Assembly (NCBI RefSeq): GCF_003692615.1
Contig: NZ_CP023540.1
Span: forward strand, 868,001 to 932,000
From: Chryseobacterium sp. 6424
GTDB lineage: Bacteria; Bacteroidota; Bacteroidia; Flavobacteriales; Weeksellaceae
DNA: 64,000 nucleotides
Direction: 5' to 3'
The position numbers and the translations under genes were made by a program. Position 1 is the first letter of the stretch. Every line of letters starts with the position of its first letter. Under the pieces are notes generated by a model. The model had not been told where the DNA came from. It searched no databases and saw only the letters and a list, made by a program, of their open reading frames with translations. Below, one piece after another: positions 1 to 64,000 of the stretch.

Positions 1-1
1 A

Positions 2-721
2 AAAACTATCGTTTTTCTTCACGGAGCGTTTATGAATAAAGAAATATGGGTTCCGCAAATAGAAACCCTTAAAAAAAGTTACAGGGTAATTGCTGTAGAC
101 TTACCTGGGCATGGAAATTCAGATGTGAAAGATAATGAAGTTTCAATTCAAGATTTTGGAAAAAAAATTTCAGAACTCTTAGAAAGCCTGAAAGCAAATA
201 ATGTAATTCTAGTTGGCCATTCCATTGGCGCCGATGTATGTTTAGAAATTTATAGCAATTACAAAGAGGATATCATTGGGTTTGTTGCAGTAGATTATTT
301 TAAAAATATTGGCCAAAGCTTGCCTAAATCAGAAGTTGACAAAATCATCGATCAAATGAACTCAAATTATCCAGCAAGCCTGCAATATTACGTTGAAAAC
401 AATTTGGTAACTAAAGATACAAGTCTTGCTTTAAAGAGAAAGATTGAAAATAATTTTATTAATAGCAATAAAAAATTTGGTATTGAATTAAATAAGAAAG
501 TTTTTGAATATAGTGAAATGGAAAGTGAAAATTTAAAGAAAATTAACTCTAAAGTATATTTTATTAATGTAGATTATTTTCCTACTGACGAAAAAACTCT
601 GGAAAAAAAATTGAAAGATAATTTTGAATTTGTAAGTATACACGGAACTTCACATTATCCAATGCTTGAAAATCCTGAAGTGTTTAATAAATTGTTAGAA
701 GAAATAATTAATAAAATTTAG
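2..721 (+). CDS. Alpha/beta hydrolase, 5' end cut by window edge (cassette 1)
   Basis: An alpha/beta-hydrolase-fold enzyme; the substrate cannot be told. The frame is already open at base 2 and encodes the oxyanion-hole motif FLHGAF just before the first in-window ATG (base 32), so the true start lies left of the window and the ATG at 32 is internal. The nucleophile elbow GHSIG is visible about 70 residues into the visible protein, preceded by DLPGHGNSD, and a GTSHYPMLE motif near the C terminus supplies the likely catalytic His. No signal peptide can be judged. It is the cargo of the leftmost cassette, and the attC-like site follows the stop by 15 bp. AT-rich like the other cassettes. Confidence 0.85.
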   Translation, partial: KTIVFLHGAFMNKEIWVPQIETLKKSYRVIAVDLPGHGNSDVKDNEVSIQDFGKKISELLESLKANNVILVGHSIGADVCLEIYSNYKEDIIGFVAVDYFKNIGQSLPKSEVDKIIDQMNSNYPASLQYYVENNLVTKDTSLALKRKIENNFINSNKKFGIELNKKVFEYSEMESENLKKINSKVYFINVDYFPTDEKTLEKKLKDNFEFVSIHGTSHYPMLENPEVFNKLLEEIINKI

Positions 722-736
722 CCTGATACAACGAAC

Positions 737-929
737 GGCTAACATTGTATTTGCAAAAGGCTGGGTTGAATATATAATAGAAAAACCCGATGCATTTAGT
801 CGCAACTTGCTTTTCATATTGTATTTTTTTGTAATTTAACAATCTGAAAAAGCAATTTGCTTCGTTCGGTCGAAATTGAACTTTTCGTCCAATTTAGCCC
901 GCCCTTCGCAAATACTTTTTCCGTTAGCT
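737..929 (+). repeat. attC-like cassette recombination site 1 (193 bp)
   Basis: Starts with GGCTAAC and ends with GTTAGCT. The outer arms GTATTTGC and GCAAATAC pair. An inner hairpin built on GCTTTTCA / TGAAAAAGC surrounds a T-rich loop containing TTTTTTTGTAATTT. The core is nearly the same as in sites 10, 14, 15 and 18. Confidence 0.8.
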
Positions 930-954
930 GTAAGTTTCCAAAAAAACCGTATAA

Positions 955-1368
955 ATGAAGAAAATATTTACATTGTTTATTTTATTAACAACTTTAATTT
1001 CTTGCTCAATAAATGATAAATCTCTTGAAAACTATATTTCTACTGAAATAGAAAATTCAAATAAATTAAATCTTTCTAACTATCATGAGTTTGATTGGGA
1101 TTCTATAATAATTCTTGGTCCATATTCTAATTTGGCAAAAATTGAGAAGGAAAAGAATATTGATTTATCTAATGTGAATAATTCTATTGAAAGTTTGGAT
1201 AGTATAAACCTTATAATATTTTTGAAAGACAGTAAAGCTGTGAAATATTCTGAAATTAGTAGAAATATTACAGATTTTGACACTTACCAAGAAATTATTA
1301 AAAAGGAAAACGCAAAATTTATTTTGGACGCAAATCAAAATAATTCGAAAATTCTAAAAATAGAATAA
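955..1368 (+). CDS. Small predicted lipoprotein, unknown function (cassette 2)
   Basis: A 137-residue protein not recognised as any named family. It begins with a lipoprotein signal, a basic start (MKKI) followed by a hydrophobic stretch and the lipobox LISC with Cys17, so it should be exported and lipidated. The rest is polar, rich in Asn, Ser, Lys and Glu. It is the only gene of its cassette. Cassette ends: 5' GTTAGCTGTAAGTTT, 3' AAACCTACAGCTAAC, which are complementary except for the A/C pair at position 11. The start lies 25 bp after the preceding site, leaving no room for a complete promoter inside the cassette. Confidence 0.7.
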   Translation: MKKIFTLFILLTTLISCSINDKSLENYISTEIENSNKLNLSNYHEFDWDSIIILGPYSNLAKIEKEKNIDLSNVNNSIESLDSINLIIFLKDSKAVKYSEISRNITDFDTYQEIIKKENAKFILDANQNNSKILKIE

Positions 1369-1375
1369 AACCTAC

Positions 1376-1568
1376 AGCTAACAAGGGTTTGGCGCAATGG
1401 CGGGTTAAGACTAAAATTGAAGTATCGGCTTTCTATTTCGCAAAAAGCCAATTATATTGACTTTTTTCTTTAATTTATTCAATTAATTGTCTTTTGCTTA
1501 CTGTGTCGCTAAATTGAAACTTTTCGCTTCAATTTCCGCCACTGACGCCAAGCCCCGCAACGTTAGCT
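1376..1568 (+). repeat. attC-like cassette recombination site 2 (193 bp)
   Basis: AGCTAAC to GTTAGCT. Outer arms GGTTTGGCG / CGCCAAGCC pair through one T-G wobble. The inner hairpin (AAAAGCCAAT / ATTGTCTTTT) differs in sequence from other sites, yet size and architecture are the same. Confidence 0.75.
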
Positions 1569-1595
1569 GCGATTATAAAACCAACCTGCATAAAA

Positions 1596-2420
1596 ATGAA
1601 AAAACTTTTGACATTATTATTTTTTGTGACAACACTTAATCTTTTTGCACAAAATCAACGTTACGAAAATCTGAATATTTACAAAACTAAATTTGACGAT
1701 GCAATTCCTGTATTAAATGTAGCAACATTTCATATGGGAGAAACTTCAGACGCAAACTCAACGGATTTTGATGAAAACGACAAAAAAAATCAGCAAGAAA
1801 TTAAAAAATTAGCTAGGTTATTGGCTGAATTTAAACCCACAATAATTGTTATTGAAGATTTACCTAAAAACGATAGCATAAGACAAATTTCATATTCAGA
1901 TTATTTAAAAAATCCATTGAAAAAGTTTATAAATCCTGACGAAAGAGAATTGTTAGCTTATGAAGTTGGAAGACTTAGCGGAGCAAAAAAGATTTATGGA
2001 ATTGACTTTAAAGAAGGCTATAACTACAATATAAATGTTATAAACAGTGTAGATACTACTACATTAAATAAATATTCTCTATTAAGTGATGAAAATGATG
2101 CAAAAAATCCAGAGAAAGGAATTCCTTTTTATGAATTATTTAAATTAAATAATCATCCTCAATATTTGGAAAGTCTGATAAACTTTAATGCTGATTTGTT
2201 ATTATACAATTCAAGTAAAAATAATTCTGAGGGAGCAGACGAGGCAGGAAAATTTTATCATAGAAATTTAGTTATGTTCTCTAATCTTAACCAAATTCCT
2301 GTTGGCAAACAGGACAAGATTTTTATCTTAATGGGCGGAACTCATACTGCTTTCTTTATGGATTTTTTAAAAAGAAGTCCAAAATTTAAACTTGAAAACA
2401 CATTTGATTACCTAAAATAA
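1596..2420 (+). CDS. Exported DUF5694 / TraB-like protein (cassette 3)
   Basis: A 274-residue protein with a clear N-terminal signal peptide (hydrophobic residues 4-17 ending LFAQ), so secreted or periplasmic. The body resembles the DUF5694 family, related to the TraB/GumN fold: it has VATFHMGE near residue 45, IIVIEDLP near residue 87 and a late MGGTHTAFF motif. These Glu/His motifs are typical of that family, whose biochemical role is not established. Sole gene of its cassette. The cassette ends GTTAGCTGCGATTAT and AATAACCGCAGCTAAC are mutually complementary. The stop codon is 4 bp before the site, so the cassette is very compact. Confidence 0.65.
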   Translation: MKKLLTLLFFVTTLNLFAQNQRYENLNIYKTKFDDAIPVLNVATFHMGETSDANSTDFDENDKKNQQEIKKLARLLAEFKPTIIVIEDLPKNDSIRQISYSDYLKNPLKKFINPDERELLAYEVGRLSGAKKIYGIDFKEGYNYNINVINSVDTTTLNKYSLLSDENDAKNPEKGIPFYELFKLNNHPQYLESLINFNADLLLYNSSKNNSEGADEAGKFYHRNLVMFSNLNQIPVGKQDKIFILMGGTHTAFFMDFLKRSPKFKLENTFDYLK

Positions 2421-2424
2421 CCGC

Positions 2425-2556
2425 AGCTAACAAGGTATTGCCAAAAGCGGGGTTGAATGGCTTCGATAGGACATTTGTACAAGGTTCAACTTTCGTTCTT
2501 CGATTGAACTTTTGTGCTAAAAATCCCCGCCTTCGGCAATACCCAAACCGTTATCT
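2425..2556 (+). repeat. attC-like cassette recombination site 3 (132 bp, short class)
   Basis: AGCTAAC to GTTATCT. Outer arms GGTATTGCC / GGCAATACC, then AAAAGCGGGG against CCCCGCCTTC. The inner part is a short GGTTCAA / TTGAAC hairpin without the long T-rich central stem. Confidence 0.8.
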
Positions 2557-2658
2557 GCAAGCATATCCAAACCCATTTCGTAGAAGGAATTTCACAAAAA
2601 AACTATCTAAGAATTTAAATTATAGTAATTTTATCTTAACAAAAAGAAATAACAAACA

Positions 2659-2988
2659 ATGAAATATTTATATTTAGCATTAGCGATTGTTCTTGAAGTT
2701 TTAGGTTCAAGTTTTATGAAAGCATCTGACGGATTTTCAAAACTTTTACCCACGACAATAACAATAATAGCATATATTGCTTGCTTTTTCTTCCTTTCTC
2801 AAGCATTAAAATCAATACCTTTAGGAATTGCTTATGCGATTTGGGGAGGTTTAGGAATTGTCTTAACTGCATTGATTTCAGTAATTATCTTTAAACAATC
2901 TTTGGATTTAGCAGCAATTATTGGAATTATTTTGATTGTTGCAGGTGTTTTTGTTATGAACTTTTTCTCTAAATCTTCAACACACTAA
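2659..2988 (+). CDS. SMR-family multidrug efflux protein (cassette 4)
   Basis: A 109-residue small multidrug resistance (EmrE/QacE/SugE-type) transporter. Four transmembrane segments fill almost the whole chain. The conserved membrane-embedded Glu is at about residue 13 in VLEVLGSS, and the family motif GIAYAIWGGLG is in the third helix. SMR proteins act as dimers that exchange protons for cationic drugs or guanidinium; the exact substrate is not deducible. SMR genes (qac) are classic cargo of mobile integrons, so the find fits the context. Cassette ends GTTATCTGCAAGC and GCCTGCAGATAAC pair with the usual mismatch. About 100 bp of non-coding leader precede the ATG, the longest leader among the early cassettes. 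Confidence 0.9.
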   Translation: MKYLYLALAIVLEVLGSSFMKASDGFSKLLPTTITIIAYIACFFFLSQALKSIPLGIAYAIWGGLGIVLTALISVIIFKQSLDLAAIIGIILIVAGVFVMNFFSKSSTH

Positions 2989-2999
2989 AAAATGCCTGC

Positions 3000-3195
3000 A
3001 GATAACATGGGTTTTGCAAGATGCGGGGTTGAAGTAAATCTCAGAAAATTTGTAGAAAATACCCGCAAACAACTTTTCCATTTTTTAGTTTTTTCGTAAT
3101 TTTAAAAAATGGAAAAAGTTTTTGCTAGCGTTCGGTTATCCTCTCCACTTCCGGTTGCAGTAGCCCGCACCTCGCAAAGCCCTTTCCCGTTAGCG
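3000..3195 (+). repeat. attC-like cassette recombination site 4 (196 bp)
   Basis: AGATAAC to GTTAGCG. Outer arms GGGTTTTGC / GCAAAGCCC. The inner stem AACTTTTCCATTTTTTA / TAAAAAATGGAAAAAGTT is almost identical to that of sites 6 and 17. Confidence 0.8.
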
Positions 3196-3227
3196 GTAAT
3201 TTTTGAACTAGTCCCGTCCAAAAACAG

Positions 3228-3749
3228 ATGATGAATAAAAAAACAAAACATTTATTAAACTCTATCCTGCTTGCTTCCACCTCGATTTTATACTTTTTCT
3301 TAGCTTATATTGGTTATGGAAAACAAAATATTGACTTAACTCAAAAGACAACTTATGAAAATATAGTAACTAATAAAGGCATTGGGATTCGTTACGGAAG
3401 TAAAGGCAGACAATCCAAAGTATTCTATATTACTCTCAAAGACTTAGATGAAAAATTGGGAGTTTATAGGATGTCAAAAAATTATGATGACTTACTAAAT
3501 AAATTCGAGATAGGAGAAAAGGTGAAAGTTTATTATAGACCAAGTACAAATAAAAATGAAAACATTAATATTGACCTTATTCAAGTAGAAAAAGATGGTG
3601 AAATTTTAATAAGTAAAACGGAATACGAAAAAAAAGAAAGTGCCTTAATTTATATTGGACTAATTGCTGGATTTGGTACTTTATTTTTAGCATATAGATA
3701 TTATAAATATGGAAGTATTGTTGGCAAAAAGCAAAAAAACTACCGCTAA
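3228..3749 (+). CDS. Two-TM membrane protein, DUF3592-like (cassette 5)
   Basis: A 173-residue inner-membrane protein. One transmembrane helix lies near residues 11-29 and another near residues 136-154, flanking an extracytoplasmic beta-rich domain with a YRPSTNKNENINI segment. This layout resembles DUF3592 proteins, where a short soluble domain with a V-Y-Y-x-P motif sits between two helices. No enzymatic motif is visible. The start could be either of two adjacent ATGs at 3228 or 3231. The TAA stop is inside the recombination site's CGCTAAC box, so the 3' boundary of the gene and of the cassette coincide. Confidence 0.6.
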   Translation: MMNKKTKHLLNSILLASTSILYFFLAYIGYGKQNIDLTQKTTYENIVTNKGIGIRYGSKGRQSKVFYITLKDLDEKLGVYRMSKNYDDLLNKFEIGEKVKVYYRPSTNKNENINIDLIQVEKDGEILISKTEYEKKESALIYIGLIAGFGTLFLAYRYYKYGSIVGKKQKNYR

Positions 3750-3939
3750 CAAGGTATTGCCAAAAGCGGGGCTAAAGTGCTAAATTCAAGGTTTGTACTT
3801 CTATTCCGCCAAAAACGAATTTTATTCGTTTTTGTTTCTTAAATTTAACTCATAAAAATTCGTTTTGGCTCGCCTCGGTGCAAAATCGAAACTTTCCGCT
3901 TCGATTTCCCCGCCTTCGGCAATACCCAAAACGTTGTAC
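3744..3939 (+). repeat. attC-like cassette recombination site 5 (196 bp)
   Basis: CGCTAAC to GTTGTAC. Outer arms GGTATTGCC / GGCAATACC as in the short class, but with an added inner stem built on AAAACGAATTTT / AAAAATTCGTTTT. Closely related to site 21. Confidence 0.8.
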
Positions 3940-3968
3940 GCAATCTCACTACAAAACACTAATAAAGA

Positions 3969-4469
3969 ATGAATTACGAAGAACTTTTAGTTGTAAAAAG
4001 TAAATATGAAATTACATATGCAGATTTACTTGCATTAGATGAATGGAAACTGAAAAGAATGGAAATTTTGGAAAAAGACCAAGAAAAATGCACTGAATGT
4101 GGATCCTCAAAATCATTTGGACCTTTTTTTTCTGGTAGCCAAAAATTATGGGGAAGAAAAATTAATGATGAATCGACTTTAGAGGAAACTCGAAAACTAT
4201 TAGAGATTCATCATAAATATTACATTAGAAATTTATTACCTTGGGAGTATGAAGACGCATTAACAACTTTGTGTTCAGAATGTCATATTAAAGTACACGA
4301 AACAGAAGAAATACCAATTTATTTTGATAGTTCATTAACACAAAAAATAACAACTGAAACTTGCGAGCGTTGCGGTGGAACAGGTTTTTTAAAAGAATAT
4401 GAATATTATCAAGGAGGGGTTTGTTTTGGTTGTCAAGGAACAGGCATGAGAATTCCATGGAATGATTAA
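3969..4469 (+). CDS. HNH-like zinc-binding protein with CxxCxGxG finger (cassette 6)
   Basis: A 166-residue Cys/His-rich protein. Residues about 38-110 have the layout of an HNH/ICEA-type nuclease fold: CTECG, then LEIHHKYYI, then TLCSECHIKVHE. The C terminus carries two CxxCxGxG motifs (CERCGGTG and CFGCQGTG) of the kind seen in the DnaJ zinc finger, giving a second metal site. A nuclease or nucleic-acid-binding role is an inference from the HNH-like region; the HHKYY arrangement keeps the His pair expected of the fold. Cassette ends GTTGTACGCAATCTC and GAGACTGCGTACAAC pair over 15 bp with the single A/C mismatch. Sole gene of the cassette. Confidence 0.6.
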   Translation: MNYEELLVVKSKYEITYADLLALDEWKLKRMEILEKDQEKCTECGSSKSFGPFFSGSQKLWGRKINDESTLEETRKLLEIHHKYYIRNLLPWEYEDALTTLCSECHIKVHETEEIPIYFDSSLTQKITTETCERCGGTGFLKEYEYYQGGVCFGCQGTGMRIPWND

Positions 4470-4478
4470 AGAGACTGC

Positions 4479-4674
4479 GTACAACATGGGTTTTGCAAGA
4501 TGCGGGGTTGAAGGAAATCTCAGAAAAATTCTAGAAAGTACCCGCAAAAAACTTTTCCATTTTTTAGTTTTTTCGTAATTTTAAAAAATGGAAAAAGTTT
4601 TTGCTAGATTTTCGTCCTCCTCTCCACTTTCGGTTGCAGTAGCCCGCACCTCGCAAAGCCCTTTTCCGTTAGCT
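4479..4674 (+). repeat. attC-like cassette recombination site 6 (196 bp)
   Basis: GTACAAC to GTTAGCT, same core as sites 4 and 17. The left box GTACAAC matches the GTTGTAC that begins the same cassette, not the GTTAGCT at the right end of this site. Confidence 0.8.
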
Positions 4675-4695
4675 GCAAGCGTTTAAGTATAAATT

Positions 4696-5781
4696 ATGAG
4701 GACAACAGATATTTCGATTTTTGAAGTTTTTTTTGATGAAGATGATAGACAAATTTTCCTTTGTGATGATTTACAGTTGAAAGCGGATGCATTAAGAAAC
4801 TCAATTCTCCCAAAATTTGATGTTATCACAAATGAAATTATAAAAGGAATAATTGAAATTTATGAAATTGATTTTTTTGAAAATTTATCAATTGTAAAAT
4901 CTCCACATTTTCGAAAATCAAAAGAGCAAAGAAAAGATGAAGTAAAAAAAGATTATCAATATTGTGGTGTTGGAATTTCGGGAAAAAGGGCTGATAATAA
5001 ATGGTTTGGTTTAGATAAAGGAACTAATAAAGTACCAAAAATTAACTTAACAACCTTGTACTTGACAATTGGTTCTACTGGATTTCAAAATGTTTTAAGA
5101 TTTAATCATCCTAAAAATTTTACAGAAGAAACTTATAAAAAATTTTTTGATTTTTTTATTTACGAGAATGAATCTATCGTAAATTTACTTTTAAAAGCAA
5201 ATATGAGTTACGGTTTTTATTATTCTTCTTCACTTACAGTTTATCAAGATTTGATGTTGAAATTTAGTAAAAAAAACTATGATGTCGTTTTTTATAAACC
5301 AACAGTTGAATATCCTTTAGACAATGAAAAGATAGTCGATGCAATATTATCTAACATTATTATTTTTCCCATACTCAATGCTTGTATACAAATTTCTTTA
5401 GGCAATGAGCATAATTTTGAAGAAGACCTAAGAAAACTATCATCGAAAATTTATGATTTCTCTAATTCTTATCAAAATGAAAAGCCAAAAGAAATTAAAG
5501 ATTTGTCCGAAGAAGAAATGTTATTAATCAAAGAAAAAGCAGAACAAAAAATCAAAATTGTGGCAGGAATTAGATGGCAAGTATTCAAAAGGGACAATTG
5601 GAAATGTGTCTCTTGTGGGAAAAGTTCTTTTGATGATGTAATTTTACATATTGACCATATCATTCCTCGATCCTTGGGAGGTAAAGATGATTATGAAAAT
5701 TTTCAAACCTTATGTTCTGAATGTAATATTGGTAAAAGTAATAAGGATACTACAAATTTAAGAAAATATAATAACGCCAGC

Positions 5782-5787
<6 letters not shown>
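4696..5787 (+). CDS. HNH endonuclease domain protein (cassette 7)
   Basis: A 363-residue protein whose last 80 residues form an HNH endonuclease module: RWQVFKRDNWKC, a CxxC pair, HIDHIIPRSLGG and LCSECNIGKSNKD, with the catalytic His-Asn-His positions and four zinc Cys present. The N-terminal 280 residues are not recognised and probably act as a recognition or partner domain. Such fusions occur in restriction and phage-defence proteins, so a DNA-cleaving role is likely, but the target is unknown. The stop TAA lies inside the AGCTAAC box of the next site. The cassette ends GTTAGCTGC and GCAGCTAAC are complementary. Confidence 0.75.
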
Positions 5788-7429
<1,642 letters not shown>

Positions 7430-7442
7430 AAAGAAAAACCGC

Positions 7443-7574
7443 ATATAACATGCGTTTGGCGCAATGGGGGGTGACGTGCAAATTTGAAAGTTTGTGCTTC
7501 TATTTAGCGTTAGTGCATATTGATAGTTTAGTGCTTCTAAGTCCCCCACTGCGCCAAGCGCAAAAACGTTAGGT
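7443..7574 (+). repeat. attC-like cassette recombination site 8 (132 bp, short class)
   Basis: ATATAAC to GTTAGGT. Outer arms GCGTTTGGCGC / GCGCCAAGCGC, a different sequence from the other short sites but perfectly compensated except for one T-G wobble. Related in its inner part to site 22. Confidence 0.75.
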
Positions 7575-7580
7575 GCAATG

Positions 7581-7808
7581 CTATTTCGACCACGCAGTAT
7601 CATTCTTCAACATACGAAGGACAGCAGGGAAAATGTGTTGCAAGTCATTGGCTGTCATTCCGCTTTTTTCAGCGACTACTGCCATTTGATGTGCTAACAT
7701 TGCTTCGGCTTCTGTATCTTCTGTGAACAGCCAATTTTGAACCATTGGGTGAGCAGGGGATACTTCTTTAACTCCCTTTCTCCATTTGAAATTTAAAACA
7801 TTTTCCAT
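7581..7808 (-). CDS. Small reverse-oriented cassette gene, copy 1 (cassette 9)
   Basis: A 75-residue protein of unknown function, encoded against the direction of all other cassette genes. The ATG at 7808 (MENVLNFKWRKG) is preferred over an upstream in-frame alternative because it is the first ATG after the cassette 3' region. Charged and amphipathic, with no signal peptide or membrane helix. Its stop is 7 bp inside the cassette's 5' end. Base composition is visibly more GC-rich than neighbouring cassettes, suggesting a different source. Copies 2 and 3 (23569 and 23963) differ by one residue, Ala here against Val there in TEDTEAEAM. Reverse-oriented self-promoted genes in large integrons are often toxin-antitoxin stabilisers, but nothing here proves that. 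Confidence 0.6.
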   Translation of the reverse strand: MENVLNFKWRKGVKEVSPAHPMVQNWLFTEDTEAEAMLAHQMAVVAEKSGMTANDLQHIFPAVLRMLKNDTAWSK

Positions 7809-7836
7809 TTTTATTTGAGTTTGTGAGAAGCACTGC

Positions 7837-7968
7837 ACCTAACAAGGTATTGCCAAAAGCAGGGTATTCTCGATTAATTAATCATTTGTAATTCTATTGG
7901 GCATTTGTGCAAGGTTGAAACTTTTGTCTTTCAAATCCCTGCCTTCGGCAATACCCGAACCGTTATGT
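7837..7968 (+). repeat. attC-like cassette recombination site 9 (132 bp, short class)
   Basis: ACCTAAC to GTTATGT. Outer arms GGTATTGCC / GGCAATACC, then AAAAGCAGGG / CCCTGCCTTC. Same sequence as sites 19 and 20 up to the crossover point. Confidence 0.8.
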
Positions 7969-8033
7969 GCAATGCTACCAAAACAGCGTCATAGAAAGAA
8001 AATTTTTATTATATTGCCAAAAAAATTAAAAAA

Positions 8034-8480
8034 ATGAATGGAAAAATAAAATTGAAACTAAATCAGAAATCTTCAATAAGAAATAATATTTACGAAGTTT
8101 TTATTGACGGAAATTTTATTGGCATTATAGATTACAAAAATCCCAAGTTAGATTTCATAACCAATCTTGGAAATCATAAAATTCTTGTGAAAGGAAAAGA
8201 CTTTCAAAAAGAACAAAATTTTAATTTAAGTTCACGAAAAATAGTTTTACCAATAGAAATTAATGAAAATTTCTTTTGGACAAAGCAATCCCCAGAATTG
8301 CCAAAAATAATGAATGGATTTGTTGTGGGATTTCTATTGGTTTATGCTGTAATAATTACATATCTTTTATATAATCAACAAATTAAATTTATGTATCCAT
8401 TAATTATTCCATTTTTATTATTGCTATTCACAAACTCATCTTTAACAAACAATCAAAAATTTCAACTTAACTTTAAATAA
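8034..8480 (+). CDS. Two-TM protein of unknown function, copy 1 (cassette 10, first gene)
   Basis: A 148-residue protein, not recognised. The N-terminal 85 residues look like a small beta-sandwich (NIYEVFIDGNFIG, then GNHKILVKG), similar in style to carrier or PEGA-type domains. Two closely spaced transmembrane helices follow at about residues 97-115 and 121-137. Together this suggests an inner-membrane protein with a cytoplasmic N-terminal domain. It is followed after 9 bp by a 47-residue membrane protein, so the two probably form an operon. An apparently identical copy lies at 13942. Confidence 0.65.
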   Translation: MNGKIKLKLNQKSSIRNNIYEVFIDGNFIGIIDYKNPKLDFITNLGNHKILVKGKDFQKEQNFNLSSRKIVLPIEINENFFWTKQSPELPKIMNGFVVGFLLVYAVIITYLLYNQQIKFMYPLIIPFLLLLFTNSSLTNNQKFQLNFK

Positions 8481-8489
8481 ATCAATAAA

Positions 8490-8633
8490 ATGAAAATTAC
8501 TAAAAGAGAAATTGTATTTTTTATAGCAGGAATTTTAACAATGTTAATAATTGAAAGTGTTTATGATTGGAATGGAACTAAAACTGCTTTTCAAAATGGC
8601 TGGAATGATGGTGGAAAAGTTTTAAAAAAATAA
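8490..8633 (+). CDS. 47-residue single-pass membrane protein, copy 1 (cassette 10, second gene)
   Basis: A short ORF starting MKITKREIVFF, with one transmembrane helix (about residues 8-22) and a polar C-terminal tail ending GWNDGGKVLKK. It begins 9 bp after the preceding gene and ends 9 bp before the recombination site. It is conserved exactly in the duplicate cassette (14398). The position, spacing and clean N-in single-pass layout support it as a real gene; its function is unknown. Confidence 0.55.
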   Translation: MKITKREIVFFIAGILTMLIIESVYDWNGTKTAFQNGWNDGGKVLKK

Positions 8634-8642
8634 AAGCACTGC

Positions 8643-8836
8643 ACATAACATAGTATTTGCAAAAGGCGGGGTTGAATATTTAATAGAACTATTTGTTGCA
8701 TTTAATCGCAACTTGCTTTTCATATTGTATTTTTTTGTAATTTAACAATCTGAAAAAGCAATTTGCTTCGTTTGGTCTAAAATTGAACTTTCAGTTAAAT
8801 TTAGCCCGCCCTTCGCAAATACTTTTTCCGTTATAC
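8643..8836 (+). repeat. attC-like cassette recombination site 10 (194 bp)
   Basis: ACATAAC to GTTATAC. Outer arms GTATTTGC / GCAAATAC. Identical to site 14 until the GTTA of the right box, after which the two diverge (TAC against TGT). Confidence 0.8.
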
Positions 8837-8861
8837 GACACTATAACCAAACTACCGCTGA

Positions 8862-9653
8862 ATGAAGGATTATTACTATATTTTAGGTATAAAACCTAAT
8901 GCATCTAATGAAGAAATAAAAAAAGCATATCGTAAATTATCACTAAAATTCCATCCTGACAAAAATGATGGAGACTTATTTTTTCAAGAAAGATTTAAAG
9001 ATATTCAGGAAGCATATGAAATATTAATTGATATTAACAAAAGAAAAGAATTTGATACTAAACTAAACTCTTTAAATCAACAAAATCAGGGAAGCAATTT
9101 TAATCCTGAAATAATTTTGTTCAATGTTGATAAAAAAAGTTGCGAATATAATGATGAAATAACTTTTACTTGGAAAACTGCTAATTCTAATCTTGTGAAA
9201 ATTTCTCCTTTTGGTGCGGTTGAACCAATAGGACAAAAGCGATTTATTGTAAAAAATTTTAAAAATCCGTACTTAAATTTCGAAATTACAGCAATAAACA
9301 CCAATATTAATCGTCAGATTTCTTCAAATGTAAAAGTTAGGAATAATACCTATTTTGAATTGTATGAGCATTTTAAATTAGTGATTAAGGAAGAAGAGAA
9401 AATTAAATATGAAAATTCAAGTAAATCTTCAAATTCGCAAAAGAAGCAGCAAAAAACAAACAGACCTCCATACGAATATGACATCACAAAAAATTACGTC
9501 CAATATCCAACTTCAAAAGGTCTAATTGAAATTGAACCTTGCGTTAGTTTTAAAGGAATGTATGTTTTTCTGGATAAAAAACTTGCACCTGATGGAAAAT
9601 ATAATCTCGGTTTCCTGATGAATGTTAAAGTAAAAGACGGAAAAGCAATATAG
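8862..9653 (+). CDS. J-domain protein (cassette 11)
   Basis: A 263-residue DnaJ-like co-chaperone. Residues 1-65 form a J domain: [25 protein letters not shown] with the diagnostic HPD, and FQEAYEIL-type helix IV. The remaining 200 residues lack the Gly/Phe region, zinc finger and C-terminal substrate domains of DnaJ and are not recognised. They include an Ig-like stretch near residues 85-145 and a Ser/Lys/Gln linker near 185-200. It probably recruits a DnaK to a specific client. It lies directly before the GYF_2 cassette but in its own unit: cassette ends GTTATACGACACTATA and TATAGCGTCGTATAAC match. Confidence 0.8.
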
Positions 9654-9657
9654 CGTC

Positions 9658-9850
9658 GTATAACATAGTATTTGCAAAAGGCGGGGTTAAGCGGAGAGTT
9701 GAACATTTAGTCATATTTATCCGCTTCTGCTTTTCCGTATTACTTTTTTTCTTAGTTTAGCAATACGGAAAAAGCATCGCTTCGGTTGATCGAAATTGAA
9801 CTTTCCAGTCCAATTTAGCCCGCCCTTCGCAAATACTTTTTCCGTTGTAG
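9658..9850 (+). repeat. attC-like cassette recombination site 11 (193 bp)
   Basis: GTATAAC to GTTGTAG. Outer arms GTATTTGC / GCAAATAC. The inner stem GCTTTTCCGTATT / AATACGGAAAAAGC is private to this site. Confidence 0.8.
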
Positions 9851-9888
9851 GAAATTTTATACAAACTCTCGCCAATAACACAACTCAA

Positions 9889-10737
9889 ATGAATGAAACT
9901 TTTACAATTTTCTTAATAATTTGTATTTTCTTTTTTATTATCTCCGAAATTTTTGGAAGAGCAAAACATATTGGAAGATGGTGGACATTTTTCTTATTAG
10001 TAGGCGGATTTTTACCAGGACTTTTAGCATTAATTTTTAGTCCATCAGCAAAAAAAGAACCAACAAAAGGTGGTAAAAGTTATAAAATATGGGGAATCAT
10101 TTCTTTGATTTTTGGTTTTTTAAGTATTATTCCATTTGTCGCAACAGGCGGAAAACAAGGATATACTTTTATTGCATTAATAATATTGGGATTATATTTA
10201 ATTCAACTTTCTAATGGAAAAGTAATTAATTTAAATCCTAAATTTTATTTTGAAAATCTAAAAATTGACATTCCGATTTCAGATAATACATCTAAAATTG
10301 TAGAAAAACAATCTATCTTGACTAACTATTTATATTTTATAATTGAAAACGACATTCAAGAGGGTCCATTTTCATTTGAAGAATTGATAGACAAGAGAAT
10401 AAGCGAAGCAACTTTAGTTTGGAGAAAAGATTTAGACGGTTGGAAAAAAGCTTCAGAAGTAAGAGAAATTAAAAACATAATCTTATATACTCCACCTCCA
10501 ATTCCGACAATATTCGAATCAACTCCTCCACCAATTCCAGTAGCTGAAAAACTTCCCAATAAATATTGGATTAACGGGAAAGGATATACTATTGAAGAAA
10601 TTGAAAAAGAATTAATTAAAGGCAATTATATTATCTTTAAAGATTCCGTGATTTATGACAATAATGGAATTGAAATTTTTGTAAAAGGATCTTATATGTT
10701 TGAGCACTTATTGAAATACTTTCCTCCTGATAATTGA
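9889..10737 (+). CDS. Membrane protein with GYF_2 domain (cassette 12, gene 1 of 3)
   Basis: A 282-residue protein. The reading frame is open further upstream through the recombination site, but the ATG at 9889 (MNETFTIF) is the first one inside the cassette and is preferred. Three hydrophobic segments occupy about residues 6-20, 30-46 and 65-105. A GYF_2 (DUF4339) domain follows: YFIIENDIQEGPFSFEEL, then LVWRKDLDGWKKASE. After it come two proline repeats TPPPIPT and TPPPIPV. GYF_2 domains are thought to bind proline-rich peptides, so the repeats may be docking sites for the partner proteins encoded next. Four-base gap to the next gene. Confidence 0.75.
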   Translation: MNETFTIFLIICIFFFIISEIFGRAKHIGRWWTFFLLVGGFLPGLLALIFSPSAKKEPTKGGKSYKIWGIISLIFGFLSIIPFVATGGKQGYTFIALIILGLYLIQLSNGKVINLNPKFYFENLKIDIPISDNTSKIVEKQSILTNYLYFIIENDIQEGPFSFEELIDKRISEATLVWRKDLDGWKKASEVREIKNIILYTPPPIPTIFESTPPPIPVAEKLPNKYWINGKGYTIEEIEKELIKGNYIIFKDSVIYDNNGIEIFVKGSYMFEHLLKYFPPDN

Positions 10738-10742
10738 TAAAT

Positions 10743-11990
10743 ATGGACAAAAAATATTGGATAAAAATTCAAAACTCTGAAAATGGACCATTTTCATTCA
10801 ATGACTTACTAAACTATGATATAAACCCCGAAACTCCTTTTTGGTTTATGGGTCTTGAGGAGTGGATTTCTTTTAAACACAGTAATATTTTTTCAGATTA
10901 TAATATAGAAAAAGAACGGATAAAGCTTTTAGAACTTGAAAAAATTGAAAAAAAGAGGAAAACAAAAAGAAGAATAAAAAGGATTTTATTCATATCTATA
11001 CCTTTTATACTGATTTACTTATTTTTTTATTGTGAATATAGAAAAAATGATGTCGTTTCAAATTCTCTTATAGAAAATAATTTAAATGGCAGAGTGAAGA
11101 TTATAACATCGAATGATTTTTCAAATGCTTCAGTTCAAAATGTTGAATTTTTTGACATTAAAGGAAATCGAAAGTTTTATTCAAATGTTAGTTTTTCCAC
11201 ATCTGTCAAGTTTGGAGAAAAAGGGATTTCTAATCTTACGATTCGCAATTTCCTAGTTGTTGAAACCACATCTGATTCACTAAACACTTCTTACATTAAA
11301 CAGAAATTAGCCCAAATAAGCAATTTTGATTATTTGACTAGTAAAATAAATTTAAGAGATTCTAATGAAGAATTTAAGGACATTGAAAATATTGCCGAAA
11401 CTCGAAATTTGGAAGTCTGGATAAAAGATAATAATGGAAACAGAATTGAAAAGAGAATTTACAACGAAAAGGGAGAACTCCAAAACTACCCAGAATCTTA
11501 TTGTTTAAATATTAACCAAAATAAAATATTTACCGTTAATTGTGATAAAGAAAATAACAGTTTTATTGGAGACACACTTAGCATTGAAATCCTTAATGAA
11601 AAAAAAGAAAAGATCGAAGAAACCCTTTATTTTTCAAGTGATAAATCCAATAGAATTAAGAAATTATTCAAAAACAATATGTTAATAAAAGAAGAAACAT
11701 ATGATAAAGATGGAGAAAAATGGAGTTTTATCAATTATGAAACCGATAAGTTTAAAAACAAAATTTCTGAAGACAAGTTTACTGATATAACAAAAACAAA
11801 ATATAAAGATTTATTTGATGACTATTTAGGCACAAATAAGGAATCACATAAGAAATATGAATACACTTATGACAATAGAAATAATTGGATTGAATATTCT
11901 GGATTCGAAAATGACAAAGAATTATTTCGCACAAATCGTAAAATAGAATATTATAGTTTTTGGGAATTTTTAAAAAATTATTTTAAATAA
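10743..11990 (+). CDS. GYF_2-domain protein with single TM (cassette 12, gene 2 of 3)
   Basis: A 415-residue protein. The ATG at 10743 is used; an in-frame TTG three codons earlier is less likely. The N-terminal GYF_2 domain reads KKYWIKIQNSENGPFSFNDL and ends MGLEEWISF. A basic coiled segment (LELEKIEKKRKTKRR) leads into one transmembrane helix near residues 79-95. The 320-residue C-terminal part contains YD-like or MORN-like strands (for example NGNRIEKRIYNEKGEL and KYEYTYDNRNNWIEY), typical of exported Bacteroidota beta-repeat proteins. Topology is GYF inside, repeats outside. The stop overlaps the next ATG by one base. Confidence 0.75.
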   Translation: MDKKYWIKIQNSENGPFSFNDLLNYDINPETPFWFMGLEEWISFKHSNIFSDYNIEKERIKLLELEKIEKKRKTKRRIKRILFISIPFILIYLFFYCEYRKNDVVSNSLIENNLNGRVKIITSNDFSNASVQNVEFFDIKGNRKFYSNVSFSTSVKFGEKGISNLTIRNFLVVETTSDSLNTSYIKQKLAQISNFDYLTSKINLRDSNEEFKDIENIAETRNLEVWIKDNNGNRIEKRIYNEKGELQNYPESYCLNINQNKIFTVNCDKENNSFIGDTLSIEILNEKKEKIEETLYFSSDKSNRIKKLFKNNMLIKEETYDKDGEKWSFINYETDKFKNKISEDKFTDITKTKYKDLFDDYLGTNKESHKKYEYTYDNRNNWIEYSGFENDKELFRTNRKIEYYSFWEFLKNYFK

Positions 11991-13039
11991 TGAAAAAATA
12001 TTGGATTATTATTGACAACGAACGTAAAGGACCTTTTGACTTTAGCGAATTGTCGTCATATGATGTAAAAGGGAATTCAAAGATTTGGTACAGTGGATTG
12101 GAAGATTGGATAGAGTTTGATTCTTTACCAGACTATATCGAATATCAAAAAATATTTACAAAAAAAGAATATATGAAACCTAAAAAAAAATGGAACAAAA
12201 TTTTGTTTTCGTTTTTGATTACATCATCTATTTTTTTAATTGGATTTTTTGTTTATAATAAGATTAGCCTAAATAAAGAAATTGCAAAGGAAGAAGCTCA
12301 AAGACTGTTTTCTTTAATGTCTATAGAAAACCCTAACCAAATGGAATTAGAAAAACTATATCCAAATTATTCAAAAATGGGTCAAAGACTAATTTTGAAA
12401 GGCAAAATAGACATCACAGACATATCCAAAAACTCTTCTGGTAATTATGATGTATTTGCTACATACAATAACAACTATAAAATTTATTTAGAAATTGGAA
12501 GGGAAAATTTTTCTAATAAAATAATCAATACCAAAGGATTGTCATATTATTACTATAATCAAATTAGAAACTATGGTATAAAAAAGGGATGTCTTACGGG
12601 AAATGAAAATGATATAGAATTGGGACAGATTGTAAAAAAGAAAGATTTAGAATCTAATTTAAATATTAATTATGCTGCTAAAATTGCCGAGTATTATGAC
12701 AATATAAAAAAAGATGAAAACATTTATGAATCTGGAGGTTACTTTCCTACATTAAATGGTAATGTAACAGTAACGAATAACAATAATATTTATCTTGATT
12801 ACAGCAGTATAAAATGTAATTTACTGATTTTAGACAATAATGGAAATACAATTGACTCAAAACCATTATATTTATTCAATACTATTAAACCTCATACATC
12901 AGAATCAGCAAATGTATTTGCAACTATACCAAGTGGTGCGTCAAGTTATAAAGTCGAATTCGATGTAAACATTTCAGAAAATATTAGCAATCTACTTAAA
13001 GAAGAAGTAATACAAAACATTAGTGAAAATTGTGAATAA
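11990..13039 (+). CDS. GYF_2-domain protein with single TM (cassette 12, gene 3 of 3)
   Basis: A 349-residue protein with the same plan as its upstream neighbour: N-terminal GYF_2 domain (KKYWIIIDNERKGPFDFSEL, ending SGLEDWIEF), a basic stretch, one transmembrane helix near residues 69-88, then an extracytoplasmic domain of about 260 residues that is not recognised. Its ATG overlaps the stop of the preceding gene (TAATG), so translation is coupled. The three proteins share the module but not their outer domains, consistent with a membrane complex built around GYF-proline contacts. Cassette ends GTTGTAGGAAATTTT and AAAACTTCCTACAAC pair. Confidence 0.75.
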   Translation: MKKYWIIIDNERKGPFDFSELSSYDVKGNSKIWYSGLEDWIEFDSLPDYIEYQKIFTKKEYMKPKKKWNKILFSFLITSSIFLIGFFVYNKISLNKEIAKEEAQRLFSLMSIENPNQMELEKLYPNYSKMGQRLILKGKIDITDISKNSSGNYDVFATYNNNYKIYLEIGRENFSNKIINTKGLSYYYYNQIRNYGIKKGCLTGNENDIELGQIVKKKDLESNLNINYAAKIAEYYDNIKKDENIYESGGYFPTLNGNVTVTNNNNIYLDYSSIKCNLLILDNNGNTIDSKPLYLFNTIKPHTSESANVFATIPSGASSYKVEFDVNISENISNLLKEEVIQNISENCE

Positions 13040-13048
13040 AAAAACTTC

Positions 13049-13239
13049 CTACAACATTGTATTGGCAAAATGCGGGGCTAAATCCAAGTTGAACTTTTTG
13101 TAATATTTTGTCGCCGCTGCTTTTACATTCCACATTTTTTTGTAATTTAGTTCCAAGAAAAAGCATCGGCTTCGTTTGGTTGAAACTGAACTTTCAGTTC
13201 ATTTTCGCCCGCACTTCGCCAATACTTTTTCCGTTATGT
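13049..13239 (+). repeat. attC-like cassette recombination site 12 (191 bp)
   Basis: CTACAAC to GTTATGT. Outer arms GTATTGGC / GCCAATAC as in site 7, with the T-rich centre TTTTTTTGTAATTTA. Confidence 0.8.
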
Positions 13240-13683
13240 GATATGGCATCAAAAATCACGCTTCGAAATAAATTCCACGATTTTGAGTGATTAAACAGAA
13301 ACTGAATCCAGACCTAAATGTGCGTGAAAATATGGTCTGAATTCATCTTCTGTTTGACTGACTGAATAAATTGCGGACTTGACTTAAAAAACTGATTTCT
13401 GACACCACATCACTAACGGAATCTCTGAGTGAAAATAAAATTTAACGTCTTAAATTCTCTCTGCTGATTCAAATTCCGCTTGAAAAATAACTTTTTGAAA
13501 CAAAAAAACGCTGACAAAAATTCGCACGCAAAACCTTTCCGAAAAAAATTTTGAATTTTAACGTTCTGAATATTTTTCGTGCCTGACTTTTACAAATTGG
13601 ACGCTGAATTTTTAAAATTTTGCTGACTAAAAATACCGTTGAAACTGAATCTAACTGACCAATTACTGCGAAATTGCCACATC
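13240..13683 (+). ncRNA. ORF-less cassette with long stem-loop (cassette 13), candidate non-coding RNA
   Basis: This 444-bp cassette body has no ORF of useful length on either strand. It contains a long hairpin at 13293-13355: AAACAGAA pairs with TTCTGTTT, a two-by-two internal loop follows, then TGAATCCAGACC pairs with GGTCTGAATTCA (one mismatch) around a 19-nt loop. A second, weaker hairpin pairs CGAAAAAAATT (13540-13550) with AATATTTTTCG (13569-13579). The tetramer CTGA recurs unusually often. The cassette ends GTTATGTGATATGGC and GCCACATCACACAAC pair as in coding cassettes, so it is a bona fide unit. Whether the hairpin acts as RNA or DNA cannot be decided from sequence. Confidence 0.45.
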
Positions 13684-13876
13684 ACACAACATCGGTTTTG
13701 CAAAAGCGGGGGATTTTCACAAAGTTGAGCCTTTTGTAATTTTTAGTCGCAAAAAACCATTTCGTTTTATTTTTTTGTAATTTTGAAAAAACGAAAATGG
13801 TTTTTGCTCGGGAAAGAATTTATAGAAAGTTTTGAACTTCTTAGCCCCGCCTTCGCAAAGCCGTTTTCCGTTATGT
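13684..13876 (+). repeat. attC-like cassette recombination site 13 (193 bp)
   Basis: ACACAAC to GTTATGT. Outer arms CGGTTTTGC / GCAAAGCCG. The inner stem AAACCATTTTCGTTTT-type pairs around TTTTTTGTAATTTT. Confidence 0.8.
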
Positions 13877-13941
13877 GCAATGCTACCAAAACAGCGTCAT
13901 AGAAAGAAAATTTTTATTATATTGCCAAAAAAATTAAAAAA

Positions 13942-14388
13942 ATGAATGGAAAAATAAAATTGAAACTAAATCAGAAATCTTCAATAAGAAATAATATTTA
14001 CGAAGTTTTTATTGACGGAAATTTTATTGGCATTATAGATTACAAAAATCCCAAGTTAGATTTCATAACCAATCTTGGAAATCATAAAATTCTTGTGAAA
14101 GGAAAAGACTTTCAAAAAGAACAAAATTTTAATTTAAGTTCACGAAAAATAGTTTTACCAATAGAAATTAATGAAAATTTCTTTTGGACAAAGCAATCCC
14201 CAGAATTGCCAAAAATAATGAATGGATTTGTTGTGGGATTTCTATTGGTTTATGCTGTAATAATTACATATCTTTTATATAATCAACAAATTAAATTTAT
14301 GTATCCATTAATTATTCCATTTTTATTATTGCTATTCACAAACTCATCTTTAACAAACAATCAAAAATTTCAACTTAACTTTAAATAA
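13942..14388 (+). CDS. Two-TM protein of unknown function, copy 2 (cassette 14, first gene)
   Basis: Second copy of the 148-residue protein at 8034, with an apparently identical translation. The whole cassette is displaced by exactly 5,908 bp with no indel: right-box G at 7962 to 13870, and 8830 to 14738. Description of the fold as for copy 1. The perfect identity indicates a recent duplication or independent capture of the same circle. Confidence 0.65.
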   Translation: MNGKIKLKLNQKSSIRNNIYEVFIDGNFIGIIDYKNPKLDFITNLGNHKILVKGKDFQKEQNFNLSSRKIVLPIEINENFFWTKQSPELPKIMNGFVVGFLLVYAVIITYLLYNQQIKFMYPLIIPFLLLLFTNSSLTNNQKFQLNFK

Positions 14389-14397
14389 ATCAATAAA

Positions 14398-14541
14398 ATG
14401 AAAATTACTAAAAGAGAAATTGTATTTTTTATAGCAGGAATTTTAACAATGTTAATAATTGAAAGTGTTTATGATTGGAATGGAACTAAAACTGCTTTTC
14501 AAAATGGCTGGAATGATGGTGGAAAAGTTTTAAAAAAATAA
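14398..14541 (+). CDS. 47-residue single-pass membrane protein, copy 2 (cassette 14, second gene)
   Basis: Exact second copy of the small membrane protein at 8490, again 9 bp downstream of its partner gene. Function unknown; one helix near residues 8-22. Confidence 0.55.
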   Translation: MKITKREIVFFIAGILTMLIIESVYDWNGTKTAFQNGWNDGGKVLKK

Positions 14542-14550
14542 AAGCACTGC

Positions 14551-14744
14551 ACATAACATAGTATTTGCAAAAGGCGGGGTTGAATATTTAATAGAACTAT
14601 TTGTTGCATTTAATCGCAACTTGCTTTTCATATTGTATTTTTTTGTAATTTAACAATCTGAAAAAGCAATTTGCTTCGTTTGGTCTAAAATTGAACTTTC
14701 AGTTAAATTTAGCCCGCCCTTCGCAAATACTTTTTCCGTTATGT
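14551..14744 (+). repeat. attC-like cassette recombination site 14 (194 bp)
   Basis: ACATAAC to GTTATGT. Identical to site 10 apart from the last bases of the right box, which belong to the next cassette. Confidence 0.8.
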
Positions 14745-14781
14745 GCAAGTCAATAGAAAATGCTGTCATATTTAGAAATAA

Positions 14782-15768
14782 GTGAAAAACGAATACGCAT
14801 ATACTTCAGAAAACAAAATAATACATATAAGCGAAATTCAACAAGGAAATAAGTCGCAATATACTTGCATTAATTGTGGAAGTATCCTAATACCCAAAAA
14901 AGGAAAAATAAGAAGTCATCATTTTTCGCATAAACACGAAACGAATTGCAGTTATGAAAGTTATTTACATAAACTTGGCAAATTAAAATTTTATGACCAG
15001 TACAAAAAATGTCTTTCCGAAAAAAAACCTTTTCGTGTTGAATACAAAATAGATAAAACTTGTAATGCGTGTCTTGAAAGTTTTAACATTTCTTGCAAAT
15101 TAAATTCTGAAATAAAATCATATGATTTGACTAAGACTTTTGATGAAGTATTTATAGAAAAAGCATACAATGGATTTGTAGCAGATATTCTACTTAAATC
15201 AAATAAAACAAATGAGATATTATTTATAGAATTTGCTGTAACGCATAAGTGTGATGAAAAAAAAATACAAAGTGGTTATAGAATAATTGAAGTTAATTTA
15301 GTTAATGATTCTGACTTAAATTTCATAAATAAAAACCATATTAGTATAAGTGATTTACACCATAAATTCTATAACTTCAAGACAAATCACTTAACCGAAA
15401 AATTTATACACAGTGTAAATTGTAAAGAATTATTTGATATCTATTTAATTCACAAAAATAATAAGACTGTCAAAATAACTGAACAAATGCGAAACATTAT
15501 TAATGAAATTAATAATAAAAATGTCATTTATTACAAAATCAATGAGATTGAAAATAGAAAATATGATTTTGAAAAATTTGTCATAAATTACTCATTTATG
15601 AATAGAGAATATAAAAATTGTTTTGCTTGTAGATTTTTTGATGAAAACACTTCTTATTACTCGTCAACTAAATATTTTTGTAAACGATTAAGAAAAGGAA
15701 TTGACAATTCTAACTTTGGATCAAATTGTGAAAAATTTTGGAGGCTTGAAAATCGCATAGAATCATAG
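14782..15768 (+). CDS. CoiA-like competence/nuclease-family protein (cassette 15)
   Basis: A 328-residue protein starting with GTG at 14782 (no better ATG nearby). The N terminus has the CoiA-type zinc motif: YTCINCGS followed by KGKIRSHHFSHKH. A central block NGFVADILL then LFIEFAVTHKC has the D...E-x-hydrophobic pattern of a PD-(D/E)XK nuclease core, as expected of the CoiA-like family. The C terminus has additional Cys (CFACRFF, FCKRL, NCEKF) that could bind a second metal. CoiA itself helps natural transformation; here a link to DNA processing is plausible but unproven. Cassette ends GTTATGTGCAAGTCA and TGACCTGCACATAAC pair. Confidence 0.65.
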   Translation: MKNEYAYTSENKIIHISEIQQGNKSQYTCINCGSILIPKKGKIRSHHFSHKHETNCSYESYLHKLGKLKFYDQYKKCLSEKKPFRVEYKIDKTCNACLESFNISCKLNSEIKSYDLTKTFDEVFIEKAYNGFVADILLKSNKTNEILFIEFAVTHKCDEKKIQSGYRIIEVNLVNDSDLNFINKNHISISDLHHKFYNFKTNHLTEKFIHSVNCKELFDIYLIHKNNKTVKITEQMRNIINEINNKNVIYYKINEIENRKYDFEKFVINYSFMNREYKNCFACRFFDENTSYYSSTKYFCKRLRKGIDNSNFGSNCEKFWRLENRIES

Positions 15769-15778
15769 TTTGACCTGC

Positions 15779-15969
15779 ACATAACATAGTATTTGCAAAA
15801 GGCGGGGTTGAAGTTATAATAGAACTACCAGTTGCATTTAGTCGCAACTTGCTTTTCATATTACTTTTTTGTAATTTGGTAATCTGAAAAAGCAATTTGC
15901 TTCGCTCGGTCGAAATTGAACTTTTCGTCCAATTTAGCCCGCCCTTCGCAAATACTTTTTCCGTTATGC
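15779..15969 (+). repeat. attC-like cassette recombination site 15 (191 bp)
   Basis: ACATAAC to GTTATGC. Family of sites 1, 10, 14 and 18, with a small deletion in the T-rich centre. Confidence 0.8.
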
Positions 15970-16001
15970 ACAATCTTAAAACCGCACTCCGAAAAAAAAT
16001 A

Positions 16002-16009
16002 TAAATTTG
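16002..16009 (+). promoter_or_regulatory. Possible -7 promoter element inside cassette 16
   Basis: TAAATTTG matches the flavobacterial -7 consensus TAnnTTTG and lies 25 bp before the ATG of the large helicase gene. No convincing TTG at the -33 position is seen, so this is only suggestive. Confidence 0.3.
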
Positions 16010-16034
16010 ACAGAAAACTTTACTATTGAATTAA

Positions 16035-19000
16035 ATGAACGTACTCAACCAATACATAACATTTCTAAAAGAATATAAAAAGCTACTCGAAAGAGGAGTA
16101 AAAGACGTTCTGAATTCAACTGTTTCTAGCAACTTTATTTGGATTGATGAAATAGAACACTTCATTGAATCAGGAATATGTGAATCAACCTTAATTGATA
16201 TTTTTTCTTCAAAATTCAAAAGACAATCTCTAGTTTTCTCACTACAAAAACCGTATAAACCAAATATCCAAATACCTAATAGATTCTTAGAAATTATAGA
16301 ATTTGACGAAGCTAAAAACAAGTTTGAAAGTATTAACGGAGACGAAGAAGAACTTGTCGGTTTTCAAAATTCGACAGAGGGAAAAATTGAAATAGAAAAA
16401 TTAAAAAAGTTTAAGAAAAATAAAGAAACATACTCAAAACTTTACAGAGCTTACAATGATATTAAAAATGATTCAAATTTAGAAATTGTTTTAAGTCTTG
16501 GATTTATACAATATTCCAAATTTAATAACAATGGGAATTTATCAAAAACCAATCAACACTTATTTCATTTCCCTTTATCATTAGATATTGATTCAAATAA
16601 TGTTGTGAAAATTTCATTTTCTGATTTAGAAAATCCTTATGCAGATTTTTTCTTTCTCAATAATACTCCAATTGAGAAAGAAGTATTATCAAATATCATT
16701 GATAGATTTGAAGAGAGAATTACTGAACTTGGTTATGAGTATATTTTTGAAAGCGAATTTAAAGATTTAATTGCAAAATCTATTCAAAAAATTTCGAGTA
16801 ATTCAGAGTTTGAAAGCTCAATTTACAAACCAGAAAACGACCATTTCAGAGAGGATTATTTTAAAGTGCTTTTTTCTCCTGCAATAAATATTAAACAAAG
16901 AAAGCCACGTTTTTTTGAAAAATTAACGGATTCAATTATCAAACACAATGATGAAAATGAAATAGAAGCAAAACTATTTAATTTGTTAGTTAGAAACCCT
17001 GAATCATCAGGAAACAATTCTTATACAAAACCTAACTATTTTAAAGACGAACTATTTGAAACTCATAAATCCAAAGCTAAAAACTTAAATGGAGATGACG
17101 ACTTTTCTGTGTTTTTTCCTCTACCATTCAACAAAGAACAAAAACAGATTTATGAAAATTATCTAAAAAATAGATTAACAGTTGTAACTGGACCACCCGG
17201 AACAGGAAAATCTCATACAATTGTAAACATACTTTGTTCTTTGTTAGCACAAGGAAAACGAGTGCTTGTTACCGCTCAAACAGACAAGGCTTTAGAATCT
17301 TTACTTGATAAGATTCCTGAAACTTTTGATGATTTGATATTCACAAAAATTCAATTAGAAACTAATCAGAATCGATTTTCTTTAGAAAAAAGTATTGGCA
17401 ATATTTCGAAAATTCTGACTGACAACTTTTATCTAAATGTTGAAACCAAAATTGAAGAGTTAGACAATTTAAAAGCTGAATATGTAAAATTAAAATCTGA
17501 AATTATTCGAGCTCTTGAAAAAGAATATACTCAAATCAGGATTAATGATACTTTTGAGAATTTGAGAGCCTATCAAATTGTTGAAAAATTTGAATCAAAA
17601 GAATCAGAAGAATGGAATTGGATTCAAGATGAGTTATCCAATGAAGTTATATCCAATTTTGAAGTTATAAAAGATGAGATTTTAAAATACAAACAATTAG
17701 TTGGAATAGAAATCCGATATAATAATGTTATCAATATTGACATTTCAACAATATTGAAGAATTTAGAAGGTTTTGATTTTAAAAACTTCCTATCTATTCA
17801 AGAACAGTACATCAAGCAATTAAATTATTTGGGATTAAATGAGTATTCCAAAGATAAGGTGTTAAAAATTCAATTAGAAAATATTACAAAAATTGCAAAT
17901 GAATTTTCCAACTCGGATATTGTTCTCAAAAACATTAAAGAATTAGAGAATCTACAGAAACAAATAAACAACAGATTTACTCAAGAAAATACTACGATAA
18001 ACAAATCGTTCAGCAACCTTACTGAAAATGGAACAAAATATCTTTTAGATATTGAAACTTACCTATCGTTTGCTGAAAATGGTAAAGCTGGATTTTTTAC
18101 AAAACTTACCAATTCAAATTTTAAACAAGTTTCATATTTAGAGCAATTTACAATCAATGGAAAAAAGTGTAATACTAAAAGCGAAATATTACAGTTAAAA
18201 TCGGCAATTGAAAACCTCATTATCATCAGCAAAAATTTCAAGTTGTTAAAACAAAATGGATTTTCGTTTTCTTATGACGACAACTCCAATCTGTATGAAA
18301 AGAGCTTGGTTTTAAATGAAGTTTTAAAGAAGGTAGAAACAAACAAAGAAGTTGTTTCCAAAATTCAATTCAATGCTGACTTTATCAATTTTTCAGAATA
18401 CACTCAAATTAATTTGTTTGACATAGATAATTTATCAAAAAAAGCAATTTCATTTAAAGACGACATTGAGAAATTAGGAAGAATAAATCATCAATTAATT
18501 GAGAAAATTGAAATATTAAAAAACATTGATTCAATAATTGAGCATTCTTCATTAAAAAATGAATTCTCAAAATTTTTACCTGTTGAAAAAATTGAAGATG
18601 TACAATATTTTGAACTTTTAAAAACTAAATTTTTAGAAATTGGCAAGCAACTTGATGTAGAGCAAACCTTTCTCAACCTAAAAAAATCTTTGAGAGAATT
18701 GCTTCCAAATACTTTTGATTCTCTTGAAAACATTCCTAACCATCATATTTCAAAAGAAAATTTTGAATACGCTTCTGCTAATAGATTTATTAAAGAAAAC
18801 GAATTTATTGATTTACAAAAATGCAAAGAAGAGCTATCATTTATCAACAAAAAAATATTCCAAGTTAAATGTGATATTTTGTTTGACCTAGCAAAGTCAA
18901 ACTTTAAAAACAAATTTAACAGTAATGAAATCGATGCTTTTATAAATTTACTGGAAGAATATAAATACAATTTATCTCAAAGTGTTAGAAAAATTCGGAA

Positions 19001-21218
19001 TCAAACACAATATCAAATATTAACTCGAAAAAATAGCATTGATTTAAGTAAGCGTTTATCGTGCTGGGTTATGAAATTCAATGATGTTTTGAATTCAGTA
19101 GGAAGCGAACCTGAAATTTTTGATTGTGTTATTGTTGACGAAGCAAGTCAATTAGACTTTAACAGTCTTATTTTAAGCTATTATGCAGAGAATATGATAA
19201 TTGTTGGCGATGACAAACAAACATCTCCAAGTAGTCTAACTGGAGCAGACGGAAACGATTTTGAATCAATTAAAAATAAACATCTTAAATTTTTAGGTGC
19301 AAACGCCCTTCACATCAAAAGTGATAATAGTTTATTTATGCTTTCAAAGATGGTTGCTGGGACTGCAAATCTAACTTTGAGGGAACATTTCAGATGTGTT
19401 CCTGAAATTATTGAATTCTCAAAATTTCATTTTTATGACAATTCGTTAAGACCTCTGAAACAAATCAACTCAAACAGGTTAAATCCAAAAGAAACTGTTT
19501 TTGTTAACGATGCATTCACAGAAGACAAAATTGTCTATAAAGAAATCGAAGAAATTAAAAAATTTCTTCAAAGAATACTAAAAGACGAACAATATTCAAA
19601 TAAATCCATTGGCGTAGTAAGTTTAGGATTGACAAAACATACTGAAAAACTTAAAGACATAAAAGAGGATTTAGCCAATGAATTTGGAAAAGAGAAAATA
19701 GATAAGCATAAACTTATCATAGAAGATTCTCCAAAATTTCAAGGAGATGAAAGAGATGTTATGATTGTTTCCCTTGGAGTTGCATTAGATTTTCAGAAGT
19801 TGAAAGAGAATCAAAATGCCAAACCACGAGCAATTATTAGTGACCAAGATGAATTTAAAAAAATTAATGTAGCATTAAGTCGGGCGAAAGAACAAATGAT
19901 TTTATTTCATTCAGTTCAGCATAACGATTTACAAACAAATGACTTTAGAAATAAAATCTTAAGTTTCTTCAAAGATGAAGCAAAACCAATTTCTCAATTA
20001 CAAATTGATAACAACAATATTGAAAGATACCGACACAATGTGCCTGAACCATTTGACAGCTGGTTTGAATGTGATATTGCCAAAGCACTTATTGAAAATG
20101 GGTATAGTTATATCCAACCACAATACAATGTAAAAGAAGCTGAACTATTTTATAATCATAAACTTGGAAAACAAGTTTATATTAACTTTAAAATTGATTT
20201 AGTCGTTCACAATAATGGAAAAATGATTGCTATAGAATGTGATGGCGACCCCTTTCATTCACTTCCTGAAGATGTAGCTTACGATATTGAAAGACAGGAA
20301 TTTTTAGAACGTGTTGGATGGAAAGTGTATCGTGTACTTTATTCAGCATTTAAAAGAAGTCCGCAAGAAGAAACACAAAAAATCATTGATTTTATTGAAA
20401 AAAACACGAAGAAAGACCATAAAATAACTATTGAAAAACCAATTGAATTAAAAGAAGAATTTGAAGATGAAATAGAATTTGAAAATGAGGAAGAAATATC
20501 TGAATATGTTTTACCTAAACATAAATCATATATTGATATTTTAGAGGAAAATACCGAAACATCTGATTCTATAAACCAGTTAAATGGCACCACAGCAACA
20601 AATCATAAACACAAGTCATTCATTGATATGATTGAAGAAGATTTGGAAGAATCAAATCAGGTAAATCTATTTTCCTATGATAGCAAAATTCTTTGCTACT
20701 TTAATCTTTTCAGTGACAACACATATAAAGTACAAGAACATTCGGAAGAGAATTGTTTGTTTTCATTACCTATTGACGAAAAGTTTAAAGATGGCTTTCT
20801 TCTTCAATGCTACGACAATGGACATATAAACAAAGTCTATGTAAATTCTATACTGGAAAAGAGAATGAATTATCATTATTCTAATGGCAAAAATCCAAAT
20901 GCTAACATTCTTTATCTAAAATTGATTGAAGAAGATGCGATTATTGCTTTAAAAATAAAACGAGGTTTAGAAACTGTTTTTAAAGCTCATAAGACTGAAA
21001 ATATTTCAAATAGAGAACTTTTGCATTTACAAGGTTACAAAGTTGTATATCAAACGACTGAAAATATTGAATACAAAATTTTACCAAAAAACATTTATGA
21101 AGATATAAGACGATTAGTCTTCACAAGTTTTACTGCAGAAGGGAAATCAGTTCACAACAGTTACTATGAAAATGAATGGAAAATAATAGAGCAATTTATA
21201 CCAAAATTAACCGAATAA
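16035..21218 (+). CDS. Giant SF1 helicase with C-terminal nuclease domain (cassette 16)
   Basis: A 1,727-residue protein. Residues about 370-1330 form a superfamily 1 (Upf1/AAA_11-AAA_12) helicase split by a long coiled-coil insertion: Walker A GPPGTGKSHT (about 386), DCVIVDEASQLD (about 1031), GDDKQTSPSS, REHFRCVPE and late NVALSRAKEQM. Residues about 1340-1460 resemble a DUF559/Vsr-type PD-(D/E)XK nuclease: INFKIDLVV, AIECDGDPFHS, ERVGWKVYRVLYSAF. The first 370 residues and the last 260 are not recognised. Large helicase-nuclease proteins of this kind recur in phage-defence islands, so defence is the best guess. It is by far the biggest cassette here; ends GTTATGCACAATCTT and AAGACTGTGCATAAC confirm it is one unit. 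Confidence 0.8.
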   Translation: MNVLNQYITFLKEYKKLLERGVKDVLNSTVSSNFIWIDEIEHFIESGICESTLIDIFSSKFKRQSLVFSLQKPYKPNIQIPNRFLEIIEFDEAKNKFESINGDEEELVGFQNSTEGKIEIEKLKKFKKNKETYSKLYRAYNDIKNDSNLEIVLSLGFIQYSKFNNNGNLSKTNQHLFHFPLSLDIDSNNVVKISFSDLENPYADFFFLNNTPIEKEVLSNIIDRFEERITELGYEYIFESEFKDLIAKSIQKISSNSEFESSIYKPENDHFREDYFKVLFSPAINIKQRKPRFFEKLTDSIIKHNDENEIEAKLFNLLVRNPESSGNNSYTKPNYFKDELFETHKSKAKNLNGDDDFSVFFPLPFNKEQKQIYENYLKNRLTVVTGPPGTGKSHTIVNILCSLLAQGKRVLVTAQTDKALESLLDKIPETFDDLIFTKIQLETNQNRFSLEKSIGNISKILTDNFYLNVETKIEELDNLKAEYVKLKSEIIRALEKEYTQIRINDTFENLRAYQIVEKFESKESEEWNWIQDELSNEVISNFEVIKDEILKYKQLVGIEIRYNNVINIDISTILKNLEGFDFKNFLSIQEQYIKQLNYLGLNEYSKDKVLKIQLENITKIANEFSNSDIVLKNIKELENLQKQINNRFTQENTTINKSFSNLTENGTKYLLDIETYLSFAENGKAGFFTKLTNSNFKQVSYLEQFTINGKKCNTKSEILQLKSAIENLIIISKNFKLLKQNGFSFSYDDNSNLYEKSLVLNEVLKKVETNKEVVSKIQFNADFINFSEYTQINLFDIDNLSKKAISFKDDIEKLGRINHQLIEKIEILKNIDSIIEHSSLKNEFSKFLPVEKIEDVQYFELLKTKFLEIGKQLDVEQTFLNLKKSLRELLPNTFDSLENIPNHHISKENFEYASANRFIKENEFIDLQKCKEELSFINKKIFQVKCDILFDLAKSNFKNKFNSNEIDAFINLLEEYKYNLSQSVRKIRNQTQYQILTRKNSIDLSKRLSCWVMKFNDVLNSVGSEPEIFDCVIVDEASQLDFNSLILSYYAENMIIVGDDKQTSPSSLTGADGNDFESIKNKHLKFLGANALHIKSDNSLFMLSKMVAGTANLTLREHFRCVPEIIEFSKFHFYDNSLRPLKQINSNRLNPKETVFVNDAFTEDKIVYKEIEEIKKFLQRILKDEQYSNKSIGVVSLGLTKHTEKLKDIKEDLANEFGKEKIDKHKLIIEDSPKFQGDERDVMIVSLGVALDFQKLKENQNAKPRAIISDQDEFKKINVALSRAKEQMILFHSVQHNDLQTNDFRNKILSFFKDEAKPISQLQIDNNNIERYRHNVPEPFDSWFECDIAKALIENGYSYIQPQYNVKEAELFYNHKLGKQVYINFKIDLVVHNNGKMIAIECDGDPFHSLPEDVAYDIERQEFLERVGWKVYRVLYSAFKRSPQEETQKIIDFIEKNTKKDHKITIEKPIELKEEFEDEIEFENEEEISEYVLPKHKSYIDILEENTETSDSINQLNGTTATNHKHKSFIDMIEEDLEESNQVNLFSYDSKILCYFNLFSDNTYKVQEHSEENCLFSLPIDEKFKDGFLLQCYDNGHINKVYVNSILEKRMNYHYSNGKNPNANILYLKLIEEDAIIALKIKRGLETVFKAHKTENISNRELLHLQGYKVVYQTTENIEYKILPKNIYEDIRRLVFTSFTAEGKSVHNSYYENEWKIIEQFIPKLTE

Positions 21219-21228
21219 AAAAGACTGT

Positions 21229-21360
21229 GCATAACAGCAGTTTGGCAAAATGGCGGGTTCAGTGCTAAATTGAACATTCGAATTTCTAATAAACATTAGT
21301 GCTTAATTGAAAGTAATTGCTTCTAAATCCGCCACTTCGCCAAGCTGCAAAACGTTATGC
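21229..21360 (+). repeat. attC-like cassette recombination site 16 (132 bp, short class)
   Basis: GCATAAC to GTTATGC. Outer arms GCAGTTTGGC / GCCAAGCTGC, again a private sequence with full compensation. Here the two boxes are also complementary across the site. Confidence 0.8.
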
Positions 21361-21388
21361 GTAATGCTATCAAAACTCCCGTAGAAAA

Positions 21389-22192
21389 TTGGAAACAATA
21401 AGAAAATACTACAAACCAATTCAACCGACAGTTTCTAAAAATGACGGAGAAATAACTTATCAAGAAATTTATCCAAAAAACGAAATCCAAAATTTTGTTT
21501 ACTGTTTTTGGCAACTGAAAACCAAAAGAAAATTATCAGAAGATTTCAATTATTGTGTTGTTTCTGATGGTTGTATTGATATTTTTTTTGACAATAAACA
21601 ACCCGAGGAGAGTTTTGTTATGGGATTTTGTAGAAAATTTACTGAATTCAACATAGGAAAAGAGTTTAATTATATCGGCATTCGTTTTTTGCCAACTGCT
21701 TTTCCAATATTATTCGGAATAAACGCTAAAAAATTGAGTAATCACTCACAGGAATTGAAAAATATAAATCCCGAAATTTATAATTGGATATGTTCCGAAA
21801 TAAAACCAAGAACTTCATTTGAAGATATTTCAAAAAAATTGAACAAAAAATTGTTAGAGGTTATTCATAATCAAAATATAGAATTAGACCAGCGTTTTTT
21901 GAACTCACTAATTCTAATTTTTCAAAAAAAAGGTTTCTTAAATACAGAAAAAGATTTGGATACAGGTTTAAGTCCTCGACAATTGCGAAGAATTTTTGAT
22001 TATTATATTGGAACAACAGCAAAATCTTTTAGTAATGTTATTCGCTTTCAATACATTTTAAATGCAAAACCTTCCCAACAAAGTTTGAAAAATAATAAAC
22101 TCTATTTTGACGTTGGTTTTTTTGACCAAGCACACTTTATTAAAAACTTCAAAACATTTTATGGAGTAACTCCTTCCGAAGTGTTCCGTTAG
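21389..22192 (+). CDS. AraC-family transcriptional regulator (cassette 17, gene 1 of 2)
   Basis: A 267-residue AraC/XylS-type regulator. The N-terminal part (about residues 15-150) resembles the DUF6597 ligand domain often joined to AraC. The C-terminal third is the double helix-turn-helix, with LSPRQLRRIFDYYIG and the signature GFFDQAHFIKNFKTFYGVTPSE. The frame starts with TTG at 21389, and no ATG fits a full-length N terminus. It is followed 66 bp later by a secreted VOC-fold protein in the same cassette, which is the likely co-transferred target or partner. Cassette ends GTTATGCGTAATGC and GCACTACGCATAAC pair. Confidence 0.85.
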   Translation: METIRKYYKPIQPTVSKNDGEITYQEIYPKNEIQNFVYCFWQLKTKRKLSEDFNYCVVSDGCIDIFFDNKQPEESFVMGFCRKFTEFNIGKEFNYIGIRFLPTAFPILFGINAKKLSNHSQELKNINPEIYNWICSEIKPRTSFEDISKKLNKKLLEVIHNQNIELDQRFLNSLILIFQKKGFLNTEKDLDTGLSPRQLRRIFDYYIGTTAKSFSNVIRFQYILNAKPSQQSLKNNKLYFDVGFFDQAHFIKNFKTFYGVTPSEVFR

Positions 22193-22258
22193 TTTGTCCG
22201 ATTTTTACAATTCCAGCGGTTAATCTCAAACTAAATTTGTAAAACAAAATCGATTATA

Positions 22259-22708
22259 ATGAAAACGATATTACTAACCGCATTTGTTTTGCTTTTTGGA
22301 ATTTCAAATGCACAAACTACAAACAAAATGAAACTTAACGCAGGAATTATTACAGAAAAATTAAGTGAAACCAAAAAATTCTACAAAGAAGTGTTGGACT
22401 TTGGAGTGAGTTTTGAAAATGAATTTTATATTCTTTTGCACACACCAAACAATTCGTCAGAAATCAGTTTTTTGCAACCGAACCATCCAAGTCAAAAACC
22501 TATTTTCCAATCAGCATTTAACGGAAAAGGTGTTTATTTGACTATAGAAGTTGAAAATGTGGACGAAATTTATAAAAGGCTGAAAGACAAAGGTGTTTCA
22601 ATGGAGTTTGAAATCCGAGACGAACTTTGGGGCGACAGACATTTTGCAATTAAAGACCCAAATGGAATTGGAATTGACATTGTAACTTATACAAAACCAG
22701 CAGAATAA
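22259..22708 (+). CDS. Exported VOC/glyoxalase-fold protein (cassette 17, gene 2 of 2)
   Basis: A 149-residue protein with a signal peptide (residues 1-18, ending SNAQ) and then a single VOC (glyoxalase/bleomycin-resistance/dioxygenase) domain: LSETKKFYKEVLDFGV, YLTIEVENVDEIYKRLKD and FAIKDPNGIGIDIVTY. VOC proteins work as dimers with a metal or as antibiotic-binding resistance proteins. They are usually cytoplasmic, so the signal peptide is notable. The substrate is unknown. Paired with the upstream AraC regulator in one cassette. Confidence 0.8.
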   Translation: MKTILLTAFVLLFGISNAQTTNKMKLNAGIITEKLSETKKFYKEVLDFGVSFENEFYILLHTPNNSSEISFLQPNHPSQKPIFQSAFNGKGVYLTIEVENVDEIYKRLKDKGVSMEFEIRDELWGDRHFAIKDPNGIGIDIVTYTKPAE

Positions 22709-22717
22709 AAGCACTAC

Positions 22718-22913
22718 GCATAACATGGGTTTTGCAAGATGCGGGGTTGAAGGAAATCTCAGAAATATTCTAGAAAATACCCGCAAAAAACTTTTCCATT
22801 TTTTAGTTTTTTCGTAATTTTAAAAAATGGAAAAAGTTTTTGCTAGCGTTCGGTCACCTCTTGAAATCTCGGTTGCAGTAGCCCGCACCTCGCAAAGCCC
22901 CTTTCCGTTATCT
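22718..22913 (+). repeat. attC-like cassette recombination site 17 (196 bp)
   Basis: GCATAAC to GTTATCT, same core family as sites 4 and 6 (arms GGGTTTTGC / GCAAAGCCC). Confidence 0.8.
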
Positions 22914-22938
22914 GCAATTTCATAAAAAACCGTCCGAA

Positions 22939-23358
22939 ATGAAAAATTTTTTGTTCTATTTGATATTTATATTTCTAATTTCTTGTGTTTACGACAGTTC
23001 GACTTATAAAATATCAAACTATGATTATGCTGTTAGAGGAAATCTTTTTGAAAAAGGTTGGATACCGCAAATACTGATAAATGAAGAAATGAAAAATATC
23101 TATTTAAAGACAAATGTTGATTCCAATAATTTTTTCTTTCGCTTTAACCTTCCTAAAGCTTATGTTCAACAGCTAACACAAAAACTAAAGCCGATTAAAA
23201 AGCAAAATGTAAAATTGCCAAATAACATTTTGAAGTTAGATGCAAAATTACTGAAGGAAATAAAAAATATTCCAGATTATTTTTTACTTGTTGAAAAAAA
23301 TGATTCAGTAAATGTTGCATTAGACCTCAAAAAAAATATTGTGTATGGTTGGAAATAA
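22939..23358 (+). CDS. Small predicted lipoprotein, unknown function (cassette 18)
   Basis: A 139-residue protein with a lipoprotein signal (MKNFLFYLIFIFLISC, Cys16) and no recognised domain. The mature part alternates polar and aromatic residues (FFFRFNLPKAYVQQL) and ends DLKKNIVYGW. Envelope location is predicted from the lipobox; function is unknown. Cassette ends GTTATCTGCAATTTC and GAAACTGCAGATAAC are complementary over 15 bp with the single A/C mismatch. Confidence 0.65.
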   Translation: MKNFLFYLIFIFLISCVYDSSTYKISNYDYAVRGNLFEKGWIPQILINEEMKNIYLKTNVDSNNFFFRFNLPKAYVQQLTQKLKPIKKQNVKLPNNILKLDAKLLKEIKNIPDYFLLVEKNDSVNVALDLKKNIVYGWK

Positions 23359-23368
23359 AAGAAACTGC

Positions 23369-23562
23369 AGATAACATTGTATTTGCAAAAGGCGGGGTTG
23401 AATATAGAATAGAACTATCAGTTGCATTTAGTCGCAACTTGCTTTTCATATTGTATTTTTTTGTAATTTAACAATCTGAAAAAGCAATTTGCTTCGTTCG
23501 GTCGAAATTGAACCTTTCGGTTAAATTTAGCCCGCCCTTCGCAAATACTTTTTCCGTTAGGT
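23369..23562 (+). repeat. attC-like cassette recombination site 18 (194 bp)
   Basis: AGATAAC to GTTAGGT, core family of sites 1, 10, 14 and 15. Confidence 0.8.
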
Positions 23563-23568
23563 GCAATG

Positions 23569-23796
23569 CTATTTCGACCACGCAGTATCATTCTTCAACA
23601 TACGAAGGACAGCAGGGAAAATGTGTTGCAAGTCATTGGCTGTCATTCCGCTTTTTTCAGCGACTACTGCCATTTGATGTGCTAACATTGCTTCGACTTC
23701 TGTATCTTCTGTGAACAGCCAATTTTGAACCATTGGGTGAGCAGGGGATACTTCTTTAACTCCCTTTCTCCATTTGAAATTTAAAACATTTTCCAT
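23569..23796 (-). CDS. Small reverse-oriented cassette gene, copy 2 (cassette 19)
   Basis: A 75-residue protein, Val variant of copy 1 (TEDTEVEAM). It sits in an exact tandem repeat with copy 3, period 394 bp. Stop 7 bp from the cassette's 5' end, start about 29 bp before the recombination site. Unknown function. Confidence 0.6.
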   Translation of the reverse strand: MENVLNFKWRKGVKEVSPAHPMVQNWLFTEDTEVEAMLAHQMAVVAEKSGMTANDLQHIFPAVLRMLKNDTAWSK

Positions 23797-23824
23797 TTTT
23801 ATTTGAGTTTGTGAGAAGCACTGC

Positions 23825-23956
23825 ACCTAACAAGGTATTGCCAAAAGCAGGGTATTCTCGATTAATTAATCATTTGTAATTCTATTGGGCATTTGTGCAA
23901 GGTTGAAACTTTTGTCTTTCAAATCCCTGCCTTCGGCAATACCCGAACCGTTAGGT
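23825..23956 (+). repeat. attC-like cassette recombination site 19 (132 bp, short class)
   Basis: ACCTAAC to GTTAGGT. Because the same cassette follows on both sides, this is the one site whose two boxes come from identical cassettes. Confidence 0.8.
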
Positions 23957-23962
23957 GCAATG

Positions 23963-24190
23963 CTATTTCGACCACGCAGTATCATTCTTCAACATACGAA
24001 GGACAGCAGGGAAAATGTGTTGCAAGTCATTGGCTGTCATTCCGCTTTTTTCAGCGACTACTGCCATTTGATGTGCTAACATTGCTTCGACTTCTGTATC
24101 TTCTGTGAACAGCCAATTTTGAACCATTGGGTGAGCAGGGGATACTTCTTTAACTCCCTTTCTCCATTTGAAATTTAAAACATTTTCCAT
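23963..24190 (-). CDS. Small reverse-oriented cassette gene, copy 3 (cassette 20)
   Basis: A 75-residue protein with the same translation as copy 2. The tandem arrangement with copy 2 is what repeated integration of one circular cassette, or slippage between adjacent identical sites, would leave. Confidence 0.6.
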   Translation of the reverse strand: MENVLNFKWRKGVKEVSPAHPMVQNWLFTEDTEVEAMLAHQMAVVAEKSGMTANDLQHIFPAVLRMLKNDTAWSK

Positions 24191-24218
24191 TTTTATTTGA
24201 GTTTGTGAGAAGCACTGC

Positions 24219-24350
24219 ACCTAACAAGGTATTGCCAAAAGCAGGGTATTCTCGATTAATTAATCATTTGTAATTCTATTGGGCATTTGTGCAAGGTTGA
24301 AACTTTTGTCTTTCAAATCCCTGCCTTCGGCAATACCCGAACCGTTAGCC
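24219..24350 (+). repeat. attC-like cassette recombination site 20 (132 bp, short class)
   Basis: ACCTAAC to GTTAGCC. Same as sites 9 and 19 until the crossover point. Confidence 0.8.
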
Positions 24351-24371
24351 GTAATTATTTCACAGAATCCT

Positions 24372-25181
24372 ATGAAAAAGATATCAATCCACGACAATAA
24401 TGAATTCTTAGATTTCTTAAACGATAAAATCGACAGAAATGATTTTAGATACAAATATCTTATTCCTGTTCTTGATATGGTTTTTGGTATAGGTCAAGTT
24501 CCTATAACAGAAAATACAACAATATTTACTCATGAAAAAAGTTGGGTTATATATATTGAAACTCACGGACAATTATTTTTATATGGAGAAAATTTCGAAA
24601 TATTCATTGATGAATTGTCTGAAATAATTTCATTTCAAAATTTCAAAGGGTTTGAAATAATGGGAGACTATACTTTAGTTTATAGTCTTTTAGAAAAGAA
24701 AAATATAACAAATTATACAGTTATAAAAGACCGTATTTTTTATTCTCTTAATAATACAGATAAACTTACGCCATCATTTAATGAAACTAAAGCGGAGAAT
24801 CAAGACTGCGATGAAATTACTCAGATGATGCTTGATTATTATGTTGAAGAATACAAAGGTCTGCGAAACAAAACAGTAGAACAAATTAATCCAGCTATTG
24901 TCGAACATATAAATACTAATTCAATTATAATTAATAAAGAGAATAATGTAATTAGAGCATTTTGTACAATTAATGACCCTGATATTGGAATAATCTATGT
25001 TAAACCTGAATACAGAAATCAGAACATTGGCAAACAACTTCTTTCTAGTGCTAGCGAACAATTATTTAAACAAAATGGTTGTTGTTATCTAATGACAGAT
25101 TTAATAAATGAAGCTTCAAATAAAATGTGTATTGATGTTGGTTATTTTGAAATTTACAAACATACTAACATTGAGTTATAA
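24372..25181 (+). CDS. GNAT-family N-acetyltransferase (cassette 21)
   Basis: A 269-residue protein whose start is placed at the ATG of MKKISIHDNN (24372); the frame runs open into the upstream site but that part is not cassette coding. The C-terminal half is a GNAT fold with the acetyl-CoA loop IIYVKPEYRNQNIGKQLL and the following GCCYLMTDLINEASNKM. The first 140 residues are an unrecognised domain, giving a two-domain protein. The acceptor substrate is unknown. Cassette ends GTTAGCCGTAATTAT and ATAACTACGGCTAAC pair. Confidence 0.75.
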   Translation: MKKISIHDNNEFLDFLNDKIDRNDFRYKYLIPVLDMVFGIGQVPITENTTIFTHEKSWVIYIETHGQLFLYGENFEIFIDELSEIISFQNFKGFEIMGDYTLVYSLLEKKNITNYTVIKDRIFYSLNNTDKLTPSFNETKAENQDCDEITQMMLDYYVEEYKGLRNKTVEQINPAIVEHINTNSIIINKENNVIRAFCTINDPDIGIIYVKPEYRNQNIGKQLLSSASEQLFKQNGCCYLMTDLINEASNKMCIDVGYFEIYKHTNIEL

Positions 25182-25185
25182 CTAC

Positions 25186-25382
25186 GGCTAACAAGGTATT
25201 GCCAAAAGCGGGGCTGAAGTGCTAAATTCAAAGTTTGTACTTCTATTATCGCCAAAAACGAATTTTATTCGTTTTTTATTTTTAAATTTAACTCATAAAA
25301 ATTCGTTTTGGCTCGCCTCGGTGCAAAATCGAAAATTTCGCCTTCGATTTCCCCGCCTTCGGCAATACCCAAAACGTTAGCG
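25186..25382 (+). repeat. attC-like cassette recombination site 21 (197 bp)
   Basis: GGCTAAC to GTTAGCG. Core family of site 5, with a few differences in the AAAACGAATTTTATTCG inner stem. Confidence 0.8.
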
Positions 25383-25415
25383 GTCAGGCTAAAAGACGAC
25401 TCCGAAACATAACAA

Positions 25416-26054
25416 ATGGAATTTATAAAACGACTTTTCAAAACAAACAAAAAACCAAGTGACAGTTGGACAATGTTTAGCACTTCAAAATCAGAAGTGA
25501 AAGAATTGCTCGTTTCTACTGGACAGTTGACAATCGGAGACGACTTTTTAAAAATTGAGAATTATCCATTTGAACCTTCTATAGCGTTCAGACAAAATAT
25601 CTTCAAGACAAACCAAATTGACGACATAGATTTTAAATCATATCCACCGACATTTAGAGTTGGTAACGAAATAATATTCTTAACGTCTGAAAAGAAGGTT
25701 GAACTTGAAGAGTTTGCGACAAAGAATAACATTAAGACAGTTGAACGGTCTTGGATTTGGGATTGGATACTTGAACCGTTTTTGGACACAGAATATACAA
25801 CAGAAACAGACCAAAGACTAACAAAACTTTTAGGAAGTTACGGACTGACAAACAACCAAGTGAAATCTTTAAGAGCAGAAGTTGAAACTCAAATGCTTAA
25901 ATACAATTTTGACACTATGCTTTGGGAATGGGGTGGATTTAACGCCTTGGACGTTCTGAGAGCAATACGGACAAAATACAAAAAGGACGAGTATGAAGAC
26001 TTTTACAGACGAGTTATGGAAATAGCGTTATTAACCAAAAAGACAGACGAATGA
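25416..26054 (+). CDS. Hypothetical protein, 212 residues (cassette 22)
   Basis: Not recognised. Soluble, mixed alpha/beta, with no signal peptide or membrane helix. Notable segments are a WIWDWILEPFLDTEY stretch near residues 110-125 and a helical C terminus. It has a more even base composition than most cassette genes, and the codon style (frequent GAC, ACA) resembles the RtcB cassette. Both proteins also end in a KKTDE/EKTDE-like tail, which may hint at a shared source. Cassette ends GTTAGCGGTCAGGC and GCCCGAACCGCTAAC pair with one extra mismatch. Confidence 0.6.
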   Translation: MEFIKRLFKTNKKPSDSWTMFSTSKSEVKELLVSTGQLTIGDDFLKIENYPFEPSIAFRQNIFKTNQIDDIDFKSYPPTFRVGNEIIFLTSEKKVELEEFATKNNIKTVERSWIWDWILEPFLDTEYTTETDQRLTKLLGSYGLTNNQVKSLRAEVETQMLKYNFDTMLWEWGGFNALDVLRAIRTKYKKDEYEDFYRRVMEIALLTKKTDE

Positions 26055-26067
26055 AAGAAGCCCGAAC

Positions 26068-26199
26068 CGCTAACACGGGTTTTGCGTCAGGCGGGGTGAC
26101 GTGCAAACTTGGAGCTTTGTGCTTCTATTCAAGTGTAGTGCAGATTGACAGTTTTGTGCTCCGAAACCCGCCCGAACGCAAAGCCCGAAAACGTTGGGC
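26068..26199 (+). repeat. attC-like cassette recombination site 22 (132 bp, short class)
   Basis: CGCTAAC to GTTGGGC. Outer arms CGGGTTTTGCG / CGCAAAGCCCG; inner part related to site 8. Confidence 0.75.
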
Positions 26200-26205
26200 G
26201 TAATT

Positions 26206-26337
26206 TTAGCCAACTAAATCGACAACCTTTATCCCAAATATGTAATATCGTTTCCTTTGAATACCTTTTACTGTAAATATGGTTGTTGCAAAAGGGGTTA
26301 ATAAAAATCTAAACTCAATAATTCTTTGATGTCTCAT
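26206..26337 (-). CDS. Possible 43-residue reverse ORF in mini-cassette 23
   Basis: Cassette 23 is only about 157 bp between crossover points. The only candidate gene is this reverse ORF (MRHQRIIEF to VVDLVG), which would fill most of it. No family, no clear ribosome binding site, and the composition is ordinary. It may equally be non-coding. The cassette ends GTTGGGCGTAATTTT and AAAAACTACGCCCAAC pair normally, so the unit itself is real. Confidence 0.25.
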   Translation of the reverse strand: MRHQRIIEFRFLLTPFATTIFTVKGIQRKRYYIFGIKVVDLVG

Positions 26338-26349
26338 AATAAAAACTAC

Positions 26350-26477
26350 GCCCAACATTATATTGGCAAAAGCAGGGCTGATGTGCTTAAACCAACAGAA
26401 GTACACTTATTTAACTTTTGTGATGACAGGCAGTAGTACCTCAATTCCCTGCCTTCGCCAATATTTTGCCGTTATGT
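26350..26477 (+). repeat. attC-like cassette recombination site 23 (128 bp, short class)
   Basis: GCCCAAC to GTTATGT. Outer arms ATATTGGC / GCCAATAT, then AAAAGCAGGG / CCCTGCCTTC. Last complete site before the IS3 break. Confidence 0.75.
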
Positions 26478-26507
26478 GCAATGCTGTCAAAAAACTCGCT
26501 AACAACT

Positions 26508-27128
26508 ATGGACAAAAACTTTGATGGATTTGTAATTTACACTAAAACTAATAACAAAAACAAGGCATATGCTATTGTTTCTGAAAATTATGAATGCAAA
26601 GCTGAAACTTCAAAAATTCCCGAAAAATTTAAAAAATATATTGTTCCTATAGAAGATAAAAGATTTTACAATCATAATGGCATTGACTTAAAAGGAACGA
26701 CAAGAGCACTTCTCAGAAATTTTGCAAATTTGAAAGTTTTGGAAGGTGGTAGTACACTTTCTCAACAACTTGCAAGAAATCTTCTAAAAGACAATTCCAA
26801 AACTTTGATAAGAAAAATCCGTGAAACTTTAATCGCGTTTAAACTTGAATACAAATATTCAAAAGACGAAATTCTCAACCTATATTTTAATAATGTTTAT
26901 TTTGGCAAAAATTTAAGAGGAGTTAGAAGTGCTAGTTTATTTTATTTTGACAAAGAACCTGAAAAGCTAAATACTAATGAAATTGTTTTTTTAATTACAA
27001 TTTTGAGAGGACCAAATTACTATCTAAACAATATTGAAGCAACAATCAGAAGAAAAAATATGCTTTCTGAATTATTGTATAAAAATCATAAATATAGTTA
27101 CCCCCAAAGTTTGGACAGTAAATCTTAA
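26508..27128 (+). pseudogene. GT51 transglycosylase, 3' end replaced by IS3 (cassette 24)
   Basis: A peptidoglycan glycosyltransferase (GT51) domain, resembling MtgA and the N-terminal half of class A PBPs, enzymes that polymerise lipid II. The catalytic Glu motif EDKRFYNHNGID and GGSTLSQQLARNLL are both intact. The ATG at 26508 gives a protein with no N-terminal membrane anchor, unlike the core mtgA at 59619. The gene runs into the IS3 end at about 27098, so the last residues (PQSLDSKS) are IS-encoded and the native C terminus and the cassette's own 3' site are lost. The GT51 fold itself appears nearly complete, so some activity could survive. Confidence 0.75.
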
Positions 27129-27250
27129 AAGTTAAGTTTGATTTTATTTGTTTTTAAGGGTAGCAGTTTTGCAAATTTCCACATAGGAAAAATCCCTTCA
27201 AAGATTTTTCCGTGTAGTGTGGGAATGTGTAAAACTGTGTGAAAGTTCAT

Positions 27251-28111
27251 TTATGCCGCCTCCTTCTTTGTACGGTCGTAGACTTCCGCAGGTACTTCGT
27301 ATGCAAGACTTTGATGCCTTCTCTCGTTGTTGTAATATTGAAAATACTGTTTCAGGCCGTCATAGCACGCTCGTCCATCCTGATAAGCATACAGATAAAC
27401 ATTCTCGTATTTCACACTTCGCCAGAGTCTTTCAATAAAAATATTATCCAACGCCCGTCCTTTGCCATCCATGCTTAGGGCTATTCCCTGTTTGGTGATA
27501 AATTCGGTGAAGAGATCTGCAGTGAACTGACTGCCCTGATCGGTATTGAAGATTTCAGGCTTGCCGTATTTTCCAATGGCCGTCTCCACGGTATCGCGGC
27601 ACCATTCGGAAGTCATCGTGTTGCTCAGGCTCCAGCCTACCACAAACCTGCTGTACAGATCGATTACCGCACAAAGATAAAGATAGCCGCCCTGCACAGG
27701 AATATAGGTGATATCCATTGCCCAAACTTGATTGGAAGCCGTAATGTTTAAATTTCTCAAAAGATATGGGAAGATCTTGTGTTTCTTGCCTTTGCCTTTT
27801 TTGGAGGTGGCAGGGCCAGGTGCCGAAGCACTCAGACCCATCACCCGGTAAAGCCTTTCCACACGCTTTTTGTTGATGGTATACCCCATGTCCTTTTGGA
27901 GCCAGTTGGTCATCCTGGGAACTCCTTTCCAGGGACGGTTCAGGAACTCTTCATCGATTAGCCGCATCAGATTCAGGTTCAGACTGCTTTGCGGAACTTT
28001 CCTGTAATAATGGGAGCTGCGCGATATCTGCAACACCTCACACTGCTTTTTAACGCTGAGCGCATTGGCCTTGTCAATATGAGCTTTACGGGCTCGGCGG
28101 CACTGTTTCAT
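27251..28111 (-). CDS. IS3-family transposase OrfB (DDE integrase core)
   Basis: A 286-residue transposase. An N-terminal HTH_21-type region (SHYYRKVP, then WKGVPRMTNWLQ) leads to the rve catalytic core with the DDE triad: WAMDITYIP, FNTDQGSQF and NIFIERLWRSVKYE. Its ATG overlaps the TGA of OrfA by four bases. A run of seven A before G just upstream (TTAAAAAAAGCC) is the kind of slippery sequence that gives the OrfAB fusion by -1 frameshifting in IS3 elements. Reading back in the OrfB frame gives KKSLV before the ATG, so a fusion is possible. Appears intact. Confidence 0.9.
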   Translation of the reverse strand: MKQCRRARKAHIDKANALSVKKQCEVLQISRSSHYYRKVPQSSLNLNLMRLIDEEFLNRPWKGVPRMTNWLQKDMGYTINKKRVERLYRVMGLSASAPGPATSKKGKGKKHKIFPYLLRNLNITASNQVWAMDITYIPVQGGYLYLCAVIDLYSRFVVGWSLSNTMTSEWCRDTVETAIGKYGKPEIFNTDQGSQFTADLFTEFITKQGIALSMDGKGRALDNIFIERLWRSVKYENVYLYAYQDGRACYDGLKQYFQYYNNERRHQSLAYEVPAEVYDRTKKEAA

Positions 28112-28380
28112 GACAAGGCTTTTTTTAAAAAATCAATCTCCATTTTCTGCTGACCGATAACCTTATAAAGCTTGTCGACATCCTCTTTTTTATCTTCTGC
28201 AGCGGTCTCCTTACCAAAAACATCGGCGCCTTTTTGCAGGAACTCTTTCTTCCATGAAGAAATCTGGTTGGGGTGCAGATCGTGCTTTCGGCCGAGTTCC
28301 TGCATAGTGTATCGCTCGCTCAAAGCTTCCACCACTACTTTAAATTTAAATCCTGAATTGAATTTTCTTCGCTGTGACAT
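28108..28380 (-). CDS. IS3-family transposase OrfA (helix-turn-helix)
   Basis: A 90-residue DNA-binding protein with a HTH_Tnp_1 domain (RRKFNSGFKFKVVVEAL, then LGRKHDLHPNQISSWKKEF) and a C-terminal leucine-zipper-like heptad region (VDKLYKVIGQQKMEIDFLKKAL). It recognises the IS ends and forms the OrfAB transposase with OrfB. First gene after the right inverted repeat. Confidence 0.9.
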   Translation of the reverse strand: MSQRRKFNSGFKFKVVVEALSERYTMQELGRKHDLHPNQISSWKKEFLQKGADVFGKETAAEDKKEDVDKLYKVIGQQKMEIDFLKKALS

Positions 28381-28403
28381 ATCGTAAATTTAATTGTTTT
28401 TTT

Positions 28404-30335
28404 TCAACTAAACTTACTGTCCGATTTTCGGGGGTAACTATAATCAATCTGCGGAATATCGATCCCCTCATTGAAAATATCGACCACAAAAAGATAATTG
28501 ATCTGCTTAGTGGTGAATCGATGGATAATTTCCTCCCGTTTCGATGAGTTTTCAGAAACCAAATATTCAGCGTGTAATCCCGCATCTTCAAACCTGCTTT
28601 TCATAAACTTTGCATGCTCAATACTTATGCAAAAGCCAATGGCAGAAACAGAGTGAAGATCTTTCGTATAATCATTAAGGTTTTTGATGATATTACCTAC
28701 CCTGATATTACTAGATGTGTACATTTGGGTAAGCTCGGCAGAATCATATTTTCCATTACTCCACTTAACGCGTGAATAATCTATGGAATCTGATATTCCA
28801 AAATACTGGAAAGGACAAAGAAGTTTGTTGTTGAGTGCATCGGGAAGACGAATCTCAGCAGCAATCTTATTATTGAAGTCTGGCAAAATACTTTTACCAT
28901 CCATTCGCTCCGGAGTAGCCGTAAGGCCTAAAAGTATTTTTGGAGTAAAATAATTAATGACCTTCTGATAGGTACTGGCTTGCCCATGATGCGCTTCATC
29001 CAAAATGATGTAATCGAAGTACTCCTTGGGACTGTAGGTGGCGAAATCTAAATTACTTAAAGTTTGCACGGTGGCAAAAACAGCATTTTTATATTTCGGT
29101 TCATATCCATTCCCATATAGTTCCCCGAAATTTTGGTCTTTTAGAACATTTCTAAAAGTGTGGAGCGACTGCTTTAAAATTTCAATTCTGTGTGCAATAA
29201 ATAAAAACTTTGCAGCGGAATTTTCTGCCAGAAACTTCTTGAAATCAAAGGCGGCAATCATGGTTTTACCAGTTCCTGTTGCAGCTACAATAAGATTTCT
29301 ATAAGAATTATGTACGTTTCTTTCGACTGTTAGTTTTTCTATGATTTCTGATTGATAGTGATAAGGCTTTAAATCAAAAAATCTTACAGCTTCCAGTGTC
29401 GCTTTGCCCATTTTATTATTCTGCAGCGCATCATCCAGGAGTTTTAATTTCGATTCATCATATAATTCAAACTCTGCATTGTTCCAATAAGATTCAAAAG
29501 TCTTTTGGAATTTATCAATGATGTGTGGGATCTCTTTGGTAGTCACTTTGACATTCCACTCCAATCCATCAGTCAATGCAGAACGAGAAAAGTTCGAAGA
29601 TCCAATATAGCCGGTATGGAAACCGGAATTTCTGAAGAACAAATAGGCTTTTGCGTGCAAACGCTCATTTGAATTGTTATACGAAACCTTAACCTCCGTA
29701 TTAGGAAGCTTACTGAGCTCATGGACGGCTTTAGCGTCGGTTGCACCCATATAAGTCGTGGTAATGATACGGAGCTTGCCTCCGTTGCTGGTAAACTCCT
29801 GGAACGCGTCACGTAGGATGACTATCGCCTTCCATTTGATAAAGGAAACCAATAAATCGATTCTATCAGAAGATCGAATTTCTTTTTTTAGTTCAGCATC
29901 CAGCGATAATCCGACGTTTCCTCCAGTGAACAGTTCGCTTTGCGTCAACCTTGTCAATGGCATGATCTCGCTTAAATGCAACTTTACATCGGTATACTTA
30001 GAATTTAATTTGTGAAGAACTCCCTCAAGAATCAATCCTTCAGCATAGACCAGATCATCTGCGAATTCGTACTGGGAAATTTCCTGCGTAAGATACTTAA
30101 GAATATTGTTGGTAATTTCAATTTGCTTAGCAACTAATAGGTCCTTCTTTTCGGCCTTAATTAATTTAAGTGCACTTTTAATTGCCGCTCCCAAGTGCAG
30201 CGCTAGGAAATGCACTGCTTCATCCGAATCTAATTTCTTTTGGTCTGCTACATAAAATTCATTTCTATCAATATCATTGAGACGGTTCTTTAAGGCATCA
30301 GTAATGAGGCTTTCATAAATTCCTAAATTCATCAT
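28404..30335 (-). pseudogene. Phospholipase-D / SF2 helicase, C terminus lost to IS3
   Basis: The N-terminal 630 residues of a multi-domain helicase of the PLD-ResIII-DUF3427 type. A PLD-like nuclease domain comes first (LHAKAYLF and IGSSNFSRS, about residues 223-250). An SF2 helicase follows, with Walker A VAATGTGKT (about 350), DEAHHG (about 448), GLTATPERMDG, and the beginning of the second RecA domain. The frame reaches the motif-V region GIDIPQIDY and then reads into the IS3 right end (SYPRKSDSKFS). The rest of RecA2, including motif VI, and any C-terminal domain are missing, so helicase activity is almost certainly lost. Such proteins occur in defence islands. The N terminus and start at 30335 look intact. 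Confidence 0.8.
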
Positions 30336-30425
30336 TTCATGTAAGGTTCTTCGGTTTCAATTGTAGATAAACTCTTCGTTAAAAGGTTTTAACATCCTCC
30401 AATTTTTTATAAAAATAAACTATTT

Positions 30426-31891
<1,466 letters not shown>

Positions 31892-31895
31892 ATTT

Positions 31896-32300
31896 ACCAA
31901 TATTCCGGTAATGAAAAGCTGTCTTGTCTCAAAATAGCAATACAGAAGAATTGTATTTGCACGTTGAGAAGTATGAAAATTATGGACAGACGGGAATTAA
32001 GAATAAATTAGTATGACATGCGCCATACCTGCAACCGCACTCTTATCACAGAGTTCCTTCAGGAGTAGCAGTCATATTTGTATACCTATTAGGATGTAGA
32101 TACCGATCGGTAATGTTATTTTAGGGCAGGGTCAAGGAGCGGTCCCGCCAGGTCATCTTCTACCTATCTCCAATATACCTCCAATGTAAGTCCAATAAAA
32201 CTCCAATAAAATATTGGAGTTTTAATATAGTTACATTAAATTTTCGTTTGATTTGCTACGAGGAAGGCTGCCTGATGCGTTTATAAAAATCTTAGTCGAA
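31896..32300. other. Unassigned intergenic DNA between IS5 and prmA
   Basis: About 400 bp with no credible ORF and no attC-like site. It contains a perfect 12-bp palindrome TACCGATCGGTA (32101-32112) and four spaced copies of a TCCAAT motif between 32168 and 32207, ending in a terminator hairpin. It probably marks the boundary between the accessory region and the core chromosome. Confidence 0.4.
32201..32219 (-). terminator. Bidirectional terminator hairpin after prmA
   Basis: CTCCAATA pairs with TATTGGAG around a three-base loop. Reading on the minus strand, the stem is followed by TTTTATT, about 85 bp after the prmA stop; on the plus strand by TTTTAAT. Confidence 0.6.
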
Positions 32301-32301
32301 T

Positions 32302-33129
32302 TTATTTCTCCAGCCACAGCGAAACCCATTCTTCTTTCTGCAGTTGCCGCTTCAGCGTAAGCTTTTGCTGTGCACAGACTTCCAGAATATCTGCTACATC
32401 GAAAAAACAAAGCCCCGAAAGCAACAGACTACCGCCCTCGTTCAGTACAGAAACATAAGTCGGGATGTCTGAGATCAGGATATTCCGGTTAATGTTGGCT
32501 AGAATGATGTCAAAATTTTCGCCGCCCAGATTCTCAGCGGTTCCCTGCGAGATTTCGAGTTCCACGTTATTCCGCGCCGCGTTTTCTTTTGAATTTTCTA
32601 CCGACCATTCGTCAATATCGATGGCCACAGTCTTTCCGGCACCTTTCTGTTTGGCGAAAATGGCGAGTACGGAGGTGCCACAACCCATATCAAGCACCGT
32701 TTTCCCATCGAAATCCATATCGAGCATTTGCTGGATCATCAGATAAGTGGTGGCGTGATGACCAGTTCCGAAAGACATTTTGGGCTGGATGATGATCTCA
32801 TGCGGCAGGTTTTGATTCGGGTGAAATTCGGCGCGGATCGAAACTTGGTTCTCCACGTTGATTGGCTCGAAGTTTTTTTCCCACTCCTCATTCCAGTTGA
32901 TGTTGGGCATTTCGGTGTAAGTATAGGAAATACTGACCTCGGGTGTGTTGAGTAGATGCAGCTGCTGCAGGTGGTCTTCATTAAAAAGTTCTTTCTGAAC
33001 GTAGGCCAATATGCCGTCATATTCTTCAGTGAAACTATCGAAACCGATTTCTATAAGTTCGGCCATCAATATTTCGTTCCAGGGTTGTAAGGGCTGTATT
33101 TTGAAGTTGAATTCGAGGTAATTATTCAT
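32302..33129 (-). CDS. prmA: Ribosomal protein L11 methyltransferase
   Basis: A 275-residue SAM-dependent methyltransferase that trimethylates ribosomal protein L11. It has the small N-terminal L11-binding domain (about 1-95) followed by the Rossmann fold: motif I VLDMGCGTSVLAIFAKQKG, the acidic loop VAIDIDEWSVENS, and motif IV ILANINRNILI, which is the typical PrmA NINR signature. Start at 33129 is the first ATG. The gene stands alone on the minus strand with a terminator downstream. This is the first core gene after the accessory region, and GC content rises visibly here. Confidence 0.93.
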   Translation of the reverse strand: MNNYLEFNFKIQPLQPWNEILMAELIEIGFDSFTEEYDGILAYVQKELFNEDHLQQLHLLNTPEVSISYTYTEMPNINWNEEWEKNFEPINVENQVSIRAEFHPNQNLPHEIIIQPKMSFGTGHHATTYLMIQQMLDMDFDGKTVLDMGCGTSVLAIFAKQKGAGKTVAIDIDEWSVENSKENAARNNVELEISQGTAENLGGENFDIILANINRNILISDIPTYVSVLNEGGSLLLSGLCFFDVADILEVCAQQKLTLKRQLQKEEWVSLWLEK

Positions 33130-33198
33130 GCTAAAATTTTTGTAAAAATAACGAAATTTTCAGTCTTGCCGGTGTTGCGACCCGACTTGAACGGAGCT

Positions 33199-33236
33199 CT
33201 TTTCCTGGGGCGGCGTAGCCGCCGCCCCAGGAAAAA
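33199..33236. repeat. Long GC-rich inverted repeat between glycosyltransferase and prmA
   Basis: TTTTCCTGGGGCGGC (33200-33214) pairs perfectly with GCCGCCCCAGGAAAA (33221-33235) around a short loop. There is no T-tract directly after the stem on either strand. It resembles a dispersed intergenic palindrome rather than a simple terminator. Confidence 0.6.
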
Positions 33237-33269
33237 GCGGGAGTGGAAGGCGGAAAAATGTCGCCCAGA

Positions 33270-34271
33270 TCATTCTCTATGAAAATGTGACGGAAATGCC
33301 TCCTCGGGCTGCTGCCGGAAGATGTTGAGCAGGACCCACGATTTCAGGAAGCCATAGCCGTACGAAAACATCTGTATATAAGTGGAGATGACGGCGAAAG
33401 AAGCAATGCTGATGTTGCGCGTTTTATACAACGCATGGAAGAAGACCAAAATGGTATAAAAGCCATAGAAACCTAGGATAACACCCTTCTGTAAAACAAA
33501 ATATTCTACAAACCCCAATACATACCCCAGCATGAAGACAGTGGGGAACGCAAACGAAAGCTTTACATATTTCGGGTGACGCTGGTTGAGGATCGGGCGC
33601 GCGCAACCAAACTGATAGACCTGTTTCGAGAACTTGCCGAAATCTGTGCGTCGTTTATGATACACACCAATATCGCTGAAGAAAGCCGTAGTGAAACCGT
33701 TTTCCCATAAGGTCATCGAAAGATCGGGATCTTCGCCAATGCGCATCTCCGAGAAACCACCGACCTGCTCAAACACTGTTTTTTTTACGCCCATATTGAA
33801 ACTTCGCGGCTGAAATCTAGACACCGATTTTTTATTTCCCCGGATGCCGCCTGTGGTAAACACCGACGTCATGGAGTAGGAGATCGCCTTCTGCATCAGA
33901 TTGAAACCTTTGTGCGCCTTATCCGCGCCACCGAAGGCATCACAAGGGATCAGGGTGAGGTTTTTCTTAATGTTTTCTATATAATTAGTCTCAACGATCA
34001 CGTCAGAATCTACAAAGACCAGCCATTCATTGTTGGCGCGGCGGGCACCGTAATTTCTGGATAAACCAGGCCCCGAATTATCTTTACGGAAAAACTGAAT
34101 GTCTAAACTTTCCGTAAAAAGCTCAGTCGTTGGCCTGAGGTTGACCAGCGAACCATCATCAATAATAATGACTTCAAAATCCTTATCGGTTTGGTGTGAT
34201 AAAGAATTAAGAAGCTCGAAAAGTTCGTCTTTCCGGTTGTAAATGGCAATGATGAGGGAAAGGGAAGTCAA
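33270..34271 (-). CDS. Family 2 glycosyltransferase
   Basis: A 333-residue GT2 enzyme that transfers a sugar from a nucleotide donor. The GT-A fold is clear: SLIIAIYNRKDELFELL at the N terminus, VIIIDDGS, GPGLSRNYGARRA and the metal-binding DxD region VFVDSDV (about residues 90-95). Later GEDPDLSMTLW resembles the ED acceptor-base motif. Two or three hydrophobic segments lie in the C-terminal 100 residues, suggesting membrane association as in synthases of surface polysaccharide. The acceptor is unknown. It lies alone between rlmL-like and prmA genes, all on the minus strand. Confidence 0.85.
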   Translation of the reverse strand: MTSLSLIIAIYNRKDELFELLNSLSHQTDKDFEVIIIDDGSLVNLRPTTELFTESLDIQFFRKDNSGPGLSRNYGARRANNEWLVFVDSDVIVETNYIENIKKNLTLIPCDAFGGADKAHKGFNLMQKAISYSMTSVFTTGGIRGNKKSVSRFQPRSFNMGVKKTVFEQVGGFSEMRIGEDPDLSMTLWENGFTTAFFSDIGVYHKRRTDFGKFSKQVYQFGCARPILNQRHPKYVKLSFAFPTVFMLGYVLGFVEYFVLQKGVILGFYGFYTILVFFHALYKTRNISIASFAVISTYIQMFSYGYGFLKSWVLLNIFRQQPEEAFPSHFHRE

Positions 34272-34402
34272 GGTTTGATTTGAAAATTTGAAAATGTGTT
34301 GATTTGAAAATGTAACAGTTTATCAATCTACCAATTAAACAATGGAGGTTTCGCCGTTGAGAATTGGTACACTGTTACATTGATATACTGGTAAATTATT
34401 AA
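34272..34402. other. Short intergenic repeats (TTTGAAAAT)
   Basis: The spacer holds three closely spaced copies of GATTTGAAAAT or TTTGAAAAT (34267-34308), a pattern commonly scattered in Flavobacteriia intergenic DNA, and a partial palindrome around TGTAACAGT / ACTGTTACA. No gene seen. Confidence 0.4.
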
Positions 34403-35569
34403 TTATTGATTATTTTCCAGCTTATGCACCTTTTTCGTGCCTTCATACATTTCAAACTGCAGGAAGCGGCATTCAAGCTTTCCATTGAAGAGTTTTATCT
34501 TTCGAGAAGGTCTCAGGCCGACTTTTTTAGCCGCGTCAAGGTCTGAGGAGATGAACCAAGCCAAGGTATTTGGGTAACTTTTCTTGAAGGTATCGCCAAT
34601 CTTACGGTAAAAATCATCTTCGTTAATGGAAATCCGTTCGTCATAAGGCGGATTAAATACCATCAGTAACGGGAAGTGTTCTTTTTTCGAGTCGAAGAAG
34701 TTTTGCATTTTCACTTCGATGACGTCTTCCATTTCAGCCGCTTCAATGTTGAGGTGGGCCGCGTTCAGCATTTGCGAATCTAGGTCGTAGCCGACAATCT
34801 TACCGGTGAATTCTTTAATTCTGTTGATGCGGACTTCTTTTATTTTCTTGAAGAGTTCATCATCATAATTCTTCCAGTTCTGGAAGGCGAATTTTTTGCG
34901 GAAAATCTGCGCGGGCAAATCCATCGCGATCATGGCAGCTTCAATGAGCAAAGTTCCCGATCCACACATCGGGTCCAGGAAATTGCCTTTGCCATCCCAA
35001 CCGGCCAGTTGCAACATACCGCTGGCCAGCACTTCATTGATCGGTGCTTCGCCCTGGTCTTTGCGGTAGCCTCTTTTAAATAAAGGGTCGCCCGCCGCAT
35101 CCAAAGAAATCGTGACCAATTCGCGGTCGATATGTAGGTGGAATTTTATCTCAGGATCGCGAGTATCAACGTTCGGTCTTTTGCGGTGATGAAATTTGAA
35201 GTAATCCACGATGGCATCTTTCATCTTCTGCGCCATGAATTGCGAATGCCTGAATCTTTCGGAATATACCGTGGTATCAATCGCGAAACTTTGGTCTACA
35301 TCCATATACTGGTCCCACGGGAAAGCGAAGAGTTTGTCGTAAAAGCGGCTCTCATCCCACGCCTTGAACGTGAGTACCGGCACCATGATCTTAAGTGCCG
35401 TACGGGCAGAATAATTTATTTTATACAAAAAACCTAAGTCTCCTTCACAGTTTACCGCACGGTTTTTAATTTCTATATCGCGGCCGCCAAGTTTTTTTAT
35501 TTCTTCCGCTAAAACGTTTTCAAGACCAAAAAAAGTCTTAATCTGTATTTTGATGTTTTCCTGATCCAT
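34403..35569 (-). CDS. THUMP-domain rRNA/tRNA guanine-N2 methyltransferase (RlmL-like)
   Basis: A 388-residue RNA methyltransferase. The N-terminal THUMP domain (about 1-160) is followed by a UPF0020 Rossmann domain with FLDPMCGSGTLLIEAAMIA (motif I), VGYDLDSQML, and catalytic VFNPPYDERI. This arrangement matches the N-terminal half of E. coli RlmL (23S rRNA m2G2445). The second methyltransferase module (RlmK) is absent, as usual in Bacteroidota. The exact target could also be tRNA (Trm14-like). Start ATG at 35569. Confidence 0.88.
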   Translation of the reverse strand: MDQENIKIQIKTFFGLENVLAEEIKKLGGRDIEIKNRAVNCEGDLGFLYKINYSARTALKIMVPVLTFKAWDESRFYDKLFAFPWDQYMDVDQSFAIDTTVYSERFRHSQFMAQKMKDAIVDYFKFHHRKRPNVDTRDPEIKFHLHIDRELVTISLDAAGDPLFKRGYRKDQGEAPINEVLASGMLQLAGWDGKGNFLDPMCGSGTLLIEAAMIAMDLPAQIFRKKFAFQNWKNYDDELFKKIKEVRINRIKEFTGKIVGYDLDSQMLNAAHLNIEAAEMEDVIEVKMQNFFDSKKEHFPLLMVFNPPYDERISINEDDFYRKIGDTFKKSYPNTLAWFISSDLDAAKKVGLRPSRKIKLFNGKLECRFLQFEMYEGTKKVHKLENNQ

Positions 35570-35682
35570 GTAATATTTTTTACGGGCCGTTATGCGTTGA
35601 TTGTTCGCTGCTTATGCTTTAGTTGAAGCTTTGCAGAAAGGTGAAATCTCGGGATTTGATGGTCCGGGAATGCAAAAATAGT

Positions 35683-35690
35683 TATTTTTG
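35683..35690 (+). promoter_or_regulatory. -7 promoter element directly before methyltransferase start
   Basis: TATTTTTG matches TAnnTTTG and ends only 4 bases before the ATG at 35695, so transcription probably starts at or next to the start codon (leaderless or near-leaderless mRNA). Confidence 0.6.
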
Positions 35691-35694
35691 CAGA

Positions 35695-36438
35695 ATGGCA
35701 TGGTTTGAAACTTGGTTTAATACCCCTTATTATCATATTCTTTATAAAGACAGAAACTTTGAAGAGGCAGAGCAGTTTATTTCGCTCCTTATTGATGACC
35801 TTCAGTTGCATGCAGGCGCTACGATCATTGACCTCGCGTGTGGTAAAGGCAGACATTCGGTTTACTTGAATAAACTCGGGTTCAAAGTTCTCGGGCTGGA
35901 TCTTTCTGAAGAGAGCATCCGGCAGAATAAAGTGTTTGAAAATACTACGCTTACATTTAAGGTGCATGATATGCGCCACCCGATTTATCCTGAAGTAAGT
36001 GCCAAGAAGGCTGATGCGGTTCTCAATCTGTTTACCAGTTTCGGCTATTTCGATTCGGAAGAGGAAGACCGGAAGATTTTTAGATCGGTAGAGGGAACTT
36101 TGGTGCCGGGCGGTTTGTTCGTGCTTGATTTCCTTAATGAAAAGTGGGTTAAAAATACTTTGGTACCCGAAGAAACCATTACCAAGCAGGACATAGACTT
36201 TCATATCACAAAGAAAATCGAAAATCAGTTTGTGATCAAGGATATCCGGTTTACCGATAAAGGTATAGCTCATCATTATTTCGAAAAGGTGAAACTTCAC
36301 CCGCTGGAAACCATTAAAAACTACGCTGCAGCCTGTGGTTTTGAGAGTGTGAAGACGTACGGTGATTATACCCTTCAGGATTTTGATGCGGAAAAGTCGC
36401 CGCGCTGCATTAATGTATTCCGAAAAATCTTAAAATAA
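35695..36438 (+). CDS. Class I SAM-dependent methyltransferase
   Basis: A 247-residue methyltransferase of the Methyltransf_25/11 type. ATG 35695 (MAWFETWFNTPYYHILY) is chosen over an upstream in-frame start because the -7 promoter box lies between them. Motif I is IIDLACGKGRHSVYL, followed by VLGLDLSEESI, and the late motif VLNLFTSFGYF. The N-terminal WFxTPYYHILY is typical of a conserved Bacteroidota family of unknown substrate. Reads in the same direction as the ZIP transporter 20 bp downstream, so the two may be co-transcribed. Confidence 0.85.
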   Translation: MAWFETWFNTPYYHILYKDRNFEEAEQFISLLIDDLQLHAGATIIDLACGKGRHSVYLNKLGFKVLGLDLSEESIRQNKVFENTTLTFKVHDMRHPIYPEVSAKKADAVLNLFTSFGYFDSEEEDRKIFRSVEGTLVPGGLFVLDFLNEKWVKNTLVPEETITKQDIDFHITKKIENQFVIKDIRFTDKGIAHHYFEKVKLHPLETIKNYAAACGFESVKTYGDYTLQDFDAEKSPRCINVFRKILK

Positions 36439-36458
36439 CCTTTTAAAACGTTTTCCTT

Positions 36459-37160
36459 GTGTTGCTTATTATTATTTTATTGATTTTCAGTGTTTTGTCG
36501 GGTGTTTTCCTTGGGAAGTTCTTCGGTTCACAACAGAAGATGGCAAAAAATCTGTTGATTCTAAGCGCCGGTTTTTTAATCACAGTATGTCTTAATGAGG
36601 TTTTTCCTGAGGTATATGCGCAAGGTGGTGCCAATATCGGGATGTTTGTAATTGGCGGTGTGCTGTTGCAGATGCTTCTTGAAAACTTGACGAAAGGCTT
36701 TGAGCATGGGCATTTTCACCATCATCATGAGGAAAAGAACATTCTGCCGTTGGCGCTGATGCTGGGGATGTTTGTACACGCTTTCCTCGAGGGTATTCCG
36801 CTGGCTAATGAAACCGATGTGTTCAGCCCTTATCTGATGGGGATTTTGTTCCATAACCTGCCGATTTCTTTTGTGTTGGGCGCTTTCTTGATTCATAAAA
36901 AAACTGCGTTCTCAACTTCATCATGGTTGGTGATCAGTATTTTTGCAGTCGCTTCACCTTTAGGGCTTTTGTTGGGGAATTATTTCGATCCCAATCTACA
37001 GGTTTATTTTTTGGCTTTGGTGGGTGGTATTTTCCTTCATATCTCGTCGGTCATTATTTTTGAAAGTAATAAAAACCATAATATTGATTGGCAAAAAATA
37101 CTCATGGTCGCGTTGGGTGTGGGCTTAGGGATGTTCGGACATCTGTTTCACAGTCATTAG
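36459..37160 (+). CDS. ZIP-family metal transporter
   Basis: A 233-residue inner-membrane transporter for divalent metals such as zinc. Eight hydrophobic segments can be traced. A His-rich loop HGHFHHHHEEKN sits between helices 3 and 4, and the metal-path helices contain HAFLEGIPLANE and HNLPISFVLGAF, the paired His/Glu motifs of the ZIP family. The frame starts with GTG at 36459, as no ATG gives a full first helix. Ends before a strong terminator shared with the convergent porin gene. Confidence 0.88.
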   Translation: MLLIIILLIFSVLSGVFLGKFFGSQQKMAKNLLILSAGFLITVCLNEVFPEVYAQGGANIGMFVIGGVLLQMLLENLTKGFEHGHFHHHHEEKNILPLALMLGMFVHAFLEGIPLANETDVFSPYLMGILFHNLPISFVLGAFLIHKKTAFSTSSWLVISIFAVASPLGLLLGNYFDPNLQVYFLALVGGIFLHISSVIIFESNKNHNIDWQKILMVALGVGLGMFGHLFHSH

Positions 37161-37168
37161 AAAAATAA

Positions 37169-37194
37169 AAAGCTTTGGGATTTTCCAAAGCTTT
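37169..37194. terminator. Bidirectional terminator between ZIP and OmpP1-like genes
   Basis: AAAGCTTTGG pairs with CCAAAGCTTT around GATTTT, flanked by A/T-rich runs on both sides, between convergent genes. Confidence 0.75.
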
Positions 37195-37216
37195 CTATAT
37201 ATAAATAATTTATCGG

Positions 37217-38617
37217 TTAAAACTTCCAGCCTAAAGTCACTGAGAAGTTATTGCGTTTCTTTTGCACTTCCGATACTCCGGCGGCGTCAGAATTTACTAC
37301 ATAAGCATTAGAGAAATAACCGGTATTGCTGGCATCGGAGCCTTGCAGGAATGGGTTGTTGAATTCTGAACTGATATGCTGATAAGCAGCGTCTATATAA
37401 AACGCCCGGAAATCATATCCGATACCTGCGCCAAGCGTATTTCTTTTCCCTACGATAAAGTTATCAAAAGAAGAGTTCGCCGCAGTTCCGTTTGCGGCAA
37501 AACTGTTAAGTGAAACGGCATCATACGGGCTTGTTGCGAAACCATATCCGCCACGCAGCCTGAATGCGTTAATACGGTATTCAGCACCTATTTTCACCTC
37601 AGAAAGGTTTGCGGAATTGGCATCGAAGAAGTTATTCAGTTCCGTCTCTGCGTCACCATATACTTTGTACTTAGGTTTGGTAAGCCCAAGTGAATAATCT
37701 ACGTTTACCGCGAAATTCTTATTCGCAACATAAGCCGCACTGATGGTGGCTTTCATTGGTGAGGCCAATTTACGGTCTTCAGTATAAGTACCGTCTGTTG
37801 GGTTGTCGTACTCGCTGTAGATTCGGTCAATCGTCCACCATGTAGGGGTTTCAAGAGCGGCGCCAAGTCTGAAGTTAGGGTTTATTTTCCCAATTACACC
37901 TACTGAAGCTGAAAAGCCAGAGCCTGCTTCTGAAAAAGGGGTGTACTGTTTGTCAAACACCGAAGAGGCATTTGAAGTATTCGTAAACGCAGCGGAATCA
38001 TACTGGTCTAACTGTGAATTATGGAAGTTCAGACCTGCACCGATATAGATTCGGTTATCGTAATTACCACCGACACCTACACTGGTTTTGGACAGGTTGC
38101 CGTAACGGTTGTAGGCGTGTCCGGCAAAGGATAAATCCTCCAGGAGGTTGCCATTCTCATCATTGAACTGAAAACCAATGTTGCTGTTGCCCGGCGTTTC
38201 TGTATAATCTTCAATAGACTGGTTAGAGAAGCTAAGCCCGATGTTTACAAACTTCCACTTTGAAGAGGAGTTCAAAGGGAATACAGCAATACCACCTACG
38301 TTTCCGAGATCGGTGTCATTGATTTTATAATCCAGCGACTGACCGCCGAACGAAGAGGTGTTCTTTTGAGATTCGATATTCAACGTCCCGGCAAAATCAT
38401 TGGTAATACTTACTGCAATACCTGCTGGGTTACTGTTAAGAACGGAATAATCACCGCCTAAGGCACCCATGGCGCCTGCCATCGCATTATATTTAGAAGA
38501 ACCGTTCGTTGCGGAATTTGAGTATACTTCTGCTGTATTTTTCAGCGTAGAGATATCCTGAGCGTACACAAAATAACTTGCGGAAATGCTCAGGATAAAT
38601 ATGGTTTTTTTAATCAT
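37217..38617 (-). CDS. OmpP1/FadL-like outer-membrane transport protein
   Basis: A 466-residue outer-membrane beta-barrel protein. It has a signal peptide (residues 1-19, ending VYAQ), then the FadL/TodX-family start ALGGDYSVLNSNPAG, many alternating aromatic strands, and a C-terminal strand ending SVTLGWKF with terminal Phe, the barrel-assembly signal. Members move hydrophobic compounds across the outer membrane; here the substrate is not known. Common in Flavobacteriia. Followed by the shared terminator. Confidence 0.85.
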   Translation of the reverse strand: MIKKTIFILSISASYFVYAQDISTLKNTAEVYSNSATNGSSKYNAMAGAMGALGGDYSVLNSNPAGIAVSITNDFAGTLNIESQKNTSSFGGQSLDYKINDTDLGNVGGIAVFPLNSSSKWKFVNIGLSFSNQSIEDYTETPGNSNIGFQFNDENGNLLEDLSFAGHAYNRYGNLSKTSVGVGGNYDNRIYIGAGLNFHNSQLDQYDSAAFTNTSNASSVFDKQYTPFSEAGSGFSASVGVIGKINPNFRLGAALETPTWWTIDRIYSEYDNPTDGTYTEDRKLASPMKATISAAYVANKNFAVNVDYSLGLTKPKYKVYGDAETELNNFFDANSANLSEVKIGAEYRINAFRLRGGYGFATSPYDAVSLNSFAANGTAANSSFDNFIVGKRNTLGAGIGYDFRAFYIDAAYQHISSEFNNPFLQGSDASNTGYFSNAYVVNSDAAGVSEVQKKRNNFSVTLGWKF

Positions 38618-38645
38618 TTTTTAAATGTAAGACTTAAGTTAATTG

Positions 38646-39572
38646 TTATCTTCTGAAACCTCCGGAGGATCTTGTAGAGCCTGATGAGGAGGATCCACTG
38701 TTAAAACTGCCACCATTGCTGCCACCGGAACGGAAGCTACCGCCATCATAGGTATTGCTGCGGAATCTTGGCTCACTGTAATTAGGCGTTGACTGTCGTG
38801 GTGTCGCTTGCCTTGGAGTCGTATTGCTTGGTTGCGTGTTTCTGAATCTTGGGGATGAATTACTCTGATTTCTGAAACTTGAATTGTTCGGTGTTACACG
38901 CTGCTCATTTCTGAATCCTTGTGAAGAGTTGGCGTTGCGGGTAGTGGTGTTTGCCGTTCTGTCATAGTTACGGAAAGCGCCGTCACTGCCACTTCTTTTG
39001 TAGGTGAAACCTCCGCTATAGGTGTTATAGCCATGTCCGTAATAAGGATATCCATAGTAGCTGTAGTAAGGGTTATAGCCATAATAAGGGCTATAGTATC
39101 CATAGTACGGGCTGTAGAAACTGTACCAACGGTTATATCCAAATCCCCATGGGCTGTAATATCCGCCCCAACCCCATGGTGAACCCCAGCCGAAACTCAT
39201 TCCGATACCAAAACCGCCATAATATCCGAATGGGGAGCCCCAGTTGTCGGTGTAATAAGTGTCGGTTCCTTGATAGGTTCCCCAGTCAGAATTCTGCGCG
39301 TCTCTCCAACGTTCGTTACGGTTTTCAGCATTCAGATAAACGTTTTGATTGTCATTGTTCTGATAATCATAATAATCACCTACTTGATTACCGGTACGCA
39401 TCATTGTTCCCTCAGGTAAAGTATCCCTGTTGGGGTCGTAATATACCCCATCAGTCTCCGTATAACCACCTGTCTGTATCGTACAGGAAGTTAACACCAG
39501 ACCTCCGGCCAGCATCAATACTGCTTTTGATTTCAGCAGCCGAAGCATATTTTTATAAGTAATTTTTTCCAT
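38646..39572 (-). CDS. Gly/Tyr/Ser-rich predicted lipoprotein
   Basis: A 308-residue exported protein. A lipobox LTSC occurs about 30 residues after the first Met; the start may also be the internal MLRLLKS. Beyond the Cys, the centre is extremely rich in Tyr, Gly and Trp (GWGGYYSPWGFGYNRWYS, then repeated YYGYYSPYYGYNPYY), and the tail is Ser/Asn/Gly/Arg-rich with repeats such as PRQSTPN and GSFRSGG. Such low-complexity proteins are frequent in Chryseobacterium-type genomes; the function is unknown, and a structural surface role is a guess. Located just upstream of proS in divergent orientation. Confidence 0.75.
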   Translation of the reverse strand: MEKITYKNMLRLLKSKAVLMLAGGLVLTSCTIQTGGYTETDGVYYDPNRDTLPEGTMMRTGNQVGDYYDYQNNDNQNVYLNAENRNERWRDAQNSDWGTYQGTDTYYTDNWGSPFGYYGGFGIGMSFGWGSPWGWGGYYSPWGFGYNRWYSFYSPYYGYYSPYYGYNPYYSYYGYPYYGHGYNTYSGGFTYKRSGSDGAFRNYDRTANTTTRNANSSQGFRNEQRVTPNNSSFRNQSNSSPRFRNTQPSNTTPRQATPRQSTPNYSEPRFRSNTYDGGSFRSGGSNGGSFNSGSSSSGSTRSSGGFRR

Positions 39573-39713
39573 GATAGGTAAAAAGTTTTAATTTGATTTA
39601 TATTTGCATTTTATACCAAAACTGTACCATGCAAAATGGGGGTTTTGGCCGTAAATCCTTATAAATATTAGATAAAGCGTAAGTGCAAAAGTTAAATCAA
39701 AGATAGATAAAAT

Positions 39714-41189
39714 ATGGCAAAACTAACTTCCCGTGCTGAAGATTACAGTAAATGGTATAACGAATTGGTAGTGAAGGCCGATTTGGCAGAAAATTCCGGT
39801 GTCCGGGGTTGCATGGTAATAAAGCCCTATGGTTATGCCATCTGGGAAAAAATGCGTGATGAAATGGATAAGCGTTTTAAAGAAACCGGCCATGAGAACG
39901 CCTATTTCCCGATCTTCATTCCCAAAAGCCTATTTGAAGCCGAAGAGAAAAATGCCGAAGGTTTTGCCAAAGAATGTGCGGTAGTAACCCATTACCGCCT
40001 CAAAACAGATCCTAATGATTCCAAGAAATTAATCGTAGATCCGGAAGCTAAGCTTGAAGAGGAACTGATCGTTCGCCCAACTTCTGAAGCCATTATCTGG
40101 AATACCTATAAGAACTGGATTCAGTCTTACCGCGACCTGCCCATCCTTATTAACCAGTGGGCCAATGTCGTACGCTGGGAAATGCGTACAAGATTATTCC
40201 TTCGTACCGCCGAATTCCTTTGGCAAGAAGGCCATACCGCGCATGCCACACGAGAGGAAGCGCTAGAGGAAACAGAAAAAATGCTTGAGGTATATGCTGA
40301 TTTTTCAGAAAAATTCATGGCCATCCCAGTGATTCGCGGTATAAAAACCGAAAGCGAAAGATTTGCCGGTGCCGATGAAACCTATTGTATTGAAGCCCTG
40401 ATGCAAGACGGGAAAGCCTTGCAGGCCGGTACATCTCACTTTTTAGGTCAGAATTTCGGGAAAGCCTTTGATGTGAAATTCACCAACCGTGAAGGTAAGA
40501 TAGAACACGCCTGGGGAACATCTTGGGGAACATCAACAAGACTGATGGGAGCCCTGATTATGACACATTCCGATGATTTCGGACTGGTACTTCCACCTAC
40601 CTTAGCCCCAATTCAGGTAGTGATTGTCCCGATATTCAAAGGAGAGGAACAACTGAGACAGATTGATGAAGTCGCTTACGAAATCCAAAAGAAACTTAAA
40701 GCAAAAGGAATCTCTGTAAAATACGATAACCGCACCGAAAATAAACCGGGATGGAAGTTCGCAGAGTATGAACTGAAAGGCGTACCTGTGCGTATCGCAA
40801 TGGGCGCCCGCGACCTTGAAAATAACACCGTTGAAATTGCACGCCGCGACAATCTTACCAAAGAAACCCAACCCCTGGAAGGTCTCGAAAACTACATCGA
40901 AGAACTGCTGGCGACCATACAACATGATATATATGCCAAAGCCCTGGCGTACCGCGACAGCCATATTACAAAGGTAGATTCCTACGACGAGTTCAAGAAA
41001 GTGCTTGAAGAAAAAGGCGGCTTTATTTCAGCCCATTGGGACGGTACCGCCGAAGAAGAGGAACAGATTAAGAATGAAACCAAAGCTACGATCCGCTGTA
41101 TTCCTTTAAATAACCCACAGGAAAGCGGCGTTTCCATGATTACCGGTAAACCATCCACGCAGCGGGTGATTTTTGCGAAGTCTTATTGA
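39714..41189 (+). CDS. proS: Prolyl-tRNA synthetase, eukaryote/archaeal type
   Basis: A 491-residue class II aminoacyl-tRNA synthetase. Motif 2 and 3 regions are visible ([37 protein letters not shown]), followed by the anticodon-binding domain ([12 protein letters not shown]...) and a C-terminal zinc-domain-like tail that ends in the family's conserved Tyr (FAKSY). It lacks the editing insertion of the bacterial-type enzyme, so it belongs to the short ProRS class found in Bacteroidota, archaea and eukaryotes. Charges tRNA-Pro in the cytoplasm. Confidence 0.95.
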
Positions 41190-41293
41190 TTCCGGAGCCA
41201 TAGCACCCCAGTAAACAGCCTTCGACCTCAGCCCCTAAGGTTTGGATTAAAATTTGCATCAGCGATAAATGTTAAATTTTAAACTAAACTATT

Positions 41294-42592
41294 ATGTCTT
41301 TAAATGTTATCGATCTTATTAAGGGGCAATTGGGTCCGGCCTTGGTATCGCAAAGTGCCAATCAATTAAATGAAACCGAACCTGCAGTTTCCAAAGCCAT
41401 CAGCGTGTTATTACCCGCTGTGGTAAGCGGGCTTGCAGACCATACCGACAAGCCCGGCGTGCTGAATGCGATCACTAATGCGCCCACCAGTGGATTGTTA
41501 GGCAATCTTATTGGCGCTGCCACAGGAAACTCAATGGTGGCTACAATCTTGTCCGCTATTTTTGGCGACCGAGTGCCTGGCCTCGTAAATGCGGTTTCCG
41601 AATATTCGGGTGTGAGTAACACCTCAGCAAATTCTTTGCTATACATGGTGACAGGCGCAGCAATCGGGTCCATCGGTAAATACGCCGCTGACCAGAATAT
41701 GGATGACTCGGCGGTGAGCACATTGCTTAAAGATCAAAAGGCTATGGTGACCTCACTGCTTCCTGCCGGTTTTTCTCTGGCGTCAATGGGAGTAGGCAAC
41801 ATCGCTAATGGTAACGAATATCCTGAAAACGATAAAACTTCCAGCACTGCATCCGCTACAACGCCTACCTCAAACGATGGACATGCGGAAGTCACACGTG
41901 CCGGAAATACGCATGTACATGTTGACCGTAATGATCCTCATAAAGACACAGGATCGGTGTGGAAGTGGTTATTGCCTTTAATCTTGTTGGCTCTGGCGGC
42001 TTGGTTCTTATGGAAGCAATGCGATAAACCGGCAAATGATACGACTACGATGACAGATTCTACGGCCTATGAAAACGACAGTACGGCGATGGCTGCTTCT
42101 ACCGACACAATGGCGAATACCACTTTGGACAGAGAAGCAACCGTAGTCAACTTGCCCGATGGACAGACGCTTGATGCATATCGTGGCGGGATTGAAGATC
42201 AGGTAGTTGCCTTCCTGAATTCTGATGACTACAAAAATGCTACTGAAGCTGATTTAAAGGATAAGTGGTTCAATTTCGACAACCTTAATTTTGAATTTAA
42301 TTCTACAAAACTAACCCCTGAATCCCAGATACAGTTAAACAATATCAAATCTATTTTAGCAGCCTATCCTGATGCTAAAATTAAAATTGGCGCCTACACA
42401 GATAAAAAAGGTGATGATGCAAGCAATAAAACCTTATCCCAGCAACGTGCCCAAGCGGTAAAAGCAGCCTTAGGCTCTGCCCAGGTGATCTCGGCTGAAG
42501 GTTATGGTGAAGAGTTTGCCAAAGTGGATGAAAACGCTTCTGATGCTGACCGTGAAATCGACCGTAAAACAGCCATCAGATTTACAAAATAA
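41294..42592 (+). CDS. DUF937 + OmpA-like envelope protein
   Basis: A 432-residue protein with three parts. The N-terminal 170 residues resemble DUF937/YidB (LIKGQLGPALVSQSANQLN..., LLPAVVSGL). One transmembrane helix follows (WKWLLPLILLALAAWFLW, about 225-243). The C terminus is an OmpA domain (FDNLNFEFNSTKLTPES, then AYTDKKGDDASNKTLSQQRA) that binds peptidoglycan. The topology suggests an inner-membrane protein with a cell-wall anchor. Stand-alone gene, followed by a terminator. Confidence 0.85.
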   Translation: MSLNVIDLIKGQLGPALVSQSANQLNETEPAVSKAISVLLPAVVSGLADHTDKPGVLNAITNAPTSGLLGNLIGAATGNSMVATILSAIFGDRVPGLVNAVSEYSGVSNTSANSLLYMVTGAAIGSIGKYAADQNMDDSAVSTLLKDQKAMVTSLLPAGFSLASMGVGNIANGNEYPENDKTSSTASATTPTSNDGHAEVTRAGNTHVHVDRNDPHKDTGSVWKWLLPLILLALAAWFLWKQCDKPANDTTTMTDSTAYENDSTAMAASTDTMANTTLDREATVVNLPDGQTLDAYRGGIEDQVVAFLNSDDYKNATEADLKDKWFNFDNLNFEFNSTKLTPESQIQLNNIKSILAAYPDAKIKIGAYTDKKGDDASNKTLSQQRAQAVKAALGSAQVISAEGYGEEFAKVDENASDADREIDRKTAIRFTK

Positions 42593-42598
42593 ACTTTA

Positions 42599-42630
42599 CC
42601 CGATACCTCATGTATCGGGTGTATTTTTAT
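42599..42630 (+). terminator. Rho-independent terminator after OmpA-like gene
   Basis: CCCGATAC pairs with GTATCGGG, followed by a T-rich tail (TGTATTTTTAT). Confidence 0.85.
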
Positions 42631-42662
42631 CCTATTTATTTTTGACTTATTATAAATATGTT

Positions 42663-42686
42663 TAATTTTGTTAGTCTAATCTAACA
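42663..42686 (+). promoter_or_regulatory. mntH promoter with DtxR/MntR-like operator
   Basis: The -7 box TAATTTTG (42663-42670) is overlapped at its 3' end by the palindrome TGTTAGTCTAATCTAACA (42669-42686), which covers the expected transcription start. The same 18 bp occur in front of the TonB receptor gene at 46642. The half-site TTAGnnTAA style is that of DtxR-family metal repressors (MntR, IdeR), known to repress metal uptake when bound to metal. The regulator itself is not in this window. Confidence 0.7.
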
Positions 42687-42688
42687 TT

Positions 42689-44029
42689 TTGAGTAATATT
42701 AATAAAGGTTGGCGTTATGAACGCCGCGCAGATTCGCTACCGGAAGTATTTTCTAGTATAAATATCCCTAAAGACGCAGGTTTTTGGCGAAAGCTGTTTG
42801 CTTTTGCGGGTCCGGGTCTTATGGTGGCGGTTGGTTATATGGATCCTGGTAACTGGGCTACCGATATTGCCGGTGGCGCGCAGTTCGGCTACACCTTGCT
42901 TTCGGTGATTCTTATTTCTAACCTTTTCGCTATCGTACTGCAGCATCTATCGCTGAAACTTGGCATCGTAGCAGAGCGTGATCTGGCACAGGCGTGCCGT
43001 GATCATTTTGATCCGGTGACCAATTTTATTCTATGGGTGTTATGTGAAATTGCCATCGCCGCCTGCGATCTCGCGGAGGTCATCGGTGCTGCCATCGCGC
43101 TGAATTTACTTTTTGGTATCCCTCTGACCTGGGGGATTGTTATAACAGTCGTTGATGTCTTTTTAATACTTTTCCTTCAGGCAAAAGGTTTCAGATATAT
43201 TGAAAGCATCGTTGGGGGACTAATATTTGTAATTCTGGGATGTTTCATTTACGAAATCATCCTCAGTAAACCAGATGTCTTTCCGATTCTTTCGGGTTTG
43301 GTTCCGCAAAAGGAGATCGTTACCAATCCTTCCATGCTGTATATCGCGATTGGTATTTTAGGCGCTACGGTGATGCCGCACAACCTATATCTGCACAGCA
43401 GCATCATACAGACCAGGAATTATGAACGTACCACTGAAGGAAAAAAGGAAGCGATTAAGTTTGCGACCATTGACAGTACGGTTTCATTATTTCTGGCGTT
43501 TTTCATCAACGCTTCCATCCTTATCGTAGCGGCCGCCACATTCCATACCTCCGGGAATACGGATGTAGCTGACATCCATGATGCGCACGAAATGCTTGCG
43601 CCTATACTGGGAACAACGATGGCAAGTGTGTTGTTCGCGGTAGCTCTACTGGCTTCAGGGCAAAACTCTACGCTTACCGGGACATTGGCCGGACAGATCG
43701 TTATGGAAGGCTTCCTGAACATCCGTCTGAAACCGTGGCTTCGTCGGCTTATTACCCGGTTAATCGCGGTAATACCTGCATTGGTCGTTACCATTATTTA
43801 TGGTGAAAAGGGCACTACGGACTTGTTGGTTCTCAGTCAGGTGATCCTATCGATGCAACTGAGTTTTGCCGTAGTGCCGCTGGTAATGTTTACAGGATCC
43901 AAATTAAAGATGGGCGAATTCGTGAACAAACGTTGGTTACAAATTCTTGTTTGGATTGTCGCGGTGATCATTATTGTATTAAATCTTTACTTACTGTACG
44001 AAACTTTCTTTGGCCATGCACCTCTCTAA
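42689..44029 (+). CDS. mntH: NRAMP-family divalent metal (Mn/Fe) transporter
   Basis: A 446-residue inner-membrane proton-metal symporter with eleven predicted helices. The metal-binding unwound helix motif DPGNWATDI (near residue 52) and the second ligand motif MPHNLYLHS (near 232) are intact, as expected for Mn(II)/Fe(II) transport. Translation starts at TTG 42689; no ATG preserves the N terminus. The operator shared with the TonB receptor indicates control by a metal-sensing repressor. The stop overlaps the end of the convergent thioredoxin-like gene by 4 bp. Confidence 0.92.
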
Positions 44030-44511
44030 GGTGTATTGTTCAATTCAGTGACTTCAGTTAAGATTCTAAGCATTTCCGCGATGCTGATAAATCCGTTTGA
44101 TTCTTTAATGATTTCATGAGCGGGGTTTAGTATGAAAAGGTGAGGATAGGATGCGGGAGTCTTATCTTCGAGAAATGATTGCGCGAGCTCATGAACTCCG
44201 GTGTTACGGCCACTTGGCTGAAATCGGTAAGTTTTTCCTCTAAAAACTACATCCTTTCTTTCTTCTGCATTGAAAGGGATGAAGTGGAAATGTTCATTAA
44301 GCAACTTCACCACTTCTTTATTTCTGAATGTAGTTTTCATCATGGCTTTACAGTACTGGCACCAACTGGTGTGGATAAACAGTACGGTATTGCGGGGATT
44401 GTGTTTCTGTACGGTCTCAAGTTCATTAACCGAAAGTTCCTTTAACTGTGCAGCGTGCCATAGCGGAACTATGAAGAATGCTAATAAAAACCATCGCGGG
44501 GTTGTCCTCAT
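44026..44511 (-). CDS. Exported thioredoxin-like protein
   Basis: A 161-residue protein with an N-terminal signal sequence ([20 protein letters not shown]) and a Thioredoxin_7 domain carrying the active site WCQYC (residues about 51-55). Probably a periplasmic thiol-disulfide or thiol-reducing factor. It starts 6 bp after the TonB receptor stop, so it is the second gene of that operon and comes under the same predicted metal operator. Confidence 0.82.
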
Positions 44512-44517
44512 TGCCGT

Positions 44518-46608
44518 TTAATTAAGTTTAAATCTTATACCCAAAAAGCCACGGATCCCCTGGTTCGGTGCATACATGTACGACGGATCGAAAGTAAGCC
44601 CATAAGGATTTTCCGGAGTCGGCACCGCGTTGCCGTGCTGATCGAATACTACATTCTGGTCGAAGGGATCGGAAGTTCTTGCGATCAGAAACGGATTTCC
44701 TTTAGTAGGCGTCCAGTTAAGTAGGTTTTTAACGCCTCCATACACTTCAAAATCCCGCAATCCATCATAAGTGAATTGTAGGTTCTGTATGCTCCACCAT
44801 GGCGACATAGGCTTTCTGGGATCCAAATCGCTCAACAAGGGCAAGCGCATTGGGCTGTACAGATTTCCGGTATAGTCGATGGTGAGTTTCCACGGCTTTA
44901 TTCTGTAAGAAACAGCCCAGGTAGCTGTGAATTTTTCAGTAAGCATCTGTTGCTCCGACAAACCATTTTCGGTGATGGTATTTTCCATCGCGGTTGCGCC
45001 CAGCATGAACTTCAGGCCGTTGCGAAGGTTGATGTCGGTGTTCATACTGATCCCTCTGCTAACGGCATGGCCTTCAAGATTATCATAAATGATTTTGGTA
45101 GCATCAGTTTCATAATCGGGTACGATACGGTTAGTGAAATAAGTATAAAACGCCGTTGCATCCATGTTGATAATGTTGCCAAGGTCACTATAAAGTTTTA
45201 CTGCGTAATTTACATTGATGTTATAGGATTTTTCAGGTTTAAGGTCAGACAGAATTACTGTTTTTCTTGCGCCCGTAAGTGCGGCATGATCTTCGGTAAA
45301 CAGATTCACCACACGAAATCCGGTGCCGGCATTTACACGTAGGACGCTCTCCTCGCCTAAAGTCCATTTATACGCTAATCGCGGTGTCAAGATTGACCCA
45401 TGGGTATTATTATAATCGAAACGACCTCCAAGAAGCAGTTTGTGGCGTTCTGCCAGGGAAATCTCATCTTGTACGAAGATCCCGGGGAGCCAAGTTTTTT
45501 CTGGTTCGTTGGTGCCTTCGCTTAAGGTAGCGACCGTATTGTCATCGTAATAGGTGTAACGTAATGCCGCGCCCGCCAGCAAATCATGCCGCCCAACTTT
45601 CTTATCCCACGTCAGTTGACCGAATGCTATTTTCTGGTTGGCGATGTAAGAAGTGGTTCCGTAGCGACTGTCCTGGTCATGGTTGATAAATGAAAATCCC
45701 AGCAACAGCTGTTCCTTGACAGGTAACTGGTAGGTCCCGAGTAATTCTGCACGGCTCGTATAGATGCTTTCACCATAGATTTCATACCCACCCCGATACG
45801 ATTTGTTCCAGCGTACATCGCCACCCCAGCGGTCTTCATAAAGGTACCGCGCTGCCAGACTGAGCAAACGATTTTCGTTACGCTTAAAATTCCACTTCTG
45901 AAAAACGGAAATCCGGTTTTGCAATGTGGCGTCGGTAAAATTATCATTGTTATGATCCTCTATATTTTGAAAATTAAAATAATTAACACCTGTTAAAACA
46001 TCAGCGTTTGCGCCGGCTTTAAACTTTAGTCCGAAATCAGCATTGAATTCTGCCCACGTCGTTGACATCAGGTCCGCGGAAAACAATGGTGCCTGCTGAG
46101 GTTTTTTTGTAATGATATTAATTAAGCCACCTACAGCCTCGCTTCCGTATAGCGATGATGCCGGACCTTTCACAACCTCAATTCTTTCCACTAAAGAATT
46201 CGGGATTCCCGAGAGACCATAAACCGTCCCGAGTGAACTTACGATAGGCATCCCGTCGATCAGTACCATTGTGTAAGGACCTTCTAGGCCATTGATGTGG
46301 ATGTCACCCGTATTGCAAATGTTGCAATTGAGTTGCGGACGTACCCCATTGATGTTCTGTAACGCGTCAAACACATTGGGTGTAGGGTTTTTCCTGAAAA
46401 AAGCCGATGTATAAATATCTACCGGGACCGGACTGTCAAGCCGCTTTACGCTTTTCATCGTTCCTGAAATCACCACTTCATCAATTGCTGAGGATTTATT
46501 CTCAGTCTGTATGGTATCCGGTTGAACTGTTGGCTGGATAGGTTCAATATTCTCTTGTGCAAAATAAATTGAACATACAAATAAGGGTATTAGTAGATAA
46601 ACTTTCAT
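44518..46608 (-). CDS. TonB-dependent outer-membrane receptor
   Basis: A 696-residue receptor: signal peptide (MKVYLLIPLFVCSIYFAQ), TonB box region, plug domain (VVISGTMKSV, VFDALQNINGVRPQL, MVLIDGMPI, VERIEVVKGPASSLYGSEAVGG) and a 22-strand barrel ending IRGFLGIRFKLN. A CxxC (NCNICNTGDI) lies in the plug, a feature seen in some Bacteroidota metal receptors. The ligand is unknown; the operator shared with mntH suggests a manganese- or iron-related substrate. The thioredoxin-like gene follows in the same operon. Confidence 0.88.
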   Translation of the reverse strand: MKVYLLIPLFVCSIYFAQENIEPIQPTVQPDTIQTENKSSAIDEVVISGTMKSVKRLDSPVPVDIYTSAFFRKNPTPNVFDALQNINGVRPQLNCNICNTGDIHINGLEGPYTMVLIDGMPIVSSLGTVYGLSGIPNSLVERIEVVKGPASSLYGSEAVGGLINIITKKPQQAPLFSADLMSTTWAEFNADFGLKFKAGANADVLTGVNYFNFQNIEDHNNDNFTDATLQNRISVFQKWNFKRNENRLLSLAARYLYEDRWGGDVRWNKSYRGGYEIYGESIYTSRAELLGTYQLPVKEQLLLGFSFINHDQDSRYGTTSYIANQKIAFGQLTWDKKVGRHDLLAGAALRYTYYDDNTVATLSEGTNEPEKTWLPGIFVQDEISLAERHKLLLGGRFDYNNTHGSILTPRLAYKWTLGEESVLRVNAGTGFRVVNLFTEDHAALTGARKTVILSDLKPEKSYNINVNYAVKLYSDLGNIINMDATAFYTYFTNRIVPDYETDATKIIYDNLEGHAVSRGISMNTDINLRNGLKFMLGATAMENTITENGLSEQQMLTEKFTATWAVSYRIKPWKLTIDYTGNLYSPMRLPLLSDLDPRKPMSPWWSIQNLQFTYDGLRDFEVYGGVKNLLNWTPTKGNPFLIARTSDPFDQNVVFDQHGNAVPTPENPYGLTFDPSYMYAPNQGIRGFLGIRFKLN

Positions 46609-46629
46609 AGGATTTATTTATAATTAAAG

Positions 46630-46660
46630 CAAAGATATAATTGTTAGTCTAATCTAACAA
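46630..46660 (-). promoter_or_regulatory. TonB-receptor promoter with the same 18-bp operator
   Basis: On the minus strand TTG is followed by 20 bases and TATCTTTG (46637-46630), a full flavobacterial promoter. The palindrome TGTTAGTCTAATCTAACA (46642-46659) covers the -33 box and spacer. It is identical to the mntH operator, but placed between -33 and -7 instead of at the start site. Confidence 0.75.
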
Positions 46661-46754
46661 ATACTATAGCAGATTCTAATTTAAAATAAATTCATTTATG
46701 CATCGCAACACATTACTATGGAAAAAGATTATTTAAAATGTAGCGTCTGCCGAA

Positions 46755-46786
46755 TTGTCCATAATTTTTATTTGGCAATATCTTTG
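46755..46786 (+). promoter_or_regulatory. Promoter of grpE-dnaJ
   Basis: TTG (46755-46757), 21 bases, then TATCTTTG (46779-46786), close to the ideal TTG-N19-23-TAnnTTTG. No CIRCE-type inverted repeat is seen between it and grpE. Confidence 0.75.
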
Positions 46787-46815
46787 TGAATAATCGAATA
46801 CTAAAATGATTAATT

Positions 46816-47355
46816 ATGTCCGATAACAAAGAGATACACGAAGAAAATCTGGATCTGAAGAATGAAAATCCCCAGAATAATGATGCTGAAAATACCGAAA
46901 ATGTGACATCTCAGCCTAATTATGAAGAACTTTTGGCAGAGGAGAAAGACCGTTATATCCGTCTGTTTGCAGAGTTTGAAAACTATAAAAAACGTACAGC
47001 GAAAGAGAAGATGGATTTCTTCCAGTACGCTAATCAGGATATGATGGTTTCCATGTTAGCCGTGCTTGACGATTTCGAGCGTGCATTGAAAGAAATCGCT
47101 AAAAACGGCAACGAAAGCGACTTGCAGGGCGTAGAACTCATTTATCAGAAATTCAAAGGTAAACTTACCGAAAAAGGACTTACCCCGATCAATGTGAAAG
47201 CAGGAGATGACTTTAACGTGGACTTCCATGAAGCCATTACACAGATCCCGGCACCTTCCGATGATCTGAAGGGTAAGATTGTAGATGTGATTGAAACCGG
47301 TTATCAGCTGAACGACCGCGTTATCCGTTTCAGTAAAGTAGTAACCGGTAACTAA
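46816..47355 (+). CDS. grpE: Nucleotide exchange factor GrpE
   Basis: A 179-residue DnaK nucleotide-exchange factor. An acidic, Asn-rich N terminus is followed by the long coiled-coil helix (LLAEEKDRYIRLFAEFENYKKR) and the beta-wing with the signature VDFHEAITQIP and GYQLNDRVIRFSKVVTG. Acts as a dimer with DnaK and the DnaJ encoded 48 bp downstream. Start ATG 46816. Confidence 0.95.
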   Translation: MSDNKEIHEENLDLKNENPQNNDAENTENVTSQPNYEELLAEEKDRYIRLFAEFENYKKRTAKEKMDFFQYANQDMMVSMLAVLDDFERALKEIAKNGNESDLQGVELIYQKFKGKLTEKGLTPINVKAGDDFNVDFHEAITQIPAPSDDLKGKIVDVIETGYQLNDRVIRFSKVVTGN

Positions 47356-47403
47356 AATTTAAAATTCTAAGCATTGTTTTAGCATTTTAATCAAACAAAT
47401 AAA

Positions 47404-48525
47404 ATGGCAAAGAGAGATTATTACGAAGTTCTGGAAGTTTCTAAAAATGCTTCAGCAGACGAAATAAAAAAAGCCTATCGTAAAATGGCTTTAAAATATC
47501 ACCCAGATAAAAATCCAGGTGATAAAACTGCAGAAGAAAAATTTAAGGAAGCTGCGGAAGCCTACGAAGTCTTGAGTGATGAAAACAAAAAAGCACGCTA
47601 CGACCAGTATGGCCATGCCGGCATGAACGGTGGTGGCGGCTTTGGCGGCGGCGGTTTCGGTGGTGGAATGAATATGGAGGATATCTTCTCTCAGTTCGGC
47701 GATATATTTGGCGGCCAGTTTGGTGGTGGCGGATTTGGTGGCAGCGCACAACGTCAGCAGGTACGCGGCAGCAATCTTCGGGTAAGGATTAAACTGAACC
47801 TTGAAGAAATGGTGAACGGTACCCAGAAAACCATCAAAGTGAAAAAGATGAAGATGGCACCGGGCGCAACCTCTAAAACCTGCAGTACCTGTAACGGGTC
47901 AGGCGTTCAGATGAAAGTAATGAACACCATGTTTGGCCAGATGCAGACGCAAACGACCTGCGGCACCTGTCAGGGATTAGGAAAGATTGCCGACAAGATC
48001 CCGGCTGGCGCCAATGCCCAAGGTCTCGTGAAGGAAGATGAAGAAGTTACCATCAATATCCCGGCTGGTGCCCGCGAAGGCATACAGCTCAACGTTCGTG
48101 GTAAGGGTAACGATGCACCTTTCGGTGGTAACCCTGGCGACCTGCTGGTGGTAGTTGAAGAAGAAACCGATGGTAAGATTAAACGCGAAGGCGACAATCT
48201 TCATCAGGAACTTTATATTTCCTTCGCAGAAGCAGCCCTGGGAACGCAGAAAGAAATCCCAACCGTAGGCGGTAAAGTGAAAATTAAGATAGAACCCGGC
48301 ACACAATCGGGAAAAATCCTAAGACTAAGCGGAAAAGGCCTCCCCAGTATCGACAGTTATGGAAAAGGTGATATGTTTGTGCATGTAAATGTTTGGACAC
48401 CACAACATCTTTCGGCTGAGCAAAGAGCATTTTTTGAAACCCAAATGAAAAGCGGAGAAATGATAGCGGAACCATCCGGTAAAGAAAAAACATTCTTTGA
48501 TAAAGTCCGTGATTTATTCAATTAA
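47404..48525 (+). CDS. dnaJ: Chaperone DnaJ with reduced zinc-binding region
   Basis: A 373-residue co-chaperone. J domain (residues 1-70) with YHPDKNPG, then a Gly/Phe-rich linker, then the zinc region and two C-terminal substrate domains. The zinc region has only two CxxCxGxG motifs (CSTCNGSG and CGTCQGLG) instead of the usual four. By alignment they correspond to repeats 2 and 3, so zinc site II remains and site I is gone. Operon with grpE. Terminator follows directly. Confidence 0.95.
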
Positions 48526-48530
48526 ACAAA

Positions 48531-48563
48531 AGATTCCGCCTCGATAGAGACGGAATCTTTTTT
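48531..48563 (+). terminator. Rho-independent terminator after dnaJ
   Basis: AGATTCCG pairs with CGGAATCT and a run of eight T follows. Confidence 0.85.
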
Positions 48564-48630
48564 TTGGCTTGCCAGCGTCGTTAATGTTCTAAGTAACAAC
48601 GCTCCCTGTTCTTTCTGTATTAAATAAAAT

Positions 48631-48660
48631 CCGCCTCGCAAATCTTGCGAGGCGGGTTTT
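48631..48660. terminator. Terminator hairpin between dnaJ and DedA genes
   Basis: CCGCCTCGCAA pairs with TTGCGAGGCGG around a 3-base loop, with T-rich DNA on the plus side and A-rich DNA on the left. It serves the convergent DedA gene from the minus strand and may back up the dnaJ terminator. Confidence 0.75.
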
Positions 48661-48670
48661 ATTTTTAAAT

Positions 48671-49357
48671 TTATTCACCCGCATTTGGGAGTTGGTCTTC
48701 TTTCTTACGGAAGAAAAATTTTGTAACCAAAGGTACGGTAGTAATCAGCACTATGATGAGAATGATGAGCTCAAGGTGCGACTTGAGGTCGATGCCGAAC
48801 TGATCAATGAAGAATTTATCAAGATAATGCCCGGCAAATATCAGCGAGAATGACCATAGAAAGGCACCGATTATATTATCAATAAGGAACCTGGTTTTAT
48901 TCATCTTTACAATCCCGGCAACGATTGGGGTGAAAGTACGGACAACAGGCAGAAAACGCGCCATGATTACCGCAAGGGCGCCATGCTGCTCGAAGAAATC
49001 ATGTGCCTGAAACAGGTATTTCTTCTTGAAGAGGAAGGTGTCTTCTTTTTTATATAGTGCAGGACCGGTTTTCAGACCGAACCAATACCCGATTTCGTTA
49101 CCGATTACAGCTGCAATGGCAACGCCTGTAGCCAAAATTGTGGTATCCCAGAAATCACTTCCGGTAGAGCCAATGGCTTCTTCAATTATTTCAACCGCAT
49201 AAATTCCAGATACAAACAGCAGGCTGTCGCCAGGTAAAAAGAACCCGATAAATAGTCCTGTTTCTGCAAATACAATAAACAAAATGAGCCAAAAACCGCC
49301 CATTTGTATATAAAATTCGGGATTCAACAAATCCTTCCAGCTTTCAAAATGTCCCAT
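48671..49357 (-). CDS. DedA-family membrane protein
   Basis: A 228-residue inner-membrane protein of the DedA/SNARE-associated family (PF09335), some of which act as undecaprenyl-phosphate or lipid flippases. Motifs: ETGLFIGFFLPGDSLLF near residue 32, GYWFGLKTGPAL and FLPVVRTFTPIVAGIVKM with the conserved Arg. Five hydrophobic segments and a charged C-terminal tail. Stand-alone gene, read towards the dnaJ terminator. Confidence 0.88.
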   Translation of the reverse strand: MGHFESWKDLLNPEFYIQMGGFWLILFIVFAETGLFIGFFLPGDSLLFVSGIYAVEIIEEAIGSTGSDFWDTTILATGVAIAAVIGNEIGYWFGLKTGPALYKKEDTFLFKKKYLFQAHDFFEQHGALAVIMARFLPVVRTFTPIVAGIVKMNKTRFLIDNIIGAFLWSFSLIFAGHYLDKFFIDQFGIDLKSHLELIILIIVLITTVPLVTKFFFRKKEDQLPNAGE

Positions 49358-49420
49358 ATTGGCAAAGGTAATAAAAGCAGTTTTTTTTCAGGATTGCAGA
49401 ATTGTTAAAGTTTCCTAAAT

Positions 49421-50533
49421 TTAAAGCGTGAAATCTTCGCTTTCCGCCGCTTGGCCGTCTGCCATTAAGAAGGCTTTAAGAAAAGGGGTAAGGTTGCCGT
49501 TCATCACCCCATCAACATCCGAGGTTTCATAGCCAGAGCGTACGTCTTTCACAAGTTTATAAGGATGCATCACATAGTTACGTATTTGGCTTCCCCATTC
49601 AATCTTCATTTTATTGGCTTCGATTTCGTTTCGGGCCTTCATGCGTTCCTCAAGTTCCATTTCGTAGAGTCGCGAGCGCAGCAACTGCATCGCCTTTTCC
49701 TTATTCTGTAGTTGTGAACGGCTTTCAGAGTTTTCAATGATGATGCCGGTAGGGGCGTGGCGTAGGCGGACGGCTGTTTCCACTTTATTTACATTCTGCC
49801 CACCAGCGCCGCTGGAGCGCATGGTTTCAAAGGAAATGTCCGCAGGATTGATGTTGATTTCAATGGTGTCATCTACCAAAGGATATACGTAAACCGACAC
49901 AAAACTGGTGTGTCTTTTTGCGTTCGAGTCGAACGGGGAGATCCTTACCAAACGGTGTACGCCATTCTCGCCACGCAGATAGCCGAATGCAAACTCACCA
50001 TCAATTTCTAAAGTTACCGTCTTTACACCCGCCACATCACCTTCTTGAAAGTTGAGTTCGCGAAGTTTATAACCCTGTTTCTCGGCCCACATGGTGTACA
50101 TTCTCATCAACATGCCGGCCCAGTCACAACTTTCAGTACCGCCAGCACCGGCCGTGATCTGTAGCACAGCCGAAAGTTCGTCTCCTTCGTTGGAGAGCAT
50201 ATTCCGGAATTCGAGGTCTTCAATCTTTTCCTGAAGTACAGGGAATGCTTCATGGAGTTCTTTTTCAGAATCCGGATCTTCCTTAGCGAAATCTATCAGT
50301 ACCTGGATGTCCTCGAAACGGTTATAGATTTCTTCATAATCATTCACCCATTTCTTTTTTGAGCGTAGCTGTTTCATGAAGGCTTCGGCCTCTTTTGGGT
50401 TGTCCCAGAATTCTGGCGAGACTGTTTTTTCCTCATCATTTGCAATCTCGATTTTTTTACGGTCGATCTGCAGGTATTTATAAAGATCCTCTATGCGGGA
50501 CTGGGTTTCTTTTAACTGATCATTGTTTATCAT
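49421..50533 (-). CDS. prfB: Peptide chain release factor 2 (no programmed frameshift)
   Basis: A 370-residue RF2 that terminates translation at UGA/UAA. The GGQ catalytic loop ([15 protein letters not shown]) and the SPF anticodon-like motif ([15 protein letters not shown]) are present. The region that in E. coli carries the autoregulatory +1 frameshift (YL-stop-D) reads continuously here as KYLQIDRKK in one frame, with no in-frame UGA. The -7 box TATTTTTG (50545-50538 on the minus strand) ends 4 bases before the ATG, suggesting an almost leaderless message. Confidence 0.95.
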
Positions 50534-50589
50534 GCCACAAAAATAATGATTTGGATTTTATGGGCTTCACCTGGAAATTAGAAATAAAA

Positions 50590-50620
50590 TAAAAAAATCC
50601 GGAAGTCGTAACTCCCGGAT
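50590..50620 (-). terminator. Rho-independent terminator after glucan phosphorylase
   Basis: On the minus strand ATCCGGGAGT pairs with ACTTCCGGAT, followed by TTTTTTTATTTT. Confidence 0.85.
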
Positions 50621-50642
50621 ACTGTTTAGTCATAAGTTGGTA

Positions 50643-52298
50643 TTATGCATAGATGATTTTGTAATATTCATCAGCCATACGGTCGCTGTTGAATTTACTT
50701 TTCACCTGCTCCATCGCGGTATGCTGTATCTTTCTCCACTTGTCCGGGCTGTCGTAGTAAGTCGGCAGGATTTCGTTTTCCAAGACCTGATAAAGGTTTT
50801 CGAGGTCGAAGTTATCCTGGTCGAAAACGCTCATGTTTTCATAATCAGCTTGTGGCACTACAAATCCGTTTACGCCGTTTTCTGCAAATTCGGGGATCCA
50901 GCCGTCATCAGTAGAAAGGTTTACCGAGCCATTCATCGCCGCAGTCATACCAGAGGTCCCGGAGGCTTCACGCGGTACACGTGGGTTGTTAAGCCAAAGG
51001 TCTGAGCCTTGTTTTAGCGACTTGCTCAACGCCAGTTCATAACCTGTGAGCACGGCCATGTTTTTGTAGTTTTTAGAGGATTCTACCAACGAGTTGAAAG
51101 TCGAAATGGCTGCATAATCCATCGGGTAAGGTTTTCCTGCCCAGATGATCTGTACGGGGTATTTCGGGTTGTTAAGCAATTTCTCGAATCTTTCTTTATC
51201 ATGCAGAAGTAAATCGGCCCGTTTGTAACCTGCGAAACGGCGTGCCCACACGATGGTGAAAATATTAGGATCGAAGAGTTTTCCGGTTTGGTCTGCTACG
51301 ATGCGGAAGGTTCTTTTCTTTAAATGTTTTTTTCGGAAGTCGAAGAGCGTAGGGTCGTTTTCGTCCTTAGCGTCATACAAAGGCTTATCTGCCCAATATT
51401 TGAATTCCTGTGCGTTGGTAATGGCTTTAATTTCGCATATACCAGGGTATTTGCTCCACATTTTTCGTGAAACTTCACCGTGAAGTTGTGAGACTCCGTT
51501 GGCGATTCTGGCCATCTTCAAAGCGCATAGTGAGTGGTTGAAGGTTTCATCATGTTCTCCTTCAAGCTGCCGAACTTCCTCCATCGGTAGGCCAGAGAAA
51601 TAAGACATGTTATGGCAAAGATAAATATCATGCTTTTCATTACCTGCTTCTTCGGGTGTATGCGTGGTAAACACCAGTTTTTCGCGCACTTTCTCAAGGT
51701 CACCACCAAATTTTTTGAGTAAATAGAAGGCGGCAGGCAGGCCGTGTGCTTCGTTTAGGTGATATACATCGCGTTCAAAATTCATTACATCAAGCAGTTT
51801 GGCGCCTCCTTTCCCAAGCAAGATATATTGTGCGATCTTTGTAGATTCATTCGCGTCGTAAAGGCGGTGGCAAATGGTTTTTGATACATGGTCGTTCTCT
51901 GGTACATCAGTTGAAAGGAAGAACATTGGCGCTGTATGGAAAGTCTCGGGATCCAGATACCATACTTTCACCCAAACTGGTGCCGAGTGAATCTCGATCT
52001 GAAATTTTATACCCGTATCTTCAAGAAAAGAATACATTTTTTTCGTCCACGTAGGCTGCAATGTCTGGTCGTGGTTACGTGCCTGGTCGTAATAACCGAA
52101 TTTCCACAAGATACCGATGCCTACCAGATCCTGCTTCAGGTTATAAGCGCTCCTCATGTGAGAGCCGGCCAGGAAACCAAGTCCGCCGGAGTAAATTTTA
52201 AGGGCCTGGTCAATGGCAAACTCCATTGAGAAATAGGCTACTTTTTTTGAATATTCGGGGTTAATGCTGAAAGGCATTTTAAAGTTCTCAAATTCCAT
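50643..52298 (-). CDS. glgP: Alpha-glucan phosphorylase (short, TIGR02094-type)
   Basis: A 551-residue phosphorylase that releases glucose-1-phosphate from glycogen or maltodextrin. It belongs to the short clade lacking the long N-terminal region of classic GlgP. Visible motifs: NEAHGLPAAFYLLKK, FAGYKRADLLLHD, and the PLP/phosphate region EASGTSGMTAAMNGSVNLS. Start ATG 52298. On the minus strand a -7 box TACCTTTG lies at 52330-52323. Stand-alone transcript ending in the terminator at 50590. Confidence 0.9.
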   Translation of the reverse strand: MEFENFKMPFSINPEYSKKVAYFSMEFAIDQALKIYSGGLGFLAGSHMRSAYNLKQDLVGIGILWKFGYYDQARNHDQTLQPTWTKKMYSFLEDTGIKFQIEIHSAPVWVKVWYLDPETFHTAPMFFLSTDVPENDHVSKTICHRLYDANESTKIAQYILLGKGGAKLLDVMNFERDVYHLNEAHGLPAAFYLLKKFGGDLEKVREKLVFTTHTPEEAGNEKHDIYLCHNMSYFSGLPMEEVRQLEGEHDETFNHSLCALKMARIANGVSQLHGEVSRKMWSKYPGICEIKAITNAQEFKYWADKPLYDAKDENDPTLFDFRKKHLKKRTFRIVADQTGKLFDPNIFTIVWARRFAGYKRADLLLHDKERFEKLLNNPKYPVQIIWAGKPYPMDYAAISTFNSLVESSKNYKNMAVLTGYELALSKSLKQGSDLWLNNPRVPREASGTSGMTAAMNGSVNLSTDDGWIPEFAENGVNGFVVPQADYENMSVFDQDNFDLENLYQVLENEILPTYYDSPDKWRKIQHTAMEQVKSKFNSDRMADEYYKIIYA

Positions 52299-52322
52299 AA
52301 TCTTGCTTTAAAATTTAATTGG

Positions 52323-52330
52323 CAAAGGTA
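52323..52330 (-). promoter_or_regulatory. -7 promoter element of glucan phosphorylase gene
   Basis: TACCTTTG on the minus strand, 24 bases before the ATG. No clear TTG at -33. Confidence 0.45.
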
Positions 52331-52507
52331 GATATTTATAGGGTGGTGGAGAATTATTCGGGCCGGTTTTCTTGCTTTTGTAACATTAATCATATTTTAT
52401 AGGCCTGAAATGGTTCAGTCTCCTGAGATTTTACCAAACATTAATTATCCGAGATGGTGACAGAGATTTCGTCGAAAGATTCCATCATTTTTCCTGAAAG
52501 TAAAACT

Positions 52508-52540
52508 TGATGAGGCTATATAAAATAATCTTTAAATTTG
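52508..52540 (+). promoter_or_regulatory. Promoter of mtaB
   Basis: TTG near 52508 and TAAATTTG at 52533-52540, spacing about 22 bases. The -7 box is followed by CAG, a combination repeated before several genes in this window. The rest of the 250-bp gap between glgP and mtaB shows nothing else. Confidence 0.65.
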
Positions 52541-52552
52541 CAGTCTGTAATT

Positions 52553-53899
52553 ATGGAAAATCTATCTCGCAAAACTGCTGCATTTCATACCCTTGGCTGT
52601 AAATTGAACTTCGCCGAAACCTCTACCATTGCCCGCCAACTTACCGGTGCGGGCTACGAAAAGGTGAATTTCGATGAAGCGGCGGATGTGTACGTCATCA
52701 ATACCTGCTCAGTCACCGAAAATGCCGACCGTGAATGTAAAATACACGTAAGACGCGCCATGAAAGCCAATCCTGAAGGTTTGGTTGTGGTGCTGGGCTG
52801 CTACGCGCAACTGAAACCACAGGAAATATCTGCCATTGAGGGGGTGGATTTGGTTTTGGGAGCCAAAGAAAAGTTTAATATCCTGAGTTTCCTTGACGAC
52901 TTGCAGAAAAACGGCCACGGACAAATACATTCCTGCGAGATTGACGAAGCCGATTTTTTCATCGGAAGCTATTCCATCGGTGACCGTACCCGTGCTTTCC
53001 TGAAAGTGCAGGATGGTTGTGATTATAAATGTACCTATTGCACCATACCGCTTGCCCGCGGGATCTCACGTTCTGATACCATTGAGAATGTAGTGCACAA
53101 CGCACGCCAAATCGCCGCCAAAGGCATTAAAGAAATCGTACTTACCGGTGTTAATATTGGGGATTACGGCAAAGGGGAATTCGGAAATAAAAAGCATGCC
53201 CATACCTTCCTCGACCTAATTACTGAACTGGATGCGGTAGAAGGTATTGAACGAATCCGTATTTCTTCCATAGAACCTAATCTGCTTAAGGATGAAAGCA
53301 TCGAACTGGTCGCTAAAAGCAAACGGTTTGTACCGCACTTTCATATTCCATTACAAAGTGGCTCTGATGATCTGTTGAAAAAAATGAAGCGCCGCTATCT
53401 TACGGCGTTGTATCGCAACCGAATCACAAAGATCCTTGATGTGTTGCCTGATGCCTGCATTGGTGTAGATGTAATTGTAGGATTTCCGGGTGAGACCGAA
53501 GAAAAATTCTTGGAGACCTATCATTTCCTCAGCGAGCTCCCCATCAGTTATTTGCATGTATTTACGTATTCGGAGCGGGAAAATACTGAAGCCGCCCAAA
53601 TGGAAGGTGCAGTGCCGTTAGCTGAGCGAAAAAAGCGTAACAAAATGCTGAGGATCCTCTCCGAGAAAAAGAAGATGGCATATTATGCCACACAATTAGG
53701 TAAAACACTTCCGGTGCTTTGGGAACACGAAAACAAGGATGGCCTGATGTACGGCTTCACCGAAAATTATGTACGTGTACAGCAGCCGTACAACGCCTCA
53801 TCCGTAAATCAGGTAGAATTCCTTACACTTGAGCAAATTCAGCCTGACGGAAACGTGTCGGTAGTGCCGGCTTTCGAGGGATTTTTGGCTAAGGTCTAG
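52553..53899 (+). CDS. mtaB: tRNA (t6A37) methylthiotransferase MtaB
   Basis: A 448-residue radical-SAM enzyme that converts t6A to ms2t6A at tRNA position 37. Domain order: UPF0004 N-terminal Fe-S domain (TLGCKLNFAET, NTCSVTENADRE, GCYAQLKP), radical-SAM CxxxCxxC in GCDYKCTYCTIPLARG (residues about 151-166), and a C-terminal TRAM domain. Start placed at ATG 52553; an upstream in-frame TTG lies inside the promoter. The 3' end overlaps a small minus-strand gene by 11 bp. Confidence 0.93.
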   Translation: MENLSRKTAAFHTLGCKLNFAETSTIARQLTGAGYEKVNFDEAADVYVINTCSVTENADRECKIHVRRAMKANPEGLVVVLGCYAQLKPQEISAIEGVDLVLGAKEKFNILSFLDDLQKNGHGQIHSCEIDEADFFIGSYSIGDRTRAFLKVQDGCDYKCTYCTIPLARGISRSDTIENVVHNARQIAAKGIKEIVLTGVNIGDYGKGEFGNKKHAHTFLDLITELDAVEGIERIRISSIEPNLLKDESIELVAKSKRFVPHFHIPLQSGSDDLLKKMKRRYLTALYRNRITKILDVLPDACIGVDVIVGFPGETEEKFLETYHFLSELPISYLHVFTYSERENTEAAQMEGAVPLAERKKRNKMLRILSEKKKMAYYATQLGKTLPVLWEHENKDGLMYGFTENYVRVQQPYNASSVNQVEFLTLEQIQPDGNVSVVPAFEGFLAKV

Positions 53900-54050
53900 C
53901 ATCAATTGGTTTTGCATCGCCGGTTGGCATCGTCATAAACCAATTGGGGAACAGTTGTATAACGATGAGGTATGAGATGATGACCACGATAAGTGTTACG
54001 ATGGCAGCTACCATGAATTTTCCCGGTTTGTTTCTGTTCGAATTTTCCAT
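53889..54050 (-). CDS. 53-residue single-pass membrane protein
   Basis: A short ORF starting MENSNRNKPGKFMVAA, with one transmembrane helix (about residues 13-34) and a short outside tail. It fits the small-protein pattern of a polar N terminus, one helix and a stop. It overlaps the 3' end of mtaB on the opposite strand. Function unknown. Confidence 0.5.
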   Translation of the reverse strand: MENSNRNKPGKFMVAAIVTLIVVIISYLIVIQLFPNWFMTMPTGDAKPIDARP

Positions 54051-54159
54051 TGTTTATTTCTGAATAGTTATTTTTTGGGAAAGCTATTTTTATGCCATCT
54101 CAAAAGCCACTGTAACGGAATTCAGAATAAATTGAACTTAAATAAAGTATGCCTTGGTT

Positions 54160-54549
54160 TTAGCTCAATTTCACTTTGTACACATCAGTCTTATTACGTT
54201 TGATACCCTCGATTTCGAAGCCGCCTTCCTGTGGAATGATTTCTTTGAGGTCAAATGAGGTGCAGTCTTTCGGTAAACCGGCAAATATCAGCGTGAACCA
54301 ATAATCTTTCATCGGTGGGACTACCGACCAATAAGGAAAAAGTGAAATGTTTTCATGGTGAATCAGTGCGCTGCGGTGGCCTGTAGTTGCATCAATTAAG
54401 AAGGTGCTTGGCCAAATGCGGATGAGGAAATCTCCGAAGGCGGTAGCCGAGAAGCAGCAGTGTACGATTACCTGTTTTTCATTGTCAATGCTTGTCTTAA
54501 TATCCTCCAGGATTTCAGTAGCAATTTCTGGCTTCGTAATAGTCGTCAT
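54160..54549 (-). CDS. Hypothetical protein next to mqo
   Basis: A 129-residue soluble protein not matched to a family by eye. It contains VHCCFSATAFGDFLIRIWPSTF and LFPYWSVVPPMKDYWFTLIF, both rich in aromatics, and a C-terminal DVYKVKLS. It begins 5 bp after the mqo stop on the same strand, so it is likely co-transcribed with mqo. Confidence 0.6.
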   Translation of the reverse strand: MTTITKPEIATEILEDIKTSIDNEKQVIVHCCFSATAFGDFLIRIWPSTFLIDATTGHRSALIHHENISLFPYWSVVPPMKDYWFTLIFAGLPKDCTSFDLKEIIPQEGGFEIEGIKRNKTDVYKVKLS

Positions 54550-54554
54550 GCGTG

Positions 54555-56060
54555 TTAATAATCAAGCTCGAGGATTTCTTTGGTATATGCGCGTATTTCT
54601 TCGGTAAGTTGAGGGTTGTTGGCTAAGTTTTGACCATAGGAAGGGAAGATTTCGAGGAGTTTGCCATGCCATTCGTTATTTACTTTGTCGGGGAAGCATT
54701 TTTCCAGCACTTCCAACATCGCGTAGGCCGCGGTGGACGCACCCGGCGAGGCGCCGAGTAGAGACGCGATGGTACCTTTTTTATTCACCACCACTTCTGT
54801 CCCGAATTCGAGTTTACCGCCCTGCTTTTCATCTTTTTTAATAATCTGTACACGTTGACCGGCTATTTTTATTTCCCAGTCTTTTTCGTCAGCATCTTTT
54901 ATGAACTCCCGAAGGTGCTGCATACGTTGGGTTTTCGTCATGGCTACCTGTCGCAACAGGTATTGCGTAAGGGGTAAGTTGTGCCACCAAGCGCCAAACA
55001 ACGACCGGATATTCTTGAAATTGATGCTTTCCGGGAGGTCGAGATAGCTGCCTTCTTTTAAAAATTTGGTCGAAAAACTCGCAAACGGCCCGAACAGCAG
55101 TGCCTTTTTACCATCAATGATGCGCAGATCAAGATGTGGTACACTCATCGGGGGCGCATTCAACGGTGCCTGTGTATATACTTTGGCGTGGTGTTGTGCC
55201 ACCAATTTTTCGTTGTGGGTGACAAGCCATTCACCGGATACCGGAAAACCGCCGTAACCTTCGCTTTCAGGGATGTCGGAACTTTCGAGCAAGGGTAACG
55301 CGTAGCCACCAGCGCCGATGAACACAAAATCGGTTACCACACGCTGGCTGTGCTGGTGCAGGCGGTCCTTGATTTTCATTTCCCATCGGCCATCGCTTCT
55401 AAGGTCCAAATCTTTGGCTTCATGATAGAGGAAGACCTCTACTTTAGAATCTTCGGAAAGGAATCTGGCCATTTTACGGGTAAGCGTACCGAAGTTTACA
55501 TCGGTCCCCAAGTCCATTTTGGTGGCGGCCAATTTTTCATTTTCCTTTCGCTTACTCATGATGAGTGGGATCCATTCTTTCAGTTTTTGATGGTCGGTGG
55601 TGAATTCCATTCCTTTAAAAAGTGGCGATTTTATCATCTCTGCATGTCTTTTTTGCAGGAAAGTTGTGTCATATTCACCGAAAACCAGACTCATATGAGG
55701 ACATGAATGGATGAATTCTTTTGGATTTGAGATGTGGTCCTTTTTAAGTAAATAGGCCCAAAATTGTTTGGAAACTTCGAACTGTTCGGCAATTTTCTCT
55801 GCTTTCGAGATATTAATGCTGCCGTCAGCGCCAGGCACGGTATAATTCAGTTCACAGAAAGCGGAGTGGCCTGTACCGGCATTGTTCCACGCGGCCGAAC
55901 TTTCTTGTGCAAACCTCCCAAGCCGTTCGAAGATGGCTATTTCCAGATCGGGCTGCAGTTCATGTAGAAGAGTGGCCAGTGTAGCACTCATGATTCCGCC
56001 CCCAATCAGTACAACATCGTAAGAGGGTTTTGGCGTATGTGTAGTTTTGAGTCCGTGCAT
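54555..56060 (-). CDS. mqo: Malate:quinone oxidoreductase
   Basis: A 501-residue FAD-dependent, membrane-associated enzyme that oxidises malate to oxaloacetate and passes electrons to quinone (TCA cycle and respiratory chain). The dinucleotide-binding motif DVVLIGGGIMSATLATLL starts near residue 13, followed by the Mqo signature SSAAWNNAGTGHSAFCELNY. The C-terminal GASPGASTAAYAMLEVL is also typical. Length is normal for the family. Confidence 0.95.
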   Translation of the reverse strand: MHGLKTTHTPKPSYDVVLIGGGIMSATLATLLHELQPDLEIAIFERLGRFAQESSAAWNNAGTGHSAFCELNYTVPGADGSINISKAEKIAEQFEVSKQFWAYLLKKDHISNPKEFIHSCPHMSLVFGEYDTTFLQKRHAEMIKSPLFKGMEFTTDHQKLKEWIPLIMSKRKENEKLAATKMDLGTDVNFGTLTRKMARFLSEDSKVEVFLYHEAKDLDLRSDGRWEMKIKDRLHQHSQRVVTDFVFIGAGGYALPLLESSDIPESEGYGGFPVSGEWLVTHNEKLVAQHHAKVYTQAPLNAPPMSVPHLDLRIIDGKKALLFGPFASFSTKFLKEGSYLDLPESINFKNIRSLFGAWWHNLPLTQYLLRQVAMTKTQRMQHLREFIKDADEKDWEIKIAGQRVQIIKKDEKQGGKLEFGTEVVVNKKGTIASLLGASPGASTAAYAMLEVLEKCFPDKVNNEWHGKLLEIFPSYGQNLANNPQLTEEIRAYTKEILELDY

Positions 56061-56145
56061 GGTGAAAGTATTTGCAAAAAAGTTTTTGTAAATTTAAAAA
56101 ATTCGGGATAAAAGGTGTTTTTTTCGTCCGGTGTGCCTCTCAGCT

Positions 56146-57153
56146 TTAATTTAGGACTTTCGTAAGATGTTTGAATTCTTTTTCCGCGTTTTTTTCTTCG
56201 TAAAGAATTCGGTAAACCGCGTCAATTATTGGGGTTTTCATCTTTTTTTGCTGAGTGGTTTTGTAGATGGAATCAACAGCGTAATATCCTTCGGCTACCA
56301 TGTTCATAGACTGTATGGCAGACTTCACCGTATATCCCTTACCTATGAGGTTCCCCAAACTGCGGTTTCGGGAGAAAAGTGAGTAGGCTGTAACCAGTAA
56401 ATCCCCCAGATAGGCGCTTTCATTCACGTCACGCGGGGTCTCGTGTATCGCATCCAGAAAAACTTCCATTTCGCGGATAGCGTTGCTAACCAAAACTGCG
56501 GTGAAGTTATCACCATAACCCAAGCCGCTGGCAATACCGGCGCTGATAGCATAGATGTTTTTAAGAATCGCGCTGTATTCGTTGCCCAAAATATCAGCAG
56601 AACAGTTCACCTTGATGAAATGGGAAGAGAATTTACGGCTGAGCATCTTTTGATTTTCCTCAATGGTAGCGATGGTGAGGTAGGAAAGACGCTCCATGGC
56701 CACTTCCTCCGCGTGGCACGGGCCGGCGATAACGGCCTGATGGCGGTAACCTATTTTAAACTCATCTCGCAGGTAGTGGGCAACTACATCATTCACTTTT
56801 GGTACAATGCCTTTAATGGCTGAAACAAAGATTTTCCCAGTGTAATCGCACGTCATCTTGTCAAGCGCATCTGATAGATATATGGAAGGCGTGGCAAGTA
56901 CTACGATATCACAGGCGGTAACCAGTTCGTTAATATCGGTGGTTAAGCACAGGTTACGGGTGTTAAATTTAACAGCGGTAAGATAGGTGGGATTATGGTG
57001 GCGAAGCTCGATGGCGCCTTTCACATATTCATTTCTTACACACCAATGAACGGTTTTGCTGTTTTCGGTAAGCATCTTCACAATTGCCGTGGCGAAACTG
57101 CCGCTGCCCAGCACACCTATTACTTTGTCGTTGTCCAATTCTTTCTTAACCAT
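56146..57153 (-). CDS. gpsA: Glycerol-3-phosphate dehydrogenase (NAD(P)+)
   Basis: A 335-residue enzyme that reduces dihydroxyacetone phosphate to sn-glycerol-3-phosphate for phospholipid synthesis. NAD-binding motif IGVLGSGSFATAIVKML at the N terminus, then SAIKGIVP, AGPCHAEEVAM and the C-terminal catalytic domain. Start ATG 57153 is chosen because the -7 box TATCTTTG (57180-57173, minus strand) overlaps the longer alternative beginning at a TTG. Confidence 0.93.
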   Translation of the reverse strand: MVKKELDNDKVIGVLGSGSFATAIVKMLTENSKTVHWCVRNEYVKGAIELRHHNPTYLTAVKFNTRNLCLTTDINELVTACDIVVLATPSIYLSDALDKMTCDYTGKIFVSAIKGIVPKVNDVVAHYLRDEFKIGYRHQAVIAGPCHAEEVAMERLSYLTIATIEENQKMLSRKFSSHFIKVNCSADILGNEYSAILKNIYAISAGIASGLGYGDNFTAVLVSNAIREMEVFLDAIHETPRDVNESAYLGDLLVTAYSLFSRNRSLGNLIGKGYTVKSAIQSMNMVAEGYYAVDSIYKTTQQKKMKTPIIDAVYRILYEEKNAEKEFKHLTKVLN

Positions 57154-57172
57154 AACAGTTTTGCTAATCTTA

Positions 57173-57180
57173 CAAAGATA
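57173..57180 (-). promoter_or_regulatory. -7 promoter element of gpsA
   Basis: TATCTTTG on the minus strand, 19 bases before the chosen ATG; it decides the start of gpsA. Confidence 0.55.
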
Positions 57181-57316
57181 CAAAAGTACACATGTTTACC
57201 GAAGATTTCTGGCGTAATTAGGCAAAGGATGGGTGGCCAACCTTTAACATTCTGTAAGCGATGGTATTAAAAATATGATAAATATCCTGATTGTTAAAGA
57301 TTCATCAGGATTTTCG

Positions 57317-57324
57317 TAATTTTG
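57317..57324 (+). promoter_or_regulatory. -7 promoter element of M23 peptidase gene
   Basis: TAATTTTG followed by CAG, 20 bases before ATG 57345, with a TTG about 23 bases upstream. It supports ATG 57345 over an upstream in-frame start. Confidence 0.6.
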
Positions 57325-57344
57325 CAGGCGCAAATTTAATCATA

Positions 57345-58253
57345 ATGAAATATATAAAGAATATAAAGAATTATTGGAGTAAAAGGAATAAGCATCTTTT
57401 GCTAACTCTGTTACTGCTGGTGATTTTCGGGCAGGCAGTGATGATTGGGAAGCTATTTTCCGAACGCGACCACAAATCGTATGAAGTAAATCTGGTAAAA
57501 ATAAATACAGAAAAAGACAGTGTAGATTATCTGGAAATGAAGAACAACCTGTCCTTGGTCGATCAAACTGTACGTGAATTAAACGCTTTTTTAGCTGCCA
57601 AAAACCTTAGTGACGCAAGAATTAGCGTGTTGGCGCAAGACAGTATCTCCGATGCGGTATATCTGGCAAAACAGACCAACCGTTACAGCCAATATCTGAT
57701 GGACCTTCAGGATAGGTTGCAGAAAGTTCCGCTTGGGATCCCGACTTCGGGATATATTTCCTCCAACTTCGGACAGAGGAAAAATCCGATCCCGGTGCGC
57801 AATGTATTGCTTGCTGCAGTAAAACCCGCTAAACCTGCCGCCGTGCAGTACGCAGAGGAGAAAGACAGCTTAGGGAACATCATTCGTAAACCCATGCCGG
57901 CACCGGTGATAAAAAACGACCAGCCAAAGGAACAAAACCAAATGCAGTTTCATAAAGGGATTGATATCGCCGTGGCTTATGGCACCGATGTGGTGGCTTC
58001 AGCCAAAGGGAAAGTGATTTTTGCAGGTCAGAAAGGCGGTTACGGTAAATGTGTGATCGTTTCTCATGGCAACGGATTGGCTACTTTGTACGCGCATCTT
58101 TCAGACATCCTGGTAGCGGCCAATGATGAGGTGAAAGTGCATCAGGTAATCGCAAAATCGGGGAACTCTGGCCGTTCTACAGGGCCACACCTGCATTATG
58201 AAGTACATAAGAACAACACACCTGTAAACCCAAAACTGTTCATGCAGCTTTAA
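57345..58253 (+). CDS. M23-family peptidoglycan peptidase
   Basis: A 302-residue protein anchored by one N-terminal helix (HLLLTLLLLVIFGQAVMIG, about 17-36), followed by a coiled-coil stretch and a C-terminal LytM/M23 domain. The metal site is complete: HKGIDIAVAYGTDV (His and Asp) and GPHLHYEVH (HxH). Cuts peptide cross-bridges in the cell wall or acts in an M23-coil regulator role. Followed by a strong terminator. Confidence 0.9.
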   Translation: MKYIKNIKNYWSKRNKHLLLTLLLLVIFGQAVMIGKLFSERDHKSYEVNLVKINTEKDSVDYLEMKNNLSLVDQTVRELNAFLAAKNLSDARISVLAQDSISDAVYLAKQTNRYSQYLMDLQDRLQKVPLGIPTSGYISSNFGQRKNPIPVRNVLLAAVKPAKPAAVQYAEEKDSLGNIIRKPMPAPVIKNDQPKEQNQMQFHKGIDIAVAYGTDVVASAKGKVIFAGQKGGYGKCVIVSHGNGLATLYAHLSDILVAANDEVKVHQVIAKSGNSGRSTGPHLHYEVHKNNTPVNPKLFMQL

Positions 58254-58278
58254 TTAACCGGATATTAGGATTTGATAT

Positions 58279-58306
58279 AAAACACTGTTTCGACAGTGTT
58301 TTGTTG
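58279..58306 (+). terminator. Rho-independent terminator after M23 peptidase
   Basis: AAAACACTGT pairs with ACAGTGTTTT around TTCG, then T-rich DNA. Confidence 0.8.
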
Positions 58307-58395
58307 TTTAATGTAACTACCGAAACCTATTTGGTGAAGAAGAAAGATGGAAAAAGTAAAAAACCGGCAAATGAATTAACTTCAAATGCCGGTTG

Positions 58396-58472
58396 TGGTG
58401 ACCTCGACAGGATTCAAACCTGTAACCTTCTGAGCCGTAATCAGATGCGCTATTCAGTTGCGCCACGAGGCC
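58396..58472 (-). tRNA. tRNA-Arg, anticodon ACG
   Basis: A full cloverleaf on the minus strand: acceptor GGCCTCG / CGAGGTC, D-arm with GCGC / GCGC pairing, anticodon stem TCTGA / TCAGA with loop TTACGGC (ACG, reads CGN Arg codons after A-to-I editing), T-arm ACAGG-TTTGAATC-CCTGT style, and an encoded 3' CCA. 77 nt. Confidence 0.95.
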
Positions 58473-58519
58473 GTGTTTTTCGGTTTGCAAATATAGCAAA
58501 ATTTTGTTTCCTTTGAAAT

Positions 58520-59566
58520 ATGAAACGATTTTTTTTAATAATTTTTATACTTTTTTTATGTTCATCCTGTCACGACAAGAAGCAAACTGTTGACGAAAAT
58601 TGGCGGAATGTCTCGCAAAATGTTCAGTTTCAGAAAGATGAGCAGGTTTTTAAACTGAAGTCCGGTCGTTTTACCTATGAGATCCCATTATCTGAACTTC
58701 CTTTCAAAAAAGTGCTTTTACTGAACGCAAGCCTGGTAGGTTACTTTACCGAACTTCAGTTGGAGCATAAAATCGCCGGAATATCCAGCCCCGAATACGT
58801 GTATTCCCCGAAAATGAAACAATTAATTGCAAAAGGACACATTCAAAACCTCGGAAATGAACAGAAATATGATGTTGAAAAAATCCTGGCACTGAACCCG
58901 GAGGCTATTTTCACTAACTATGTCGCAAGTTTTGAAAATACGTATAACCTAATAAGACAAAAAGGCATCAAAATCATCTTTTTAGATGAATATATGGAGC
59001 AGAACCCACTTGAAAAGTCTGCTTATCTACTGATTTTCGGTGAATTGCTAGGCGCACAGGAAATGGCCGAAAACCGTTATCAGCAAATAGTGGATAATTA
59101 TCATGCCCTTGCTTCTTTGGCCAAAAAAAGTCATCAGTCACCGACAGTGCTGGCCAACGAAATGTATGGCAACCAATGGTTTTTGCCGGGTGGTAAAACC
59201 AGTCTGGCCATGTATTTAAAAGATGCCAACGCGCACTACATCAATGCCGGTAACCCAGCAGAAAAAGCTGTGCCTATGAGTTTTGAAGAAGTGTTTAGCA
59301 AATCGCAAGAGGCTACTTTCTGGGTAAATGTCGGTAATCATAAATATAAGAAGGAATTGTTGCAGATTAACCCGAATTATGCTGAGATGAATGTATATAA
59401 GAACGGGAAATTGTACACGGTAAGCGGCCGAGAGGCTGGTAGCTCAAACGATTATTTTGAAAGCGGCGTGGTGCGTGCAGATCTGGTGCTGAAGGATTAT
59501 ATTAAAATTTTTCATCCGCAGCTATTGCCCGGTTATAATTTAACCTACCTGAAACCGCTGAACTGA
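58520..59566 (+). CDS. Cobalamin/siderophore-type ABC substrate-binding lipoprotein
   Basis: A 348-residue lipoprotein (signal MKRFFLIIFILFLCSSC, Cys17) with a Peripla_BP_2 (BtuF/FhuD-like, PF01497) fold. Family features include KVLLLNASLVGYF, then IAGISSPEYVYSP, EKILALNPEAIFTN and the second lobe with SGREAGSSNDYFESG. It should capture an iron chelate, haem or cobalamin in the periplasm and feed an ABC permease. No permease or ATPase gene lies beside it, so its partners are elsewhere. Confidence 0.85.
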   Translation: MKRFFLIIFILFLCSSCHDKKQTVDENWRNVSQNVQFQKDEQVFKLKSGRFTYEIPLSELPFKKVLLLNASLVGYFTELQLEHKIAGISSPEYVYSPKMKQLIAKGHIQNLGNEQKYDVEKILALNPEAIFTNYVASFENTYNLIRQKGIKIIFLDEYMEQNPLEKSAYLLIFGELLGAQEMAENRYQQIVDNYHALASLAKKSHQSPTVLANEMYGNQWFLPGGKTSLAMYLKDANAHYINAGNPAEKAVPMSFEEVFSKSQEATFWVNVGNHKYKKELLQINPNYAEMNVYKNGKLYTVSGREAGSSNDYFESGVVRADLVLKDYIKIFHPQLLPGYNLTYLKPLN

Positions 59567-59576
59567 TTTATATTTA

Positions 59577-59584
59577 TATTTTTG
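59577..59584 (+). promoter_or_regulatory. -7 promoter element of mtgA
   Basis: TATTTTTG followed by CAG, 34 bases before ATG 59619. Confidence 0.5.
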
Positions 59585-59618
59585 CAGCTTCAAACCGTGC
59601 TTTTTATTCATCATCTTT

Positions 59619-60263
59619 ATGTGGAAGAAACTTAAGAAACTACTATATATCGTTATCCTTGCCAATATTTTATTCATTGTATGGGGTAAATTCTTCAATC
59701 CACCCATTACGATAACCCAAATGGGTGGTGTGGTGGATTATGGCAAACTCGAAAGGGATTATATTTCCTATGCCGACATGGGTAATAATGTAAAGAAAGC
59801 GGTTATCGCTTCGGAAGACCAGGCTTTTTTCACCCATAACGGTTTCGATTATAAAGCTATTGAAAAAGCAATGAAGCACAACGAACAGGGCAAAAAACTG
59901 CGTGGCGGAAGCACCATCTCACAACAAACGGCTAAAAATATCTTTCTTTGGCAGGGCCGCAGTTGGCTGCGCAAAGGGCTTGAAACCATTTATACCTTCA
60001 TCATTGAAACCATTTGGGGTAAAGAAGTTATTCTTGAACGATATTTAAACTCCATTGAAATGGGCCAGGGCGTTTTCGGGGTAGAAGCGGCGGCTGATTA
60101 TTACTTCAACAAATCATCAAAAGACCTTACAAAAAGCGAAGCTGCATGGATTGCCGCCATCCTACCGAATCCCAAAAAATACGATCCCAAAAATCCTTCT
60201 GCCTATCTGAAACGCAAACACCGTTGGATCCTGCGACAGATGAGTCATGTAAGTCTTAAATAA
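59619..60263 (+). CDS. mtgA: Monofunctional peptidoglycan transglycosylase
   Basis: A 214-residue GT51 enzyme that polymerises lipid II into glycan strands. It has an N-terminal membrane anchor (LLYIVILANILFIVWG) and both catalytic regions, SEDQAFFTHNGFDYKA and RGGSTISQQTAKNIFLW. Normal family length. It is the chromosomal relative of the truncated, anchor-less GT51 gene in cassette 24. Sixteen bases separate it from the next gene, which has its own promoter box. Confidence 0.93.
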   Translation: MWKKLKKLLYIVILANILFIVWGKFFNPPITITQMGGVVDYGKLERDYISYADMGNNVKKAVIASEDQAFFTHNGFDYKAIEKAMKHNEQGKKLRGGSTISQQTAKNIFLWQGRSWLRKGLETIYTFIIETIWGKEVILERYLNSIEMGQGVFGVEAAADYYFNKSSKDLTKSEAAWIAAILPNPKKYDPKNPSAYLKRKHRWILRQMSHVSLK

Positions 60264-60265
60264 AT

Positions 60266-60273
60266 TATCTTTG
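60266..60273 (+). promoter_or_regulatory. -7 promoter element directly before the PF10136-like gene
   Basis: TATCTTTG followed by CAG, ending 5 bases before the first ATG (60279); a second ATG follows at 60282. Predicts an almost leaderless mRNA. Confidence 0.6.
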
Positions 60274-60278
60274 CAGCG

Positions 60279-62312
60279 ATGATGCCTTTTCAACGGAATA
60301 AAGTAAATTTCAATACGGTGCTTGCCAAATATTTCAGCTTCCGTAATGAAACTAAATCGCTGGAGCCACTTTCAGAGCTGATGCGCAACCTCCGCGATAC
60401 CCAGTTCTCGGAAATCCTTTCCTTCTTACATGATAATCCGGAAATTGCTGAAAATTTCGGCTTCTACCTTAACCATCTGTTTGACGGTAAACCATTCAAC
60501 CTGTCGCTTACCGAAGCCAATATCATCTCTGAAAATGCCTTCTTCCCGGAATTTAAGAAGCGTTTACTGAATAAGATTTTGCCCCCAGTAGAGAATGAAA
60601 ATTCCGTGTGGGTATTGGTGGATACAACCTCTGTTCGGCCAATTAAAGATTTGGAGTATTTCCGCAGTTTGCACCCTGAACAGTTGGATCAGTTTTTCCG
60701 TTTATTGAGGATTGATGACATGGTTGCGCGCCCCAAAGCTAAGCGCGAATTACTGTTTTCACTGAATATTCTGGCTTGGCGCGCCATCGGTAACGCCATG
60801 GATGCTGAAGTCGTAAATATGGTGCCCAGCTACCGGCAGTTTGATAATCCTTTTTTGGCCCTGCAGAATGAACTGGATGTGCTGAACGAGAATTTTGCCG
60901 CAGACCAGCAATATTTCCTGACCTCGCGGGATGAGTTGTACAAACAGATCAAGGTGTACTTACAACAATGCCTTAATTTTGTAACGCTTGCCTTTAAAAA
61001 TTCTGAAAAATACGGTATCTCAAGTAAGATCAACCAATCTTTGATCAAGATTCGGCAGCAGCTGAACCGTATGGCAGATATTCTCCAGATTCTGGTGATT
61101 GACGCGCCAGAGGATGTCTTAAAGAAGTCTAAGCAATTGTTTTTCAATATATTAGAATATAAGACGCACAAAAACAATATACGCGACCTGATTTCCGACA
61201 GTACCACGCTGCGCTCCCACCTGATCACCAATCACACCGCGGAAACCGGTATGCATTACATTACCTCTTCGCGGGCAGATTATGTAACGATGTTTATGAA
61301 GGCTGCTGGCGGCGGTATCATAGTGGCCTGTCTGGTCGTACTGAAGCTTTTTTATGGCTCTTTGCCGGGCAGTGATTTCTCACACGCGGTACTTTTTGCG
61401 TTCAATTATGCGATGGGCTTTATCATGATTTATCTGATGAATTTCAGCTTGGCTACTAAACAGCCTGCGATGACGGCGGCTACGATGGCAAAGGTGCTTT
61501 CGGATGGTGAGAATAAACGTAAGAATTACAAGGATTTTGCCCATTTAGTGTCTAAATTGTTCCGCTCGCAGTTTATCGCTTTTGTGGGGAATGTACTATT
61601 GGCCTTTCCGGTGACATTGGCGATCATTTATGGTCTTGAAGTGCTTTTCCAAGAAAATTTTGCGGCCGAGAAAGCCACCAAATTGCTCAGGGATCAGGAT
61701 CCGTTTCAGTCCAAAGCCATTCTGCATGCGTGTATCGCAGGTTTTTTCCTGTTCATTTCTGGGATTATTTCGGGCAACGTAGGCAACAGTTCTGTGTATT
61801 ACAACATCCCGAAACGCATCGCCAAAAATCCCTTGCTTAATTACTTCATCGGGGCAAAAGCGGCCAAGAATATATCAGATTATTATGCACGCAACTGGGC
61901 TGGGATCGTCTCTAATTTCTGGTTTGGGATTTTTCTGGGTGTTACCGCTCCAATAGGGATTTTCTTGGGGCTTGATCTGGATATCCGCCACATCACGTTT
62001 GCAGCCGGTAATATCGCGCTTGGTTTTTATGGGAAAGGGTTCGTGGTAGATCCTTATACCGTTTGGGTTTCCGTAACCACGGTTTTCTTGATAGGTTTTT
62101 TCAATTTTGCGGTGAGTTTCGGACTTTCCACGCTGTTGGCATTCCGGTCCCGAAAGGTGAATATGCAGGAAATCCGATTGATATTCCGCGAGATCTTCCG
62201 TTATTTTATGAAGAATCCGCTGCGTTTCTTCCTGCCGATACGTTCACATCTTGATGATTCCACTCAAAACCTGCTGCGTGGCACCAAGGCTACAAAATCT
62301 GAAGATCGATAA
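60279..62312 (+). CDS. Membrane protein of the 'site-specific recombinase' Gcr family (PF10136-like)
   Basis: A 677-residue protein. The N-terminal 320 residues are soluble and helical (EPLSELMRNLRDTQFSEI...). Several transmembrane helices follow between about residues 340 and 620. It resembles PF10136, named after a Neisseria protein reported as a site-specific recombinase. The long membrane region makes a direct recombinase role doubtful, and no tyrosine- or serine-recombinase catalytic motif is seen. The name should be treated as historical. The 3' end overlaps the convergent DUF721 gene by 23 bp. Confidence 0.65.
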   Translation: MMPFQRNKVNFNTVLAKYFSFRNETKSLEPLSELMRNLRDTQFSEILSFLHDNPEIAENFGFYLNHLFDGKPFNLSLTEANIISENAFFPEFKKRLLNKILPPVENENSVWVLVDTTSVRPIKDLEYFRSLHPEQLDQFFRLLRIDDMVARPKAKRELLFSLNILAWRAIGNAMDAEVVNMVPSYRQFDNPFLALQNELDVLNENFAADQQYFLTSRDELYKQIKVYLQQCLNFVTLAFKNSEKYGISSKINQSLIKIRQQLNRMADILQILVIDAPEDVLKKSKQLFFNILEYKTHKNNIRDLISDSTTLRSHLITNHTAETGMHYITSSRADYVTMFMKAAGGGIIVACLVVLKLFYGSLPGSDFSHAVLFAFNYAMGFIMIYLMNFSLATKQPAMTAATMAKVLSDGENKRKNYKDFAHLVSKLFRSQFIAFVGNVLLAFPVTLAIIYGLEVLFQENFAAEKATKLLRDQDPFQSKAILHACIAGFFLFISGIISGNVGNSSVYYNIPKRIAKNPLLNYFIGAKAAKNISDYYARNWAGIVSNFWFGIFLGVTAPIGIFLGLDLDIRHITFAAGNIALGFYGKGFVVDPYTVWVSVTTVFLIGFFNFAVSFGLSTLLAFRSRKVNMQEIRLIFREIFRYFMKNPLRFFLPIRSHLDDSTQNLLRGTKATKSEDR

Positions 62313-62586
62313 AGTTTTCAGCACCGAATCTATCCCTGAATTTCTCGAGAAAAAAAGTTTTCCGCATTTTGAAATCGTTTTTTAACAGAGGCGATTTGAT
62401 CTTGATTTCAAGTATTTTTTTATTCAGGTTCACCGACTCTATTTCCTGAAACAGCGCGTCGTTTAAATAATCACTCAAAAAATCCTTTACTTCAAAAGCC
62501 AACAGTTTTTCTTCAAACCCGTGGATGCGCGCGAATGATTTTACCAGATCAGAAGCCTGAAACTCTCTTTTACGTGGTTTTTTCAT
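62290..62586 (-). CDS. DUF721 / DciA-like protein
   Basis: A 98-residue basic protein of the DUF721 family, relatives of which (DciA) load the replicative helicase. Motif ALFQEIESVNLNKKILEIKI and the basic N terminus KKPRKREFQASDL fit. The start overlaps the recF stop by 4 bases, giving a translationally coupled recF-DUF721 pair that is common in bacteria and close to replication or repair functions. Confidence 0.82.
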   Translation of the reverse strand: MKKPRKREFQASDLVKSFARIHGFEEKLLAFEVKDFLSDYLNDALFQEIESVNLNKKILEIKIKSPLLKNDFKMRKTFFLEKFRDRFGAENFIDLQIL

Positions 62587-63668
62587 GCCTGGATTTCAAA
62601 GATTTTCGATTCTTCATTGATTTTTTTCACCACCGCCTCAGTGCGTTCGCGGCTTGTATCGGTAATGAATATCTGCCCGAAATGTTCCCGGTTCACGAGT
62701 TCTATCAATTGTGAAACACGCGTGTCATCCAGCTTATCAAAAATATCATCCAGAAGCAGCACGGGTGTCTTGCCGGTAAGTTCTTTCATCCTGTTCATCT
62801 GCGAAAGTTTCAGCGCTATCAGAAACGACTTCTGCTGGCCCTGGCTACCGGTTTTTTTTATCGGGCTGCCATCCATTTCGAACAGCAGGTCGTCTTTGTG
62901 GATGCCGCGTGAGGTGTGCGTGAGCAAACGGTCTCTTTCTAAATTCGTTTCCAGAAGCGTTTCAAAACTGGCTTCAGAAAGATCAGATTGGTATTGTATC
63001 GTAACTTTCTCACGGCCGTTTGACAAGATGTCATAATACTGTTGAATGAGTGGCGAAATGGCGCTCGTAAAATCACGTCTTTTATTGAAGATGGCTGTGC
63101 CAAACCGGCTGAGCGGCTCATTATAGATTTCCAGGCTTTCTGCATCGAAATAGCGGTTTCGGGCAAAGTTTTTAAGGAGTGCGTTTCTTTGCTGCAGCGT
63201 TTTTTGATACTGGATGAGATGAAAAAGATACTCGGCGTCGGTTTGCGAGATCATCGCATCCAAAAATTTCCGGCGGCTTTCCCCCGAATCAGAAATGAGG
63301 TTAGAATCGTACGGAGAAATGATCACATTAGGCAAAAAACCGATGTGGTCTGCGAGCCGATCATAGGTTTTATCGTTTTTTTTAATGATTTTTTTGGCTT
63401 CACGGGGCATCTGGACCTTGATGATGTTCTCTTTATCACCATCATTTATTTCGGCTTCAATCGCAAAAAAATCCTCACCGGCTTGTATATTATTAAGGTC
63501 TGTGTTTCCCAGAAAACTTTTCCCGACAGACAGGTAATGCAGCGCATCCAGAATATTGGTTTTCCCCACGCCATTGTTACCTACAAAGCAGTTGATCTGC
63601 GGTGAAAATACAAATTTCTGTTCTGTGTGATTTTTAAAATGATAAAGAGAAAGACTTTTAATAATCAT
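62583..63668 (-). CDS. recF: DNA replication and repair protein RecF
   Basis: A 361-residue SMC-like ATPase that helps load RecA at gaps. Walker A GNNGVGKTNILDAL near residue 30, the ABC signature GSQGQQKSFLIALKLSQM, and Walker B PVLLLDDIFDKLDD are all present. Start ATG 63668. Operon with the downstream DUF721 gene. Confidence 0.95.
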   Translation of the reverse strand: MIIKSLSLYHFKNHTEQKFVFSPQINCFVGNNGVGKTNILDALHYLSVGKSFLGNTDLNNIQAGEDFFAIEAEINDGDKENIIKVQMPREAKKIIKKNDKTYDRLADHIGFLPNVIISPYDSNLISDSGESRRKFLDAMISQTDAEYLFHLIQYQKTLQQRNALLKNFARNRYFDAESLEIYNEPLSRFGTAIFNKRRDFTSAISPLIQQYYDILSNGREKVTIQYQSDLSEASFETLLETNLERDRLLTHTSRGIHKDDLLFEMDGSPIKKTGSQGQQKSFLIALKLSQMNRMKELTGKTPVLLLDDIFDKLDDTRVSQLIELVNREHFGQIFITDTSRERTEAVVKKINEESKIFEIQA

Positions 63669-63728
63669 ATAAGAGCTTGCTTTTTGTGGTTAAATATTAT
63701 TTTTAAACCGGAAAAAAGCGACATTTTT

Positions 63729-63998
63729 TTATTGGATGTAAAGATACGCAATGTAGAATAAAAGCGGCAGGCCTGTACAACTTTCTATCCAAAAGGTAAA
63801 GTAGGTATTTCGGCTGCTGTTTGTAGAAAAGTATATCAGGAAAAATGTAATGACAGAATTTAATAAGAAAGCCATGGCAAATGCTGTTTTTAAATAAAGA
63901 ACTGAGATAATCGCCGCTACCAAGACCAGCCAGTACGCCATAACTTTAGTTCTTTGCACGCCAATGAGTTTAGGGAAAGTTATCACTTTGTCCTCATG
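63729..63998 (-). CDS. C-terminal part of a membrane protein, possibly UbiA-type prenyltransferase
   Basis: The frame is open through the right window edge, so the gene starts beyond position 64000; a GTG at 63986 is internal. The visible 89 residues begin HEDKVITFPKLIGVQRTK and then hold three transmembrane helices. The acidic-pair-then-TFPKLIGVQRTK pattern resembles the second motif region of UbiA-family prenyltransferases, where a D/E-rich motif precedes TLP...LG. This is a guess from a short stretch. Confidence 0.4.
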   Translation of the reverse strand, partial: HEDKVITFPKLIGVQRTKVMAYWLVLVAAIISVLYLKTAFAMAFLLNSVITFFLIYFSTNSSRNTYFTFWIESCTGLPLLFYIAYLYIQ

Positions 63999-64000
63999 CA

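Follow-up and report, generated by a model that had tools for sequence, protein, structure and literature searches.

The window, the whole stretch of 64,000 nucleotides from Chryseobacterium sp. 6424 analysed here, carries part of a sedentary cassette-capture array that very probably works like a chromosomal integron and is run by a separate clade of integrases distinct from IntI. On balance, we also favour the broader view that the class Bacteroidia has its own widespread integron system apart from IntI, with a distinct integrase clade and attC- and attI-like sites, present in most members and missed by IntI-based surveys. The array totals 34 sites and starts about 16 kb to the left of the window, so that cassettes 1-11 and the beginning of cassette 12 lie outside it. 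The first-pass annotation had described an integron-like array of 23 sites in the window; the array and all 23 sites are there, but its beginning lies further left than was then visible. The portion within the window and its sites, located and measured by script and matched by covariance model R1, are as follows:

1..26473, + strand, array portion within the window, 23 attC-like sites
741..925, + strand, attC-like site, 185 bp
1380..1564, + strand, attC-like site, 185 bp
2429..2552, + strand, attC-like site, 124 bp
3004..3191, + strand, attC-like site, 188 bp
3748..3935, + strand, attC-like site, 188 bp
4483..4670, + strand, attC-like site, 188 bp
5786..5970, + strand, attC-like site, 185 bp
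7447..7570, + strand, attC-like site, 124 bp
7841..7964, + strand, attC-like site, 124 bp
8647..8832, + strand, attC-like site, 186 bp
9662..9846, + strand, attC-like site, 185 bp
13053..13235, + strand, attC-like site, 183 bp
13688..13872, + strand, attC-like site, 185 bp
14555..14740, + strand, attC-like site, 186 bp
15783..15965, + strand, attC-like site, 183 bp
21233..21356, + strand, attC-like site, 124 bp
22722..22909, + strand, attC-like site, 188 bp
23373..23558, + strand, attC-like site, 186 bp
23829..23952, + strand, attC-like site, 124 bp
24223..24346, + strand, attC-like site, 124 bp
25190..25378, + strand, attC-like site, 189 bp
26072..26195, + strand, attC-like site, 124 bp
26354..26473, + strand, attC-like site, 120 bp, the last of the array

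Measured from AAC to GTT, the sites fall into two size classes of 120-124 bp (n=8) and 183-189 bp (n=15), which become the previously noted 128-132 and 191-197 bp when four bases are added at each end. The long class had been singled out as unusual; its length stands as measured but is less important, since linked sites in relatives range from about 56 to 190 bp. Model R1 was built from 82 sites, 4 of them from the window and the rest from 31 fetched loci, and it matches the long sites although they have no separate model. On the 64-kb window it returned exactly the 23 sites and no other match at E<=1, and on 39 non-Bacteroidota loci (549 kb) it gave one match at this threshold, with E 0.76. 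A repeat search with a minimum length of 25 found only 3 imperfect inverted repeats, and the sites were therefore located by script. In a 100-kb region, 18 hairpins scored at least 30 in a reverse-strand scan of the real sequence, compared with 0 in one block-shuffled copy; roughly half of the true sites do not reach this score in the scan. The Rfam scan of window positions 1-30000 found no attC match; its sole match, snoZ163 (24 of 39 bits, below the gathering score, E 0.32), was taken as chance. The spacer asymmetry of the sites (right longer than left in 267 of 278) was considered as a special feature and dropped as distinctive; at a locus with a canonical IntI (L130), the five linked sites show a similar asymmetry by eye.

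The two ends of each cassette are complementary: all six bases pair in 33 of the 34 cassettes and five of six in the remaining one, amounting to 203 of 204 bases, compared with a mean of 112 in shuffled sets and 136 in the best of 10,000 shuffles. Pairing across the same physical site averages only 3.7 of 6, and the right end of each site matches instead the left end of the next one, that is, of its own cassette. This is the ownership pattern of integron cassettes, and the array thus consists of attC-like sites whose outer boxes belong to one cassette. The attC consensus is RYYYAAC / GTTRRRY. The junctions of the array do not conform to it, with GTTR in 35/35 and GTTRRRY in only 4/35. The first-pass reading, in which only AAC and GTT are fixed and the other four bases vary freely, has to be given up, as GTTR is constant and the outer bases match the other end of their own cassette. 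According to the energy model, the bottom strand of the reconstituted site is the more stable in 33 of 34 cases, and elsewhere the bottom strand of the site as it stands is the more stable in 216 of 255 linked sites.

The ORF lists agree with the earlier description of mostly one-gene units in one direction: most cassettes hold a single gene, a few have up to three, and almost all genes read from the + strand. As exceptions, cassettes 20, 30, and 31 have a reverse ORF and no other, cassette 12 includes a reverse regulator-like ORF, and in cassettes 24 and 34 no ORF reaches 70 aa. Several units bear on cassette movement or delimit the array:

924..1564, + strand, cassette 13, with an ORF that reads as lipoprotein-like; shares 639 identical bp with cassette 8, which lies outside the window on the left
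7569..7964, + strand, cassette 20 (394 bp), 99.7% identical to cassettes 30 and 31
7963..8832, + strand, cassette 21, with the same sequence as cassette 25 (13871-14740) across 868 bp
13234..13872, + strand, cassette 24, present whole in the array of congener G028 (84% over 1-637 of 637)
15964..21356, + strand, cassette 27 (5.4 kb), defence-like, encoding a protein of 1727 aa in which AAA helicase domains are combined with an MTES_1575 nuclease domain
25377..26195, + strand, cassette 33, matched in the array of congener G032 (88% over 1-709 of 817), the match starting at the junction and ending shortly after its own site begins
26472..27130, + strand, beginning of a 35th unit with an ORF transglycosylase-like by reading and no site of its own (ORF list, site measurement)
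27251-28380, IS-like ORF pair, after the 35th unit

Duplicated cassettes are identical from junction to junction; for cassettes 13 and 8 the identity ends within 2-7 bases of the junctions, and cassettes 30 (23557-23952) and 31 (23951-24346) are identical tandem copies. Cassettes common to congeners stand amid otherwise unmatched neighbours: one is whole, one lacks most of its site (in cassette 33 most of the site itself is unmatched in G032), and one is partial. Apart from cassette 24, no cassette of the array matched that of G028 over 250 bp. Comparison with related genomes, which had been proposed as a check, showed that relatives carry the sites with almost entirely different cassettes.

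Extension to the left, also proposed at that stage, located the head of the array, where a tyrosine recombinase gene, a putative attI 114 bp from its start codon, and cassette 1 follow in this order:

G000:C1:850803-851897 (window -17197 to -16103), - strand, divergent tyrosine recombinase, 364 aa (Phage_integrase, 134.5 bits)
G000:C1:851975-852011 (window -16025 to -15989), attI-like junction with a promoter-like TTTG-N19-TATATTTG (sequence pattern)

At the junction next to the integrase, all six bases pair with cassette 1, and by its position and sequence this junction is the candidate attI, adjoining the integrase gene, that would receive the first cassette. Among 21 orthologs, R219, K244, H308, R311, and H334 are invariant and Y343 is nearly so; we take these six to be the catalytic residues of the family. 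The core before the junction is recognisable by pattern at 18 of the 21 ortholog loci, and GCGTATATTTG precedes the junction exactly at 15. A -7-like box lies directly against GTT at 17 loci, and TTTG-N18-20 together with such a box occurs at 9; judged by the Bacteroidetes consensus, the boxes may form a Bacteroidetes-type promoter.

The integrase is not IntI but a member of a separate Bacteroidia clade of tyrosine recombinases without the IntI-specific domain. The IntI-type patch anticipated in the recombinase next to the first cassette is absent: the domain of about 42 residues is missing in 25/25 family members and present in 18/18 IntI, and the spacing between two reference motifs is 57 residues in all of the former and 99 in all of the latter. 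The system could conceivably still be an ordinary integron, with an IntI that has simply diverged and no longer has the extra domain, as the anatomy of the array and the logic of its sites are the same, the IntI model TIGR02249 matches every one of the 21 orthologs (best E 5.7e-59, the score against the cut-off being given for the first member only), and the accessible portion of Smyshlyaev et al. (PMC8138268) describes the insertion as not fully conserved in an integron-like subgroup. We consider this unlikely. The integrase of this genome reaches 184.6 bits, divided between two stretches, where the cut-off is 265; the IntI clade is recovered with 100/100 in the careful tree, leaving the window family outside, and a constraint uniting the two is rejected (p-AU 0.02, exactly 0.0199); and none of the aligned Bacteroidia rows has the 99-residue spacing. 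The class-wide integrase clade has moderate support (85/90), and an earlier quick tree of 111 rows set the same two clades apart. The initial wording, which offered either a divergent integron or a cassette system related to one, holds, the second term being the better because the recombinase lacks the IntI-type patch and sits in another clade.

A different possibility is that the integrase is a bystander, with cassettes moved in trans by another recombinase or left over from a lost integron. The genome has nine PF00589 matches in total, and some site clusters have no nearby integrase of the clade (G404). We give this little credence, as neither this genome nor G020, the one congener listed in the IntI search, has a canonical IntI match, the integrase stands at the head of site clusters across many genera, with two different layouts, the junction often matches the first cassette (12/23 loci, at 77-160 bp), and the element preceding the junction is conserved as described above. 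That the sites are dispersed REP- or MITE-like palindromes and not recombination sites is the least credible reading of all and can practically be set aside. They are indeed intergenic inverted repeats with shared inner arms, but such repeats would give no reason for the right end of one copy to match the left end of its successor, for duplicated genes to be delimited by GTT, or for one strand to be kept per locus in ten loci (64 hits), and the reading is already contradicted because the end-to-next-site matching occurs both in the array and in ten other loci.

Under the favoured reading of an integron-like array run by the separate integrase clade, the integrase left of the window would integrate circular cassettes with one site each into the attI-like site adjoining its gene, with the cut placed at G^TT, and would also be able to excise and re-insert them. 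We infer that recombination is carried out by the integrase of this genome. The sites would act as attC, as inverted repeats with outer boxes that derive from opposite ends of a single cassette and would base-pair upon its circularisation, probably in a folded single strand; sequence and predicted energies point to the bottom one. Expression of the first cassettes would be driven by the putative promoter that ends at the junction. Members of the clade stand at the head of arrays of this kind in many genera across the class.

Sites matching R1 were found in 205 of 295 sampled genomes of the class (one genome per species), compared with a canonical IntI in 1 of the same 295, as well as in 12 of 61 genomes of another class in the phylum. 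In ten loci and genomes outside the model building, 44 of 51 testable neighbouring site pairs matched at 6/6 and 45 at five or more (shuffled mean 5.7, maximum 14), and the 64 hits kept one strand within each locus. Of 12 genomes selected because their sites are strong, 10 have an integrase of the clade at the head of a site cluster; the exceptions are G090, whose sites are not beside an integrase, and G404, with no integrase over the threshold. Orthologs of the integrase occur in 20 of 35 congeners, and 14 of 17 flanks beside them have linked sites (all but L043, L051, and L053, the L043 flank being from the wrong side). Pairing tests with few sites are weak: 5 of the 14 linked flanks exceed all 300 shuffles and 9 do not exceed the best of them, and in a second family this best is exceeded in only one (L177) of 11 linked flanks. 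Homologs of about 40% identity (L032-L040), considered as array-free controls, were withdrawn, since flanks taken on both sides have linked sites on the 3' side in 11 of 15, few per locus and with one locus alone exceeding all 300 shuffles.

Comparison with known systems revealed both common and distinct features. As in the sedentary chromosomal integrons of the Vibrio, Xanthomonas, and Treponema type, the integrase is divergent from the array with an attI-like site between them, the mostly one-gene cassettes point one way, the junctions are GTT/AAC, the outer boxes belong to one cassette, and the bottom strand is the stabler; unlike in those systems, the integrase stands outside the IntI clade and lacks its specific domain, and the junctions keep GTTR but rarely GTTRRRY. 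Canonical integrons of other Bacteroidota classes, such as that of Salinibacter ruber (in the available text of PMC9024848), share the phylum and the cassette arrays but carry a true IntI; over the cut-off, IntI occurs in 84 of 296 genomes of the phylum, one of them in the class of the window. On 11 flanks beside canonical intI genes, R1 gave no match at E<=0.001 (best 0.0024), and a scripted pairing survey found linked hairpins in 6. The best overall model and structure matches of the integrase are XerA/XerC-like simple tyrosine recombinases (NF040815, 4a8e, 5hxy), which likewise have no long insert between catalytic motifs; it differs from them in scoring just under the NF040815 cut-off (208 vs 220), in being tied to arrays and attI, and in its N-terminal extension. 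The motif W-x(5-9)-W of this extension is found in 25/25 family members, 23/42 other Bacteroidia rows, 6/30 others, and 0/18 IntI, and the Pfam matches, to DUF5710 in 7 of 10 members, all fall below the threshold; as a guess, the extension might substitute for the IntI domain. A plasmid search with the integrase matched 478 records, all below 60% identity, the top-ranked at 37.7% over 96% of the query.

In the accessible portions of PMC9668308 and PMC2426708, surveys define integrons via an IntI with the extra domain, which the available text of PMC8138268 terms essential for integron function. Reviews name Bacteroidota among the integron-bearing phyla (PMC8618304, as far as available), and the IntegronFinder 2.0 paper (PMC9024848, likewise) mentions an earlier survey with only In0 in Bacteroidetes and then one complete integron, in Salinibacter. 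Searches of the open PMC literature, at the level of titles and abstract openings, yielded no account of a system of this kind. If the distribution given above is right, a large, class-wide gene-capture system would have been overlooked by standard surveys because these search for IntI. The system also makes it testable whether the IntI-specific domain is needed for recombination of folded attC sites or another clade manages without it. The array may also be a store of defence genes, since two type II restriction-modification pairs are encoded in its cassettes, as are a GmrSD-like protein and the helicase-nuclease of cassette 27.

A scripted search of the window (G000:C1:868001-932000, on a chromosome of 2.59 Mb) returned 23 inverted-repeat sites within 741-26473, the number of palindromic sites already given in the first-pass annotation, and R1, a covariance model built from attC-like sites, reported exactly 23 as well. 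Hairpins scoring at least 30 in a reverse scan numbered 18 in the real 100-kb region vs 0 in one block-shuffled copy. The array extends leftwards past the window by 11 further sites, beginning with one at window coordinate -15439, for a total of 34.

In integron cassettes, both outer boxes of one attC derive from the two ends of that cassette. We compared the six bases following each GTT junction with the six preceding the next AAC: (i) the two ends of a cassette match at 6/6 in 33 of 34 cassettes and at 5/6 in the remaining one, (ii) the two ends of the same physical site match at a mean of just 3.7 of 6, and (iii) the own-end matches total 203/204 bases, vs a best value of 136/204 among 10,000 shuffles. 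The first-pass annotation had described the bases outside AAC/GTT as freely varying; they do vary, but they are set by each cassette's own ends, and they look free because the box bases belong to those two ends.

A tyrosine recombinase of 364 aa, divergent from the array, is encoded left of the window beside cassette 1. The leftward search proposed in the first-pass annotation thus finds a recombinase at the expected place; the IntI-specific domain is absent from it. Among NCBIfam models, the recombinase scores best against NF040815, with 208 bits for a cut-off of 220, and against the integron integrase TIGR02249 (184.6; cut-off 265); the latter match comes in two pieces, and the phmmer alignment with the IntI4 structure 2a3v is likewise split. 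Two catalytic-domain motifs are spaced by 57 residues in 25/25 members of the integrase's family (the window family) vs 99 in 18/18 IntI rows (L129, L130 and the 16 of 30 fetched canonical loci that came through an ORF filter). IntI forms a 100/100 clade in a 71-row tree, and the window family forms another (100/100) nested in a Bacteroidia clade (85/90). A constraint joining the window family and IntI was rejected (p-AU 0.0199), a result that concerns these two groups and not the deeper relation between the Bacteroidia clade and IntI. The array-head integrase is therefore not an IntI. The N-terminal extension (residues 1-90) carries a W-x(5-9)-W motif that is conserved in the family and found in 0/18 IntI rows; the extension shows only a weak likeness to DUF5710.

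The putative attI junction, GTTAGCGG, lies 114 bp from the integrase start codon and pairs with cassette 1. It is preceded by GCGTATATTTG, exact in 15/21 ortholog loci and present as a looser pattern in 18/21, and by promoter-like boxes, TTTG-N19-TATATTTG, which we take to agree with the Bacteroidetes promoter consensus. Both boxes occur in 9/21 ortholog loci, and the -7-like box abuts GTT in 17/21. Among 23 integrase loci, a junction matching the first cassette at 6/7 or more bases lies 77-160 bp past the integrase in 12; two others lie at 348 and 1706 bp. In two Flavobacterium species (L059, with an array, and L060, whose fetched sequence ends too early), the junction follows the integrase gene, whereas in the window's genus (L011-L031) it precedes it, which suggests a layout flipped within one integrase clade. 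Locus L027/L053 (G034:C3) has an integrase and attI core, yet zero linked sites in the adjoining 19.9 kb fetched; it looks like an empty platform, though R1 counts 21 sites in the G034 genome.

The array resembles an integron in its cassette-owned outer boxes and differs in a recombinase lacking the IntI domain. Judged from its sequence, it would function in the manner of an integron; by the defining criterion of surveys, the IntI domain, it is not one. We regard it as a new variant: a system resembling integrons, probably driven by its own recombinase clade, in a class taken as Bacteroidia from named relatives and GTDB ranks.

Integrase orthologs were found in 20/35 congeners (54-67% identity, nearly full length), and a partial one in one further congener. 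Linked sites occur in 14/17 fetched ortholog flanks; 5 of these 14 exceed all 300 shuffles, the others holding too few sites for that. For second-family integrases (~40% identity), 11/15 flanks carry linked sites, few per locus, on the 3' side and the same strand. A Chryseobacterium sp. SNU WT5 plasmid carries one such integrase together with 5 R1 sites at E<1e-15. Inside this plasmid's cassette array (L194, NZ_CP041688.1), R1 sites at 1881-2001 and 4950-5069 enclose the reverse transcriptase gene of a group II intron (2496-3812); group II introns targeting attC are known elsewhere. Among 110 loci (L058-L167), 12 Bacteroidota loci have at least one link, 9 of them at no less than twice the shuffled mean, with most links in Flavobacterium enshiense, Rufibacter and Algibacter; 3 canonical-IntI loci likewise show links.

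R1 was trained on 82 Bacteroidia sites. It matches all 36 genomes of the genus (E<=0.001) and 205/295 genomes in 121/156 genera of the class (E<=1e-6), the 205 being a count of model matches rather than proven arrays, because the training sites came from Bacteroidia and were picked by pairing, and E-values are rough. Canonical IntI occurs in 1 of those 295 genomes. In another class of the phylum, 12/61 genomes have matches; G116, G638 and G081 carry 21, 11 and 15 sites, perhaps acquired by transfer. The 39 non-Bacteroidota loci (549 kb in all) gave one match at E<=1 (E 0.76), and the best E in 11 flanks of canonical intI genes was 0.0024. Of 12 genomes selected for strong matches, 11 encode an integrase of this clade (E<=1e-70). 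By the listed coordinates, 10 have it no more than ~5 kb from the closest member of a site cluster, in an arrangement that is sometimes divergent and sometimes in line. Ten loci from strong-match genomes, outside the training set, provided 64 sites and 54 neighbouring pairs, three of which were left out as the R1 match ended off AAC or GTT. The remaining 51 included 44 at 6/6, one at 5/6 and six lower; under shuffling, pairs at 5 of 6 or better averaged 5.7 (maximum 14). The six low-match pairs span 2.3-10.6 kb and may each conceal a missed intervening site.

Cassette 13 is an identical copy of cassette 8 (639 bp), and cassette 25 of cassette 21 (868 bp); 30 and 31 are likewise identical, in tandem, and cassette 20 differs from both by 0.3%. 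Identity stops within 2-7 bases of the junctions, and cassettes probably move as units. A blastn comparison with relatives' fetched loci (matches of at least 250 bp) found three cassettes: 24, as a whole copy, in G028; 33, running from the junction to just within its site, in G032; and 9, in part, in G031, where L034 and L172 are one same place; the remaining 31 had no such match in these loci. With 3/34 cassettes matched in loci covering only parts of arrays, cassette content would therefore be replaced nearly in full from one species to another, on a platform that persists. A 394-bp cassette is present in three copies (window 7569-7964, 23557-23952 and 23951-24346); its sole ORF above 70 aa is an 85-aa reverse-strand frame, opposed to the array direction, and one copy is also overlapped by a 71-aa forward frame.

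Cassette content was surveyed by Pfam (20 ORFs) and PADLOC (10). Two restriction enzymes are predicted, one EcoRV-type and one EcoO109I-type, both with a partner methyltransferase. Among the other predicted products are a GmrSD-like protein, an HNH protein and a helicase that bears an MTES_1575 nuclease domain, as well as a GNAT enzyme, carbonic anhydrase, RtcB and a DnaJ-domain protein. Putative defence genes are prominent among the ORFs scanned, though not exclusive. Cassette 5, left of the window, encodes a metallo-beta-lactamase-fold protein (L010:7732-8490; Pfam Lactamase_B), and another cassette an SMR transporter (window 2659-2988). The array is followed by a two-ORF insertion sequence (window 27251-28380), IS3-like by reading, which appears to abut and cut the following gene, a large helicase-like reverse ORF at 28404-30335.
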